From Paragyromitra xinjiangensis (Eukaryota; Ascomycota; Pezizomycetes; Pezizales; Discinaceae): a stretch of DNA of 64,000 nt. Shown here one piece after another: positions 1-64,000 of the stretch (the stretch's first letter is position 1; each line of letters begins with the position of its first letter). The stretch covers positions 806,001 through 870,000 of the forward strand of contig JBCAMK010000020.1 of the NCBI GenBank assembly GCA_038503065.1. The letters are read 5' to 3'. The notes below the pieces were generated by a model that ran no database searches, was not told the DNA's origin, and saw only the letters and a list, made by a program, of their open reading frames with translations. A program made the position numbers and the translations under genes.

Positions 1-1017
1 CGATCATCAAGACAACACGACTCGTCCCCTATTAGCTCCCCTATTGACTCCATCACTGAACCCATCCACTCCGATAGCGAGACGGATGATGATTATTTGG
101 AAGAGGCAGAGGCTGTAACGCGTCAGATTACTGCCGGAAAACGTCCTGCCTCGCCTTTGGATAATTATGAACGTACTCCAAAGAGGCGATCGCTTTTGAA
201 GTTGGTAAAGTCATCAAACCTCTCTGCAGTCTGCTCTTTCTGTTGACTGACATTTTGGGATAAGCATAACCCATCTTCCTCTCACCATCATGATATGCGA
301 GCACCAAAAGGATTCTCGACACCAACGCGTCGCGGCTGCTCACCGACGTATTCCGTCACTTCAGGTACTTCATTCGCCGGATCAGAGTCTACTGATGTCA
401 GTGTCACTCCAAGCGGGCGTTGTAGCCGTACAACAGCTGCCATAGGTCTTGAAGGTGACGAGCGGCGAATATTTTACTTAACTGGCGACTTAATACGTCA
501 TGATGTTTGGTTCAACGAGCCTTTTATTGATCCAGCAAAAAATGATCAATATGTTGAGAACCTTTGGTACAAAGTCATCAAAGAGAATAATCTAACACTT
601 ATTTCGATCCAAGGAGGAGTTCTTTCAAACGTATAACGTCTCCTAGATGCCGCAATTCATCCACAATATACTAACTGTTCTTCCAGTTGAAGCAAAAGCA
701 GTCTACAGCGCGGTCATATATGGCAGGAGAAATCAAGGATTGGCTGCTGAAGATATACGGACTTGAGAAGCTGTCTACGAAGGAAGTCAAGGCTCAGGTT
801 GCGTATCTTTTGGAAAACGATTGATATGTTTGCCATCCAAAGAAGTATGAGGTATGTACAGGGAACGTCTTCATGCAGGCAAATTACGGCTGAATCATTA
901 AGATATGTGGCTGGAGATTCGCAGCTCCCCAGATCAAACTGTTGGTCAACCACAAATTCTTCACAGGTAAACGGCAGAAGGGGTACAAAGACCCTGACTT
1001 TCTTCCTGCAATCAACG

Positions 1018-1438
1018 TTTCATGGATAGGGTCAGGCACATGTGTGGTGTTAAGGATTAGTTATTGTATTATTTCGTTGTGTTTCTTTGTGATTCGGTTG
1101 GGTTGCTTTGAATGGTTGAGTCATGGATGAGTCATAGAAAGGGGAAAATTGGGTATATAAGCGATGGATTTCTGCGGTTGTGATTGTTCTTTTCTTTCCT
1201 TTCTTAAGCAACGTTTCTTACTTTACTTCTACCCTACTGTTATAGAAATATCATCTCTGTTTCTACCTCAGAAACATCGTTGTCGCTGTCGTTGTCACCC
1301 CCCCAGAATCACCTCGATTCTTACCCTCCGTGAGGCCTGTGGAAAACATTGTATTATCATTGTAGCGAAGTCTTTTTCAAGTAGCACTGCTCACCTTTGG
1401 GGATACCGAAGGGCTTGACGAAACCTCGCTCCCTGAGA
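1018..1438 (+). repeat. 5' LTR of Gypsy element
   Basis: Repeated at 6639-7059 with an offset of 5621 bases. The boundary is exact: the two copies diverge outside 1018 and 1438. It contains a TATATAA box at 1154-1160 (U3). Confidence 0.96.
1154..1160 (+). promoter_or_regulatory. TATA box in Gypsy LTR
   Basis: TATATAA in the U3 part of the 5' LTR. A start site some 45-55 nt downstream would fall near 1206, where the possible self-primer sequence begins. Confidence 0.55.
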
Positions 1439-1440
1439 TT

Positions 1441-1449
1441 ACGTTGCTT
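1441..1449 (+). other. Candidate self-priming PBS
   Basis: ACGTTGCTT begins two bases after the 5' LTR. It is a perfect 9-nt complement of AAGCAACGT at 1206-1214, inside the LTR just downstream of the TATA box. I see no match to a tRNA 3' end at the usual place. Tf1/sushi elements prime minus-strand DNA from the 5' end of their own mRNA, and this geometry would allow it. Confidence 0.5.
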
Positions 1450-1660
1450 CCTCATCCACACCCCTCACCATAAGAACACACGCTCTATGGGCATTGCATC
1501 GCGGATTTACCAATCCATCCTTCACCTTTTCCCTTGCACAACTACCCGAAGAACCCCTGAACCAACGCTAGTTGTACCTGACTGGTTGGACCACGAATAC
1601 CTAAGGACCAACTCGACACACTCCACCATCTCCAAAATCACCTAAGGAAACATCTTTACC

Positions 1661-2950
1661 ATGTCGGCTGTACCCAACCCCGCGCCCTCCGATGCCCAAA
1701 CATCCGCGACTTGGGATTTCCCAACCCAAGACCGTTTCGCTGAACTGGCTGGCACGGATATCGCTAGACTTTACCAAGATACCCGTGCCTACATCCATAG
1801 GCTTGAATTACAAATCGAAGCAAGCGATGAAGCCCGTGAGCACGCAGAACAAACCCTGGGCACGACCCAAATACAGCTCACCAATGCCAACGCAACCCTC
1901 CAACAAGCCAACCAAACTACTGACCGCTTACGAAGGGAAAGGGATCAAGCTCGTTTGGGAGCACAACGAGAATCACGTCCTCACTCCCCAGCACCACCTC
2001 CACCCCCCCCATTGGTAAGTCAACACCGGTCAGAAAAAATGCCCGACCCAGAGAAGTTCGATGGGTCTCGCGATAAACTCCCCGGCTTCGTCCTCCAGCT
2101 CCGTTCCAAGCTATCGGTCAACAACGACCGCTTCACCAACGAGAATAATAAAATTCTCTATACCATCAATCGTTTGAAGGGGGCTGCTCTTGAACAAGTC
2201 CGTCACACTGTCCTCCCTAATGGGACAACCACTTGGACCAACGCCGCCGAACTCATTACTGCCCTGGAAACCGCCTTTGGCGACCCCGACCCAACCGGAA
2301 CAGCGAGGAGGGAACTCCACCAACTGAAACAAGGAAAGAGGGAGTTCTCCGCCTACCTAGCGGATTTCCAACGTATCATGGGACGCCTTCAGTATGGGGA
2401 AACCGCGAAAATGGACGCCTTGGAATATGGGATCTCGGAGGAATTGAAGGAAGCAATGGTTGTTATAATAGATCCTCCTACCACCTTCAACACCTTCACT
2501 TCACTCCTCCTTCGGTTAGATAATCGTATCAGGGCCCGCAAGGAGGAGAAGAAAAATACCAACCGGAACAACATGGGACAATTTGTCGCCCCCGCTCCTT
2601 CCTCCTTTACCCCCCATCCTTCCCACACCCCGGGAGGGCTGGCCCCCATGGATCTTTCCTTTGGAAGAACTAGCAATATGGATCGCCCCGCACCAGATCA
2701 ACGGTTCACCATGATTAACGGACGGAAAAAGCTTTCAGATCTCGAGAAACAGTGGCGTCGGTCCACTGGCAAATGTATGTTTTGCGCGGGCGAAAACCAC
2801 TCCTACGCCAACTGCCCCTCAGCGCCAAAAAAACCTGCAATGAGGGGAGCCCTGGTTAATACGGCTCCCGCAGCATCTTCTTCGTCGGGATCTGTTGATC
2901 CATTACCTTCTTTCACGGCTGCAGATATTTCCCAGTCTTTAAACTTGTAA
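1661..2950 (+). CDS. gag: Gypsy Gag polyprotein
   Basis: 429 residues. The central part has retrotransposon Gag features, including a predicted capsid region around residues 115-280 with motifs of the type KLPGFVLQLRSKL and FGDPDPTGTARREL. Near the C-terminus is a single CCHC zinc knuckle (C-X2-C-X4-H-X4-C, about 2770-2815). The N-terminal third is Gln/Ala-rich and probably coiled-coil. The start ATG 1661 is preceded by a leader of about 220 nt. The frame ends at TAA 2948-2950, directly after a slippery heptamer, and the pol frame (-1) is open across the stop. The frame is intact. Confidence 0.92.
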   Translation: MSAVPNPAPSDAQTSATWDFPTQDRFAELAGTDIARLYQDTRAYIHRLELQIEASDEAREHAEQTLGTTQIQLTNANATLQQANQTTDRLRRERDQARLGAQRESRPHSPAPPPPPPLVSQHRSEKMPDPEKFDGSRDKLPGFVLQLRSKLSVNNDRFTNENNKILYTINRLKGAALEQVRHTVLPNGTTTWTNAAELITALETAFGDPDPTGTARRELHQLKQGKREFSAYLADFQRIMGRLQYGETAKMDALEYGISEELKEAMVVIIDPPTTFNTFTSLLLRLDNRIRARKEEKKNTNRNNMGQFVAPAPSSFTPHPSHTPGGLAPMDLSFGRTSNMDRPAPDQRFTMINGRKKLSDLEKQWRRSTGKCMFCAGENHSYANCPSAPKKPAMRGALVNTAPAASSSSGSVDPLPSFTAADISQSLNL

Positions 2951-2983
2951 AACCAGAGTCGCTATGTGACCCTGCTCTGGTTT
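2938..2983 (+). promoter_or_regulatory. -1 programmed ribosomal frameshift signal (gag/pol)
   Basis: The heptamer TTTAAAC at 2938-2944 is in the right register of the gag frame (T TTA AAC). After a 5-nt spacer comes a perfect 9-bp stem: AAACCAGAG at 2950-2958 pairs with CTCTGGTTT at 2975-2983 around a 16-nt loop. The gag stop is at 2948-2950. The -1 frame is open through this region into protease. Heptamer, spacer and hairpin together match the known layout of -1 frameshift sites. Confidence 0.85.
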
Positions 2984-5900
2984 CTTTTTCTTCTTCTCTG
3001 TCTGTTTTTTCTATTTCGGGATTTTCGGTATCTGATGTGTGCGTGGAGAATAAATTGGATGGGGAACATTTTGTTATCTCTTGTAATCTTTCAAGTAACA
3101 ATAAAACCATACAAACTCACGCACTATTGGACACTGGAGCCTCAGGATTTGCATTCATGGATGAAGAATTTGCGCGTCACCATAATTTCCCTCTTATTCC
3201 CCTCAAAATTCCTCGCCAACTCGAGGTTATTGATGGTAGGCCCATTTCTTCGGGTGCCATCACTCATCTTGTACATTGCGGGCTTTCTATTCAAAATCAT
3301 CAGGAAAAAGCCCCCTTTTTCGTAACACAACTTGGTCACTATCCGCTGGTCCTAGGAATCCCTTGGATGAAGCATCATGACGTTTCTCTACAATTCGCAG
3401 CTAATAAAGCTATTTTTGGATCCGAACACTGCCGCACTCATTGTGCCCCCACTAGAATCCCGGTCACAACTCACGGCATTCAACTTCCAAAAGAATTTAA
3501 AATCCATTTCATCGGAGCTGCAGCTTTTAGCCGGCTAGCTAAGAAACGGACATCCCAGATTTACGCCATTTCCCTGTGTGAAATCAATAAAATTCTAGAC
3601 AAACAAGCCACAAAGGAAGAATGGAAACAACGGATCCCCCTGGAATACCATGAGTTCCTGGACATGTTTGATGAATCCAAAGCCAATGGACTCCCCCCAC
3701 GCCGTTCTTATGATCACAAGATACCCCTTCTCGCCGGGAAAGAACCACCCTTCGGGCCGCTCTATGGGATGTCAAGAGAAGAACTCTTGGTATTAAAAGA
3801 GTATATTGAAGATAACCTTGGAAAAGGGTTTATCCAAGCCAGCTCGTCACCAGCCGGAGCCCCGGTTCTCTTTGTGAAGAAAGCTGATGGGTCCCTCCGT
3901 TTGTGCGTGGATTACCGTGGATTAAACAGTATCACCATTAAAGATCGCTATACTTCCCCCCTCATCCGCGAAACCCTGGACCGCCTGGCCAAAGCTAAAT
4001 GGTACACCAAGTTAGACCTTCGCATGGGTTACAATCAAATACGAATGGGAGAAGGGGAAGAGTGAAAAACGGCCTTCCGTACCCGTTACGGCCTCTACGA
4101 GTACAAAGTTATGCCCTTTGGACTCACTAATGCACCTGGCACCTTTCAACGCTTCGTTAACGATTGCCTCACTGAATACTTGGATATTTTTTGTACTGCC
4201 TACCTCGATGATATCTTAATTTACAGTGATAACCTGGAGGAGCATAAGGAACACGTTAATAAGGTACTTCAAGCTCTGAAACAGCAAGGAATCCTCCTCA
4301 AACCTGAGAAATGTGAATTTCATACCCAATCAACGAAATATTTGGGATTGATCCTCTCCCCAGATGGCATCAGCATGGATGAGGAAAAGCTAAAGGCCGT
4401 AAGAGAGTGGGGTGTACCAAGATCGGTTAAAGATGTCCAGGCTTTCTTGGGGTTTGCGAATTTTTATCGACGGTTTATATTCGGATTTTCACGACTTTCC
4501 TCCCCCCTTTCGGCATTAACAAAAAAGGACACTCCGTTTGAATGGTCCCCTAAAGCACAGCAAGCTTTCGATGCATTAAAATTCGCTTTCACTACCGCCC
4601 CAATCCTCATGCACTTCGACCCCGATAAGAAAATCTTTGTGGAAACCGATGCTTCAGACTACGTATCCGCTGGTATTCTATCTCAATATGACGATAATGG
4701 AGTTTTACACCCAGTAGCCTTCTTTTCAAAGAAACATTCCCCCGCAGAATGCAACTATGAAATATACGACAAAGAACTACTAGCCATTATTCGCACATTC
4801 GAGGAATGGAGACCGGAATTGGAAGGGGCAGCACATCCCATCTCAGTTATTTCTGACCATAAGAATTTGGAATACTTCATGACTACCAAACAACTAAATC
4901 GTCGACAAGCAAGATGGGCTGAGTACCTTTCACGTTTCAATTTCGTTATTACCTATCGACCAGGAAAACAAGGGGGAAAACCGGACGCATTGACAAGGAG
5001 ATCAGGAGACCTCCCTGAAGAAGGGGATGAAAGACTCGCACACCAGAGTCAAGTGGTATTAAAAAAGGAAAATCTGGATCCTAAGCTAAGTTTGTTGGCG
5101 GGCTCTTTATCAAACGAACCCGCTGAAATGGACGCCACCCTATTTTTATTATTCAAAGAAGGATATAAAGCTGACCCATTCCCGGAGAAAATCCTTACAG
5201 CATTAGAAAAAGGAGATAGACAATCAAAGGAAATCTCACTGGCCGAATGCACTAACAGTAACGGACTCCTCAAGTACCGTCAATGTTTCTTCGTCCCCGA
5301 TTTCGATTCATTACGCCTTGAAATCCTGAAACAATATCACGATATACCGGCAGCAGGGCATTCAGGACGAGAAAAAACTTTTGAGCTGGTATCCAGGGAT
5401 TTTTATTGGCCAAAGATGAGGGAATATATCGGCCGCTACATCAGGAATTGCCACGTTTGTCAACGAGCAAAGCCAACAACGCAAGGCACGCAAGGAGTTT
5501 TACGCCCCCTACCTATTCCGAATAGACCTTGGGGAGAATTATCAATGGGTTTTGTGACAGGGTTACTGGAATCGGAAGGCTTTGACGCAATAATGGTTAT
5601 TGTTGACCGATTGTCGAAAATGAGACACCTAATTCCTTGCAACACCACTGTGAATGCTCGACAAGTGGCTGATTTGTACCTCCTGAATGTCTGGAAAATT
5701 CACGGCTTACCCTCTCATATCACTTCCGACCGTGGTACACAGTTCACCGCCAAGTTTTGGAAAGAGTTATGCCAACGGCTACAAATCAAGGCCAGGATGT
5801 CAACCTCCTTCCACCCAGAAACGGACGGACAAACTGAGAGACTCAATGCAGTAATGGAACAGTATCTCCGGTGCTACGTGTCTTATCAGCAAGAAGACTG

Positions 5901-6603
5901 GGTTAAGTGGTTACCAATCGCGGAGTTCACAGCAAATAATCAAGAATCGGCAAGTACAAAGGTGACACCTTTCTTTGCCAATTACGGTTACCACCCTCGC
6001 TTTAACACCTTGATAATGCCAACATCCCGGGATCCACAAGCCCGCGACGCCAAGGACTTCGCCCAGCGCATGGAAGAACTTCGAAACTTCCTACGAACAC
6101 AGATCCGGACGGCCCAAGATGTGTATGAAACAAGTACCAACAGGCATCGAACCCCAGCCCCAGCATATCGAGTCGGAGATCAAGTTTTTGTATCCACCAA
6201 AAACATACGCACTTCCCGGGCTTCAAAGAAACTGGACTGGAAATGGATGGGCCCATACCCGGTTAAAAGAGTTGTGTCACCCTATGCTTATGAGATTGAC
6301 CTTCCTTCCTCAGTCAAATACCATTCCGTCTTTCACGTATCCTTGATAAAGCCAACCGCGACAGACCCCTTGCCAGGACAGATAATTCCACCACCACCTC
6401 CAGTACAAGTCAATGATCGTGAGGAATACTATATTGATGAAATCCTGGATTCGAGGATACAATATGGAAACCTGGAATACTTGGTCAAATGGACGGGCTA
6501 TGCTCAACCTACCTGGGAATCGGCAAAGGATCATCAAGAAACACAGGCCGTGGAGATCTTTCACCAACGGTATCCCGATAAATTTAACGATGTGGTACCT
6601 TAG
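2942..6603 (+). pseudogene. pol: Gypsy Pol: protease, RT, RNase H, integrase, chromodomain; one TGA
   Basis: Expressed as a -1 fusion with Gag. Aspartic protease motif LLDTGASGF is near 3125-3155. RT spans about 3800-4500, with the catalytic box YLDDI near 4200. RNase H has VETDASDY (about 4640) and later Asp/Glu residues. Integrase has an H2C2 zinc finger around 5335-5470 and D,D,E motifs IVDRLSK, TSDRGTQF and HPETDGQTERLN. A GPY/F module follows, then a C-terminal chromodomain (about 6420-6560, EYLVKWTGY). The reading frame is the same throughout, but TGA 4063-4065 stands where the family has Trp in the RT segment before KTAFRTRYG. This is a single TGG-to-TGA change. Without readthrough, RT is cut before its active site. 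Confidence 0.9.
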
Positions 6604-6623
6604 GTTCGCAGGAGCTCACGCTT

Positions 6624-6634
6624 GAAGGAGGGGG
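6624..6634 (+). other. Polypurine tract of Gypsy element
   Basis: GAAGGAGGGGG, four bases before the 3' LTR; the plus-strand primer position in LTR retrotransposons. Confidence 0.75.
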
Positions 6635-6638
6635 CTAC

Positions 6639-7059
6639 TTTCATGGATAGGGTCAGGCACATGTGTGGTGTTAAGGATTAGTTATTGTATTATTTCGTTG
6701 TGTTTCTTTGTGATTCGGTTGGGTTGCTTTGAATGGTTGAGTCATGGATGAGTCATAGAAAGGGGAAAATTGGGTATATAAGCGATGGATTTCTGCGGTT
6801 GTGATTGTTCTTTTCTTTCCTTTCTTAAGCAACGTTTCTTACTTTACTTCTACCCTACTGTTATAGAAATATCATCTCTGTTTCTACCTCAGAAACATCG
6901 TTGTCGCTGTCGTTGTCACCCCCCCAGAATCACCTCGATTCTTACCCTCCGTGAGGCCTGTGGAAAACATTGTATTATCATTGTAGCGAAGTCTTTTTCA
7001 AGTAGCACTGCTCACCTTTGGGGATACCGAAGGGCTTGACGAAACCTTGCTCCCTGAGA
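6639..7059 (+). repeat. 3' LTR of Gypsy element
   Basis: Second LTR copy, preceded by a purine tract and followed by the CAACG target duplication. Confidence 0.96.
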
Positions 7060-7510
7060 CAACGACAGGTTTATTATTCTGGCAGCTACCTCTCTCGGGC
7101 ATTCTTTGCAAGGTTGGCAGACAGGCATATGGATCAGACCTCTAGAGTTTAAGTCTGACAATTGTAGAGGTATATTCTTGATGCCGTATCTCGTCTGGTT
7201 GGGGACTAATATCGTCTACAAGCATTATACACGCGACATCGACGGACATGGAATAAGCTTCCAGATGTGAATAAGGCTAAGATTGTCGAGGACCTTAAAG
7301 CCTTGCTAAAGAAGACGAACAATCTCCAGACATCTGCCTTGCAGCAGTCAGAGGAAGCATACGAGGATCCAGCAGCAGATGACTTCCTGGATTTCCAGGT
7401 TATTTCAGATACGGAGGAGGATCAATCACCGCGGCTACAGTCTTCAAAGGTGGATTTGCTGGTTGAGGAGGTAGAGGAAGTAGACGATATAGAGCTGGAA
7501 GAGGACGAGG

Positions 7511-7600
7511 GTCGTCAGGATGAGGAGACTGAGGCTGAAGGTCGACAGGATGAGGAGACTGAGGCTGAAGGTCGACAGGATGAGGAGACTGAGGCTGAAG
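7511..7600 (+). repeat. 30-bp tandem repeat, three copies
   Basis: Three near-identical units at 7511-7540, 7541-7570 and 7571-7600, in frame. They encode GRQDEETEAE three times at the acidic end of the P4 accessory protein. The homologous P1 gene ends in a different acidic repeat. Confidence 0.9.
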
Positions 7601-7799
7601 ACGGGGGAAATGAGGCAGGGCCTAAGTAGCTGGAGCACAAAGGATATCGGATTATGAAATGTACAATAGCTAGCTAGATAGAGAATATTTTTTCCAGAGG
7701 ACGCAAGGCATCTAGAAAAGGACAAATAGCGGCAGTAATGCATACAAGTGAAATGCCTCATTGAAAGTAAGCAAAGTCAAGGCACTGTAGAGGAGCAAT

Positions 7800-8032
7800 A
7801 TGTAGATAATCTCGCCGAGGAAGAGCTTCAAACCATCCCATATCGGCGAGGAAAGGGCTTTGTCAAGACTCCTCGCGGAGAAAAGGACTTTGTCCGGCTC
7901 CTCGCTGAGGAAAGGACTTTGTCAAGGCTCCTCGCTGAGGAAACGGGACAGGTTGCGTCCTCGGCGAGATCCATGATGTCGCTTAGCTCCTCGGCGAGGA
8001 TAGGACTTTGTTCATGCCTTTGCAGTTCTTAA
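7800..8032. repeat. Subterminal repeats of P4
   Basis: Several imperfect copies of a unit of about 27-30 bp of the type CTCGCTGAGGAAAGGACTTT. They lie close to the right TIR, as the 52-bp repeats of P1 lie close to its left TIR. In CACTA-like elements such repeats bind transposase. The open frame here (7748-8032) follows the repeat and is probably not a gene. 7630-7800 shows nothing recognisable. Confidence 0.6.
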
Positions 8033-8093
8033 CATTCCTCTGTCGCCTCGCTGACCTCGCTGGCCTCTGCAGAGGTCAGCGAGGAACCGTGAG

Positions 8094-8105
8094 TTTTTGC
8101 TGATG
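8094..8105 (+). repeat. Right TIR of P4
   Basis: TTTTTGCTGATG, identical to the terminal 12 bases of P1. The next base starts minisatellite sequence of another element. Confidence 0.65.
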
Positions 8106-9040
8106 CAGCGAATCGATTAATTGATTGAGGCAGCGGAAGCTCAGGCAGTGAATTGACCATATGGCGGAGGCAGCGGAGGCTGCAGCAGCGAATTGACCAA
8201 TTGGCGGAGGCGGAGGAAGCTCAGGCAGCGGATCGATGACCTCCAGGAGGCGGCAGAAGCTCAGGCAGCGAATCGACCATATGGCGCAGGCAGGAGAGGC
8301 TGCTGCAGCAAATCGATCAATTGGCTGAGGCGGCGGAAGCTCAGGCAGCGAATCGACCATATGGCACAGGCAGCGGAGGCTGCTGCAGCGAATTGATCAG
8401 CATATTGAGCTCGCTCAGGCAGAAGCAGAGGAAGCAGAACCAGCGGATCGAAGCGAGTCTAGGAGGCATATCAGCGGGTGTCAAATAAACGGAATCAAGA
8501 CGTTACCTGGGAGGTTCTTTGCAAGCAGAGCTCGTTACTTCGAACCTAAATGTCACAATGTCAGCGGTACAGCGAGGTAGGGGATGGGTGGGAGTGAATA
8601 GGGGATGGGTGGGAGGGAATAGGGGGAAGCAATAGTAGGAAGGACGGGAGAGGTGGAGATTGGTGTCTTATTAGGCGTTGCTTTGGCAACGGCATGGCGA
8701 CTACTAAGCGATGACTAAGCGACCTGGAGATTTTTGAAAATCGCCAAGTGCCTGGGGGGAGGCGAGGTGAATTTTGCTAAGTCCCGAGTTTCCAGGGACT
8801 TAGCAAAATTCGATGGGTAGAGCCTGCTGGATTTCGCTAAGTGCCACATCCGGGCGTGGGTGGTCACAGCTGAGCTGCAGCCGAGCGCCAGGAGGCCAGA
8901 GCGTTGCGCAGCCTGCGCCCACACAGGCAAGCACTCAGACCAGCTCGCCTGGGTTGTAGGGAAGGCCACAAACGCAGCGGGCGGAATATGGCCTTCCGGA
9001 AGACAAGAAAGTGTTGGGGTAACATTTTTTTTTGCTGATG
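8106..9040 (-). mobile_element. Non-autonomous Plavaka-type element P3, left half, reversed
   Basis: Read from 9040 downwards, it matches the left half of P2 (42876 upwards): the same TIR, the same block with accttagcaaaattc-like text, then the 40-bp-type minisatellite at about 8450-8106. P4 is inserted in the minisatellite, so the other half lies left of the window. The 186-codon frame at 8715-9275 crosses the TIR end at 9040 and is not believed. Confidence 0.65.
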
Positions 9041-9041
9041 T

Positions 9042-9384
9042 TGGTGGATCATAGAGTCCTGACTGGTAGAGCAGTGCTTGAGGAGCAGTTGCACCTGAGG
9101 TGCAGAACCTCAGCGGAATGTGAGAAAACACTTCTGAAGGGACCCGCCCATGATCACTGACAGGATTCAGGGTTAACCAGATCCCCCAGCTGAGTAGAAC
9201 TGAGTAGAGGCGGTGAGCATGCAGTACTACGAGTACTGGCAAGGCCCGCCACCAGTTGCTTTTCTCCATCTTCAACCAGAGACCTAGTGACGAGAATTAC
9301 CGAGTTCAGCCCTTAAGGTTATTGAGTATACTGCACGAAAATACTTTAAGATCTCAGCCTGACTTTAGTATAAGCAATGGCCGT
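9042..9384 (+). repeat. LTR-like direct repeat, copy 1
   Basis: About 343 bp, repeated at 10638-10981 with roughly 85-90% identity by eye. Both copies end with a TATAAGCAA-type sequence and AT-rich blocks. The second is followed by a leader resembling that of the Gypsy element. Probably LTRs of an old Gypsy-type element. 9385-9819 holds nothing I can assign. Confidence 0.5.
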
Positions 9385-9819
9385 TTTCTTACCTGGCCTT
9401 AGCAGTTGTCTAGAGGACTGCAGAGGACGCACTCCTAGACTTCCACAAACGCTACCTCAAGAAGCTTAGAGATGCTCGAGTGAAGAGGCTATCATAGCTG
9501 TGCTCCCTTTATCTTTATTTGCTGTCAATGAAACTAGCTATCTTTCCTGCATTTCAATCATTTCCTATCGGCGGTATTCTCTTATCCTTTATTTCACCTG
9601 TACAACACTATCATGAAATCAGCAAAAAATTGAAATGCCGTAAAGTCTCTCTGGATGCCAAAATGCCATGGCAAAAACCTACCTTTCTGGACGCAGTGTG
9701 GTCCAACTACATGTTGTCCAGAAAACATGGGGTAGGAGCTCTGGCCGTCTGAAAGGCAGTGCTGTAGGCTCTGATTGTCTGGATGAGCTTTAGTCACCTG
9801 GACGAGCTCTGGTTGCCTG

Positions 9820-10019
9820 CATCAGCAAAAAAAGGGATTGTTGCCCGGTCCGCCCAATGCATCAGGCGCCCCAGACGGTGGGGGCAGAATATAGCCCTCG
9901 CTCAGGCTGTAAATTTTGCCCTTCATGTCTGGGCGACAGCTTACTAGAGATTGGCATGGGGTTGCCCTAGGTCCAGGAGGCTATTCTCTGGGCGACCACG
10001 GAAGGTTGACGAGCGTCTG
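9820..10019 (-). mobile_element. Right end of a P2-like element, reversed
   Basis: Starts with the TIR CATCAGCAAAAA. About 200 bp are the reverse complement of 11451-11650, and also of the right end of P2 (56321-56524). It stops at 10019, where another TIR begins. Confidence 0.6.
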
Positions 10020-10300
10020 CATCAGTAAAAAAAAAAAGGCATCCAGAAGGGTAACATTGTATAATGGCATTCTGACCCTCTAGAAGAGGGGCATTGCCTC
10101 TCGAACCCCTCCTGACGGCCTGCCTGTGCCTGTGCTGCATCTAGACGCGCTCTGACTAACTCTTACCACCAGCCAAAACCCAAGCACCTTTCTAGAAGCC
10201 CGTGCTTTCACCGACCGACCTGTGTGTGTCCGACACCCTCCCGATGTGTGTAGCTGCCGGAACTTTTTTTTTATTTCGCTAAGTCAAAACCCTGTGTAAC
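10020..10300 (+). mobile_element. Left end of another Plavaka-type element (fragment)
   Basis: Begins CATCAGTAAAAA, a one-base variant of the TIR, inserted in the preceding P2-like end. No matching right end was found, so the extent is uncertain. 10300-10637 shows no recognisable feature. Confidence 0.35.
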
Positions 10301-10637
10301 GGACCGACAAGGCTGTTACATGCGAAAGGTAAAATAGACCCGGGCAGACGGAGAGGTACAAGGACCAGCATGAGTGGAGTAGCTACCACATGCTAGGGAA
10401 CACCAGTACCCCGCTGACCTGGTGGTTAGGAACATCCAGAGGTGCTAAGGCTGACGGGCCTGTAGCAAATCTCTGATGACATCAAGCACAAAGAAATGTG
10501 GTTGAGTTCCTAATCCACCTGTGCATGCCCCACCAGCTATGGCTGATAGGCGGCGCAACTGGGAGAACTATTCTAGCGGACACCTGACGCAACTATGGAC
10601 TGATCAGCGCCATGCAAGTAGTCCTGCAGGACTAGGC

Positions 10638-10981
10638 TGGCGGATCATAGAGTCCTGACTGGTAGAGCAGTGCATGAGGAGTGGTTGCACATGAGGTGCA
10701 GATCTCCAGCAGAATGTGAGAGAACACTTCCGAAGAGACCCGCCCATGACCGCTGACAGGATTCAGGGTTAATCGGATCCCCCAGCTGAGTAGAACTGAG
10801 TAGAGGCAGCGAGCATGCAGTACTACAAGTACTGGCGAGCCCCGCCACCAGTTGCTCTTCTCCATCTTCAACCAGAGACCTAGTGACGAGAATTACCGAG
10901 TTCCGCCCTTAAGATTATTGAGTATACTGCACGAAAATACTTTAAGATCTCAGCCTGACTTTAGTATAAGCAACGGCCGTC
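10638..10981 (+). repeat. LTR-like direct repeat, copy 2
   Basis: Second copy of 9042-9384, about the same length. A TATAAG-like box lies near its end. Confidence 0.5.
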
Positions 10982-11204
10982 TTTTCTAGCTTAGCGGTAT
11001 ATGTCTCGAGTCCTTAGCTTCCTCAGTTTCTTCTGCTGCTGGAAGAGGTCGAGTTCGTTTCCCGACCGTGACAGTTTCCAGAGTCTTCACAAGTTTACCC
11101 CTGAGTGGTTGGACAAGCACTACCTGCAACAGAACTGCTCCAGTGCGAGTACCATTCAGCTACCGAAGCCAGTACTGCTAAGAGACTAGGCGAGGCCCCC
11201 ATTA
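10982..11204 (+). other. Gypsy-type leader remnant
   Basis: Contains a short frame with PEWLDKHYLQQNCSSAST (about 11100-11155). This resembles PDWLDHEYLRTNSTHST in the leader between PBS and gag of the Gypsy element (about 1580-1630). It supports reading 10638-10981 as a 5' LTR. The rest of the element is gone at 11204. Confidence 0.35.
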
Positions 11205-11650
11205 CACATATGGTCAATTCGCTGCCTGAACTTCAGCCGCCTCTGCCAGGTCATTGATTCGATGCTCAACCCCCCCCTACCCATAAAGTACGAAGAACAG
11301 ATACATGTACATATAGAACTATATATAGATCCATAGAAATAATAGAACGATTGTAAACAAGCATATGGGCTAAAGCCTTCAAACTAGACTACAGGGCGAC
11401 CTACTGAAAATGTGATTCTCTGGGTGCACTGCTCTCCCCCTCCTGTCTTCCAGACGCTCATCAACCCTCCATGGTCACCCAGAGAATAGCTTCCTGAACC
11501 TAGGGCGCCCCCATGCCGACCTCTAGTAAGCTGTCACCCAGACGTGAAGGACGAAATTTACAGCCTGAGGGAGGGCTATATTCCGCCCCGACTGCCCCGG
11601 TCGCCTGATGCATTGGGCGGACCGGGCGACAATCCGTTTTTTTGCTGATG
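11205..11650 (+). mobile_element. Right end of a P2-like non-autonomous element
   Basis: A short piece of the P2 minisatellite (about 11205-11265), then the P2 right arm (match to 44515-44680 and 56321-56524), ending in TTTTTGCTGATG at 11650. It abuts an internal LINE fragment, so it marks an insertion into that LINE. Confidence 0.65.
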
Positions 11651-12138
11651 CAGCCAATATCCATCACATAATACAATTAATTCACATACCCAAAATGCTC
11701 TGGGGCTCCCCCATATGGTGGACAGGAACACCCACCATCCTCAACAATATACAACCTTCCTACAATAACCTTGCCCGCCTCATCACAGGGCTTCCCAAAC
11801 CCACCTGTATATCAGATCTTCTACGGGAAGCAGCTCTCCCACCACTAAATCTACTCCTAGATTACCATTCCCAAAAATACGGCATCCGCATACTTAAAAG
11901 CAACGCCAAAAATCCAGCATTTCTCCCACTCATACAGTTCTTACCTCAAACAACTGAATACAAGGGCACAGGCCTCAAAAGAATCACATCACTACTTCAT
12001 AATCTTACGGGCAGTCTTCCGCTCGAAAGGCTTAATTTTCCATCCCAAAATATTCACTTATCTCCACATCAACTCACAATTTCCACACTTTCCAAAGAAA
12101 TTACCGCGCAACACAATTCCTGGACAGGCACATTCATA
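11651..12138 (+). pseudogene. LINE ORF2 fragment (post-RT region)
   Basis: Encodes a stretch like HIPKMLWGSPIWWTG followed by LPPLNLLLDYHSQKYGIRIL, about 80% similar by eye to LINE D ORF2 at 34830-35290. It covers the region between RT and RNase H. It is cut on the left by a Plavaka-type end at 11650 and on the right by LINE B sequence soon after WTGT. No catalytic motif is present. Confidence 0.75.
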
Positions 12139-12677
12139 GTGACAACCATTCTACCAGGACGAATTTTCGAAAATAACTCCACAACCAACAGAGATATCAT
12201 CAAACCGACTTCATATTCGGAATCAGTGCCCCCTTTTACCCCCTTCTACACCTCCTGGGAAATCCATCTCTTCTATTACAGAAGTTGTTGTGGTTTTCCC
12301 CTTCATTTCCCCTATTTGGGGCTCACCCCACCAAAAAACCCGCCGAGCCCCCCCTCAAAATCGTCGCCAGTCAACCAGTTCTTGTCTGATTGACTCGAAA
12401 CTTGCGCATCCACACTGCCTACATACTACGGCCCAGGATTTTTAGTTTCAGCCAAATCGGCCCACAGGCGCCCGAGTAGTACTCATTTTATCGCCAGAAA
12501 TCGCCAGAAATCTCGGAATATTGCAATTCTGACTGACAGCACATCACCTGCTACCTTCTGGAACATTCCATCGATGGAACCCAATCAGCCTCCGGTCTTC
12601 AACGTCCAATCAACTTTTGTCTCGGCAATTTATTTTTAGTATCCGTTACACGAAAATTTCCGAAAATTTCCGGAACC

Positions 12678-14811
12678 ATGTCGGCCCACGGGGATGAAAT
12701 GCAAGACGATACGGAACTTCCTGTCGTACCTCCATCTTCTCCTCCCTCCAGCCCTACCATGACGGCCACCAACCGATTCTTGAACGTCAGCCAGCATGCT
12801 CCTGACATCATGAGTAGTGACCCTATTTCCTCCACCACCAAACCCCTCCCGGCACCATTTGCTCGCAAGATCACACTCCCACCACCATTCTTCTCCTCAG
12901 CTGGCAACTCCCCCACACATCCTCTATCATTTAGGAACACTTTGAGTGGAATTGACCTCACTGTCACGGATCTTGATTTAGCACTTTGTTTTGTTCCATT
13001 ATGTCATGAAGGAAACTAATGGAGGGAGAAACTACCTAACGGAGGGAGAAACTAGGTCATGTATTGCGTCATGAAGATCATGACGAGGGGACGCGCAATG
13101 TATTACGCAGTTGGATTTCTTATGACATCATGTACTGAGTCATGACTACGCAATAGCTTGCGTAGGCATAGAGTCATAGCTAATGAACACGTCAGAAACT
13201 ACGCAATGGTATTGCGTAGGAGGAATACAAAGGTCATGTATCGACCTCTATATAAGAGAGGTTGAGTAGATAGTTAGTTTAGTTCATCACGCAATCTTCT
13301 AAGTTATAAATCGAAGTCCTTACTCAACTATAACAACACTTACAGAATGTCTACACTAAAGACAACGACAAAGTGAGTTGAAACACGAGGATCGATTGAC
13401 GCTTGAGTAACAAATACCATGTTATGGGACTGTCATATTCTTGACTTAATGTCATGCAACGATCGTAAGCAGCATGGTCGTTACACTCACCTACGAGCCA
13501 GAACCAATGACCAGGACCAGATCCGCAGCTGGCCCATCAAAGAGAACCTTTGGCAACCAACAGCAATCTGCTCCCCCTCCCAAACGCACTCCCAGCTACT
13601 TTGCACTCCCAATGAGTCAAAACGACGTCAACCAACACCTCATGGCACAGAATGAACACCTGAATAAGGAAATCGCTGAGCTCAAGATGATGGTTAGCAA
13701 TCTCACCACCCAAATCTCAACCTCACTGGGCTCCATGAGCCACACTGTGATCGGGAAAGTGGATTCAATCCACTGCACCCTGAAAGCAGCTCATGTCGTA
13801 CCAGCAATCACAGCAACAACAATCCCCATCGCTCTCCAACAACCAAAGAAGAACAAGGGAAAGGGAAAGGCAACTGAAAATGCGCCAGCACCTCCTCCCC
13901 CTCCTCCCCCTCCTGCACCAAAGACTTGGGCCACTGTAGCGAAAGATGGGAAGCCTGCGAAGGCCAACACTGACACCCCCACAACCCCAACCCCAGAACT
14001 CACCAAGAACATGATTGTCCAGCGCAGTGGTGATCAGAAAGAAGAAAGCCTCAACCTCCTTGTCCTGCACAACACCATCAACAAAGAACTCCTGACTGCC
14101 AAAGCACCAGAAAGCCTCCAGATCTCAGGAATCTCCTGGAACCTGAAAGCAAATCTCCTGCTTTACACTCGCAATGGATTCACCAGCACTGACTTTGACC
14201 TGCACAAGGCCACCATTGAGAAAGTTGTGAAGGAAAGTGATGAGAAAGCTCTCTTTCTCTCCAAACAGGAGTCCTGGCACAAGGTTGCCATCCACGGAGT
14301 CCCAATCATGGAATACCCTGACAATCGTACCGGCATGAGTGGCCTGCAAAATGAACTGGAATACCAAAACAGTGATCTCAAGCTTGCAGCACCTCCTCGC
14401 TACATGACCCACCCAGACAAGAGAAATGGAAAATCCCACAGCTCGGTGATGATTGCCATCACCAGCAAAAGCATGTACAACAAACTGATCAAAAACGGAA
14501 TCCTCATCTTCGGCCAGAGACACAGGACCGTAGCCTACTTGACTGTGCGCCCTGGTGACCAATGTTCTAACTGTCAAAAGTTTGGACACAAGTTCCAGAG
14601 ATGCCCCTCCTCCAAGCCAGCCTGTGCCTACTGTGGACACGACCATGCTACCAACAAACAGTTCTGTGGGACTTGCAGAGCCACTGACTCCTGCGCCCAC
14701 ATGCCTCCCAAATGCATCAACTGTGGTGGAACACATAAAGCCACTGACAGATCTTGTGTTGCACACCCAGACCTCTCCCGAACTGAAAAAGACATCATGG
14801 TGGAACAATGA
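12678..14811 (+). pseudogene. LINE B ORF1, Gag-like, interrupted by 448-bp insertion
   Basis: Reading frame 12678-13008 continues at 13457-14811 if the 448-bp insertion is removed. The frame is then uninterrupted (tta tgt cat + gca acg). The protein has a Pro-rich middle, an RNA-binding core with VAIHGVPI and a PRY.T.P..R.GKSHSSVMI segment, and three zinc knuckles (about 14560-14770, CSNCQKFGH and following). ORF1 proteins bind LINE RNA and form the RNP. The core aligns with the half-LINE ORF1. The stop TGA 14809-14811 overlaps the ORF2 start ATG 14808. Confidence 0.8.
13009..13456 (+). repeat. Solo-LTR-like insertion in LINE B ORF1
   Basis: 448 bp bounded by the direct repeat ATGTCATG (13001-13008 and 13449-13456). 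It has a TATATAAGAG box near 13250 and repeated CATGAC/TACGCAAT motifs. Removing it restores ORF1. Size, TATA box and flanking duplication suggest a solo LTR, but the duplication (8 bp, or 5 bp plus matching ends) and missing TG...CA ends leave room for another element type. Confidence 0.6.
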
Positions 14812-17800
14812 TTGTGCAACCAAACCCACACAAGATCCGCCTGATGCAACACAACTGCCGAAGAAACCAAAATGTTATGTTATCCCTCCTCGACTCAGCC
14901 TCAGAAACGGCTGATATAGTTATTATTCAAGAACCCTTTGTTATGCCCGATACTTCCCCTGACGCACCACCAAACTCCTGGACATCAATATCTCGTGGGT
15001 CATTTGCAAGAATGATTCCGAGCTGTATTAACCGCCCTCGAACCATGACCTTTATATCAAAATCCAACCTCTTCCTGAAATATCAGCCAAGGCCCGACAT
15101 CATCAATAACGAAGATGTACAGGCCATAGAGCTGTCAACCCCCTCCATTCCTTCCTTTACCCTCCTCAACATCTACAATGAACAACCTGCAGCATCACAA
15201 CAATCTCCTGACAGCCACCCCCAATACACAGTTGAACGTGTACTTGTGGGACTAAAGCTACCAGAACACTGTATCATGGCAGGTGACTTCAATGCCCACC
15301 ATCCTCTCTGGGACTCACGAGTCCGTTCACCAAAACGACATGAAGCTCTTCTAGCTATACTAGAAGAATTCAATTACACCCTCATTAACGAACCTGACAT
15401 TTATACCTACAACTACCCAACAGGCACTGGCAGATCTGTTTTGGATCTTGCCTTCTCCTCCTCACCGATGACAGACTTGATTATGAACTGGGCAGTCATG
15501 GAAGACCTTGCAACAGGATCCGACCATGAAGTGGTTCAGTTTGAAATTGCTTCCGACTCTTTGGAATGTGCCCCCCCACCATCAACGGAACAATTTAATT
15601 GGGCCAAGGCAGACTGGGACGGCTTCCAACAAACTTTCACCCTTTCCTCCATCACTACTAAAGACACCTGGGAGTTCCTACACTCCCACCCAACCCATTC
15701 AAACCTAGACGAGGCAGCTCAACATCTACGAGATTCAATCATAGCAGCTGCCAACATCCATGTACCCAAACGAAAACCATCGCCCTTCGCCAAACCTTGG
15801 TGGAATGAAGACATCAGAGAAGGACGCAGACATATGAAGACAGCCCTCAGGGACTGGAGAACAGATCAGACTCCAACCATGTGGTGAAGATTCAAAAACC
15901 TGCGAACATCCTACTTCAGACGAATCAGAACAGCAAAAAGTGAACACTGGAATACATTCCTAGAAGAAGCTCACGGAAAAGATGTCTTCACAGCAATGAG
16001 GTACACCAAGCCTCGCAGATGTGAACGCACCCCCACCTTACACAATCCCACCACCCTCCAAGAGTCCAAAACCTTTGAAGAGAAAGCCAATCTCTTCCGA
16101 GCAACTCTATTCCCTCCCCCTCCCTCAGTGGAACTTGATGAACCTGTTCCAGCAGGAAAACACAAGATCCCATGGAAAGACCTCACCAACAACGAGATTC
16201 GGAAAGCAATCATGACCTCAGCACCAAAGAAAGCCCCTGGACCTGATGGAATCGGCTTCCTATGCATTCAAAAAGCATACCAAGTCGACCCAACGCAGTT
16301 CAATTCCTTCTACAAAGCCACCATGAAAGCAGGATACCACCCAACCACATGGCGTGAAGCTACAATTGCAATCATTAGAAAGGCCAATAAACCTGACTAT
16401 GCTGTAGCAAAAGCCTACCGACCAGTATCACTCCTCAACTGCCTTGGCAAAGTCTCAGAAAAGATCATAGCAAGCCGATTAGCATTTATGGCAGAAAGAT
16501 ATCACCTTCTCCATAGATGGCAAATTGGAGGTCGACCAAAAAGATCAGCTGTGGATGCTTGCATGCTTATCAGCACGCTTGCCGATGCAGCCAAAAAGAA
16601 AGGCCTAACACTCTCTGCACTTTGCATGGACGTGAAAGGTGCATATGATTTTGTATTCAAACGACGACTGATCAAGACCATGATAGAACTGGACCTCCCA
16701 CTTCCTATCTGCCGATGGGTGGACTCCTTCCTCAGCAATCGAACAGCCTGCATGGCATTCGACGGTGAAATTGAATCCATGGCACCCATTCAAACTGGCA
16801 TCCCACAAGGATCCCCCACCTCCCCTATCCTCTTCCTCCTCTACCTGGCTCCGTTGTTCAACGAGCTAGAAGAAAAATATCCTGATTCCACCTGCCCCAG
16901 CTATGTTGATGATGTGGGCCTTCTGGTTACAGGAAAGTCTGAAGCAGAAAACTCTCGAACACTGGAAGCAATGGCACTCACGTCCTCCGAATGGGGTCAG
17001 AAAAATGCCTTGTACTTTGACAATCCAAAGACAGAACTCACTCACTTCCACTCCAGACGAACAACTGACACCTCTGATGAAGCCAAAGTGACAATGCCTG
17101 TTGGCAACGTGATTGAGGCTGCAGATGTCCAGCGATGGCTGGGTGTCTGGTTTGACCGCCAACTCACATTCAAGCATCATGTGAAGACCAAAGCTGCCTC
17201 TGCCCTTCGAGCCTTCATGGCTATCTCCCGTCTCGCAAGCACAGAAAAAGGACTGAGTTACAAAGCACTCCGCCAACTCTACCAAACCTGTGTAGCCACC
17301 ATCAGTGACTTCGGAGCTGAAGTATGGTGGAACAGGCAGATTGGACTCAGCAACACCATCCAGAAAGTCCAGAATCAAGCAATGCGCAAGATTGCTGGAG
17401 CCTTCAGAACCTCCCCTGTCCATGCCCTGGAAGCAGAGACAGGACTCCTCCCTACCCCAATCAGATTGGACGAGCTGCAAAGGAAATATGCACTCCGAGT
17501 CCTTTCCCTACCCAACACCCATCCCATCACCTCCCTCTGCCCTGATTCCTGGCCTTCAACCCAGGAAAACGACAACCCAGACAGCTCCAACAACACTCCA
17601 TGGCATCAAACCACCACCTCCCCCAAATACGAAACAAGACTACATAGGATACTGGCATCTACCAACAAATGGGTCCAGCCACAATCAGAAATTGAATGCG
17701 TAGACAATCTGGCATGCCTGCCATGGCACCAAAACACCATAGACATCTACATTGACCCTGCAGACAAAGACACAGCAGCAGAAAATCATCGGAACCACAC

Positions 17801-18163
17801 AGCTGGAGACAGTACTAGGACTGATCGCTTAGTCTTCTACACTGATGGCTCCCTCCTGGAAGGCAAAACAGGAGCTGGAGTTGCTGGTTTCAGCAGAGGT
17901 CAGGCTGTGGTCAACAAATCCTACCCCCTCGGCAAAGAAAATGAAGTCTTCGACGCAGAACTTTATGGTATTGCAAAAGCCACTAAGCATGCAATCCTAC
18001 AAGTACAGCAATCACCTCACCTGACAAACGATGTCTACATCTACTGTGACAACCAAGCAGCAGTACAACGAATGACAACACCCCTCCCTATGCCAGGCCA
18101 ACACCTGGTCATTGAAGCCCGCAACAACTTGCTTCAACTGGAAGACAGTGGCATCAAAACCCA
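14808..18163 (+). pseudogene. LINE B ORF2: endonuclease, RT, RNase H (first part)
   Basis: APE-type endonuclease with AGDFNAHHPLWDS (about 15280-15315) and GSDHEVV (about 15520). RT has APGPDGIG (about 16230), MDVKGAYD (motif A, about 16625) and YVDDV (motif C, about 16900). RNase H begins VFYTDGSLLEGKTGAG (about 17830) with CDNQAAV. TGA 15885-15887 replaces an expected Arg codon (CGA). The frame stops at the A1 insertion after SGIKTH and continues at 38303 on the reverse strand (HVYWVPGHVNVAGNELAD). Catalytic residues are kept; only stops and insertions disable it. Confidence 0.88.
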
Positions 18164-18196
18164 TTATTTATTTATTTATTGTTCATACTCGCATGC

Positions 18197-18209
18197 ATCC
18201 GAATCGGAT
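18197..18209 (-). other. 3'-terminal hairpin of half-LINE A1
   Basis: ATCCG-ATT-CGGAT in element orientation, about 20 nt before the (AATA)n tail. The stem is kept in A1-A8 and in LINE B (37283-37295), while the loop varies (ATT, TTT, TTA). A9 has one G-U pair. Likely recognition site for the reverse transcriptase. Confidence 0.6.
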
Positions 18210-18390
18210 ATGGCGTACAATAAGAGAAAACCCAACAGGAACAAAAAGAAAACAAAACAAACTAACTAAACCCTCCACCAGTTCCGTCTCAGCCTCTCTC
18301 AGGCTCATCGTCAGTTAATATGATAAGGAAAGACAAGTGACTACCCGAAGATCTCAACCTGTTCCTTTTTCCTTCACCATCGCATGTTTT

Positions 18391-18403
18391 GGGCCTATAG
18401 CCC
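18391..18403 (-). other. Upstream 3' UTR hairpin of half-LINE A1
   Basis: GGGC-TATAG-GCCC, followed by a conserved CAAAxCATG block. A3, A4, A6 and A8 have GTGC-TATAG-GCAC, a covarying pair. LINE B has GGGC-TATAG-GCCC at 37656-37668, overlapping its ORF2 stop. Confidence 0.6.
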
Positions 18404-18464
18404 TCCTTCCACTGAATCCTAAGACCCCTGAAGGCTGGTTAAATCATAACAGGTAGGGAAAAAC

Positions 18465-20015
18465 TTAAACAACCATGCGATCCTGACGTTCGCTGGCCCT
18501 AAGTCTTGCTTGAGTGAGTGTGAGGCAACCAGAAAAGTTACCACGATGCAATTCGTTACAGTTCTTGCAATGGATGATAGTGTGGAGGCAAGGAGCTCCC
18601 TTGATGGTGCAAGAGGAGGTTGCGCAGGAGTGAGAGGATGCTGTATGTGGCCCAGCGCAGATGTTGCAGTAAGGGGTTTTGCTGGTACAGTGTTGTTGTG
18701 GGTGGCCAAAGGCCAGGCAGGTGGTGCATTGAGTGTCTGACCCAAAGTGAAGGTATTTGGTGACTTTGTGACGAAGTCCAAACATGGAGAGCCCTCTCTC
18801 AAGGGCAGTGGTGGCAGGCTGCTTCCCCACAATGGTAAGAACCATGGAGGATGCCTGTTTCCCCTCTCTCTGCTCAGGTCTGGTGAGCCAGCGGGGGTCG
18901 CGAAGTAGGGTGGTGCCTGGGTTGAACTGCTCAACCTCAGACCTGATCTGCTGGAATCCCTCTTCGCCAGAGGGGATGGAGGTGGGGACATTGTGCACAA
19001 CAACTTGGGTAAGGATGGCTTCCTTTTCCATGCTGGTGGCATTGGGAATAGTGGTGCGAACAACTTCCTCAAGCTTCTGTCTTTGCTTGAGGAGGGAGTC
19101 AGAGGTAGTGGAGGTAACAGCAATGAGCTGCACATGGTGGGCAGGAGTGAATCGCACCTCTGCAATCAATGGCCTTTCCAGGGCAGCATTGACTGCATTG
19201 CGAATGAGGAGTGGGGTGAAGTCATCAGGAATGGGTAGACCATTCCTGGTGATGATGAGGGTTCTGTCGCGTTTTGGAGGCGCTGTAGGTTGTTTGGAAG
19301 GCTTTGGGGCCTTGTTGGTGGGTCTAGAAGCCTTTTTAGAGGCAACCTGAGCCCAGGAGGTGGTAGCTGGCGGAGGAGCAGGTGCTGGAGGAAGGGGGAG
19401 GTTGGCAGAGGTCAGAATTGTTGTGAGTGTCCGTTTCTGTTCCAGGTCTGCAACCTTGGAGGTGAGGGTGGCCACCTTTTCCACTAGAGCTGGGTCATTG
19501 TGGAAGGTAGGGGCTGGTGGGGGTGTGAGGATAGCTTTTTCAAGCTGCTTGACGCGTTTGGTGAGTGCCTTGATGAGCCTGTTCTGCTCATCCATCACTG
19601 CGAAGAGGGAGGGGTTGTAGTTCTCCCCAGTATCAATGGCACCAAGGCGATCCAAATTGCTGTTAGAATCATCCATCTGGATGACTGGAGGTAGGGTGGT
19701 GGAAAAGGTGAGGGGTCCCTCAGTGTCCGTCATGTCAGAGTCAGACTCTTCCAAGAGAACAGACCCACTGTCTGTACCAGTGGGGTCTGTGGCGGGCAGG
19801 GAGGCATAGTGAGGTAGGGGGACTGCTGGGCGAAGTGGCAGGGCTTGTGTAGGTGTCTGCTCTGGGTCTCCATGGAGCAGAGGTGAAAAACGGGTGTTTG
19901 GGGGTGTTGTAGGGGCGCCAAAAGGCGTTTGGAGCGGGTTTTGGGGTGAATTCACAGAAGAGGGAGACCTGAAGCCTCTGCCTCTCCCTCTGCCTCTAGA
20001 CGAAGAGGAAGACAT
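18465..20015 (-). CDS. Half-LINE ORF1 protein (A1), intact
   Basis: 516 residues. N-terminus MSSSSSRGRGRGRGF (RG-rich, RNA-binding type), then Pro/Ser-rich and acidic stretches. Two predicted coiled-coil heptad segments follow (RLIKALTKRVKQLEKAI; LVEKVATLTSKVADLEQK). Next is a conserved core with TLIITRNGLPIP and VVHNVPTSIPSGEEG. The C-terminus has three zinc knuckles (CTTCLAFGHPQQHC, CNICAGPH, CKNCNELH). The core and knuckles align with LINE B ORF1. The likely role is binding its RNA in an RNP and using an ORF2 supplied in trans. The start was chosen because every copy has ATG at this place just after a conserved 5' UTR. Confidence 0.88.
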   Translation of the reverse strand: MSSSSSRGRGRGRGFRSPSSVNSPQNPLQTPFGAPTTPPNTRFSPLLHGDPEQTPTQALPLRPAVPLPHYASLPATDPTGTDSGSVLLEESDSDMTDTEGPLTFSTTLPPVIQMDDSNSNLDRLGAIDTGENYNPSLFAVMDEQNRLIKALTKRVKQLEKAILTPPPAPTFHNDPALVEKVATLTSKVADLEQKRTLTTILTSANLPLPPAPAPPPATTSWAQVASKKASRPTNKAPKPSKQPTAPPKRDRTLIITRNGLPIPDDFTPLLIRNAVNAALERPLIAEVRFTPAHHVQLIAVTSTTSDSLLKQRQKLEEVVRTTIPNATSMEKEAILTQVVVHNVPTSIPSGEEGFQQIRSEVEQFNPGTTLLRDPRWLTRPEQREGKQASSMVLTIVGKQPATTALERGLSMFGLRHKVTKYLHFGSDTQCTTCLAFGHPQQHCTSKTPYCNICAGPHTASSHSCATSSCTIKGAPCLHTIIHCKNCNELHRGNFSGCLTLTQARLRASERQDRMVV

Positions 20016-20466
20016 AGAGAAGGGTCCTGAACCGACAGGAGGAAGTAGGGTGTGTTGGGGGGTTGCTGGGCCCTGGAGGGGGTCCCTGGCGGAGGGGGGT
20101 GGGAAATCGAGCAGAACTTCTGCAGTTCTGGTCGGATCCGAGCGAACGAGAGGGCGATCGAACGGGCGCGCTGAGGCGGTTCCAAAAAGCCCGGGGTCGA
20201 GCTAATCGGACGAAAACTGGTGGAGTTATGACAAAATGCAGATTGCCAAAGTTTGGTGAGGTTTTTGTTGTTGGGGGGGAAAAGAGGGGTAAAACAGCGA
20301 ATTCGACAACAACTTTTGCAAATCGAGAGCAACCTCGACGTACAATAGCAGGATCGAACCAGGGCAGCGAGCTGATTCCGAATAATCAAAAATCTCGTTA
20401 ATCGGAGTAGAATTGGTGGAGTTGTGACCAAAAAGTCACTTTGGCGTTGTTGTTGTCGGTCCTTCT

Positions 20467-21590
20467 TTTTGCTTGACATGAGAACACAGAGCTATGGCAT
20501 TCGCATCCTCAGAAACTTCAATCACCCATTACACCAAAAACTCATCACATACCTACATCCTACCGCTTTCAAAGGCACTAGCCTACAACGAGTAGGCTCC
20601 CTACTGTCCAATTTGTTATCTGGCCCCCCACTCGAGGAGCTATCTCCACCCTCCCATCCGTTTCTTAACGATACAGACATCCACATCGAAGGCACCAAAC
20701 AATCCGCCACCCTCACCCACATGGACTGGCTTCATAGCCTATCCAAGGCGTGGATCCTCTATTCTGATGGCTCCAAGTCCGAGGATGGAATTTCCGCCTC
20801 CGGATGGCACATTCAATTCATTCAGTACGGCAACACCACATCCTCCTACCAGGGCAATTGCAACCTAGGACATCAATGCAAATATGAGGACGCAGAGATT
20901 CATGGAATTCAAGAAGCCCTACATTACCTCATACACAACCTCCACGCAGATAATTCATTGATTTATCTCTGCATTGATAACCAAAACGCCCTCCGCTCAC
21001 TAGCGGGACACCCCACTTCGAACCAACAATTCCTCAAAGACACATTAGCACACATTCACACCCTTCACAATCTCAATTCAATTGTCATGGGACGTTGGAC
21101 CCCATCACACACCAACATTCCAGGCAACAAGGTAGCGGACACCATGGCCAAACAAGGCCTCTCTGCCCCCCAATGCAAACACACCTGCACAACCCTAGGC
21201 TGGCTTCGCTTACAACCCAGACTCAACCTCCTCAAAGCATAGCGAGCCACAACAGAAACGCCAGTCGCCTTACACCCTCCTAACGTTTTACGCTTTATCC
21301 TGCGAACCCAAGCGAAAGCTATTTCGCTACTTCACACTCAGCAGACCAAGGCAGATCCCAATCCTCTTACCTCCCCATCCATATGTGCATGTGGCACTAT
21401 CAATTCCTCACCCCACCTTGCCCTTGATTGCACCCTAAACGGCACAACACGCCCGGACTGGGGCAAAAACTGGTACCAGGCCATCCTCCTCAACAACAAC
21501 CACCTCGATCTCCTACATTTCATCAAGGAGAACGAATTAGCTACAATTTCTACAAATGATTATCTCAATACAGTATCTAATATCAACTAG
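20467..21590 (+). pseudogene. LINE E ORF2 C-terminal part: RNase H and zinc motif
   Basis: RNase H has LYSDGSKSEDG (about 20755), DAEIHGIQEA, CIDNQNAL and WTPSHTNIPGNKVAD. The last acidic residue is present. The frame has TAG at 21241-21243 where LINE relatives have Trp, then continues to TAG 21588-21590. It includes a Cys/His pair group (CACGTINSSPHLALDC) like the C-terminal zinc motif of LINE C. It is incomplete at its start because of the A1/A2 inversion. Confidence 0.8.
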
Positions 21591-21868
21591 CTCAATATGA
21601 ATTGATTTCTTGGTGAACAGGGTGGGGGAAGTTCTTCCTTTGTATCCAGTCAGTTGGGGAATTATTTCTTGTTATCTTTTATTTATTATAAGTTTTATTT
21701 TTGTGCGTGGTGGGTTTATTTATGTTTTGTATTTTCTTTTGGTTGTTTTATTACGCGGAGCTGAGGTTGGCGGCGGTTGAGGTCATGTATTTCATATGCG
21801 AGTGCCATTCAGTAGCTAGTTAGGTTAGCGACTGTCTAAAATTAAATGAAATTGGAAAATTGGAAATT
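20467..21868 (+). mobile_element. LINE E, 3' part (inverted relative to its 5' part)
   Basis: Begins inside ORF2 at DMRTQSYGIRIL and runs through RNase H to a 3' UTR and an A-rich tail near 21868. The sequence upstream of the break, LPLNLLP, lies at 42852-42875 on the reverse strand, then at 56527-56714 and 58961-59910. The 3' UTR ends with a GGCGGCGGTTGAGG block similar to LINEs C and D, not to LINE B. 20461-20466 are extra bases at the A1 5' junction. Confidence 0.8.
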
Positions 21869-21871
21869 GGA

Positions 21872-22067
21872 CACCATCCTGCACAAGTAAAAAGATCCCT
21901 GCAAAACACCAGTTCTACGTTGCAACAGCATTACACACAGCAAAAAGTCTTTAACTCTTTGGCTTCATTTATCACCACTTCCCCGCACTCGAACCTTTTC
22001 ATCGGGCGCATCGCCCCATTTCATCCTGGATTCGCCCTCAACTCCTCCCAGGAGATCCCACACCTGT
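21872..22067 (+). mobile_element. LINE C-like 5' UTR fragment
   Basis: About 190 bp similar to the 5' UTR of LINE C (reverse strand, around 30170-30360), including the shared CATTACACACAGCAAAAAGT block. The end CCTGGATTCGCCCTCAAC recurs at 63700. No ORF. Confidence 0.6.
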
Positions 22068-22477
22068 AACGGGGGTAGGCCTAGGTAGATAACTTGAAGC
22101 TAGGTGTACAGCCGTTGCGAAATGGATATAGATCAGGTTCAGAATCCGATTCTTTCGTGCAAACTACTCAAGAATCTTAAGGGCTCCTATTATCGCATGA
22201 AGAACAAAGCAGCAGGGTGGAGCATTCGCGATGTATTTAACACCTGCGTTCCGCAGTCCTTGCTCTGCCGTGCTCTAGTGGGGGACTGGGTTTGACCCGG
22301 AGTCCCATTGCCAAATGGACTGGTGTTCTACTCCAGAAGACCTTCCGCACTTCCAGGGGCTATGCTTCAAGAGCTGCCGCACCTCCATTAGCAATCTGAC
22401 CACTCTAGACTCTATGACCCACCGGCATAGTCCTGCACACTGCAGTCCTACATGCACGGCGCAGTTCAGTCTAATCC
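22068..22477. other. Unassigned sequence, left flank of LINE C
   Basis: About 410 bp with no repeat in the window and no convincing ORF. It joins 30379-30647 and then 36310 if LINEs C and D are removed. A tRNA-like text on the reverse strand was examined and not accepted. Confidence 0.5.
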
Positions 22478-22658
22478 GCATGTGTATTTTTTTTATTTAT
22501 TTATTTTTATACGGCCCTGATACAAAGTATATCGCCTCAACTTCCACCGCTAAAACTTCCCCTAGAAAAACAAAACAAAACAAAATAAAACAAACTAACT
22601 AACTACTATAATATGAAATGATAAATAATAACAGAACAATAACTATATGAAAGCAATT

Positions 22659-25600
22659 TCAAATATCAAGCGCATCCATAAAAGAAAAACAATTCGCAAT
22701 ATTTAAGTCTTTTCCAAATAGAAAATCCCATTTAATATCCCGTTGTTCAAAAAATAAAGCTCGTTCAAAAGTATAAAGTGGACAGGAAAGGATGCGGTGT
22801 TTGGTTGCATCTTCTTCTCCGCATTGACAAATGTTGGGGGGTTGCCCCGGTAGGTGATCGGCTTTGGAGAGTTCATTTCTGACTTTCCAAATTCTCTTTG
22901 CGCGATGTAGAGGTAATTGAGCGATTTTCGAATTTAATTGTTTGGAATATAAGTGTGGAGGGGCCCATTTGTGATGTAGGGCTTTGCGCGGTTGGAGTGT
23001 TAACCAGTTTAATGTGGTTCTCGTCCTTTTGCATGATGGTAGATGGTAGGCTTCTTTGGCTAGGCGATCTGCTGCTTCATTCCCTGTGATGCCTGTGTGT
23101 GATGGGGTCCATTTGCCCATCACTTGGCAGCCGATTGATTGTAGGGTATGTATGTTGATGAGGGTATGCCAGAGGTATTCCCTGTTGGCTGTGGTTGCGC
23201 CTGTTAGCGCCAGTAGGGCATTTTGGTTGTCCACGCATAGGAAGACTGGAGCGGGGTGCATGATGTGGTTGACGAGTAGATGAGTGGCTTCTTGTATGCC
23301 ATGTATTTCTGCATCTTCGTTTTCAGCGTGGTGTGCAATATTGCATTGGTGTAAGTGGCTTTGTGTTTCGATGCCAAAGCGGATGTGAATTAGGTGTGCA
23401 GCTGTTGATGTGGTTCCATCTTCGGCTTTTGAGCCGTCGGAATATAGGAGCCAGGCGTTTTCTAATGTGCCGATCCAGGATTTGTGTTCTTGGGCTGTTT
23501 CTTCTTTGGATTTGGAAGATATGAGGATGTTTTCAGGTGGGAGATAATTTGGCAAAGAGGGGGGGAGAAGATTTTCAAGTGGTGGGGAATGTTGTAACAA
23601 GGGTGTGAGGAGTGAAGTGATTCGTTTGAGTCCGGTTCCTTGGTGCTCTTGATTTTGTGGTAGGAGTTTGATCAGGGGAAGGAAAGCTGGATTGTGAGGT
23701 CCGGTCTTTAGGATTCTGATAGCGTATTTTTGTGTATGCATGTCTAATAATAGATCTAAAGGAGGAAGGGCGGCTTCTGCGAGTAGCTTTTCAAGCTTGG
23801 TTCGCAGTGGAAGGCCAGTGATTAGCCTTGCGAGGGAGTGATAAGCTGGTTTGGTTCTTTCTAGGAGATTTTGTTTGCCTGTCCACCAAAGGGGTGAACC
23901 CCATAGAAAGTTGGGTACGGCTAGGGCGTTTGTGAGTTTATGAAGGTTGGATGGAGTAAGATTATGTGCTTTGGCCATGGTGCTAAGGCGTTGTGTGATT
24001 GCCCTGAGTCGGTTGGAAGCTTTGTCTATTTGTGGTAGGAAGGAAAGCTTGTCGTCGATGTATATTCCAAGTGATTTGATTACCTGCGAAGGTAGGATTT
24101 CAAGATTGATTGATGGTATGGAAAGTGGGATGTCCAGTTTCCTGATTGTGGTTTTTGTGAGAAAGTGTATGAGTTCTGTCTTGGGTGGTGAATATTTGAT
24201 GTTGAGGAATTTGGCCCTGTTGATTTTTTCCGTGAATCGGTTTTGCAGGGTGATGTTTGCGAACTTGGTGCTGAAGGCTCCTTGTAGGATAGCGTCATCG
24301 TCTATATAGATGGATGATTGTTGGAGGTTCGAGGGGGAGGGTTTGGCGTCTAATGCTGCGCTGTATATGGTGAATGCAATGGAGGAAATGGGCGATCCTT
24401 GTGGGAGGCCTTGTGGAAATGCTTTGGGGTTTTCCTTTTGTTGATTAAAGGAAAAGGAAATTGTGCGATTGTTGTTGAATTCTTTGTACCAGTTTGTGAT
24501 CCAATTGGGGAAGGTGTAATGTTGGAGGATGTGAAGTATTTGCGAGTGAATTACGCAGTTGAATGCTCCTTCTATGTTGGATGTGAGGAGGGATGGTCTG
24601 ATTTCCCTGTTGCCGCTTTTGTTTTTGCTTCTGACAATTTTCCTGTCAAGCCATTCTTGCGCAGTAGTGAGCAGGTTGGCGAGGGGATCTATGGCGGATA
24701 TGAAAGTTCTTGCTCCTGTGTGTTGGGAGTTTATCGCGCCTGTAGTGACTGCGTAGGCTTCTAATTTTTTGGCCACGCATTTCTCTAAGAGTTTGCCTAG
24801 GCATGAAAGTAGGGAAATGGGGCGGTAGGATTTGGGTGTGGAGTAATCGGGTTTCGATGCCTTGGGTATTGGGGTGATTAGGGCATGTTTCCAACAGGTT
24901 GGCATGACTGAATGTAGTAGCGCTTGATTGAAGATTTTTGGTATGAGGTTGGGATCGGCGAGGTGTGCTTGGATGATGATGGGGTATGTTATGCCATCTG
25001 TGCCTGGGGCTGAATTTTTGTTGGTTTTGGCGAGGAGTTTGCTGATGTGATTTGGTGTGATGTGTGGAAGTTCATGTGTGATGCTTGTGTGCGGTAGTTG
25101 TAGCCACTGTGGTGGTATGGGTTGTGGAGCGGAGGTGTTGGGTGGAAAGAAGGCTTTTGTGAAAATTTCGCATTTATCTTGAAATTCAGATTTGTTTTCG
25201 AGTGAGGGGATGTTGGTGGGGGGGGTGCGTCCTTTGGATTGTTTGATAGTTTTCCATAAGGCGTCAGGGTTGTTGGTGTTAAGTCTTTCCTGCCAGTGGT
25301 GTTCTTTGGCGAGTTTGACTTCTTTTTGCCATTTTTTGTGTAAGTTTTTGGCAGTGAGTTTGTTTTCTGGTGTGGGATGTGTTCTATAGTATTTGTTTGT
25401 GGCGCTGAGGGCCTTGCGTAATTTGGTGAGTTCTTTCGTCCACCATGATTTGGACTTTTGAGAGGGTTTTGAGAGGGGAATTGCGGTTTCTGTTGCTTGT
25501 TGTAGCATGTGCGTTAGAGTTTCGCATGCTAGTGTGGTTTGCGCTTTGGTTGTGAGCGGCATTTTGTGTATTGGGTGATTTTGTATTATGCGGTGAAATT

Positions 25601-26345
25601 TATCCCAGTCTGCTTTATGTATGTCCCTTTTAGGGTGAGTGTGGGTGTGAGCGTTTAAGATGAATGTTGTGGTGATGGTGGCATGATCTGAGCCATCTTT
25701 GAGTCCTGAGTCGCTTTCCCATAATTGGGCGAGGTGATCAATGCCCTTGGATAGCGTGAGGTCGATTATGGAGGGATTGTTGCCATTGCGTGGGAAGTGT
25801 GTGTATGTTCCTGGGTGATTGTGTAGATGGTAGTTTTGTTCTTCTAGCCATGAGACTAGGAGGTTGGATATGGGTCTGGTTCTGTCGATGGTTGGAAAGT
25901 GTAGATGTGTTTTGGCGCCATACCACCATGTGTGGTGGAGATTGAAGTCTCCGCAGATGATGTGGTTGGGTAGGAAAGTGTTGGTGGATAGGTAATTGTG
26001 CGATGATGGAAGGTGATTTGCATAGATGTTGGTGATGTCTATAATTAGGTTCGGAAATTTAATTCGTACTGTTATGCAATTGTTGAAGTATGTGGATTTT
26101 TGTATTGGGTTGAGGTGTGATTTGATGTAGGTTACGCATTTGGGATTTGGTGATATAGGTGCAAATAGTGTGAAATTCGGGATTTGAGGTGGTAGACCTG
26201 TTGGTAGGCACCAGGGGTCTTGTAGTAGGAGTGCTATTAAGTTTTCGTTTGTTGCGGCGTGTTGTGTTACTGAATAGGTGGAGGCCATTCCTTTGGCACA
26301 GTTCAGTTGCTGTACCTGGGCTATGCCTGATGATTTGGTTGTCAT
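22659..26345 (-). CDS. LINE C ORF2: endonuclease, RT, RNase H (open, motif A altered)
   Basis: 1228 residues. APE endonuclease has CGDFNLHHTWWYG and DGSDHATIT. RT has APGTDGITYP, PISLLSCLGK, GLPQGSPISS and YIDDDAI (motif C). RNase H has LYSDGSKAEDG, HAENEDAEIHGIQEA, CVDNQNAL and KWTPSHTGITGNEAAD. A C-terminal CQCGEEDATKHRILSC zinc motif is present. In RT motif A the sequence is TSNIEGAFN where LINE D has TTDIEGAFN: the catalytic Asp has become Asn, a G-to-A change (about 24570). The protein is full length but its polymerase is probably dead. ORF2 ATG follows the ORF1 stop by one base. Confidence 0.9.
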   Translation of the reverse strand: MTTKSSGIAQVQQLNCAKGMASTYSVTQHAATNENLIALLLQDPWCLPTGLPPQIPNFTLFAPISPNPKCVTYIKSHLNPIQKSTYFNNCITVRIKFPNLIIDITNIYANHLPSSHNYLSTNTFLPNHIICGDFNLHHTWWYGAKTHLHFPTIDRTRPISNLLVSWLEEQNYHLHNHPGTYTHFPRNGNNPSIIDLTLSKGIDHLAQLWESDSGLKDGSDHATITTTFILNAHTHTHPKRDIHKADWDKFHRIIQNHPIHKMPLTTKAQTTLACETLTHMLQQATETAIPLSKPSQKSKSWWTKELTKLRKALSATNKYYRTHPTPENKLTAKNLHKKWQKEVKLAKEHHWQERLNTNNPDALWKTIKQSKGRTPPTNIPSLENKSEFQDKCEIFTKAFFPPNTSAPQPIPPQWLQLPHTSITHELPHITPNHISKLLAKTNKNSAPGTDGITYPIIIQAHLADPNLIPKIFNQALLHSVMPTCWKHALITPIPKASKPDYSTPKSYRPISLLSCLGKLLEKCVAKKLEAYAVTTGAINSQHTGARTFISAIDPLANLLTTAQEWLDRKIVRSKNKSGNREIRPSLLTSNIEGAFNCVIHSQILHILQHYTFPNWITNWYKEFNNNRTISFSFNQQKENPKAFPQGLPQGSPISSIAFTIYSAALDAKPSPSNLQQSSIYIDDDAILQGAFSTKFANITLQNRFTEKINRAKFLNIKYSPPKTELIHFLTKTTIRKLDIPLSIPSINLEILPSQVIKSLGIYIDDKLSFLPQIDKASNRLRAITQRLSTMAKAHNLTPSNLHKLTNALAVPNFLWGSPLWWTGKQNLLERTKPAYHSLARLITGLPLRTKLEKLLAEAALPPLDLLLDMHTQKYAIRILKTGPHNPAFLPLIKLLPQNQEHQGTGLKRITSLLTPLLQHSPPLENLLPPSLPNYLPPENILISSKSKEETAQEHKSWIGTLENAWLLYSDGSKAEDGTTSTAAHLIHIRFGIETQSHLHQCNIAHHAENEDAEIHGIQEATHLLVNHIMHPAPVFLCVDNQNALLALTGATTANREYLWHTLINIHTLQSIGCQVMGKWTPSHTGITGNEAADRLAKEAYHLPSCKRTRTTLNWLTLQPRKALHHKWAPPHLYSKQLNSKIAQLPLHRAKRIWKVRNELSKADHLPGQPPNICQCGEEDATKHRILSCPLYTFERALFFEQRDIKWDFLFGKDLNIANCFSFMDALDI

Positions 26346-26346
26346 T

Positions 26347-27789
26347 TTAATTTGTGGTGGTGGGTTTTTTGGAGCGGTTTACTAGATATAGAGCTCTGGT
26401 CTTGGCTTTCTTGGGGCAATCAATAGCTGTGTGTTGGTTGGTGTCGCAGCATGCGCAGCGGAGGGGCATGTGGGTGCATCTGGCTCCTCCTTTACAGGTG
26501 GGTGTGGAGCACTTGTGATCTTTGGTGTGGTGGGATTGGGCGCATATGGCGCAGGCAGTGTCAGTTTTGCATGTGGCATCGTTATGTCCAAGTTTTTGGC
26601 AGTTGCGGCATTGGGTGGTGGGATTGATGGGGTGGTATTCTCGTGCTTTGCATGTGGCATTGAAGAGGTTGAGGTATGTGAAACCGAGTGATTTGAGGGT
26701 GTGTTTGGCAGGTATGGCGATGACGATGGAGGAGTGTTTTTTTCCCTTGCGGCCTTCGTCAGTGCTGAGCCATCTGGGTGCTTGTGCGAGTTCGACTTCG
26801 GGGAGGGCTGCTTGTAGTTTGTTGGTGATGTCGGTGATTTGGGTTGGCTTGTTGTTGAAGTAGGTTGGGACGCTGTCCAAAATGAACTTGGACCATCTGC
26901 TGTTGACTCTGGTGTTGGTGATGGGAATTTTGAGTAGTGTGCATACGGAAGTGATTTCGTGTTGGTATTGTGTGAGGAAGGTGTCTGCTGGCTCGTTGGG
27001 ACGGGTGAGTAGCATAAGATTGTCTCCATTTGTTTTCCTGACTGCGAGGATGCAGGTTTTCTGTGCTCCTAGTTTATTGTTTATGGCGTCGAGGATTGCG
27101 TCGGGGGTGATGGTTGTTGGGAGAGGTTCGGTGAGTTCCAGGATGATTTCTCTTTTATCCGTGGTGTAATCTGGCTTGTAAAGGGGTTGGGGTGCTGGTT
27201 TTTTGCCCTTTTTGTTTGGGACTTGTTGGAATGAGGGTTCACCTGGTGCTGGGGCGGTGATGTTGGCATAGGAGGTTTGAGCTCCTTGTTGGGGCTTTGA
27301 TTGATTGGTTAGGTTGGTGGGTTGGGGGGCTTGAATAATGGGAACAATGGGGGCGGTGACAGTGGTTTTTGCTGTTTGTAGACTGTGGAGTCTATTGTCC
27401 AGCGTGCGGACGTTGTTTTGGAGCCTGATGTTTTGTGCCTTGATGTGGGCAAGTTTGGTGAGGGAGGATTCATGCTGTTTATGGCTGAATTGGATTTGTG
27501 TCTTGAGGCTGCTTAGCTGTTGTTGGAAGTCTAGCTTCAAGTCTGCGATTTGGCTCTGGATGAGCCAGGCGAGGTAATTTGTGGCTTTGCTGTGGTTGTG
27601 GTTTTGAAGTTCCTCGGGCGCAAATTGTGTGAAGTTCATGTCGGAGTTGTAATCCTGTCCTCCGATGTCTTCTTCATCTTCGTCGGCTTCGCAAGATGAG
27701 CTGCTGTGGTGAGACGGTGGTTTGTCCATCATGGGGAGGTCTGCTGCGTCAAAGGCAGAGAGCGCAGTGGAGCCTTCAGCTTGAGACAT
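26347..27789 (-). CDS. LINE C ORF1, Gag-like zinc-knuckle protein
   Basis: 480 residues. N-terminus MSQAEGSTALSAFD, acidic; then Gln-rich likely coiled coil (about residues 60-130); then a basic Pro-rich linker. The core has REIILELTEPLPT and PRWLSTDEGRKGKKHSSIVI. Three zinc knuckles at the C-terminus (CRNCQKLGHNDATC, CAICAQSHHTKDHKC, CACCDTNQHTAIDC). Similar to LINE D ORF1 along its length. The frame is intact. Half-LINE A3 is inserted about 20 bases upstream of the ATG, which would replace its leader. Confidence 0.9.
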   Translation of the reverse strand: MSQAEGSTALSAFDAADLPMMDKPPSHHSSSSCEADEDEEDIGGQDYNSDMNFTQFAPEELQNHNHSKATNYLAWLIQSQIADLKLDFQQQLSSLKTQIQFSHKQHESSLTKLAHIKAQNIRLQNNVRTLDNRLHSLQTAKTTVTAPIVPIIQAPQPTNLTNQSKPQQGAQTSYANITAPAPGEPSFQQVPNKKGKKPAPQPLYKPDYTTDKREIILELTEPLPTTITPDAILDAINNKLGAQKTCILAVRKTNGDNLMLLTRPNEPADTFLTQYQHEITSVCTLLKIPITNTRVNSRWSKFILDSVPTYFNNKPTQITDITNKLQAALPEVELAQAPRWLSTDEGRKGKKHSSIVIAIPAKHTLKSLGFTYLNLFNATCKAREYHPINPTTQCRNCQKLGHNDATCKTDTACAICAQSHHTKDHKCSTPTCKGGARCTHMPLRCACCDTNQHTAIDCPKKAKTRALYLVNRSKKPTTTN

Positions 27790-27808
27790 TCGGTTTGTTT
27801 TGCGTTGG

Positions 27809-30061
27809 TTATTTATTTATTTATTTATTGTTCATACTCGCATGCATCCGAAACGGATATGGCGTACAGTAGAAGAAAACCCAACAGAAACATAAAGGAA
27901 ACAAAACAAAACTAACTAATCCTCCGCGAATTCCAACTCAGCCTCTTCTAGGCTCATCATCAGTTTAGTAGTTAATACCCCGATCTAGTGACCTCTCCCA
28001 CAAGTCAAGACTACCCTGGGCATTGTTCATTCACCATCGCTTGCTTTGTGCCTATAGCACAGCCCACTTCCAATCCAAAAACCAGAAAGGACAAACGAAA
28101 TCGTAAGGGTGTAGGAAAGACTTATTGTTGCATGCGATTCTGTCGTTCGCTAGCAGCAAGTCTAGCTGCAGTGAGTGAGGGGCATCCTGGGGAATTGCCC
28201 TTATGTTGTTCGCCACAGTTAGTGCAGCGGATGGTGGTGTGGAGGCATGGGGATCCCTTGACAGTGCAAGAGGATTTGCCACAGGTATGTTGTGACGCTG
28301 TATGAGGCCCAGCACAGATGGTACAAATAGGGGTCTTGCTGGTACAACGTTGTTGGTGGTGCCCGAAGGCAAGGCAGTGAGTGAATTGGGTGTCTTGTCC
28401 AAAGCGAAGGTATTTGGAAACCTTGAGGCGGCGTCCGAAAAGGGAGAGCCCTCTCTCAAGGGCAGTGGTGGCAGGTTGTTTCCCCTGAATGGTAAGAACC
28501 ATTGAGGAAGCCTGTTTGCCCTCTCTCTGTTCTGGTCTGGTGAGCCAGCGAGGGTTGCGCATGAGGGTGGTGCCAGGGTTGAACTGTTCAACCTCTGACC
28601 TGATATGTTGGAAACCTTCTTCGCCAGAAGGGATGGAGGTTGGGACGTTGTGCAGAACAACTTGGAAGAGAGTGACTTCCTTCTCCAAGCTGTTTGCATT
28701 CGGGATGGTAGATCTCACAATCTCCTCAAGCTTTGATCTCTGCTTGAGGAGTGTGTCGGAGGTGGTGGTGGTAACAGCAATAAGCTGAACATGGTGGGCA
28801 GGTGTGAATCGCACTTCTGCAATCAAGGGGCTTTCTAGGGCTGCATTGACTGCATTGCGAATGGTGAGTGGGGTGATGTCCTCAGGAATGGGTAGACCAT
28901 TCCTGGTGATGATAAGGGTGCGGTCGCGTTTGGGGGGCGTTGTCGGTGTTTTGGAGGCTTTGGAGGCCTTGGGGGCGGTCTTGGAAGCCTTTTTTGAGGC
29001 AACCTGGGCCCAGGAGTGTGGTGCAGGCGCTGGGGCAGCTGCTGGAGGTGGGGGGAGTGAGGAGGAGCCAGAGGCAGAGGCCAAGATGGTAGTTAGGGCG
29101 CGTTTCTGCTCCAGATCTGCTACTTTGGCTGTGAGGGTTGCAATCTTTTCCACAAGTGCAGGGTCGTTGTGGAAGACTGGAGGTGGTGGAGGAGTCCTGG
29201 CTGCTTTTTCAAGCCTGCGGATGGTTTTGAGCATCTGCTTGATGCAGGCCCGGTATTCATGAAGGGTTGCAGCAAGCTGGACAACAGCATCTGCAATCTT
29301 GGGGGTGGTGTTGAGGATGGGGGGGGTGAATTCTTCCTCCGTTTCACTCTCAGATTCAGTCATCTCATGATCCTGAGAGTCTGGGGGGAGTGGGAGGGAT
29401 TCAAAGTCATGGAGAGCAACTGCAGGACGCAGTGGGAGAGTCTGGGTGGGAGTCTGCTCAGGGTCTCGATGGTGGAGGGCAGAAAATCGCGAATTGGGGG
29501 GTGTGGTAGGTGCTGTGGGTGTTGTGGGGGTGGTAAAGGGCGAAATTGCGCCAGGAGAGGGAGACTGAAAGCCTCTGCCTCTCCCTCTGCCTCTAGATGA
29601 AGAGGAAGACATAGAGGGGTCCTGAACCGACAGGAGGAGGTGGGGTGTATGGGGGGTGTTGCTGTGGGGCCCTGGGGGGGTCCCTAGCGAAGTGGGAGGG
29701 GGTGGGAGAAGCAGGAAGTGTCAACAACTTCTGCAAATCTGCTCCGATCCGGACGAACGAGAGGGCGATCGAACGGGCGCGCTGTGGGGAGTCCAAAAAG
29801 CCCGGGGTCGAGCTAATCGGACGAAAACTCGTGGAGTTATGAGGTCTTGCAAGATCTCAAGATTTGAGGTGTAGGGGGGGAAAAGAGGGGTAAAACAGCG
29901 AATTCAACAACCACTTTTGCAAATCGAGAGCGATTTCGACGTGCAATAGCAGGAATGAACGAGGGCAGCGAGGCGAGTCCGAATAACCAAAAAGTAGAGC
30001 AATCGGAGTTAAACTGGTGGAGTTGTGACCAAAAAGTCACTTTGGCATTGTTGTTGTCGGT
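27809..30061 (-). mobile_element. Half-LINE A3 in LINE C 5' UTR
   Basis: Flanked by a 14-bp duplication TTGTTTTGCGTTGG (27795-27808) and TTGTTTTGCATTGG (30070-30083) with one G/A difference. Full 5' end; extra GCTGAGTG on the plus strand between 5' end and TSD. 3' UTR 313 nt. Tail (AATA)n. Confidence 0.9.
28122..29612 (-). CDS. Half-LINE ORF1 protein (A3), intact
   Basis: 496 residues. It differs from A1 mainly in the N-terminal linker (STP/TTP-rich) and the first coiled coil (EYRACIKQMLKTIRRLEKA). Zinc knuckles and core are conserved; one knuckle Cys is changed (CTTCLAFGH of A1 is FTHCLAFGH here). Belongs to a subgroup with A4 and A7. Confidence 0.85.
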   Translation of the reverse strand: MSSSSSRGRGRGRGFQSPSPGAISPFTTPTTPTAPTTPPNSRFSALHHRDPEQTPTQTLPLRPAVALHDFESLPLPPDSQDHEMTESESETEEEFTPPILNTTPKIADAVVQLAATLHEYRACIKQMLKTIRRLEKAARTPPPPPVFHNDPALVEKIATLTAKVADLEQKRALTTILASASGSSSLPPPPAAAPAPAPHSWAQVASKKASKTAPKASKASKTPTTPPKRDRTLIITRNGLPIPEDITPLTIRNAVNAALESPLIAEVRFTPAHHVQLIAVTTTTSDTLLKQRSKLEEIVRSTIPNANSLEKEVTLFQVVLHNVPTSIPSGEEGFQHIRSEVEQFNPGTTLMRNPRWLTRPEQREGKQASSMVLTIQGKQPATTALERGLSLFGRRLKVSKYLRFGQDTQFTHCLAFGHHQQRCTSKTPICTICAGPHTASQHTCGKSSCTVKGSPCLHTTIRCTNCGEQHKGNSPGCPSLTAARLAASERQNRMQQ

Positions 30062-30378
30062 GCTGAGTGTTGTTTTGCATTGGGTGGGAGGGGAGAGATG
30101 GGAAGATGTTCATTTGCGGCCAGCAACCTTTGGTGGGGTTGTTTGAACGCGGACAAAGTGCACTGGGGTTGCGATGGGTGAGGGGGATCTCCTGGGAGGA
30201 GTTTGGGGATCGAGAGTGATGGCTCCGATGCAGGAGGAGGTAAGTTTCCTGAAGCGGGGTAAAAGTGGTGAGAAAGGAAGCAGTAAAGTTAAAGACTTTT
30301 TGCTGTGTGTAATGCGGTTGCAACGCAGAATTTGGTGTTTTCGGCTATTTCAACCAGCGATGTCGGGGCATGTGTATT

Positions 30379-30647
30379 ACCTGTAGATAGCGCTGCCAGT
30401 GCGTTGCCTATCAGCTTCCGCTGATGCATACTGCACAGGTTGATTCAGAACTCTACCACTTCCTCGCAGTGGTAGATGCAGCCGTCTATGTGCCGTCAGC
30501 TCGTCAGCTTACGCACATGCGGTTCCTCTGTATCAACCAGATCAGTGGGATGCTGTAGCTCTCAGCATGTGGGAGCAACCCCACCGATGCAGGCTCCTAC
30601 AGTCCCATCAGTCCGGCCCTAATCTACTCCCCATACTAGAGGCAGTA
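30379..30647. other. Unassigned sequence between LINE C and LINE D
   Basis: About 270 bp not repeated elsewhere in the window. It is the continuation of 22068-22477 after removal of LINE C. No ORF of note. Confidence 0.5.
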
Positions 30648-30979
30648 TATAACACGCGACCGCCCACCCCGCTTCTATTCTTCCTCCATCACCTCCGACC
30701 GCAAACTCAACACCACAAACCACCTCTCTCAGAATCCCACGATACCAAAAGTCTTCATCTCTCTGGCATCGTTTATCATCACACCCCACTCCGCATCTGG
30801 GAACTCATCACTCCCATCGCTCCCCCATCAACCTGGCTCCCAATACTCCTCCCAGAGTATCGCCATCACCACCCGCAACTCCTGTCCGACTTGTTTGGGC
30901 ACCCGTCACACCCACACCTCTCGCTGGGCGCAAACGCACCTCCAGTCACCTCTCCCCCCACCTCACCCGCACCTCCAAC

Positions 30980-32413
30980 ATGTCTGCACCTGAGGGCAGC
31001 ACCGCCCTCTCCGCATTCGATCCCACTGATCTCCCAATGGAGGATAAACCCGCATCCAATCACAGCAGCCCCTCCAGCAAACACGACGACGACGAAAGCG
31101 TCGGAGGTCAGGAGTACAACTCCAACCTCAACTTCACCCAAATTCCTGCCGAAGACATGGCGAACATGACCAACGCCACCTCCACCAACTACCTCGCCTG
31201 GTTCATTCAGACCCAATTCAACACCATGAAAGACAAATTTGAAAGACAAATGGACAGCCTTCAAGCCCAGATCAAATTCAACAACATCCAAAACACAAAC
31301 ACCACCTCCAAACTCGCCGAAATCAAAGCACAAAACATCTCCCTCCAAAACACAGTCCGCTCCTTAGATGCCAGACTCCTCCACATCCAAACCAACCAAA
31401 AGATTCAAACCACTCCTTCTACCACAAACAGCAAACCTCCCACCACAAACAATACCAAACCATCCAACACCTCCAACAAAACGCAAGAATCCTACGCCAG
31501 CAAAATCACAACTGCACCCGGCGAAAACAATTTCACCACCGTCACCAATAAAAACACCCCGAAAATACAACCACTGTACAAGCCTGAATTCACCACTGAT
31601 GAAAGAGAAATCATAATCGAACTCACAGAACCCCTCCCCACCTCAGCCACTCCAGATTCCATTCTCAATGCCATCAACAACCGACTAGGGTCCGTTAACA
31701 CGTGCATTCTAGCAGTCCGAAAAACCAATAATGACAACCTCATCCTCACCACCAAACCAAACGAAGCCGCCGACAAATTCATCGAACAATATGAGCATGA
31801 AATCACCTCAGCGTGCAACCTCCTCAAAATCCCAATCACCAACATCAGAGTCAACAGAAGATGGTCAAAATTCATCATTGACGCTGTCCCCCTCAACTTC
31901 AATCTCGAACCCGTCACGCCTATCACCATCACCAATGCCCTTCAAGCCGCCATCCCTGATGTACAGCTAGCCCAAGCCCCAAGATGGCTCTCCACAGAAG
32001 AAAAACGAGCTGGCAAGAAAGCTTCTTCCATCGTCATCGCCCTACCTGCCAAACACACTCTCAAATCCCTAGGCTTTACCTATCTCAACATCCTAAACGC
32101 CACATGCAAAATCTGCGAATATCATCCCATCAATCCAACCACCCAATGCCGCAACTGTCAAAAACTAGGACATCATGATGCCACATGCAAACAAGAAGTC
32201 GCCTGCGCCATCTGCGCACTCGCTCACCATACCAAAGACCACAAATGCGATCAAATCACTTGCAAAGGAGGCGCCAGATGCACACACATGCCCCTCAGAT
32301 GCGCATGCTGCAACACCAACCAACATACCGCCATTGACTGCCCCGAAAAAATGAAGACCAGAGCACTTTATCTTGCCCAACGCGCACAAAAATTCAACAA
32401 CCGTAATGATTAA
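30980..32413 (+). CDS. LINE D ORF1, Gag-like zinc-knuckle protein
   Basis: 477 residues, colinear with LINE C ORF1 (MSAPEGSTALSAFDPTD start; REIIIELTEPLPT core; zinc knuckles CRNCQKLGHHDATC, CAICALAHHTKDHKC, CACCNTNQHTAIDC). Asn/Thr-rich linker at about residues 145-190. Frame intact. Its stop (TAA 32411-32413) overlaps the ORF2 start ATG 32406. Confidence 0.9.
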   Translation: MSAPEGSTALSAFDPTDLPMEDKPASNHSSPSSKHDDDESVGGQEYNSNLNFTQIPAEDMANMTNATSTNYLAWFIQTQFNTMKDKFERQMDSLQAQIKFNNIQNTNTTSKLAEIKAQNISLQNTVRSLDARLLHIQTNQKIQTTPSTTNSKPPTTNNTKPSNTSNKTQESYASKITTAPGENNFTTVTNKNTPKIQPLYKPEFTTDEREIIIELTEPLPTSATPDSILNAINNRLGSVNTCILAVRKTNNDNLILTTKPNEAADKFIEQYEHEITSACNLLKIPITNIRVNRRWSKFIIDAVPLNFNLEPVTPITITNALQAAIPDVQLAQAPRWLSTEEKRAGKKASSIVIALPAKHTLKSLGFTYLNILNATCKICEYHPINPTTQCRNCQKLGHHDATCKQEVACAICALAHHTKDHKCDQITCKGGARCTHMPLRCACCNTNQHTAIDCPEKMKTRALYLAQRAQKFNNRND

Positions 32414-35400
32414 ACACACAACACACATCACAGGCATAGCCCAAGTGCAACAACTGAATTGCGCTAAAGGAAAGGCCTCCACTCTTTCAGTACTCCATCA
32501 CGCAAACATCAACACCCAACTCGCTATACTCGCACTACAGGACCCATGGTCAGAAACCCAAGGCCTACCACCCAACATTTCAAACTTCCATCATTTTTCA
32601 CCAACAAATCAAAACCCCAAATGTGTCATATACATAAACGCAAACATGAACCTAAACCCACGCATCTCAAATTCTTACTTCAATAACGTCATTTCAATTA
32701 TCATAACCACAGCGATAGGCGAAATTGAAGTCTCTAACATCTACGCCAATCATACACCAACAACACACACATACCTTAACATGTATAACTTCCTCCCCAT
32801 GCACATAATACTAGCAGACACCAACCTACATCACACATGGTGGTACGGCTCCAAAACCGATCACTACACCTCCTCCATCAACAAAACCAGACTCATAGCC
32901 AATCAGGTTGTCGACTGGCTCGAAGATCACAACTACCAACTCATCAACCACCCAGGAACTTTCACACATTTCCCTAGAAATGGCAACAAAAAGTCCATCA
33001 TCGACCTCACCCTATTTAGGAACACACAACAATACCTCATAACATGGCAATCTGACCAGAACCTCAGAGACAACTCCGATCACACCCTAATCACAACCAC
33101 CATATTCCTCCCACCAAAACCCACAGCCACACCTAAACGTAACCTCAGCAAAGCAAATTGGACTTTATTCCACACCATAATACAACAATCAGCACTTAAC
33201 AAATCCCAACCCACCAACGCCAGCGACACCACGAAAGAATGCGAACAACTCACCTCCCTCATACAATTCGCCACAATCACAGCCATACCATTATCGAAGC
33301 CAAGCCAACACTCCAAAGGCTGGTGGACCAACCAATTATCTAAACTCAAAAGGAAAATAAACACCATAAATCACATACTCCGACTACCCAACCCACCACA
33401 AAACGCCAGGAAAACCCTCCAACACCTTCGCACACAATGGAAAACAGAAATAATTGAAGCCAAAAAACACCACTGGCATCAACGCCTATCCACCAACGAT
33501 CCTAGACAAATATGGCAAGCCATCAAACAAACCAATGGCCGCAGACCCCCCACCACCATACAACCACTATACAACGCACCTAACTTTGAAGCACAATGCG
33601 ACGCCTTCAAATCCACCTTCTTCCCACCGATACTCGCCTCCCCCCAGCCCTTACCACAAAACTGGCTTCCTCCACCCGCATCAGATCAATCCCTCAACAC
33701 ACCTTTTATCACCTCAGAGCTAATCTCAAAGCTACTCGCCAAAACTTCCCCCGCTTCCGCACCAGGACCAGATGGAATTCTCTATCCCCATATACAACAT
33801 GTTCATCAAGCCGCTCCTTCACTCATACCCAAAATTTTCACAGCAGCCCTCCACTTTGGCGCCTTTCCTGATATATGGAAACAAGCCATCGTCACACCCA
33901 TACCCAAACCAGGCAAAGATGATTACGCCAAACCCAACAACTATCGACCCATTTCATTATTATCATGCCTTGGCAAGTTATTAGAACGTATTATCACCAG
34001 ACAACTAGAACTCGCCGCAATAACTTCAGGCGCGATCAACCACCAACACACAGGAGGACGCACAGGAATCTCAGCAATAGATGCCCTCCAACAAATCATC
34101 ACACCTTCTCAATCCTGGCTCGACACTCCTGCCACAACAGGACACCAAAAACAACTGCGACCCTCCATCCTCACCACAGACATCGAAGGAGCATTCAACT
34201 GCGTCATTCATCAACAAATGATCGCTATCTTCCGTCACTTTAAATTTCCCACGTACCTCATACACTGGTACCAAACTTTTACCACCAACTGAACCATAGC
34301 CTTCAGATTCAACAACACTACAAGCCCAACAACATCCTTTAACAGTGGACTTCCACAAGGATCCGCTGTTTCTTCCATTGCTTTTACCATATACAGCGCT
34401 GCCCTAGACACTGAACCACCAGCTTCCAACCTCACTCATTCCAACACATACATTGACAATAATGCCATGCTACAAGCAAGCTTTTCTCAAAAATTCGCCA
34501 CCATGACACTACAACAACGCCTGAATTCCAAAATCGAAAGAGGCTCATACCTCAACATCCTCTTTTCCCCGCCAAAAACAGAACTTATGCATCTGCGACT
34601 CAGTTCCAGAATCAAAGATCCCACACCCACCCCCATTACACTTTATAATCAAAGCATCCTACCCACCGAACAAAACCGCATGCTTGGTCTTACAATCGAC
34701 CGAAGACTAACCTTCCATCAACACACTCACCACATCGTCGCTTCCCTTCTCCAAACCAAAGGAATCATTTATCCCCTCCTTAAATCCATACACCTCACTC
34801 CCGCTACAATACATCACATATTGCACATAGTCCACATCCCCAAAATGCTATGGGGCTCCCCCATATGGTGGACGGGCGCTCCCACCATCATAGATAACAT
34901 CCAACCAGCATACCACAGCCTCGCTCGTCTCATCACTGGTCTTCCCAGAAACACCAAAATCCCCCAACTATTGCGTGAAGCCTCCCTACCACCACTTAAC
35001 CTCCTCCTGGATTACCACACACAAAAATACGGCATACGCATTCTGAAAAACAATGCGCACAATCCAGCCTTCCTCCCATTACTCAAGCTCCTTCCACAAA
35101 CAACAAACTACAAAGGCACAGGACTCAAAAGGGTAGCTTCCCTACTCCAACCCCTCATCAACAATCAACCCCTCGAAAGACTTGATTACTCCTTTCAACC
35201 ACATTTTCTCACACCTAATTCCCTGCAAATTTCTCAACTTTCCAAACAACAAACAGCCACGCAACATATCAGCTGGACAGGCACTCTTGAAAATGCCTGG
35301 CTCCTACACACAGATGGTTCCCTCAGCGACAATGGACACTCCTCTTCCGGAGTCTACATCGCCCACATACGCTACGGCATCACCACCCAAACCTTCATAC

Positions 35401-36098
35401 ATTCCTGCGCTCTTGGACATTACGCCGAAAACGAAGACGCTAAAATTCATGCCATACAAGAAGCCCTGTCCTTATTGCTTCAACACATCATTCATCCAAT
35501 TCCCATATACATATGCGTCGATAATCAAAACGCCTTAAAGTCACTCATAGGAGGACCCACACATAATAAGGAATACCTATGGCACGCACTCAACGCATGC
35601 AATTCACTCCAGAGCATAGGGTGCCCCATCACTGGAGTATGGACACCTTCCCACACGCAAATATTTGGCAACGAGAAAGCCGATCAATTAGCCACAACCG
35701 CCCACAACAAACCCCTCTGTTCATGGCATCGCCTCACCCTCGGACATCTTTCACTCCTTCCCAAAAAACATTTACTTAAAACATGGGCTTCCAATACCAG
35801 AGAGCCCACTACCTTCCACATCGCACAACACCTCACATCGCTCTCAAGAAAACGATTCTCCAAACTTGTGAAAATTCGCAATCAAGTACACCTCATTGAT
35901 CCCACCGGATTCACTGATCCTTTCATATGCGCATGCGGCGAACAGGATGGCTCCCATCACCGCATCATGATTTGCAAACTCAGAAATAAAGAACGTCAAG
36001 ATTTCTTTAAAGCTTCGGAACCAAATTGGAATATTTTCTTTTCGCCGAAGTTAAATCTTTCTGATTTCTTTTCTTATATTGATTCTCTCGGGTTATAA
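32406..36098 (+). pseudogene. LINE D ORF2, one stop and altered RT active site
   Basis: Starts in the same context as LINE C ORF2 (GIAQVQQLNCAKG). An in-frame ATG at 32373 exists, but 32406 fits the overlap rule. Endonuclease, RT (APGPDGILYP; TTDIEGAFN), RNase H (LHTDGSLSDNG, CVDNQNALKSL, WTPSHTQIFGNEKAD) and the C-terminal CACGEQDGSHHRIMIC motif are all present. TGA 34290-34292 replaces an expected Arg (CGA). The RT box reads YIDNNAM (about 34450) where LINE C has YIDDDAI, so both Asp are lost by G-to-A changes. Doubly inactive. Confidence 0.88.
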
Positions 36099-36309
36099 AA
36101 ATTGTTTGGTCAGCAAAGAAATGATTGTTATGTTTTTCAGTTATTTTCATTGTTAAAATTTTTTTTTTTTATTTTTGCTTTCATTTGATAAAAATTTGTT
36201 TAAAGAATATCGGGGAGGAATTATTTGTAGTTGGCGGTGGATGAGGCGATATACTTTAGTATTAAGGCCGTAGAATTAAAACATTAAAACACTAAAACTA
36301 GAGGCAGTA

Positions 36310-37250
36310 ACAGCGTACCCGTTACAATCAGCTAGCTCATTGCCGGCAACATTGACATGTCCTGGTACCCAATAGACATGGGTTTTGATGCCACTGTCTT
36401 CAAGTTGAAGCAAGTTGTTGCGCGCTTCAATGACCAGGTGTTGGCCAGGCATAGGGAGGGGTGTTGTCATTCGTTGTACTGCTGCTTGGTTGTCACAGTA
36501 GATGTAGACATCGTTTGTCAGGTGAGGTGATCGCTGTACTTGTAGGATTGCATGCTTAGTGGCTTTTGCAATACCATAAAGTTCTGCGTCGAAGACTTCA
36601 TTTTCTTTGCCGAGGTGGTAGGATTTGTTGACCACAGAGTGACCTCTGCGGAAACCAGCAACTCCAGCTCCTGTTTTGCCTTCCAGGAGGGAGCCATCAG
36701 TGTAGAAGACTAGGCGATCAGTCCTAGTACTGTCTCCAGCTGTGTGGTTTTGATGGTTTTCTGCTGCTGTGTCTTTGTCTGCAGGGTCAATGTAGACGTC
36801 TATGGTGTTTTGGTGCCATGGTGGACAAGCCAGATTGTCTACGTATTCAATCTCTGATTGTGGCTGGATCCATTTGTTGGTAGATGCCAGTATCCTATGT
36901 AGTCTTGTTTCATATTTGGGGGAGGTGGTGGTTGTTTGATGCCATGGAATGTTGTTGGAACTGTCTGGGTTGTCGTTTTCCTGGGTTGAAGGCCAGGAAT
37001 CAGGGCAGAGGGAGGTGATGGGATGGGTGTTTGGTAGGGAAAGACCTCGGAGTGCATATTTCCTTTGCAGCTCGTCCAATCTGATTGGGGTGGGGAGGAG
37101 TCCTTTCTCTGCTTCTAGGGCATGAACAGGTGAGGTTCTGAAGGCTCCAGCAATCTTGCGCATTGCTTGATTTTGGACTTTCTGGATGGTGTTGCTGAGT
37201 CCAATCTGTCCGTTCCACCACACTTCAGCTCCGAAGTCACTGATGGTGGC
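36310..37250 (-). pseudogene. LINE B second copy, ORF2 fragment
   Basis: On the reverse strand from the end of RT (EVWWNGQIGLSNTIQKVQ) through RNase H (VFYTDGSLLEGKTGAGVAG, CDNQAAVQRM, WVPGHVNVAGNELAD). It stops near 36330, next to about 20 bases of unassigned flank. Very close to 17300-18160, with a few substitutions. The right edge (37250) is the tail of the LINE B 3' part. Confidence 0.85.
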
Positions 37251-37282
37251 TATTTTATTTATTTATTGCTCATATTGCATAA

Positions 37283-37295
37283 ATCCGTAACGGAT
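37283..37295 (-). other. LINE B 3'-terminal hairpin
   Basis: ATCCG-TTA-CGGAT, the same stem as in the half-LINEs, followed by TTATGCAATATGAGCAATAAATA. Confidence 0.6.
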
Positions 37296-37659
37296 ATGGC
37301 ATACAGTAAAAGGAAACCCCATGACCGCACAATAACTAACAAAGGAAAATCCTCCGTGAACATGAACCAACTAATTAGTAGATATCCACATCAGATATCC
37401 CTTTGCGAAAAACAGAAGAAACATAAATCAAAACAAAATAGCAAAAGGAAAATAACAAAAGAAGAAATAACAATTTTTATCTCAAAGTTCTACTGAACAG
37501 TAGAAACGAACGGAATATCAATTGACAGGGTAAAATCATAGGGAAATACTCAAACAGTTTTTATAATCAGAAATCCTCCACACGGTCATGTTCCATCTCA
37601 CCCCACTTTCAGGGTATTCATCAGTTTTCTATCGTCCTTCACCATTGCATGCTTTGGGC

Positions 37660-38303
37660 CTATAGCCCGTTCTTACTAGCCGTTCTCTCTTTCTCCTTCG
37701 CTCTCTTCCTCTTCGTCGTTGTAGAGGTATATTCCTTGGTGGGAGTACCTGTTGTCTTCTTGTCGTTCCAGGGTCCAATTTCTGGTAGCGATTTGGGTTG
37801 GTGTGAGGAATGTTTCAATGGTGGCAGCCAGGCCAGCATTGGTTTGAGGGCTGCTTTGAGTGCTTTGTGATGGGTAGGAAGTGGTTCCTGGCCACACTCT
37901 AGCAGTAGGTGTTGTGGTGTTTGGTTATTGAAGCCACACTTGCATTTGGTGTCATCAATGTTGTTGGTAGGGATTCTGGCGAGGTAGGATTCGGTGTATC
38001 CATGTCCGGTTCTCATTTGAGTGATGGTGGAGGCTGTTCTTCTGGGGATGTTTCCCCTCAGCGGGGCACTTGGTTTCAGTGCTGGTTGTCCGTAGTAGCT
38101 GCGGCCTTTCTTTGCCAGCTTCCATTTGGCTTTCCATGTCGTCAGGGAGTGTTACTTGATGTTTCTCTTGAGGTATGTCATGGAGGTGAGGACATCTGAT
38201 TCTATCCTGGTTCCTTGGGCTCCTATCTTGGCAAGCTTATCAGCTAGCTCGTTGCCGGCAACGTTGACATGTCCTGGTACCCAATAAACATGGGTTTTGA
38301 TGC
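37660..38303 (-). pseudogene. LINE B ORF2, C-terminal part
   Basis: HVYWVPGHVNVAGNELADKL, then KRNIK and TAA near 38152 where CAA (Gln) is expected, then HSLTTWKAKWKLAKKG and RTGHGYTESYLAR. A zinc-type CKCGFNNQTPQHLLLEC motif and the final stop TAG at 37660-37662 follow. The stop lies inside the GGGCTATAGGCCC hairpin. Confidence 0.8.
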
Positions 38304-38336
38304 GGTCCGCTAAAGACCGACAACACCAACGCCAAA

Positions 38337-38352
38337 GTGACTTTTTGGTCAC
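38337..38352 (+). other. 5' hairpin of half-LINE A2
   Basis: GTGAC-TTTTTG-GTCAC within 25 nt of the 5' end, kept in A1-A6. The 5' UTR also contains two degenerate copies of an ACTCCACCA...CCGATT block about 200 nt apart (38351 on and about 38550 on). Confidence 0.45.
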
Positions 38353-40159
38353 AACTCCACCAATTCTACTCCGATTGACGAGATTTTTGATTATTCGGAA
38401 TCAGCTCGCTGCCCTGGTTCGATCCTGCTATTGTACGTCGAGGTTGCTCTCGATTTGCAAAAGTTGTTGTCGAATTCGCTGTTTTACCCCTCTTTTCCCC
38501 CCCAACAACAAAAACCTCACCAAACTTTGGCAATCTGCATTTTGTCATAACTCCACCAGTTTTCGTCCGATTAGCTCGACCCCGGGCTTTTTGGAACCGC
38601 CTCAGCGCGCCCGTTCGATCGCCCTCTCGTTCGCTCGGATCCGACCAGAACTGCAGAAGTTCTGCTCGATTTCCCACCCACCTCCGCCAGGGACCCCCTC
38701 CAGGGCCCAGCAACCCCCCAACACACTCTACCTCCTCCTGTCGGTTCAGGACCCTTCTCTATGTCTTCCTCTTCGTCTAGAGGCAGAGGGAGAGGCAGAG
38801 GCTTCAGGTCTCCCTCTTCTGTGACTAGCTCACCCCAAAACTCACTCCAAACGCCGTTTGGCGCCCCTACAACACCTCCAAACACCTGTTTTTCGCCTCT
38901 GCTCCATGGAGACCCAGAGCAAACACCTACCCAAGCCCTGCCACTTCGCCCAGCAGTCCCCCTACCTCACTATGCCTCCCTGCCCGCCACAGAGCCCACA
39001 GAGAGTGGCTTTGTCCTCCTGGAAGAGTCTGACTCTGACATGACGGACACTGAGGGACCCCTCACCTTTTCCACCACCCTACCTCCAGTCATCCAGATGG
39101 ATGATTCTAACAGCAATTTGGATCGCCTTGGTGCCATTGGTACTGGGGAGAACTACAACCCCTCCCTCTTCGCAGTGATGGATGAGCAGAACAGGCTCAT
39201 CAAGGCACTCACCAAACGCGTCAAGCAGCTTGAAAAAGCTATCCTCACACCCCCACCAGCCCCTACCTTCCACAATGACCCAGCTCTAGTGGAAAAGGTG
39301 GCCACCCTCACCTCCAAGGTTGCAGACCTGGAACAGAAACGGACACTCACAACAATTCTGACCTCTGCCAACCTCCCCCTTCCTCCAGCACCTGCTCCTC
39401 CGCCAGCTACCACCTCCTGGGCTCAGGTTGCCTCTAAAAAGGCTTCTAGACCCACCAACAAGGCCCCAAAGCCTTCCAAACAACCTACAGCGCCTCCAAA
39501 ACGCGACAGAACCCTCATCATCACCAGGAATGGTCTACCCATTCCTGATGACTTCACCCCACTCCTCATTCGCAATGCAGTCAATGCTGCCCTGGAAAGG
39601 CCATTGATTGCAGAGGTGCGATTCACTCCTGCCCACCATGTGCAGCTCATTGCTGTTACCTCCACTACCTCTGACTCCCTCCTCAAGCAAAGACAGAAGC
39701 TTGAGGAAGTTGTTCGCACCACTATTCCCAATGCCACCAGCATGGAAAAGGAAGCCATCCTTACCCAAGTTGTTGTGCACAATGTCCCCACCTCCATCCC
39801 CTCTGGCGAAGAGGGATTCCAGCAGATCAGGTCTGAGGTTGAGCAGTTCAACCCAGGCACCACCCTACTTCGCGACCCCCGCTGGCTCACCAGACCTGAG
39901 CAGAGAGAGGGGAAACAGGCATCCTCCATGGTTCTTACCATTGTGGGGAAGCAGCCTGCCACCACTGCCCTTGAGAGAGGGCTCTCCATGTTTGGATTTC
40001 GTCACAAAGTCACCAAATACCTTCACTTTGGGCCAGACACTCAATGCACCACCTGCCTGGCCTTTGGCCACCCACAACAACACTGTACCAGCAAAACCCC
40101 TTACTGCAACATCTGCGCTGGGCCACATACAGCATCCTCCCACTCCTGCGCAACCTCCT

Positions 40160-42386
40160 ATTTATTTATTTATATTTCATACTGCATAAATCCGAAACGG
40201 ATATGGCATACATATAGAGAAAACCAAACAGAAAACAAAAACAAACGCAACTAACTACCCAATTCCTCCCACTGGGTCCAACTCAGCCCTCTACGGCTAT
40301 TCTTCAGTATATGTGTTAATACCCCGATCTAGTGCCCTCTCTCACAGGACAAAACTACCCTGGGCATTCTTCTTTCACCAGCTCATGCTTTGTGCCTATA
40401 GCACGTCCCTCCAACAATCCGAGCACTGTCAAGGGAGATGAAGTCGTAAGGGTGTGGGGGAGACTTAGATTTGCATGCGATTCTGTCTTTCGCTTGCAGC
40501 TAGTCTTGCTGCTGTGAGTTTGAGGCACTCAGGGGAGTTACCACGATGTTGTTCGCCACAGTTGGCGCAGCGGAGGATGGTGTGGAGGCAGGGAGATCCT
40601 TTGACATGGCAGGAAGGCTTGCCGCAGGTGTGTGTTGACACTGTATGAGGCCCAGCACAGATGGTACAGATAGGGGTCTTGCTGGTACAGCGTTGTTGGT
40701 GGTGGCCAAAGGCCAGGCAGTGGGTGCATTGGGTATCCTGTCCAAAGCGAAGGTATTTGGAAACCTTGAGGCGGCGTCCGAAAAGGGAGAGCCCTCTCTC
40801 AAGGGCAGTGGTGGCAGGTTGTTTCCCTTGAATGGTAAGGACCATGGAGGAAGCCTGCTTGCCCTCTCTCTGTTCTGGTCTGGTGAGCCAGCGAGGGTCG
40901 CGCATGAGGGTGGTGCCAGGGTTGAACTGTTCAACCTCTGACCTGATGTGTTGGAATCCTTCTTCGCCAGAAGGAATGGAGGTGGGTACGTTGTGCAGAA
41001 CAACCTGAAAGAGAGTGACTTCTTTCTCCAGGCTGTTGGCGTTGGGGATGGTGGTTCTCACAATCTCCTCAAGCTTTGATCTCTGCTTGAGGAGTGTGTC
41101 GGAGGTGGTGGTGGTGACAGCAATGAGCTGAACATGATGAGCAGGTGTGAATCGCACTTCTGCAATCAATGGGCTTTCTAAGGCTGCATTGATTGCATTG
41201 CGAATGGTGAGTGGGGTGACATCTTCAGGAATGGGTAGACCATTCCTGGTGATAATGAGTGTGCGGTCGCGTTTGGGGGGGCTTGTGGGTGTTTTGGGGG
41301 CCTTGGAGGCCTTGGGGGCGGGTCTGGAGGCCTTTTTGGAGGCAACCTGAGCCCAGGAGTGTTGCGCAGGTGGTGGGGCAGCTGCTGGAGGTGGAGGGAG
41401 TGAGGCAGGGCCAGAGGCAGAGGCCAAGATGGTAGTCAGGGCGCGTTTCTGCTCCAAGTCTGCTACCTTGGATGTGAGGATTGCTATCTTTTCCACAAGA
41501 GCAGGGTCGTTGTGGTAGGTAGCAGGGGGTGTGGGTTTCCTGGCTGCTGTTTCAAGCCTTTCAATCTTCTTGATCATTTGCTTGATGCATCTGCGGTATT
41601 CGTGAAGATTCCTGCACAGTTCTGTGACTGTCTGTGCCATCTCCAGGGTGGTGGTCATGGTGGGGAGGTGGTAGTCCTCTGTTTCGCTCTCAGACTCACT
41701 CATCTCATGGTCCTGAGAGTCTGGGGGAAGTGGGAGGGATTCATAGTCCTGCAGAGCAACTGCAGGGCGCAGTGGTAGGGCCTGGGTGGGTGTTTGTTCT
41801 GGGTCTCCATGGTGGGAGGCCGAAAAACGCGAAAATGGGGGTGTTGTAGGTGCGATAATGGGTGTTGTAGGGGTGTTTTGGGGCGAATTGACACCAGAAG
41901 AGGAGGGCTGATAGCCTCTGCCTCTCCCTCTGCCTCTAGACGAAGAGGAAGACATGGAGGATGGTCCTGAACCGACAGGAGGAGGTAGGGTGTATGGGGG
42001 GGGGTCCCTAGAGGGGACTGGAGGGGGTGGGTGGAGCAGAAAGTGTCAACAACTTTTGCAAATCTGCTCCGATCCGGACGAACGAGAGGGCGATCGAACG
42101 GGCACAGTGAGGGGACTCCAAAAAGCCCGGGGTCGAGTCAATCGGAGTAGTATTGGTGGAGATATGAGGTTTTGCAATATCTCAGGATTTGGTGTGGTTT
42201 TGGGGAAAAGAGGGGTAAATAGGCGAATTCGACAACAACTTTTGCAAATCGAGAGCGATTTCGACGTACAATAGCAGGATCGAACGGGGGCAGCGAGCTG
42301 ATTCCGAATAATCAAAAATCTCGTTAATCGGAGTAGTATTGGTGGAGTTGTGACCAAAAAGTCACTTTGGCGTTGTTGTTGTCGGT
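40160..42386 (-). mobile_element. Half-LINE A4 inside A2
   Basis: 13-bp target duplication TGCGCAACCTCCT at 40147-40159 and 42391-42403. Full 5' end with four extra bases. 3' hairpins are GTGC-TATAG-GCAC and ATCCG-TTT-CGGAT. The 3' end (TTTATGCAGTATGAAATATAAATA) is nearer to LINE B than to A1. Confidence 0.92.
40465..41955 (-). CDS. Half-LINE ORF1 protein (A4), intact
   Basis: 496 residues, closest to A3 and A7. First coiled coil EYRRCIKQMIKKIERLETA. All zinc-knuckle Cys/His are present (CTHCLAFGHHQQRC, CTICAGPH, CANCGEQH). ORF and 3' UTR are complete, so with a trans-acting RT it could be mobile. Confidence 0.88.
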   Translation of the reverse strand: MSSSSSRGRGRGRGYQPSSSGVNSPQNTPTTPIIAPTTPPFSRFSASHHGDPEQTPTQALPLRPAVALQDYESLPLPPDSQDHEMSESESETEDYHLPTMTTTLEMAQTVTELCRNLHEYRRCIKQMIKKIERLETAARKPTPPATYHNDPALVEKIAILTSKVADLEQKRALTTILASASGPASLPPPPAAAPPPAQHSWAQVASKKASRPAPKASKAPKTPTSPPKRDRTLIITRNGLPIPEDVTPLTIRNAINAALESPLIAEVRFTPAHHVQLIAVTTTTSDTLLKQRSKLEEIVRTTIPNANSLEKEVTLFQVVLHNVPTSIPSGEEGFQHIRSEVEQFNPGTTLMRDPRWLTRPEQREGKQASSMVLTIQGKQPATTALERGLSLFGRRLKVSKYLRFGQDTQCTHCLAFGHHQQRCTSKTPICTICAGPHTVSTHTCGKPSCHVKGSPCLHTILRCANCGEQHRGNSPECLKLTAARLAASERQNRMQI

Positions 42387-42851
42387 TGCCTGCGCAACCT
42401 CCTCTTGCACCATCAAGGGAGCTCCTTGCCTCCACACTATCATCCATTGCAAGAACTGTAACGAATTGCATCGTGGTAACTTTTCTGGTTGCCTCACACT
42501 CACTCAAGCAAGACTTAGGGCCAGCGAACGTCAGGATCGCATGGTTGTTTAAGTTTTTCCCTACCTGTTATGATTTAACCAGCCTTCAGGGGTCTTAGGA
42601 TTCAGTGGAAGGAGGGCTCTAGGCCCAAAACATGCGATGGTGAAGGAAAAAGGAACAGGTTGAGATCTTCGGGTAGTCACTTGTCTTTCCTTATCATATT
42701 AACTGACGATGAGCCTGAGAGAGGCTGAGACGGAACTGGTGGAGGGTTTAGTTAGTTTGTTTTGTTTTCTTTTTGTTCCTGTTGGGTTTTCTCTTCTTGT
42801 ACGCCATATCCGATTCGGATGCATGCGAGTATGAACAATAAATAAATAAAT

Positions 42852-42875
42852 ATGTCAGGCAAAAGATTGAGAGGG
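42852..42875 (-). pseudogene. LINE E ORF2 sliver between A2 and P2
   Basis: 24 bases that read PLNLLPD on the reverse strand, joining LAGL-A/P at 56527 to DMRTQ at 20479. It shows that A2 and P2 were inserted into the same LINE. Confidence 0.7.
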
Positions 42876-43479
42876 CATCAGCAAAAAAAAAAAGTCGCCC
42901 CAACACTTTCTTGTCTTCCGGAAGGCCATATTCCGCCCACTGCGTTTGTGTCCTTCCCTACAACCCAGGCGAGCTGGTCCGAGTGCTTGCCTGTGCTGGC
43001 GCAGGCTGCGCAACACTCCGGCCTCCTGGCGCTCGGCTGCAGCTCAGCTGTGACCACCCACGCCCAGATGTGGCACTTAGCGAAATCCAGCGGGCTCTAC
43101 CCATTGAATTTTGGTAAGTCCCTGGAAACTCGGGACTTAGCAAAATTCACCTCGCCTCCCCCTAGGCACTTGGCGATTTTCAAAAATCTCCAGGTCGCTT
43201 AGTTATCGCTTAGTAGTCGCCATGCCGTCGCCAAAGCAACGCCTAATAAGACACCAATCTCCACCTCTCCCGTCCTTCCTGCTATTGCTTCCCCCTATTC
43301 TCTCCCACCCATCCCCTATTCCCTCCCACCCATTCTCAACCTCGCTGTACCATAGTACTTTGCTAACATCGTGACTTTTAGGCTCGAAGTACAAAGCTCT
43401 GTTTGCAAAGAAACTCCTAGGTAACATCTTGCTTCCGCTTATATGACTCCCGCTGATATGCCTCCTAGACTCGCTTTGA

Positions 43480-44510
43480 TCCACTGCTTCAGCTTCCTCC
43501 GCTGCTTCCGCCTAAATGAGCTCAGGAGGCAGCTCAATTGGCTGATCGATCTGCTGCCTGAGCTTCCTCCGCTTCTGCCATATGGTCGATTCGCTTCCTG
43601 AGCTTCCGCTGCCTGGGCTTCCGCCGCCTCCTGGAGGTCATCGATCTGCTGCCTGAGCTTCCTCCGCTTCCGCCATATGGTCGATTCGCTTCCTGAGCTT
43701 CCGCTGCCTGCGCCACATGGTCGATTTGCTGCAGCTGCCTCCGCTGCCTGCACCATATGGTCGATCCGCTGACTGAGCTTCCGCCGCCTCCTGGAGGTCG
43801 TCAATCCGCTGCCTGAGCTTCCTCCGCCTCCGCCAATTGATCGATTTGCTGCTGCAGCTTCCGCTGCCTGCGCCATATAGTCAATTGATCGATTTGCTGC
43901 CTCCGCCATATGGTTGATCTGCTGCCTGAGCTTCCGCCGCCTCCGCCACAGCTGCAGCAGCTTCCGCTGCCTGCGCCATATGGTCAATTCGCTGCCTGAG
44001 CTTCCGCCGCCTCCGCCATATGTTCTATTCGCTGCCTGAGCTTCCTCCGCCTCCGCCAATTGCTCAATTCACTGCTGCAGCCTCTGCTGCCTGCGCCATA
44101 TGGTCGATTCGCTGCCTGAGCTTCCGCTGCCTCAGTCAATTGATCGATTCGCTGCTGCAGCCTCCGCTGCCTGTGCCATATGGTCGATTCGCTGCCTGAG
44201 CTTCCTCTGCCTCCGCCAATTGGTCAATTCGCTGCTGCAGCCTCTGCTGCCTCCGCCATATGGTTGATCCGCTGACTGAGCTTCCGCCGCCTCCTGGAGG
44301 TCGTCAATCCGCTGCCTGAGCTTCCTCCGCCTCCGCCAATTGGTCAATTCGCTGCCTGAGCTTCCGCCGCCTCAGTCAATTGATCAATTCGCTGCCTGCG
44401 CTATATGGTCGATTCGCTGCCTGAGCTTCCGCCACCTCCGTCACAGCTGCAGCAGCTTCCGCTGCCTGCGCCATATGGTCAATTCGCTGCAGGAGCCTCC
44501 GCTGCCTCCG
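43480..44510. repeat. P2 minisatellite, unit about 40 bp
   Basis: Imperfect units of the type GCTGCCTGAGCTTCCGCCGC plus CTCCGCCATATGGTCGATT, roughly 20-25 copies with 40- and 60-bp variants. In one reverse frame it reads AQAAEAAAANRS-like repeats (43439-44059). This frame is open only because the unit lacks stops; I do not call a gene. 42876-43479 and 44511-44680 are the element arms. Confidence 0.8.
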
Positions 44511-46535
44511 CCCCCCCCCCCTGCACCTAGGATACGAAGAACAGATGCATGTACATATAGAGCTATATATAAATAATAGAACAATTGTAAACAAGAATAT
44601 GGGGGAAAGCATTCAAACTAGACCACAGGGTGACCTGCTGAAAATGTGATCCTGTGGGCGCACTGCTCTCCCCCTGCTGTATGGACCCTTCTGCACCGAC
44701 AACAACAACGCCAAAGTGACTTTTTGGTCACAACTCCACCAGTTTTACTCCGATTGCTCTACTTTTTGATTATTCGGACTCGCCTCGCTGCCCCCGTTCG
44801 ATCCTGCTATTCTACGTCTGGTTTGCACCGGATTTGCAAAAGTTGTTGTCGAATTCGCTTATTTACCCCTCACTTTCAAAAACCTCACCAAATCTTGAGA
44901 TTCTGCACCTTCTCATAACTCCACCAGTTTTCGTCCGATTAGCTCGACCCCGGGCTTTTTGGAACCGCCTCAGCGCGCCCGTTCGATCGCCCTCTCGTTC
45001 GCTCGGATCCGACCAGAACTGCAGAAGTTCTGCTCGATTTCCCACCCACCTCCGCCAGGGACCCCCTCCAGGGCCCAGCAACCCCCCAACACACTCTACC
45101 TCCTCCTGTCGGTTCAGGACCCTTCTCTATGTCTTCCTCTTCGTCTAGAGGCAGAGGGAGAGGCAGAGGCTTCAGGTCTCCCTCTTCTGTGACTAGCTCA
45201 CCCCAAAACTCACTCCAAACGCCGTTTGGCGCCCCTACAACACCTCCAAACACCTGTTTTTCGCCTCTGCTCCATGGAGACCCAGAGCAAACACCTACCC
45301 AAGCCCTGCCACTTCGCCCAGCAGTCCCCCTACCTCACTATGCCTCCCTGCCCGCCACAGAGCCCACAGAGAGTGGCTTTGTCCTCCTGGAAGAGTCTGA
45401 CTCTGACATGACGGACACTGAGGGACCCCTCACCTTTTCCACCACCCTACCTCCAGTCATCCAGATGGATGATTCTAACAGCAATTTGGATCGCCTTGGT
45501 GCCATTGGTACTGGGGAGAACTACAACCCCTCCCTCTTCGCAGTGATGGATGAGCAGAACAGGCTCATCAAGGCACTCACCAAACGCGTCAAGCAGCTTG
45601 AAAAAGCTATCCTTACACCCCCACCAGCCCCTACCTTCCACAACGACCCAGCTCTAGTGGAAAAGGTGGCCACCCTCACCTCCAAGGTTGCAGACTTGGA
45701 ACAGAAACGGACACTCACAACAATTCTGGCCTCTGCTAACCTCCCCCTACCTCCAGCACCTGCTCCTCCGCCAGCTACCACCTCCTGGGCTCAGGTTGCC
45801 TCCAAAAAGGCTTCCAGACCCGCCAACAAGGCCCCAAAGCATTCCAAACAACCTACAGCGCCTCCAAAACGTGACAGAACCCTCATCATCACCAGGAATG
45901 GTCTACCCATTCCTGATGACATCACACCACTCCTCATTCACAATGCACTCAATGCTGCCCTGGAAAGGCCATTGATTGCAGAAGTGCGATTCACTCCTGC
46001 CCACCATGTGCAGCTCATTGCTGTCACCTCCACCACCTCTGACTCCCTCCTCAAGCAAAGACAGAAGCTTGAGGAAGTTGTTCGCACCACCATTCCCAAT
46101 GCCACCAGCATGGAAAAGGAAGCCATCCTTACCCAAGTTGTTGTGCACAATGTCCCCACCTCCATCCCCTCTGGCGAAGAGGGATTCCAGCAGATCAGGT
46201 CTGAGGTTGAGCAGTTCAACCCAGGCACTACCCTACTTCGCGACCCCCGCTGGCTCACCAGACCTGAGCAGAGAGAGGGGAAACAGGCATCCTCCATGGT
46301 TCTTACCATTGTGGGGAAGCAGCCTGCCACCACTGCCCTTGAGAGAGGGCTCTCCATGTTTGGACTTCGTCACTAAGTCACCAAATACCTTCGCTTTGGG
46401 CCAGACACTCAATGCACCACCTGCCTGCATCAGCAAAAAGGGATGTCCGCCCGGGCGTATGGGCAAGCGCCCGGGCGAGCCTCCGAAATCCAGCACGCCC
46501 ACCTGCGTCCAGCTGCGTCCAGCCGCCTCCGTACG

Positions 46536-46930
46536 TCTAGTACGTTGGTACTATGGTACGCTATCCCACCCAGCTCCGCCTGATGCACTCGTACGTCTGA
46601 TACGCTGGTACTATGGTACGCCTACCCTCGCCCAATGCGCTTGTACGTCTGATACGCTGGTACTATGGTACGCTCACTCTCGCCCAATGCGTTCGTACGT
46701 CTGATACGCTGGTAGTATGGTACGTTGGCATGCCTCCATGCGCCTGCTACGTTGGTACGTCTGATACGTTGGTAGTATGGCGCGTCCACCCTCGCCCAAC
46801 GCACTCGCACGCCTAATACGCTGGTAGTATGGTACGCTCACTTTCGCCCAATGCGCTCGTACGTCTGATACGCTGATAGTATGGTACGCCTACCCTCGCC
46901 CAATGCTCTCCTACGTCTGATACGCGCAGT
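46536..46930. repeat. Left subterminal repeats of P1
   Basis: About seven units of around 52 bp, each with TACGTCTGATACGCTGGTA and TATGGTACG. Likely transposase binding sites by analogy with CACTA elements. 46931-47112 has no feature beyond the transposase 3' end. Confidence 0.75.
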
Positions 46931-47112
46931 TTATAATCACAAGAGATCACTCGACCATCCTTTATCAGGCTAAAACACAAAGTTTAGTCTCCAAATCCTT
47001 TTTTATATACAATATCTCGGGCACATAACGCAGTCCCGCTAACCCATCCCTGTCCAATCGAGATCTGCGACCCAGATCGTATTGCCCCGCACCCCACGCC
47101 CCATACCTAATA

Positions 47113-50100
47113 TCAGTATATCTCGTTGAAGGTATCCAAATCTATGGTGTTGTTGACGAACCAGCGCGTATTATCAGGCCCAGGCGATTCAGGTACAAGG
47201 TGGGCCATACCCGTGATACTCTTGATATTGATAATCCATGTCTGGTCACTCGCGCTAGGGCGAGATACCCGTACCATCCCATGGATTGGGTCCACATGGC
47301 CGCCTGAGTCAGGCCGCAATGGCTGCACCACTGCCGGAAGTAATGGCCTTTGTGTTGGATCCCGAAGTTTTAGAAAACGTATGACCCGAGCCGGTCGTCT
47401 GCCTCGTAGGGCTCCATACTGATCCTCCTGACCAAACTTGCACCAGGCCCAATCGTTTCGTGCCTCACGGCCCCGGAAGGATTCTCCTCCTGTTGCTCGA
47501 AGGATATGGACCACTGACTCGTCTCCTAGCCCGAGTCGGTGGACTGGTACATGGAGAGCGTTGAAAGCGGTCACTTTCCATAGCCCAATATTTTGTACAC
47601 TGCGATCCGGACCAAATTCTCGACGGTAATACTGAACGAGGTACGCCTCCAGGGGAAGCCTCGCCCCAGGCAGGACGAATTCACATACAGGCACGGTTTC
47701 CTGTTCTGAGGCGACGCGCCGCCTAGCATTGATAGGTTCAGCTGTATCAGGGAATTGAGGATGTATGGTGGCACTGACCGGAGCGTTTGGGCTATCCCAA
47801 GGATCTCGATCTTTCCTACGGCAGGCGCTAACTAGCCGATTGGTCTCTGGGGGCAGGAGATGTAGGACGTCTGCCATCTCGGTGGTACAGTGACCCTCAC
47901 GCGCAAGCTGGATCAGATTTTGCTGGTGCATGGCTAGTCCGTACTCACGATTATACCCTGCTAGGATCTGAAGCGTAGCATCGACCCTATTTGTCCGACG
48001 GTATGGCTCTTTGATCTGATCCTTGTGGGCCGTTTCCCCTGCCTCAGTTGAGTACTGAGAAATACCGCCATACCTGCATATCTGCTCCGAGAAGTGGGAC
48101 AAAAGATGCATCTTGGGGAAGTTGAAGTGGGAGTGCTCACGGTACGCTTCAGCGACAGCCTCATCCAGTTCTAATCGTTGGTCTGCCTGGAGGCGTCGTT
48201 TCTTGGCCTGGGTCATGCCTTGCGTTGATCGGATCTCGGTCTCATGCCGTTCCTTCATAGTTTGACGTATGTGGGCCGCCAGGATATCCGAGGTCTTGCC
48301 CCCTCGGTACTTGAGGAAGACATCTTTGTGGGCATGAAACTGCTCGATATATCCATCCATATATGCTATAGTCTCGTCAGTATGAGACGGATACTGGGCC
48401 ATTAGTACCCATCCAACGAGAGCCTTGACGCAGCGAAGTGCTTGACTAAATACCAGACGTTGAGCGTCATTTGCGGGGTTTCGCAGCGCCCCAGCCAAGG
48501 CAGGTAGGACGATCCTGCCAAAATTGCGCATCTCTTTGCCTTGCCATTGGGTCACCTCTCGATATGCCTTGCGAGGCGGTGTGAATCCAGGATAAGTCGG
48601 TATACTCTTCCAAATACCGTCGAAGTCGTCCAATCGCCTGAATTCTTGCAGGAACGGGCTGAGCCAATCCATCAGGTGCTTCAAAATACCCAAATAGACA
48701 ACATGCAGCGTATCGGGCATGTGGAGATCGGAGGCATTGACGAAAGGGAGTCCCCAGAAGGGATTGCGTGCAGATCTGAGGCCGCGCTGCTCGAACCAGC
48801 CTTCGATCGTCGCTATTTGGCCACGTATGCCCCGAGTATTAGTATTAGTACTAGTATTAGTAGTAGGCTCTAGCATTTGCTGCAACCGATCGTACTCGTC
48901 CATTTTGGCCTCATAGGCATCCTGAGTCCGACGGTATGTGGATCCAGGGTCTTTGATGTAGGTACCCAGATCCTCTTTTGGTATCTCGCACTTCGGGCAC
49001 TGATTATGCTTGACGTTCTGGAGATTGCAGTGCTCCACATGGTCCGCCAGCCATGCGGCTAGTACGGGCCAGCATTCCCTTATCTTACCATCCGAACTGT
49101 GCATGGTTATACTGTGGGTCGCATCTATACCACGCAGGGGGTCCATAATTGTCCGCATGACCTGGTAGAGGACCTCACAATTCCAGGCACGCTGTCGATC
49201 TTGGGCTGCCGCATTCCCTTTGAATTTGGGTGGTATGGGAAGTAGGGCGACACATACTTGGGCGCGATGCTGGGAGCTGTTGCGTACCCGCCTTGGAAGG
49301 TTGCCTATAGTCATATATATGGGCCACGCTTTCTTGTCTCCTGAGAAGTTAGTCAAATGAGTAGCATCAGACCCACAGATTACTGGGACGAGCGTCGCCC
49401 CAGGAGGCAGCTGTGACTGCATATCCCACCACCAATCCGCCGTATGGAGCTCAGAGTATAACCTATTACCATCTCCGTCGAACTCTTTCACTGGGGCGTA
49501 GACCATATGAGGCGCGTAGCAGCGCTGACGCATGAGATATTGGGCACAGGTGAGTATATCACGGTAGTAGAAGTGGATGATATCTCCCCGCTCTCCTGAG
49601 ACCGACCCATGTTGCCACGGAGGTAAGGATTCTGAGCCAGGCATACGGTCGAGGTGCTGGTCCAAGGTGTGGGCGGACTGGAAAGTACGACGGGACTGGG
49701 ATGGCTTCCCGAGCCCAGCATTGAAGAAATCGTTGATCTTCTGCTAGGGTGTTTTCGACTTGATGAACCAGCGAGCCAGCCGCCATTCTTCTGCATCCGA
49801 GAAAGGCGACCAAGGATCCCAATCGTCCAAGAGATGGTCTTCATACCCAGGTACCTCGCCCAATGGCGCCCCGCTAGCAGGCCAGTACTCAGGAGGATAG
49901 ACGCTATCACCGTCTGTTTCGGGCTCGTCTGAGCCCTCTATGGATTCAAGGTCTGAGTCTGAGTCTGGGTTTGCGTCCGAGCCAAAAGAATCAAGCAAAT
50001 CCGAGTCTTGAGATGGCTCATATTCGATATCCTGATGGCAGCGAGCGAGGTGCATATTGAAAGCTCCGGCCAAAGCATAGCGACGCGGGCAATGGGGGCA

Positions 50101-50118
50101 TTTGGTCTCCTGAGGCAT
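47113..50118 (-). pseudogene. P1 transposase (Plavaka family), one TAG
   Basis: About 1000 codons. N-terminal C2H2 finger (C-X2-C-X12-H-X4-H, residues about 6-26), then an acidic Ser/Asp stretch. The DDE core has ICGSDATHLTNFSGDKKAW with the first Asp near 49368, QCPKCEIPKEDLG, and the Plavaka-like FWGLPFVNASDLHMPDTLH. A His/Phe-rich block HFNFPKMHLLSHF follows. It cuts and joins transposon ends in the nucleus. TAG 49744-49746 interrupts an otherwise continuous frame (KTP-QKINDFFNAGLGKPSQS); CAG is the likely ancestor. I chose ATG 50118 because it directly precedes the finger; the frame is open to 50211. Confidence 0.85.
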
Positions 50119-50796
50119 ACCGTCTCTGCTAGTCGTGTCAGCCCTAGAGTCAAGATATATGTAGGGCACCGCATACCTGACTATTCTCGTGTAATCCCAT
50201 GAATAGATCAAAAGAGGTGGTGATCTGAGGTGGTGATCCGAGGTGGTGTGGTTTGGTGTGGGGCAGTACCGGATTAGGCATGAGTTTGCGAGATCTTGGC
50301 GTCTTGGCCTTGGACGTCATCGCCTACTTAGGAAATTAGCAACGTCACCTTCCCCCTCAACCACACCAACACCGCTCACCACTCCTTTGTTTGCTCCCTT
50401 CGCCCAATGGCCCTCTATTTCCTTTGTTTCTCGTCCTATTCTCTTTGTTGTATTCTTTGACTCGGTACGGTAGAGGCTATTCCGCCAGCTGATCCTTCTC
50501 ATACCAGAGGCGGGGGTGGTGGGATTGGGTGGGGGTGGTAGGTAGCAGTATGGCAGGCGAGTGATGAGCATGTTGGAAAGGGCCCGGGCACAAAAAGGAA
50601 TATAGAGTGTTTGTTTTGATAGAATACGCCCTATATATGGGGCTCAGGCTGCCCTCCGCTCTCAGTCAGCTCCTTCACTCCTTCCTCTACCGCCTCAGGC
50701 TTGTTTGCTATCTCGTACGCTCCCTCGTACGCTCCCTCGTACACTCCCTCGTACACTTCCTTCTATACTGTCCGATCTAATCCTCAGCTCCTACCG
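50119..50796. promoter_or_regulatory. Divergent promoter region between transposase and gene 2
   Basis: About 680 bp between two diverging genes. A TATATATGG box near 50631 fits gene 2. Repeats of CTCGTACGCTC lie near 50715-50750, just before the gene 2 ATG. No other feature seen. Confidence 0.45.
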
Positions 50797-52190
50797 ATGG
50801 CCCCAGGCAAAGTAACGCCCAAGAAAGATAAGGGGAAAGGAATCGCGGATCCTCTCGCTAAGGTTGTTAAGAAGGCTAAGGCTAAGGCTAAGGCTAAGGC
50901 TAAACCAGCCAAACCTAAAGCTCCCGTATGGATACTGGGACTGCCAAAGGAGGAGACTGATGCCCTCGTGAGTCGCAGCGCCCGATCCTATACTGACTAC
51001 GTATCTCTACTAGTACTAATCGATCTTATAGGATAAAGCACGTCTCAAGATCAACGAGTCAAAGGCCATCTTGGGCAACATGAGCGCTGAGGCGTGGAAA
51101 ACCTTTCGTACCGACATGAAGCAATACTACGCCACGAATAAGATCAGGAACAAGACTGCGGCTGGCGCTCCCACTTGGGCAGCTGCTATGCAACATGCTC
51201 TGACGCTCGAGCCACTGGTCCAGTTTGCTGGGATATTTGGGAAAGGGGATGAGCAGGCTGCGGTACTCCAAGCAGCCATCAATACTTTGCTGACCGACGC
51301 CGCAAAGAATAAGGGCAATGCTGCTGTGCGGGCAGTACTCGCAGGGCCGACTACTCGGGCGCGGGCCAGAGCTGAAGAGGATGAGGGGGAGGATGGGGAG
51401 GAGGAGGATGAGGAGGATGAGGAGGAAGAAGAGGAGCTGGATATTGATACTAGGGAAATACAAGGTACAGCAAATCCTATCCTACTGCGGAGTATGATAT
51501 TAACTCATCGGCGGCTTAGGTATATGTAGGGCGAATCGTCACGCATACTTTGGCTGACCCCTAGCCGTTAGCTACCACTGGCCCGATGACTGCCGTATTG
51601 AGCAACCTCCAGCTGCAGGGGCTGGCGACGCAGCCGGGCCTGCTGGGGCAGCCGGGCCTGCTGGGGCAGCTGGGGCAGCTGGTGCAGCTCCACTTAGATC
51701 TTGCGCCCGATCGTTCACCCAACCTGCCTGGGTGCCCACTCAGGACAGCGTAGATATCCCATACATCGCGCACCTTCAATTGAGGTTGCCTACGTTTGAT
51801 TATCTCCTGAAGGCGATACGTCGTCACTATCCAAGCCAAATTAGGGATAGAGCAGAGTGGACGCCGCGTCAGATCTATGGGGCGTTGAAAGGTCACAATC
51901 GCTGGTTTGTAGTAGTAGATACGAACGCGCCGCTGAAGCCGTTCTGAGGCGACGTCGTTACCATCGCGGACGATGAGGACGTCCGCACCTGGCTGGCTGT
52001 GACCAAGGCTCTGGACGTCCTTCATCTCCTCGTCGTCTTCCATCAGCCCGACTACAAGGACGAGCAGACGCCACCCCCTTTGTATAGGACATACCTTGAT
52101 GGTGATATATTCGACAATCTAGAGACTGACGAGGAGGATGAGGAGGATGAGGCGAGGGCTGACGTGCCGGCGGAGGCTGAGGGGAATTGA
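50797..52190 (+). pseudogene. P1 gene 2, unknown function, one TGA
   Basis: Exons 50797-50967, 51032-51464 and 51565-52190. Introns of 64 and 100 nt, GT-AG, with ACTAAT and CTGAC branch sites. About 409 codons. The N-terminus is very basic with a KAKAKAKAKAK run; the middle is Ala-rich; an acidic Glu/Asp run (51380-51440) follows, then a Gly/Ala repeat (AAGPAG, 51640-51690). The C-terminal domain has WTPRQIYGALKGHNRWFVVVD and an acidic end. TGA 51945-51947 stands where CGA (Arg) would continue the frame. I do not recognise the family. Basic plus acidic segments suggest a nuclear nucleic-acid-binding protein; that is a guess. Confidence 0.6.
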
Positions 52191-52194
52191 TGGG

Positions 52195-52710
52195 AGTCAG
52201 ACTTGGGGGAAGTGTATTACCAGGCAGCTTTGGTACGCTATCCTATCCCCGCCTTCAGCCTCTCGCAGTTGCTGACCCATCGGATATCCTATCACAGACG
52301 CGGGTATCAGTAGGAGGATATTTCTTTGTTTTTATACCATTTCTTATCTCTGGTCGGCTCGTTGTGTTTTGTTGGAGAGTATTATTAGGCAGCTTTGGTA
52401 CGCTATCCTATCCTGCACCTTCAGCCTCTTGCAGTTGCTGACCCATAGGATATCCTATCATAGGCGTAGGTACTAGGAGGATATTTCTTTGTTTTTATGC
52501 TATTTTTTATCTCTGGTCGGCTCGTGTTTTGTTGGAGACTTGGCGGAAGCGTATTATTAGGCAGCTTTGGTATACTACCCTATCTCCCGCCTTCAGCTTT
52601 TTGCAGCTGCTGACCCATCGGATATCCTATCACAGGCGCAGGTACTACTAGGAGGAGGATATCAGGTTCTTTGTTTTATACTATTTTTTATCTCCGGTCA
52701 GTTCGTTGTA
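52195..52710. repeat. Tandem repeat, three copies of about 170-180 bp
   Basis: Each copy begins near ATTAGGCAGCTTTGGTACGC and contains GCTGACCCATCGGATATCC and TTTATCTCTGGTCGGCTCG. Located directly after gene 2; possibly a repeated terminator or regulatory block. 52711-52989 is the gene 3 upstream region with no clear element. Confidence 0.8.
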
Positions 52711-52989
52711 TTGGTCTAGTTGGTCGGGTTAGCGGCCAGTCGGTATCTATAGCCTCGCCTCGGAGCAAATAGTTTGCTCTCATATGATGTCAGTGTATTC
52801 TTACCTTATTCGTATTAGCATTCATAGCAAATCAATGCTTTAGGCTTGCTCCAATTCTTCTATAAACGCCCCACCCCCCTGCGACCTAGGTCTGATCACC
52901 TCCATCCCTCGTACTCACACATTCAACCTACTTGACCTACCTAAGCACCCGCCCAAGCTATACTACAACTGCCCAATTGCCCAATCCTT

Positions 52990-54908
52990 ATGCCGCCCAA
53001 ACGTAAGTCTCAGCGAGTGACTGGAACAGCTTCGGGCACTCGTAGTACTCGGCTCAGGCAAAGTCAAACGGATGGTATTCCCAGCACTTATCCGGACGAG
53101 CATGCCGGACCCAAGGCTCGCCTGCAATCTAAAAAGCGTATCGGCCCGACCCCTACCGTACCTGCTATCCCTGGTGGCCAATCTCAGCCACGTCCCAGCC
53201 CCAGAGAAAACTCGTCTTCACAAACATCATTTGCTCGCCTCGAGTCCTCTCAGCAGCAGGAAAATCCACCTTTGGATAGCCAACATCCGGAGAACGAGCC
53301 ACAGAATAGTCGAACTGCAGATAGGCCACGCCCAGAGAACAAGCTGCGGAATAGCCAGACTGCGGATAGCCAACCTCCAGGTACGACTAGCCAGTCGCAG
53401 GATAACCATCGTACAGGCCAGTCGGCTCCTACACATACAGGTAACCTAGATATCGGTATGCAGCTGCAGGGAGATGCATTTCGTTGCCCAAAACCTACGC
53501 AAACAAATAGAGCAGCGCCTCAGGATCGATATACGAATAGGGCAGCGCCTCAGGATCGATATATGATACCCAGTTCCGAGGAATCAGACCCAGGCCTTAG
53601 GGATCATACCACATGCAGGACGAGAAGTATCCACCGATTTGAGGATACCCATATTGAAGTCCTACGAGAAGCTCAACGCCGTATCATCTATAGTACGTTA
53701 TTCGTCTGCCCCTTCCCTAGAGTTAACGAGACAAATACCATGGTCAAACGTGCTTGGGCAGAGGCTCAGGAAGCCTTGGACGTGTATATTGCACCTAGTC
53801 CCTCACTGCAAGCGGCTAGTCAGGTACGTACTGCAGTATATCCCACGATATACAGTCTTAGGCTAATAGCCTGAGGGCTTGGGCGTACTCTAGCTCCGCA
53901 GCTACCACCATCGCATACGATCCCAGCTTTACTCGATCTGCAAGGACCACATCCAAAACTACTACCAACTAAATCGTCTGCATTGTACTGAAGTATCGAC
54001 TAGAGTACGATATCTACTAGAACTAGACCGTTTTCAATGCGACCCAGATCATTACTAAGTATGTACCGCGCCCAATATCTTCCCTAAGGCGAGTCGTGCT
54101 GCTGCTTACCCATACCCAGTCATACGGTTGGCGGTTTGGTGCGCCCCAGATACCTCGTCTGATTTGGAGGAAATACTTCTTTCGTTCGCAGTCTTTGGGA
54201 TTGCAGGATTCAGGATTCGCCCAGCGAATCAACCCCGCGTTCGTCTGCCTGATATCCACGGCAATCTGCCACGCCCTACGATTGTATCGGACAGGTAAGT
54301 ACGTCCGAATCTGCAACTTTAGTAGGGAAAGCTGCAATGGTAGGTGCTCTGCCCAATTCGGTACAGCGCAGTTGGCCCGTGTACCTGACCAGTATTTACA
54401 CTTAGCCCTATGGGAGCGGCAGCTAAGTACGTGGAATACTTCATTTCCCACGCAAGAAGTCAGTGAACTAGTCCTAGATCGTATCCGCCGAAGGGTATTT
54501 GAACGGATCAAGGGCAAGGGCTTGCAGCCCCCTGATTTTGACGCCATCCAAGCCCTGCCAGATCCCGAGATTGACTCTTTCATGGCGTCGCTTCGGGCAG
54601 AGGCTGCTGCCCACGCGTCAGAGGCAGAGCAGAATCCCGCCGATCACAGGCGGGCAAGGCACGGCTCGAACGAGGACTCAAACGAAGAACAGCAATATAT
54701 TCCCGGACGTGGAAATCGTGTCCGATACGCACCTCCAGATCCGGATAGCGCTCAGGATGGGCCTGATATACGCTCCGACCCATGGGACGACTCGGATAAG
54801 CTTTCAGATCCACCCAGCGAGGACGAGGACGAGGATGAGGGCGAGTGTGAGGATGAGGACGAAGATGAGGGTGAGGTCGAGGATGAGGTAGATGGAGAAG
54901 GTAGCTAG
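52990..54908 (+). pseudogene. P1 gene 3, DUF6532-like accessory protein, one TAA
   Basis: Exons 52990-53823, 53894-54058 and 54120-54908; introns of 70 and 61 nt. The N-terminal 200 residues are Ser/Gln/Pro-rich and low complexity, starting MPPKRKSQR (nuclear-signal-like). The core shares LLELDRF and GWRFGAPQI with the P4 gene, and both intron positions and the 165-nt exon agree. A YRTGKY segment fits the TG-W/Y region of DUF6532 proteins. The C-terminus is acidic. TAA 54056-54058 is the last codon of exon 2, where P4 has Glu; CAA or GAA is expected. Conserved place beside the transposase suggests a role in transposition or its control. Confidence 0.65.
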
Positions 54909-55150
54909 GACGAGGACGAGGTTGAGGACGAGGGTGAGGTTGAGGATGAGGACGAGGGTGAGGTCGAGGATGAGGATAAGGGTGAGGTCGAGGATGAGGA
55001 TGAGGGTGAGGGTGAGGTCGAGGATGAGGATGAGGGTGAGGGTGAGGTTGAGGTTGAGGGTGAGGGTGAGGTCGAGGATGAGGGTGAGGGTGAGGTCGAG
55101 GATGAGGTGAGGGTGAGGGTGAGGGTGAGGTCGAGGTTGAGGATGATGGG
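54820..55150. repeat. Acidic minisatellite GAGGATGAGGGTGAGGTC
   Basis: About 18 imperfect 18-bp units. The first 90 bases encode the end of gene 3 (DEDEGEVEDE). The same frame stays acidic beyond the stop TAG 54906-54908, so that stop may be new. Confidence 0.8.
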
Positions 55151-55329
55151 CAAGGTGGCTAGCCTAAGATTGGGCTATACTGAGGTCGTCTCCCTATGAT
55201 TGTACCACTGCCCAACCTACCTCCTAGCCCTATTCTCTGCCGCGGGTATCGATCCTACGTACCGGCCCGTACGCACTGTATATAGCAAATAGATAGCTAG
55301 ACTCGTGCGGTATATAGAGAACAAAGGAT

Positions 55330-55640
55330 GTATGGGCTTACGCCCCAAGGATATCGTACGCCCACGTGAGATGGTACGTCCAGGCGGTTTTGCACGCCCA
55401 CTGGAGACTGTACGTCCAGTATATCAGGCTCGGATTTTCTAGACCTCCACCCAGGCGCGGACGAAGTCTGCCCTAAGCCCATGAGACCAGGCGGGTTTGT
55501 ACGCCCACGGGAGACTGTACGTCCAGTATATCAGGCTCGTATTTTCCAGGCCCCTGCCTGAGCGTGGACGAAGGTTGACCCACGCCCGGGACTAGGACTG
55601 ATATCCACACGTCCAGCGCTTCCAGGTGTATACCGTACTA
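55330..55640. repeat. Right subterminal repeats of P1
   Basis: Two copies of about 90-115 bp (around 55376 and 55490) with GAGACTGTACGTCCAGTATA and TCAGGCTCG, plus shorter GTACGTCCA/GTACGCCCA motifs related to the left repeats. Confidence 0.65.
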
Positions 55641-56526
55641 GTCAGTACGCCCAGAGCAGTGCCTAAAAAAAATCCGAGCCCAGTGCGCCCAGTGCGCCCA
55701 AGGCACTGGGCGCGACTGGACGCAGACCCGGCTTTTTGCTGATGTGGCCTTTGGCCACCCACAACAACGCTGTACCAGCAAAACCCCTTCCTGCAACATC
55801 TGCGCTGGGCCACATACAGCATCCTCCCACTCCTGCACAACCTCCTCTTGCACTATCAAGGGAGCACCTTGCCTCCACACTATCATCCGTTGCAAGAACT
55901 GTAACGAACCGCATCGTGGTAACTTTTCTGGTTGCCTCACACTCACTCAAGCAAGACTTAGGGCCAGCGAACGTCAGGATCGCATGGTTGTTAAAGTTTT
56001 CCTCTACCTGTTATGATTTAACCAGCCTTCAGGGGTCTTAGGATTCAGTGGAAGGAGGGCTATAGGCCCAAAACACGCAATGGTGAAGGAAAAAGGAACA
56101 GGTTGAGATCTTCGGGTAGTCACTTGTCTTTCCTTATCATATCAACTGACGATGAGCCTGAGAGAGGCTGAGATGGAACTGGTGGAGGGTTTAGTTAGTT
56201 TGTTTTGTTTTTCTTTTCGTTCCTGTTGGGTTTCCTCTTATTGTACGCCATATCCGATTCGGATGCATGCGAGTATGAACAATAAATAAATAAATAAATA
56301 AATAAATCTCCCCCTGTTGTCCTCCAGACGCTCGTCAACCCTCCGTGGTCGCCCAGAGAATAGCCTCCTGGACCTAGGGCGCCCCCATGCCGACCTCCAG
56401 TAAGCTGTCGCCGAGACGTGAAGGGCAAAATTTACAGCCTGAGGGAGGGCTATATTCCGCCCTGACCGCCTGGGGCGCCTGATGCATTGGGCGGACCGGG
56501 CGACAATCCGTTTTTTTGCTGATGGG

Positions 56527-56714
56527 GCTAGGCCAGCTTCAGGTAAGAGTTTGTGAATCGGAGTGAATTTAGGTAGTCCTAATATGAGGCGGGCGGCACG
56601 ATGGTAAGCAGGAGCAATTCTGTCTAATATGCTTTGGGTGCCTGTCCACCAGACTTCGGAGTCATAGAATGCGGCTGGGAGGATGATTGTGAGGGTGAGT
56701 TGATGTATTAGGTT
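56527..56714 (-). pseudogene. LINE E ORF2 piece between P2 and A6
   Basis: Reverse strand reads EVWWTGTQSILDRIAPAYHR, then LPEAGLAPL, matching LINE D around SPIWWTGAPT. It joins 58976 across A6 and 42875 across P2. Confidence 0.8.
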
Positions 56715-58957
56715 TATTTATTCACTCATTTTATTTATTATTCATACTCGCATGCATCCGAAACGGATATGGCGTACAGCAGAAGAAAACCCAACAGGAA
56801 CATAAAACAAAACAAAAACAAAACTAACTAATCCTCCGCCAGTTCCAACCCAGCCTCTTCTAGGCTCGTCGTCAATGAATGTGTTAATACCCCGATCTAG
56901 TGACTCCCTCTCACAGTGTCAAGACTACCCTGGGCATTCTTCTCTCACCATCACATGTTGTGTGCCTATAGCACTCCCTCCACTAAGCCCGAAGGCCCAT
57001 GAGGGCTGGATAAATCAATACAGGTAGGTGGAAACTTTAAAGAACCATGCAATCCTGACGTTCGCTGGCCTTAAGTCTAGCTTCAGTGAGTTTGAGGCAA
57101 CCAGAAAAGTTACCATGATGCTGTTCGTCACAGTTCTTGCAATGGATGATGGTGTGGAGGCAAGGAGCTCCCTTGATGGTGCAAGAGGAGGTTGCGCAGG
57201 AGTGGGAGGATGCTGTATGAGGCCCAGCACAGATGTTGCAGAAGGGTGTCTTGCTGGTACAGCGTTGTTGTGGGTGGCCAAAGGCCAGACAGGTAGTGCA
57301 TTGGGTATCTGGTCCGAAGCGAAGGTAGTTGGTGACTTTGTGGCGAAGTCCAAAGAGTGAGAGCCCTCTCTCAAGGGCAGTGGTGGCAGGTTGTTTCCCC
57401 ACAATAGTCAAGACCATGGAGGAAGCCTGCTTTCCCTCTCTCTGCTCAGGCCTGGTGAGCCAGCGAGGGTCGCGTAGTAGGGTGGTGCCTGGGTTGAACT
57501 GCTCAACCTCAGACCTGATCTGTTGGAATCCCTCTTCGCCAGAGGGGATGGAGGTGGGGACATTGTGCACAACAACTTGGGTAAGGATGGCTTCCTTCTC
57601 CATGCTGGTGGCATTGGGAATGGTGTTGCGAACCACTTCCTCAAGCTTTTGTCTCTGCTTAAGGAGGGAGTCGGAGGTGGTGGAAGTGACAGCAATGAGC
57701 TGCACATGGTGAGCTGGTGTGAATCGCACCTCTGCAATCAATGGCCTGTCTAGGGCAGCATTGACTGCATTGCGAATGAGGAGTGGGGTGATGTCATCAG
57801 GAATGGGTAGACCATTCCTGGTGATGATGAGGGTACGGTCGCGTTTTGGGGGGTTTGCTGGTGGTTTGGTGGTTTTGGTGGCTTTGGGGGCGGGTTTGGA
57901 GGCCTTTTTGGAGACAACCTGGGCCCAGGAGTTGTTTGCAGGTGCTGGGGCAGCTGCTGGAGGCAGGGGGAGGTTGACAGTGGCCAGAATGCTGGTGAGG
58001 GCGCGTTTCTGTTCCAAGTCTGCTACCTTGGTGGTGAGGGTGGCTACTTTCTCCACAAGAGCAGGGTCGTTGTGGAAAGTAGGAGGTGGTGGAGGAGCAT
58101 TGGCAGCCTTTCTGAGCTGCTTGATCTCTCTATTCAATTGCTTGACATAGAGGCGGTATTGGAATAGATCTTTGGCAAGCTGTATAACAGCATTCGCGAT
58201 CTTGGTAGTGGTGTTGAGAAGTGGGGGGTTGAAGTCTTCCAGGGACTCGTGCTCAGACTCAGACTCACTCATCTCATGGTCCTGAGAGTCTGGGGGAGCA
58301 GGGAGAGACTCATAGTCTTGTAGGGGCACTGCTGGGCGCAGTGGTAGGGCCTGTGTGGGTGTTTGTTCTGGGTCTCCATGGTGGGAGGCAGAAAATCGCG
58401 AATTGGGGGGTGTGGTGGGTGCAATGGGTGTTGTGGGGGTAGAAAAGGGCGAATTTGCGCCAGGAGAGGGAGACTGGAAGCCTCTGCCTCTCCCTCTGCC
58501 TCTAGACGAAGAGGTAGACATGGAGGAGAGTCCTGAACCGACAGGAGGAGGTGGGGTGTGTTGGGGGGGTGGTGCTGGGCCCTGGAGGGGGTCCCTGGCG
58601 GAGGGGGGTGGGAAATCGAGCAGAACTTCTGCAGTTCTGGTCGGATCCGAACGAACGAGAGGGCGATCGAACGGGCGCGCTGAGGCGGTTCCAAAAAGCC
58701 CGGGGTCGAGCTAATCGGACGAAAACTGGTGGAGTTATGAGAAGATGCAGAATCTCAAGATTTGGTGAGGTTTTTGTGAAGTGAGGGGTAAATAAGCGAA
58801 TTCGACAACAACTTTTGCAAAACTGGACGGATCCAGGCGTACAATAGCAGGATCGAACGGGGGCAGCGAGCTGATTCCGAATCTTCAAGAATCTCGTCAA
58901 TCGGAGTAGTATTGGTGGAGTTGTGACCAAAAAGTCACTTTGGCGTTGTTGTTGTCA
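56715..58957 (-). mobile_element. Half-LINE A6 in LINE E
   Basis: 15-bp target duplication TTGATGTATTAGGTT at 56700-56714 and 58961-58975. Full 5' end, 322-nt 3' UTR, GTGC-TATAG-GCAC hairpin. Confidence 0.92.
57037..58521 (-). CDS. Half-LINE ORF1 protein (A6), intact
   Basis: 494 residues, intermediate between the A1 and A3 groups. Starts MSTSSSRGRGRGRGF. Coiled coil QYRLYVKQLNREIKQLRKA. Zinc knuckles complete (CTTCLAFGHPQQRC, CNICAGPH, CKNCDEQH). Confidence 0.88.
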   Translation of the reverse strand: MSTSSSRGRGRGRGFQSPSPGANSPFSTPTTPIAPTTPPNSRFSASHHGDPEQTPTQALPLRPAVPLQDYESLPAPPDSQDHEMSESESEHESLEDFNPPLLNTTTKIANAVIQLAKDLFQYRLYVKQLNREIKQLRKAANAPPPPPTFHNDPALVEKVATLTTKVADLEQKRALTSILATVNLPLPPAAAPAPANNSWAQVVSKKASKPAPKATKTTKPPANPPKRDRTLIITRNGLPIPDDITPLLIRNAVNAALDRPLIAEVRFTPAHHVQLIAVTSTTSDSLLKQRQKLEEVVRNTIPNATSMEKEAILTQVVVHNVPTSIPSGEEGFQQIRSEVEQFNPGTTLLRDPRWLTRPEQREGKQASSMVLTIVGKQPATTALERGLSLFGLRHKVTNYLRFGPDTQCTTCLAFGHPQQRCTSKTPFCNICAGPHTASSHSCATSSCTIKGAPCLHTIIHCKNCDEQHHGNFSGCLKLTEARLKASERQDCMVL

Positions 58958-58960
58958 GTT

Positions 58961-59910
58961 TTGATGTATTAGGTTGGGAGTGGGGCCTTTGTCCTTGATT
59001 AGGTTGTTCACCAGGTAAAGGGAGGTCCTGAGGCGAGAAGCGGCTTGTTGACTGTGGGTGTGAAAGTTTAGTCTCTGGTCCTATAGGATGCCTAAAGTTT
59101 TGATGTATGGGGAGAGGGGGATTTCGGAATCGAAAATCCTGATTGATTGTAATGGGGGATGAGGAGTGCTGGTGGCGATAAGGTGAATTAATTCCATTTT
59201 CGCTTGTGAAAAGGTGATGTTTAGGAAGGAGGCACGGAATGTTTTAATTTCGTGTCTCTCGGTTAGGCGTTTGGTTGCGAAGGCAGGGGTTTTCACAAGT
59301 TGGAGCGCAGTATCATCATCAATGTATATTGTGGAAGATTTGGTTGGATGGGGGTTGTTGGGGGAATCAAGGGCGGCGGCATAGATGACAAAAGCTATTG
59401 AAGAAAGTGGGGAGCCTTGTGGGAGACCAACTAATAATGGTTGTGGGGTTTCCAATTCGTTATTAATTCAAAAGGCGAGTGTGCGATTTGAAGTGAAGCT
59501 GTGCATCCATTTGATGCACCATGCTGGGAAGGTGTAGTGTTCGAGGATTCTAATGAGGTGGGGGTGTGAGATGCAATTGAAGGCACTGTTGATGACCGTT
59601 GCTAAGATGGAGGGGCATAAAGGTGCTCTTGAGGCTTTCCTGTTGTTTCCAAGATTGGGGATAAGGACTTGTTTTTGAGCGGTAGTAAGAATGAGATGTA
59701 AAGAATCAATAGCGGAGACCCCAGTTCTGGCTCCTGTATGGTGTGATTGTATGACGCCGTTTAAGGTGGCGCAGGCTTCAAGTTTTTTGGCAACTATCTT
59801 TTCCAGAAGTTTGCCGAAGCAGGAGAGGAGAGAAACTGGTCGGTAACTTGTGGGGGAGGAATAATCGGCCTTGTTTGATTTGGGAATTGGGACGCAATGA
59901 GTGATTTTCC
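58961..59910 (-). pseudogene. LINE E ORF2, RT domain part
   Basis: Reverse strand: WKITHCVPIPKSNKADYS, PVSLLSCFGKLLEK, LVGLPQGSPLSSIAF, YIDDDTAL (intact catalytic box). TGA 59468-59470 stands at an expected Arg and a TAG follows near 59080. The upstream part of the LINE is cut at 59910 by the tail of A7. Confidence 0.82.
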
Positions 59911-62162
59911 ATTTATTTATTTATTATTTTTATTTATTTATATTTCATACTGCATAAATCCGAAACGGATATGGCATACATATAGAGAAAACCAAACAGA
60001 AAACAAAATCAAAACGCAACTAACTACCCGATTCCTCCCACTGGGTCCAACTCAGCCCTCTACGGCTATTCTTCAGTTTATGTGTTAATACCCCGATCTA
60101 GTGCCCTCTCCCACAGGACAAGACTACCCTGGGCATTCTTCTTTCACCAGCACATGCTTTGTGCCTCTAGCACGTCCCTCCAACAATCCAAGCACTGTCA
60201 AGGGAGATGAAGTCGTAAGGGTGGGGGGAGACTTAGATTTGCATGCGATTCTGTCGTTCACTTGCAGCTAGTCTTGCTGCTGTGAGTTTGAGGCACTCAG
60301 GGGAGTTACCACGATGTTGTTCGCCACAGTTAGCGCAGCGGAGGATGGTGTGGAGGCAGGGAGATCCTTTGACATGGCAGGAAGGTTTGCCACAGGTGTG
60401 TGTTGACACTGTATGAGGCCCAGCACAGATGGTACAGATAGGGGTCTTGCTGGTACAGCGCTGTTGGTGGTGGCCAAAGGCCAGGCAGTGGGTGCATTGG
60501 GTGTCCTGTCCAAAGCGAAGGTATTTGGAAACCTTGAGGCGGCGTCCGAAAAGGGAAAGCCCTCTCTCAAGGGCAGTGGTGGCAGGTTGTTTCCCCTGGA
60601 TGGTAAGAACCATAGAAGAAGCCTGCTTGCCCTCTCTCTGCTCTGGTCTGGTGAGCCAGCGAGGGTCGCGCATGAGGGTGGTGCCAGGGTTGAACTGTTC
60701 AACCTCTGACCTGATGTGTTGAAATCCTTCTTCACCAGAAGGAATGGAGGTGGGTACGTTGTGCAGGACAACCTGAAAGAGAGTGACCTCTTTCTCCAGG
60801 CTGTTGGCATTGGGGATGGTGGATCTCACAATCTCCTCAAGCTTTGATCTCTGCTTGAGGAGTGTGTCGGAGGTGGTGGTAGTGACAGCAATGAGCTGCA
60901 CATGGTGAGCCGGTGTAAATCGCACCTCTGCAATCAAGGGGCTTTCTAAGGCTGCATTGACTGCGTTGCGAATGGTGAGTGGGGTGACATCCTCAGGAAT
61001 GGGTAGACCATTCCTGGTGATGATAAGGGTGCAGTCGCGCTTGGGAGGGTTGGTGGGTGGTTTGGGGGCCTTGGAGGCCTTGGGGGCGGGTCTGGAGGCC
61101 TTTTTGGAGGCAACCTGAGCCCATGAGTGAGGTGCAGGTGCTGGGGCAGCTGATGGTGGTGGGGGGAGGTTGGCAGTGGCCAGAATGCTAGTTAAGGTGC
61201 GTTTCTGCTCCAAGTCTGCCACCTTGGTTGTGAGGGTTGCTACCTTCTCCACAAGAGCTGGGTCGTTGTGAACGGTAGGGGAGGTGGGGGGTTCCTGGCT
61301 GCCTTCTGGAGGCGTCTGATTTCCCTCTCCAGTTGCTTCACATAGAGGCGATACTGGTGGAGGTCTCTGGCGATTTGGATAACAGCATCTGCGATCTTGA
61401 CAGTGGTGTTGAGGGTGGGAGCCACGAAGTCATCCATGCTCTCATGCTCTGACTCTGACACTGTCATCTCATGGTCTTGAGAATCTGGAGGGAGTGGGAG
61501 TGACTCATAGTCCTGAAGGGCAACAGCAGGACGCAGTGGGAGGGTTTGAGTAGGGGTCTGCTCTGGGTCTCCATGGTGGAGGGCAGAAAGTCGCGAATTG
61601 GGGGGTGTGGTGGGTGCTGTGGGTGTTGTGGGGGTGGTGAAGGGCGAAATTGCGCCAGGAGAGGGAGACTAAAAGCCTCTGCCTCTCCCTCTGCCTCTGG
61701 ACGAAGAGGAAGACATGGAGGAGGGTCCTGAACCGACAGGAGGAGGTGGGGTGTATGGGGGGGTTGTTGTGGGGCCCTGGGGGGGGTTCCTGGCGGGTGG
61801 GGGAGGGTGGGAGCAGGAAGTGGCAACAACTTCTGCAAATCTGCTCCGATCCGGACGAACGAGAGGGCGATCGAACGGGCTCGGTGTGGGGAGTCCAAAA
61901 AGCCCGGGGTCGAGCTAATCGGACGAAAACTCGTGGAGTTATGAGGTCTTGCAAGATCTCAAGATTTGAGGTGTAGGGGGGAAAGAGGGGTAAAATAGCA
62001 AATTCGACAACAACTTTTGCAAATCGAGAGCGACCTCGACGTCCAATAGCAGGATCGAACGGGGGCAGTGAGGCGAGTCCGAATAACCAAAAATCTCGTT
62101 AATCGGAGTAAAACTGGTGGAGTTATGACCAAAAAGTCGTTTCGTGGTTTGTTGTTGTCGGT
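59911..62162 (-). mobile_element. Half-LINE A7
   Basis: Full 5' end at 62162 and tail at 59911. The left flank is LINE E and the right flank is half-LINE A8. No target duplication is visible, so one flank was lost or exchanged. Confidence 0.85.
60233..61729 (-). pseudogene. Half-LINE ORF1 (A7), stop and frameshift
   Basis: Begins MSSSSSRGRGRGRGF near 61715 on the reverse strand. Codon 16 is TAG (61669-61671) where others have CAG. A one-base shift occurs near 61255 (PPPLPFTTTQ for PPPTFHNDP). From 61252 to 60233 the core and zinc knuckles are open. Confidence 0.82.
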
Positions 62163-63699
62163 TACCCTACCTCCGGTCATCCAGATGGACGACTCCACTA
62201 GATCGCCTTGGTGCCATTGGTACTGGGGAGAACTACAACCCCTCTCATTTCGCAGTGATGGATGAGCAGAACAGGCTCATCAAGGCACTCACCAAACGCG
62301 TTAAACAGCTTGAAAAAGCCATCCTCACCCCACCACCAGCCCCTACCTTCCACAATGACCCAGCTCTAGTGGAAAAGGTGGCCACCCTCACCTCCAAGGT
62401 TGCAGACCTGGAACAGAAACGGACACTCACAACAATTCTGACCTCTGCCAACCTCCCCCTTCCTCCAGCACCTGCTCCTCCGCCAGCTACCACCTCCTGG
62501 GCTCAGGTTGCCTCTAAAAAGGCTTCTAGACCCACCAACAAGGCCCCAAAGCCTTCCAAACAACCTACAGCGCCTCCAAAACGCGACAGAACCCTCATCA
62601 TCACCAGGAATGGTCTACCCATTCCTGATGACTTCACCCCACTCCTCATTCGCAATGCAGTCAATGCTGCCCTGGAAAGGCCATTGATTGCAGAGGTGCG
62701 ATTCACTCCTGCCCACCATGTGCAGCTCATTGCTGTTACCTCCACTACCTCTGACTCCCTCCTCAAGCAAAGACAGAAGCTTGAGGAAGTTGTTCGCACC
62801 ACTATTCCCAATGCCACCAGCATGGAAAAGGAAGCCATCCTTACCCAAGTTGTTGTGCACAATGTCCCCACCTCCATCCCCTCTGGCGAAGAGGGATTCC
62901 AGCAGATCAGGTCTGAGGTTGAGCAGTTCAACCCAGGCACCACCCTACTTCGCGACCCCCGCTGGCTCACCAGACCTGAGCAGAGAGAGGGGAAACAGGC
63001 ATCCTCCATGGTTCTTACCATTGTGGGGAAGCAGCCTGCCACCACTGCCCTTGAGAGAGGGCTCTCCATGTTTGGATTTCGTCACAAAGTCACCAAATAC
63101 CTTCACTTTGGGCCAGACACTCAATGCACCACCTGCCTGGCCTTTGGCCACCCACAACAACACTGTACCAGCAAAACCCCTTACTGCAACATCTGCGCTG
63201 GGCCACATACAGCATCCTCCCACTCCTGCGCAACCTCCTCTTGCACCATCAAGGGAGCTCCTTGCCTCCACACTATCATCCATTGCAAGAACTGTAACGA
63301 ACCGCATTGTGGTAACTTTTCTGGTTGCCTCACACGCACTCAAGCAAGACTTAGAGCCAGTGAACGTCAGGATCGCATGGTTGTTTAAGTTTTCCTCTAC
63401 CTGTTATGATTTAACCAGCCTTCAGGGGTCTTAGGATTCAGTGGAAGGAGTGCTATAGGCACAAAACATGCGATGGTGAAGGAAAAAGGAACAGGTTGAG
63501 ATCTTCGGGTAGTCACTTGTTTTTCCTTATCATATCAACTGATGATGAGCCTGAGAGAGGCTGAGATGGAACTGGCGGAGGATTTAGTTAGTTTGTTTTT
63601 GTTTTCTTTTTGTTCCTGTTGGGTTTTCTCTTATTGTACGCCATATCCAATTCGGATGCATGCGAGTATGAACAATAAATAAATAAATAAAATAAATAA
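62163..63699 (+). mobile_element. Half-LINE A8, 5' truncated
   Basis: Starts inside ORF1 directly at the 5' end of A7 and ends with an (AATA)n tail near 63699. The only copy in the window whose own 5' end is missing. Confidence 0.82.
62170..63388 (+). pseudogene. Half-LINE ORF1 (A8), N-terminus missing
   Basis: Open from LPPVIQMDDS to VV-stop, nearly identical to A2 over the core and knuckles. About 110 residues are missing at the N-terminus, and a 9-bp gap lies near 62200. Confidence 0.8.
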
Positions 63700-63831
63700 C
63701 CTGGATTCGCCCTCAACTCCTCCCAGGAAATCCCGCACCCCATCCCCATCCCCTGTGAAGCTGGTGACCTTTGGCACCAACTTCACCCTCTCCCTCATCG
63801 GCAAGAAAAGAACTCTCTCCATTATTTATTT
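63700..63831 (+). mobile_element. LINE C-like 5' UTR fragment
   Basis: Begins CCTGGATTCGCCCTCAAC as at 22030-22047, and continues the leader. Cut by the tail of A9. Confidence 0.5.
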
Positions 63832-64000
63832 ATTATTTTATTTATTTATTGTTCATACTCGCATGCATCCGAAACAGATATGGCGTACAGCAGAAGAAAA
63901 CCCAACAGGAACATAAAAGAAAACAAAACAAAACTAACTAATCCTCCACCCGTTCCAACTTAGCCTCTTCTAGGCCCGTCATCAGTGAATGTGTTAATAC
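63832..64000 (-). mobile_element. Half-LINE A9, 3' end only (continues outside)
   Basis: (TTTA)n tail, then the ATCTG-TTT-CGGAT hairpin (one G-U pair) and 3' UTR similar to A3 and A6. ORF1 lies beyond the window. Confidence 0.8.

What the first reader, a model, noticed from the sequence alone, without database searches (positions are those of the whole stretch)
18164..63699. A half-LINE family: ORF1-only retrotransposons in many copies
A1, A2, A3, A4, A5, A6, A7 and A8 share one layout: 5' end ACCGACAAC, 5' UTR of about 440 nt, a Gag-like ORF1 of about 495-516 residues, about 300-320 nt of 3' UTR, and an (AATA)n tail. None has an ORF2, and A8 is the only one truncated at the 5' end. A1, A3, A4 and A6 keep intact ORF1. 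This is a family with a defined size, not a set of deleted LINEs. The nearest parallel I know is mammalian HAL1. A fungal family that keeps ORF1 but borrows RT would be unusual.
Basis: partly seen in the sequence, partly recalled or inferred. Interest (0 to 1): 0.88.

Follow-up and report, generated by a model that had tools for sequence, protein, structure and literature searches.

The report
Half-LINE family at fungal centromere-like clusters
A fungus carries well over a hundred copies of a jumping element that keeps only the first of its two genes, apparently moves with the copying enzyme of a related complete element, and sits almost only in one centromere-like cluster on each large piece of the assembled genome.

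Summary
The A elements form an ORF1-only (half-LINE) family: start ACCGACAAC, 2.2-2.3 kb, one ORF1 of about 494-516 residues, about 300 nt 3' UTR, (AATA)n tail. Whole-genome searches give at least 126 loci on all 22 contigs. On contigs C1-C11, all 52 loci run from ORF1 into the family's own 3' UTR and none into an ORF2. ORF1 is under purifying selection (dN/dS 0.12-0.33 between subfamilies). Twelve of 20 copies show target-site duplications of 13-16 nt (shuffled control at most 10), and short copies matching only the 3' end occur, so these look like TPRT products.

(1) A likely RT donor: a Tad-like LINE with intact copies (Lc) shares the 3'-terminal hairpin and tail, a second 3' UTR block, part of the first 90 nt and the TSD length. 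La and Lb, two other LINEs in the window, do not share that end. (2) A, Lc, La and Lb all lie in one block per contig (22 of 22), most simply the centromere.

It works like HAL1/L1, HeT-A/TAHRE and wheat Quinta/Cereba, but belongs to none of them. Trans-mobilisation and centromere identity are inferred.

The parts
18164..20464 (-). A1, full-length half-LINE, subfamily with 516-aa ORF1 (18465-20015); sits in Lc at 18164
   Evidence: flanks
27809..30064 (-). A2, full-length, ORF1 28122-29612 (496 aa); only a 9-nt flank match
38312..40162 (+). A3, 5' part; ORF1 from 38761 broken by the A4 insertion
40159..42388 (-). A4, full-length, ORF1 40465-41955 (496 aa); inserted in A3 with 14-bp target duplication (40145-40158, 42389-42402)
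42387..42853 (+). A3, 3' part with tail
44690..46427 (+). A5, 5' part, interrupted by about 9.3 kb of other DNA
55745..56309 (+). A5, 3' part with (AATA)n tail
56713..58962 (-). A6, full-length, ORF1 57037-58521 (494 aa), target duplication CCTAATACATC at 56702-56712 and 58963-58973
59908..62166 (-). A7, full-length, ORF1 match in two frames
62164..63699 (+). A8, 5'-truncated, frame open from 62258 to 63388
63826..64000 (-). 3' end of a ninth A copy that runs off the window
40190..40206 (-). A-type 3'-terminal hairpin CCATATCCGTTTCGGAT (in A4; same element at 18197, 27846, 56756, 59958 on - and 42804, 56248, 63641 on +)
13474..14811 (+). Lc (candidate RT donor) ORF1, 445 aa, zinc knuckles
14808..18164 (+). 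Lc ORF2 (endonuclease frame 14808-15887, RT and start of RNase H 15996-18164), cut at 18164 by A1
37251..38311 (-). 3' end of an Lc copy with the matching 3' hairpin (37283-37299, TTA loop) and (AATA)n tail
22659..27789 (-). La, LINE with intact ORF1 (480 aa) and ORF2 (1228 aa), different 3' end
30980..36098 (+). Lb, related LINE (ORF1 477 aa, ORF2 in two frames), different 3' end

Best explanation
The A family is an old, still-evolving non-autonomous LINE family that encodes only ORF1p (coiled coil, two RRM-like domains, zinc knuckles). It descends from an Lc-like LINE by loss of ORF2. Inferred cycle: A RNA starts at ACCGACAAC, is translated, and is bound in cis by its own ORF1p; the Lc ORF2 protein recognises the shared 3' hairpin and (AATA)n tail, nicks DNA in the centromere-like blocks where A, Lc, La and Lb live, and copies the A RNA by target-primed reverse transcription, leaving 13-16 nt duplications. 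Shown here: ORF1-only structure, shared ends with Lc, purifying selection on ORF1, target duplications, 3'-end-only copies, clustering. Inferred: that Lc ORF2p is the enzyme, that ORF1p acts in cis, that the clusters are centromeres.
For: At least 126 ORF1 loci (union, recounted; one search had 127 rows because one split copy counted twice); 52 of 52 on C1-C11 lead into the A 3' UTR. The 3' hairpin pattern has 191 genome matches and 0 for the reversed pattern; on C1-C11 the TTT/ATT loop forms (67) are all A, and the TTA form (32) never pairs with A and has Lc RT upstream in 25 of 32. A-Lc 3' UTR similarity z 16-18; against Lb z 0.2-1.7. Two aligned 3' UTR blocks, the first right after the Lc ORF2 stop. 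First 90 nt share a 14-nt block at the same offset, z 4-6. dN/dS 0.12-0.33 between and 0.08-0.14 within subfamilies. TSD of 13 nt or more in 12 of 20; Lc target duplications of 12-14 nt in 5 of the 8 copies with a 5' region fetched. Ten Lc rows of 62 match over the whole query in stop-free frames over 1300 aa (hand count). The ORF1 tree joins A, its outside relatives and Lc (100/99).
Against: No expression or retrotransposition data. A ORF1 is only about 29% identical to Lc ORF1, so the pairing rests on UTRs more than on protein; Lc sits on a long branch (2.43), and the tree program warns that such joins can be false. A against La 3' UTR also scores z 5-6.5; I read this as shared T/G-rich runs but did not test that. 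Seven of 32 Lc-type hairpins had no Lc RT row within 4 kb upstream. Three of the 8 Lc copies with a 5' region fetched gave no flank match longer than 5 nt. Eight of the 20 A copies gave no duplication of 13 nt or more. The genome searches score only part of the candidates (86 of 582, 83 of 580, 95 of 552), so a rarer ORF2-bearing relative is not excluded.
Confidence: 0.8

Rival explanations
1. The A copies are ordinary deletion or decay products of a complete LINE still present in the genome, without a life of their own.
For: UTR homology to Lc points to descent from an Lc-like LINE; several copies are broken or short.
Against: No ORF2-bearing parent with an A-like ORF1 was found: in a search with Lc ORF1 (95 of 552 candidates scored) the next rows after Lc are A copies at 29-33%; the loci share one ORF1-to-hairpin spacing (44 of 52 on C1-C11 at 237-318 nt), fall into subfamilies with dS up to 0.78, and stay under purifying selection.
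Confidence: 0.07
2. A is moved by La/Lb or by any LINE RT present, not specially by Lc.
For: La and Lb have open ORF2 copies in the same clusters; A copies are inserted in or next to Lb-like and La-like LINE sequence.
Against: La and Lb have other 3' ends (read); the 67 A-type hairpins on C1-C11 all belong to A and the TTA form goes with Lc; A against Lb scores like shuffled sequence.
Confidence: 0.12
3. A ORF1p mainly serves the partner LINEs in trans as a Gag donor (mutualism), as proposed for RLG_Quinta in wheat, rather than A's own RNA in cis.
For: ORF1 is conserved although A has no RT; A outnumbers Lc about 2 to 1 in 3' ends on C1-C11 (67 to 32).
Against: Lc keeps its own ORF1 under selection (ratio 0.14, 4 copies), so it does not visibly need A's.
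Confidence: 0.12
4. The clusters are not centromeres but other heterochromatin where LINE insertions are kept because they are harmless.
For: No CENP-A data; no TTAGGG x4 repeats were found, so contig completeness is unproven.
Against: One block for these families on each of 22 contigs, internal on the 18 contigs whose length was seen.
Confidence: 0.12

Closest known systems
HAL1 (half-L1) of mammals
   Same: Non-autonomous LINE derivative that encodes only ORF1p (PMC5753468, passages; PMC4859970, passages).
   Different: HAL1 derives from L1 and, as recalled, is dispersed in mammalian genomes; A derives from an Lc-like fungal LINE with zinc-knuckle ORF1, is clustered at one place per contig, and has a hairpin plus (AATA)n 3' end.
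HeT-A with TAHRE/TART of Drosophila telomeres
   Same: Gag-only non-LTR element with no RT of its own, RT thought to come from a partner, a chromosomal niche, and a partner (TAHRE) with related Gag and sequence (PMC5537684, passages).
   Different: HeT-A adds to chromosome ends in head-to-tail arrays; A inserts internally with 13-16 nt duplications in centromere-like blocks.
RLG_Quinta with RLG_Cereba of wheat centromeres
   Same: Centromere-specific pair of autonomous and GAG-only elements that share diagnostic ends while GAG diverges (PMC11302176, abstract and passages).
   Different: Those are LTR retrotransposons, thought to be guided by an integrase CR domain; A and Lc are LINEs, and the Lc frames scanned show no integrase.
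Celine and other centromeric LINEs; VdLTRE9 in Verticillium
   Same: Retroelements concentrated at centromeres in plants or fungi (abstracts of PMC11288735 and PMC7482064).
   Different: The abstracts report no ORF1-only partner; VdLTRE9 is an LTR-type element to judge by its name.

Membership tests
Half-LINE (HAL1-like, ORF1-only LINE family) | Encodes ORF1p only, as a family trait | tested here: met
   52 of 52 loci on C1-C11
Half-LINE (HAL1-like, ORF1-only LINE family) | Derived from an autonomous LINE, ends shared with it | tested here: met
   3' UTR blocks, hairpin, start and tail shared with Lc
Half-LINE (HAL1-like, ORF1-only LINE family) | Copied by TPRT (target duplications, tail, 5' truncation) | tested here: met
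Half-LINE (HAL1-like, ORF1-only LINE family) | Moved in trans by a partner's ORF2p | not testable with these tools
   needs an assay
HAL1 proper | Derivative of mammalian L1 | tested here: not met
   Tree joins A with Lc and outside homologues, the only named ones fungal; zinc knuckles in ORF1
HeT-A | Gag-only non-LTR element | tested here: met
HeT-A | Terminal transposition at chromosome ends in head-to-tail arrays | tested here: not met
   insertions with target duplications, blocks internal on the 18 contigs of seen length
RLG_Cereba/RLG_Quinta pair | LTR retrotransposons with an integrase-bearing partner | tested here: not met
   A ends in a hairpin and (AATA)n tail; Lc frames give endonuclease, RT and RNase H
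Tad1-clade LINE (for Lc) | ORF1 with zinc knuckles; ORF2 with APE-type endonuclease, RT and RNase H | tested here: met
   Pfam hits, the RNase H one weak because A1 cuts it (E 0.006); CCHC columns
Tad1-clade LINE (for Lc) | RT phylogeny within the Tad1 clade | not tested
   clade name recalled; no reference RT tree was built
Centromeric retrotransposon | Confined to one block per chromosome | tested here: met
   22 of 22 contigs; 120 of 126 A loci within 8.1% of the genome, the other 6 within 20 kb of it; that contigs are chromosomes is assumed
Centromeric retrotransposon | Lies in CENP-A chromatin | not testable with these tools
   no ChIP data

The most novel reading that the evidence does not exclude
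A and Lc are the LINE counterpart of the wheat Quinta/Cereba pair and a centromeric mirror of HeT-A: an RT-less element whose ORF1p steers its RNP (and perhaps Lc's) to centromeric chromatin, so that a Gag-only element has become a main renewing component of fungal centromeres.
Probability: 0.18. Interest if true: 0.87.

Novelty: new variant of a known kind. Interest (0 to 1): 0.66.

Why it matters
ORF1-only LINEs are known from mammals (HAL1) and, for telomeres, Drosophila (HeT-A). Here is one in a fungus, in many copies with open ORF1, with its likely partner in the same clusters and the shared recognition end visible, so the rule that decides which RNA a LINE enzyme accepts can be tested directly. 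The clustering also speaks to an open question that the wheat authors state: whether such pairs shape centromeres beyond Triticeae (they ask it for other plants; PMC11302176, passage). No description of such a fungal family turned up in the listings of my searches of an open-access library; subscription papers and Repbase were not searched.

Tried and rejected
Template-switch idea: the LcRT frame and the A3 frame ended in similar peptides, which first looked like an RT jump between Lc and A; one search showed that both are antisense A 3' UTR next to nested insertions, so it was dropped.

Host identity: names of the nearest proteins (Maublancomyces gigas for ORF1; Lasallia, Sclerotinia, Aspergillus and others for RT) point to Pezizomycotina. 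My first guess from the Plavaka transposase was a basidiomycete (note). The species was not identified. A guess at Morchella was searched in the library and not settled.

Target-site motif: the base after the tail looked C-rich, but my pattern removes A and T there, so no claim is made.

A7: a count of stops over the whole element says nothing about ORF1 and is not used; the two-frame match is.

Telomere repeats: TTAGGG x4 gave 0 matches.

dN/dS: 32 frames were collected, 24 of full length, A3 dropped, 23 used; only intact frames entered, and the method is pairwise NG86, not tree-based. The Lc ORF1 ratio used 4 copies and a cruder count.

One search had used 50 Lc rows and counted one split A copy twice; one search repeated it with 62 Lc rows (the 63rd row is only 31% identical) and corrected 53 to 52, 127 to 126 and 24 to 25.
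Full report
What was checked. The window is C20:806001-870000 of a 48.2 Mb genome in 22 contigs. Uninterrupted full-length copies are 2219-2298 nt from ACCGACAAC to the tail end, with 431-449 nt before the ATG in A1, A2, A4 and A6 and about 300 nt after the stop. ACCGACAAC occurs 7 times in the window against 0.38 expected; six of these are element starts. Intact ORF1s are A1, A2, A4 and A6, not A3: A4 lies inside A3, and A5 is split by about 9.3 kb.

Is it ORF1-only genome-wide? Searches with A4 ORF1 and A1 ORF1 give 126 distinct loci on all 22 contigs; both searches scored only part of the candidates (86 of 582; 83 of 580), so this is a lower bound. By hand count of those tables 86 of the 126 match over the whole ORF1 without a stop. 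The 3'-terminal hairpin pattern CCATATCCGNTNCGGAT has 191 matches in the genome and none for the reversed pattern; the listing shows the first 100, of which 99 cover C1-C11 completely. There, 46 of 52 A loci have the hairpin within 1 kb downstream, 44 of them at 237-318 nt and two further off because the ORF1 match stops short. The six others were read: L018 ends in a normal A 3' UTR with a mutated hairpin; L045 and L046 align to the end of the A 3' UTR; in L019, L044 and L047 the A 3' UTR is interrupted by other sequence. So 52 of 52 lead into an A 3' UTR and none into an ORF2. Of the 67 A-type hairpins on C1-C11, 46 pair with an ORF1 hit; the other 21 were all examined and are A copies, several of them matching only the last 134-1050 nt, as 5'-truncated copies would.

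As a check on all 126 loci, I looked for RT rows downstream on the same strand. Within 2.5 kb there are four La/Lb/Lc rows: a nested case in which Lc RT resumes 312 nt on (C18), two Lc pieces beyond an A hairpin (C10), and La next to A2 in the window, which lies beyond A2's tail. Four other RVT_1 rows lie within 4 kb (C13, C14, C16, C22). The C16 copy (L017) ends in its own tail. The C22 row starts 489 nt on, too close for a LINE RT behind an endonuclease. The C13 and C14 rows match over about 480 nt like the top-scoring, dispersed rows, not over about 760 nt like Lc. The 3' ends of the C13, C14 and C22 copies were not read.

How it moves. For 20 full-length copies both ends were located; 12 have flank duplications of 13-16 nt and one has 9; in shuffled pairings the longest match was 10. 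In two of the other seven (L023, L025) the fetched stretch stops at the tail, so their 3' flank was not held. Up to 10 extra nt lie before the start. With the short 3'-end copies and the (AATA)n tail this is the signature of target-primed reverse transcription.

Who supplies the enzyme. Three LINEs lie in the window. Lc (13474 onward, interrupted by A1) has ORF1 and an ORF2 with endonuclease and RT domains and a weak RNase H match cut by A1; one search lists 62 Lc rows at 86-100%, ten of them in stop-free frames over 1300 aa. Its 3' end, read in L021 and at window 37251-38311, matches the A 3' end: the terminal block with hairpin and (AATA)n tail, and a second block beginning GGGCTATAGGCCCAAAGCATG that follows closely on the Lc ORF2 stop. 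Local similarity of A and Lc 3' UTRs is z 16-18, against Lb z 0.2-1.7, against La z 5-6.5, the last probably from T/G-rich runs (that reading was not tested). The loop distinguishes them: TTA goes with Lc (25 of 32 with an Lc RT row upstream, none paired with A), TTT/ATT with A. At the 5' end, Lc copies start with CGACAAC and share with A a 14-nt block at the same offset (z 4-6). Of nine further Lc copies sampled, eight had a 5' region fetched; five gave target duplications of 12-14 nt (one of them in a 5'-truncated copy), three nothing beyond 5 nt. The simplest history is that A arose from an Lc-like LINE by loss of ORF2 and part of the 3' UTR. The ORF1s have since diverged to about 29%, but the tree still joins A, the outside relatives and Lc with 100/99 support, with the warning that Lc is a long branch.

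Is ORF1 needed? Among 23 intact ORF1s in eight subfamilies, dN/dS is 0.12-0.33 between subfamily representatives and 0.08-0.14 within the four subfamilies with two or more members; the coiled coil is fastest (0.60) and the RRM-like region slowest (0.16). Taking only intact frames should not by itself give ratios this low, though I did not simulate it. Selection on ORF1 in an element without RT is best explained by cis action of ORF1p on its own RNA. Lc ORF1 is also constrained (0.14, 4 copies), so Lc is not visibly dependent on A. The model of A4 ORF1p (mean pLDDT 62, disordered N-terminus) shows a coiled coil and two RRM-like domains at about 231-402; the zinc-knuckle tail (CCHC columns) is modelled poorly.

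Where they are. Blocks defined from La, Lb and Lc rows with 30 kb margins exist on 22 of 22 contigs and make up 8.1% of the genome. Of 126 A loci, 120 lie inside and the other six within 20 kb. Of 106 other RVT_1 rows (the 44 rows that overlap Lc were left out), 53 are inside and 53 outside. Some of the outside rows have the longer span seen in Lc, so not every LINE-like RT is confined; the statement holds for A, Lc, La and Lb as scored. One internal block per contig is what a centromere would give: on the 18 contigs whose length was seen the block is not at an end. The assembly lacks TTAGGG x4, so completeness is unproven, and CENP-A data are missing.

Relatives elsewhere. ORF1 homologues at 46-52% over the whole 263-residue query region come from unnamed records, with contigs of 1.1-2.1 kb where one is given; four more from Maublancomyces gigas match at 46-69% over 38-78% of it. 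Their downstream DNA could not be read, so the age of the ORF1-only state is open.

What it is like. HAL1 (PMC5753468 and PMC4859970, passages), HeT-A/TAHRE (PMC5537684, passages) and Quinta/Cereba (PMC11302176, abstract and passages) work by the same logic; none is the same element. Verdict: a real half-LINE family with an identifiable candidate partner, a new variant of a known kind.

Noticed in passing
window 18164 and 38312; 20464 and 42853: A1 and A3 appear to have exchanged flanks: A1's 3' side and A3's 5' side share the Lc target duplication GCATCAAAACCCAT, and A1's 5' flank GTCAAGCAAAAAG resembles A3's 3' flank GTCAGGCAAAAG. This suggests an inversion of about 20 kb by recombination between two inverted half-LINEs.
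   Followed up: partly
C1:3398766-3410111, C8:790431-801737, C14:1074958-1086297, C16:665136-682133 and 800081-811408: Lb-type LINEs lie head to tail at spacings of about 5.63-5.69 kb, close to one element length, in several blocks; La shows similar pairs.
   Followed up: no
L043 (C9:1397700-1398700): An A copy with a doubled 3' end, two hairpins 115 nt apart.
   Followed up: no
window 47113-49665: Plavaka-type transposase frame inside the DNA that splits A5.
   Followed up: no
window 1018-7059: Ty3-like LTR element with 421-nt direct repeats 99.8% identical and a chromodomain.
   Followed up: no
window 43545-44510 and 8099-8399: Long tandem repeat with a 40-nt period, and an inverted relative about 35 kb away.
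   Followed up: no
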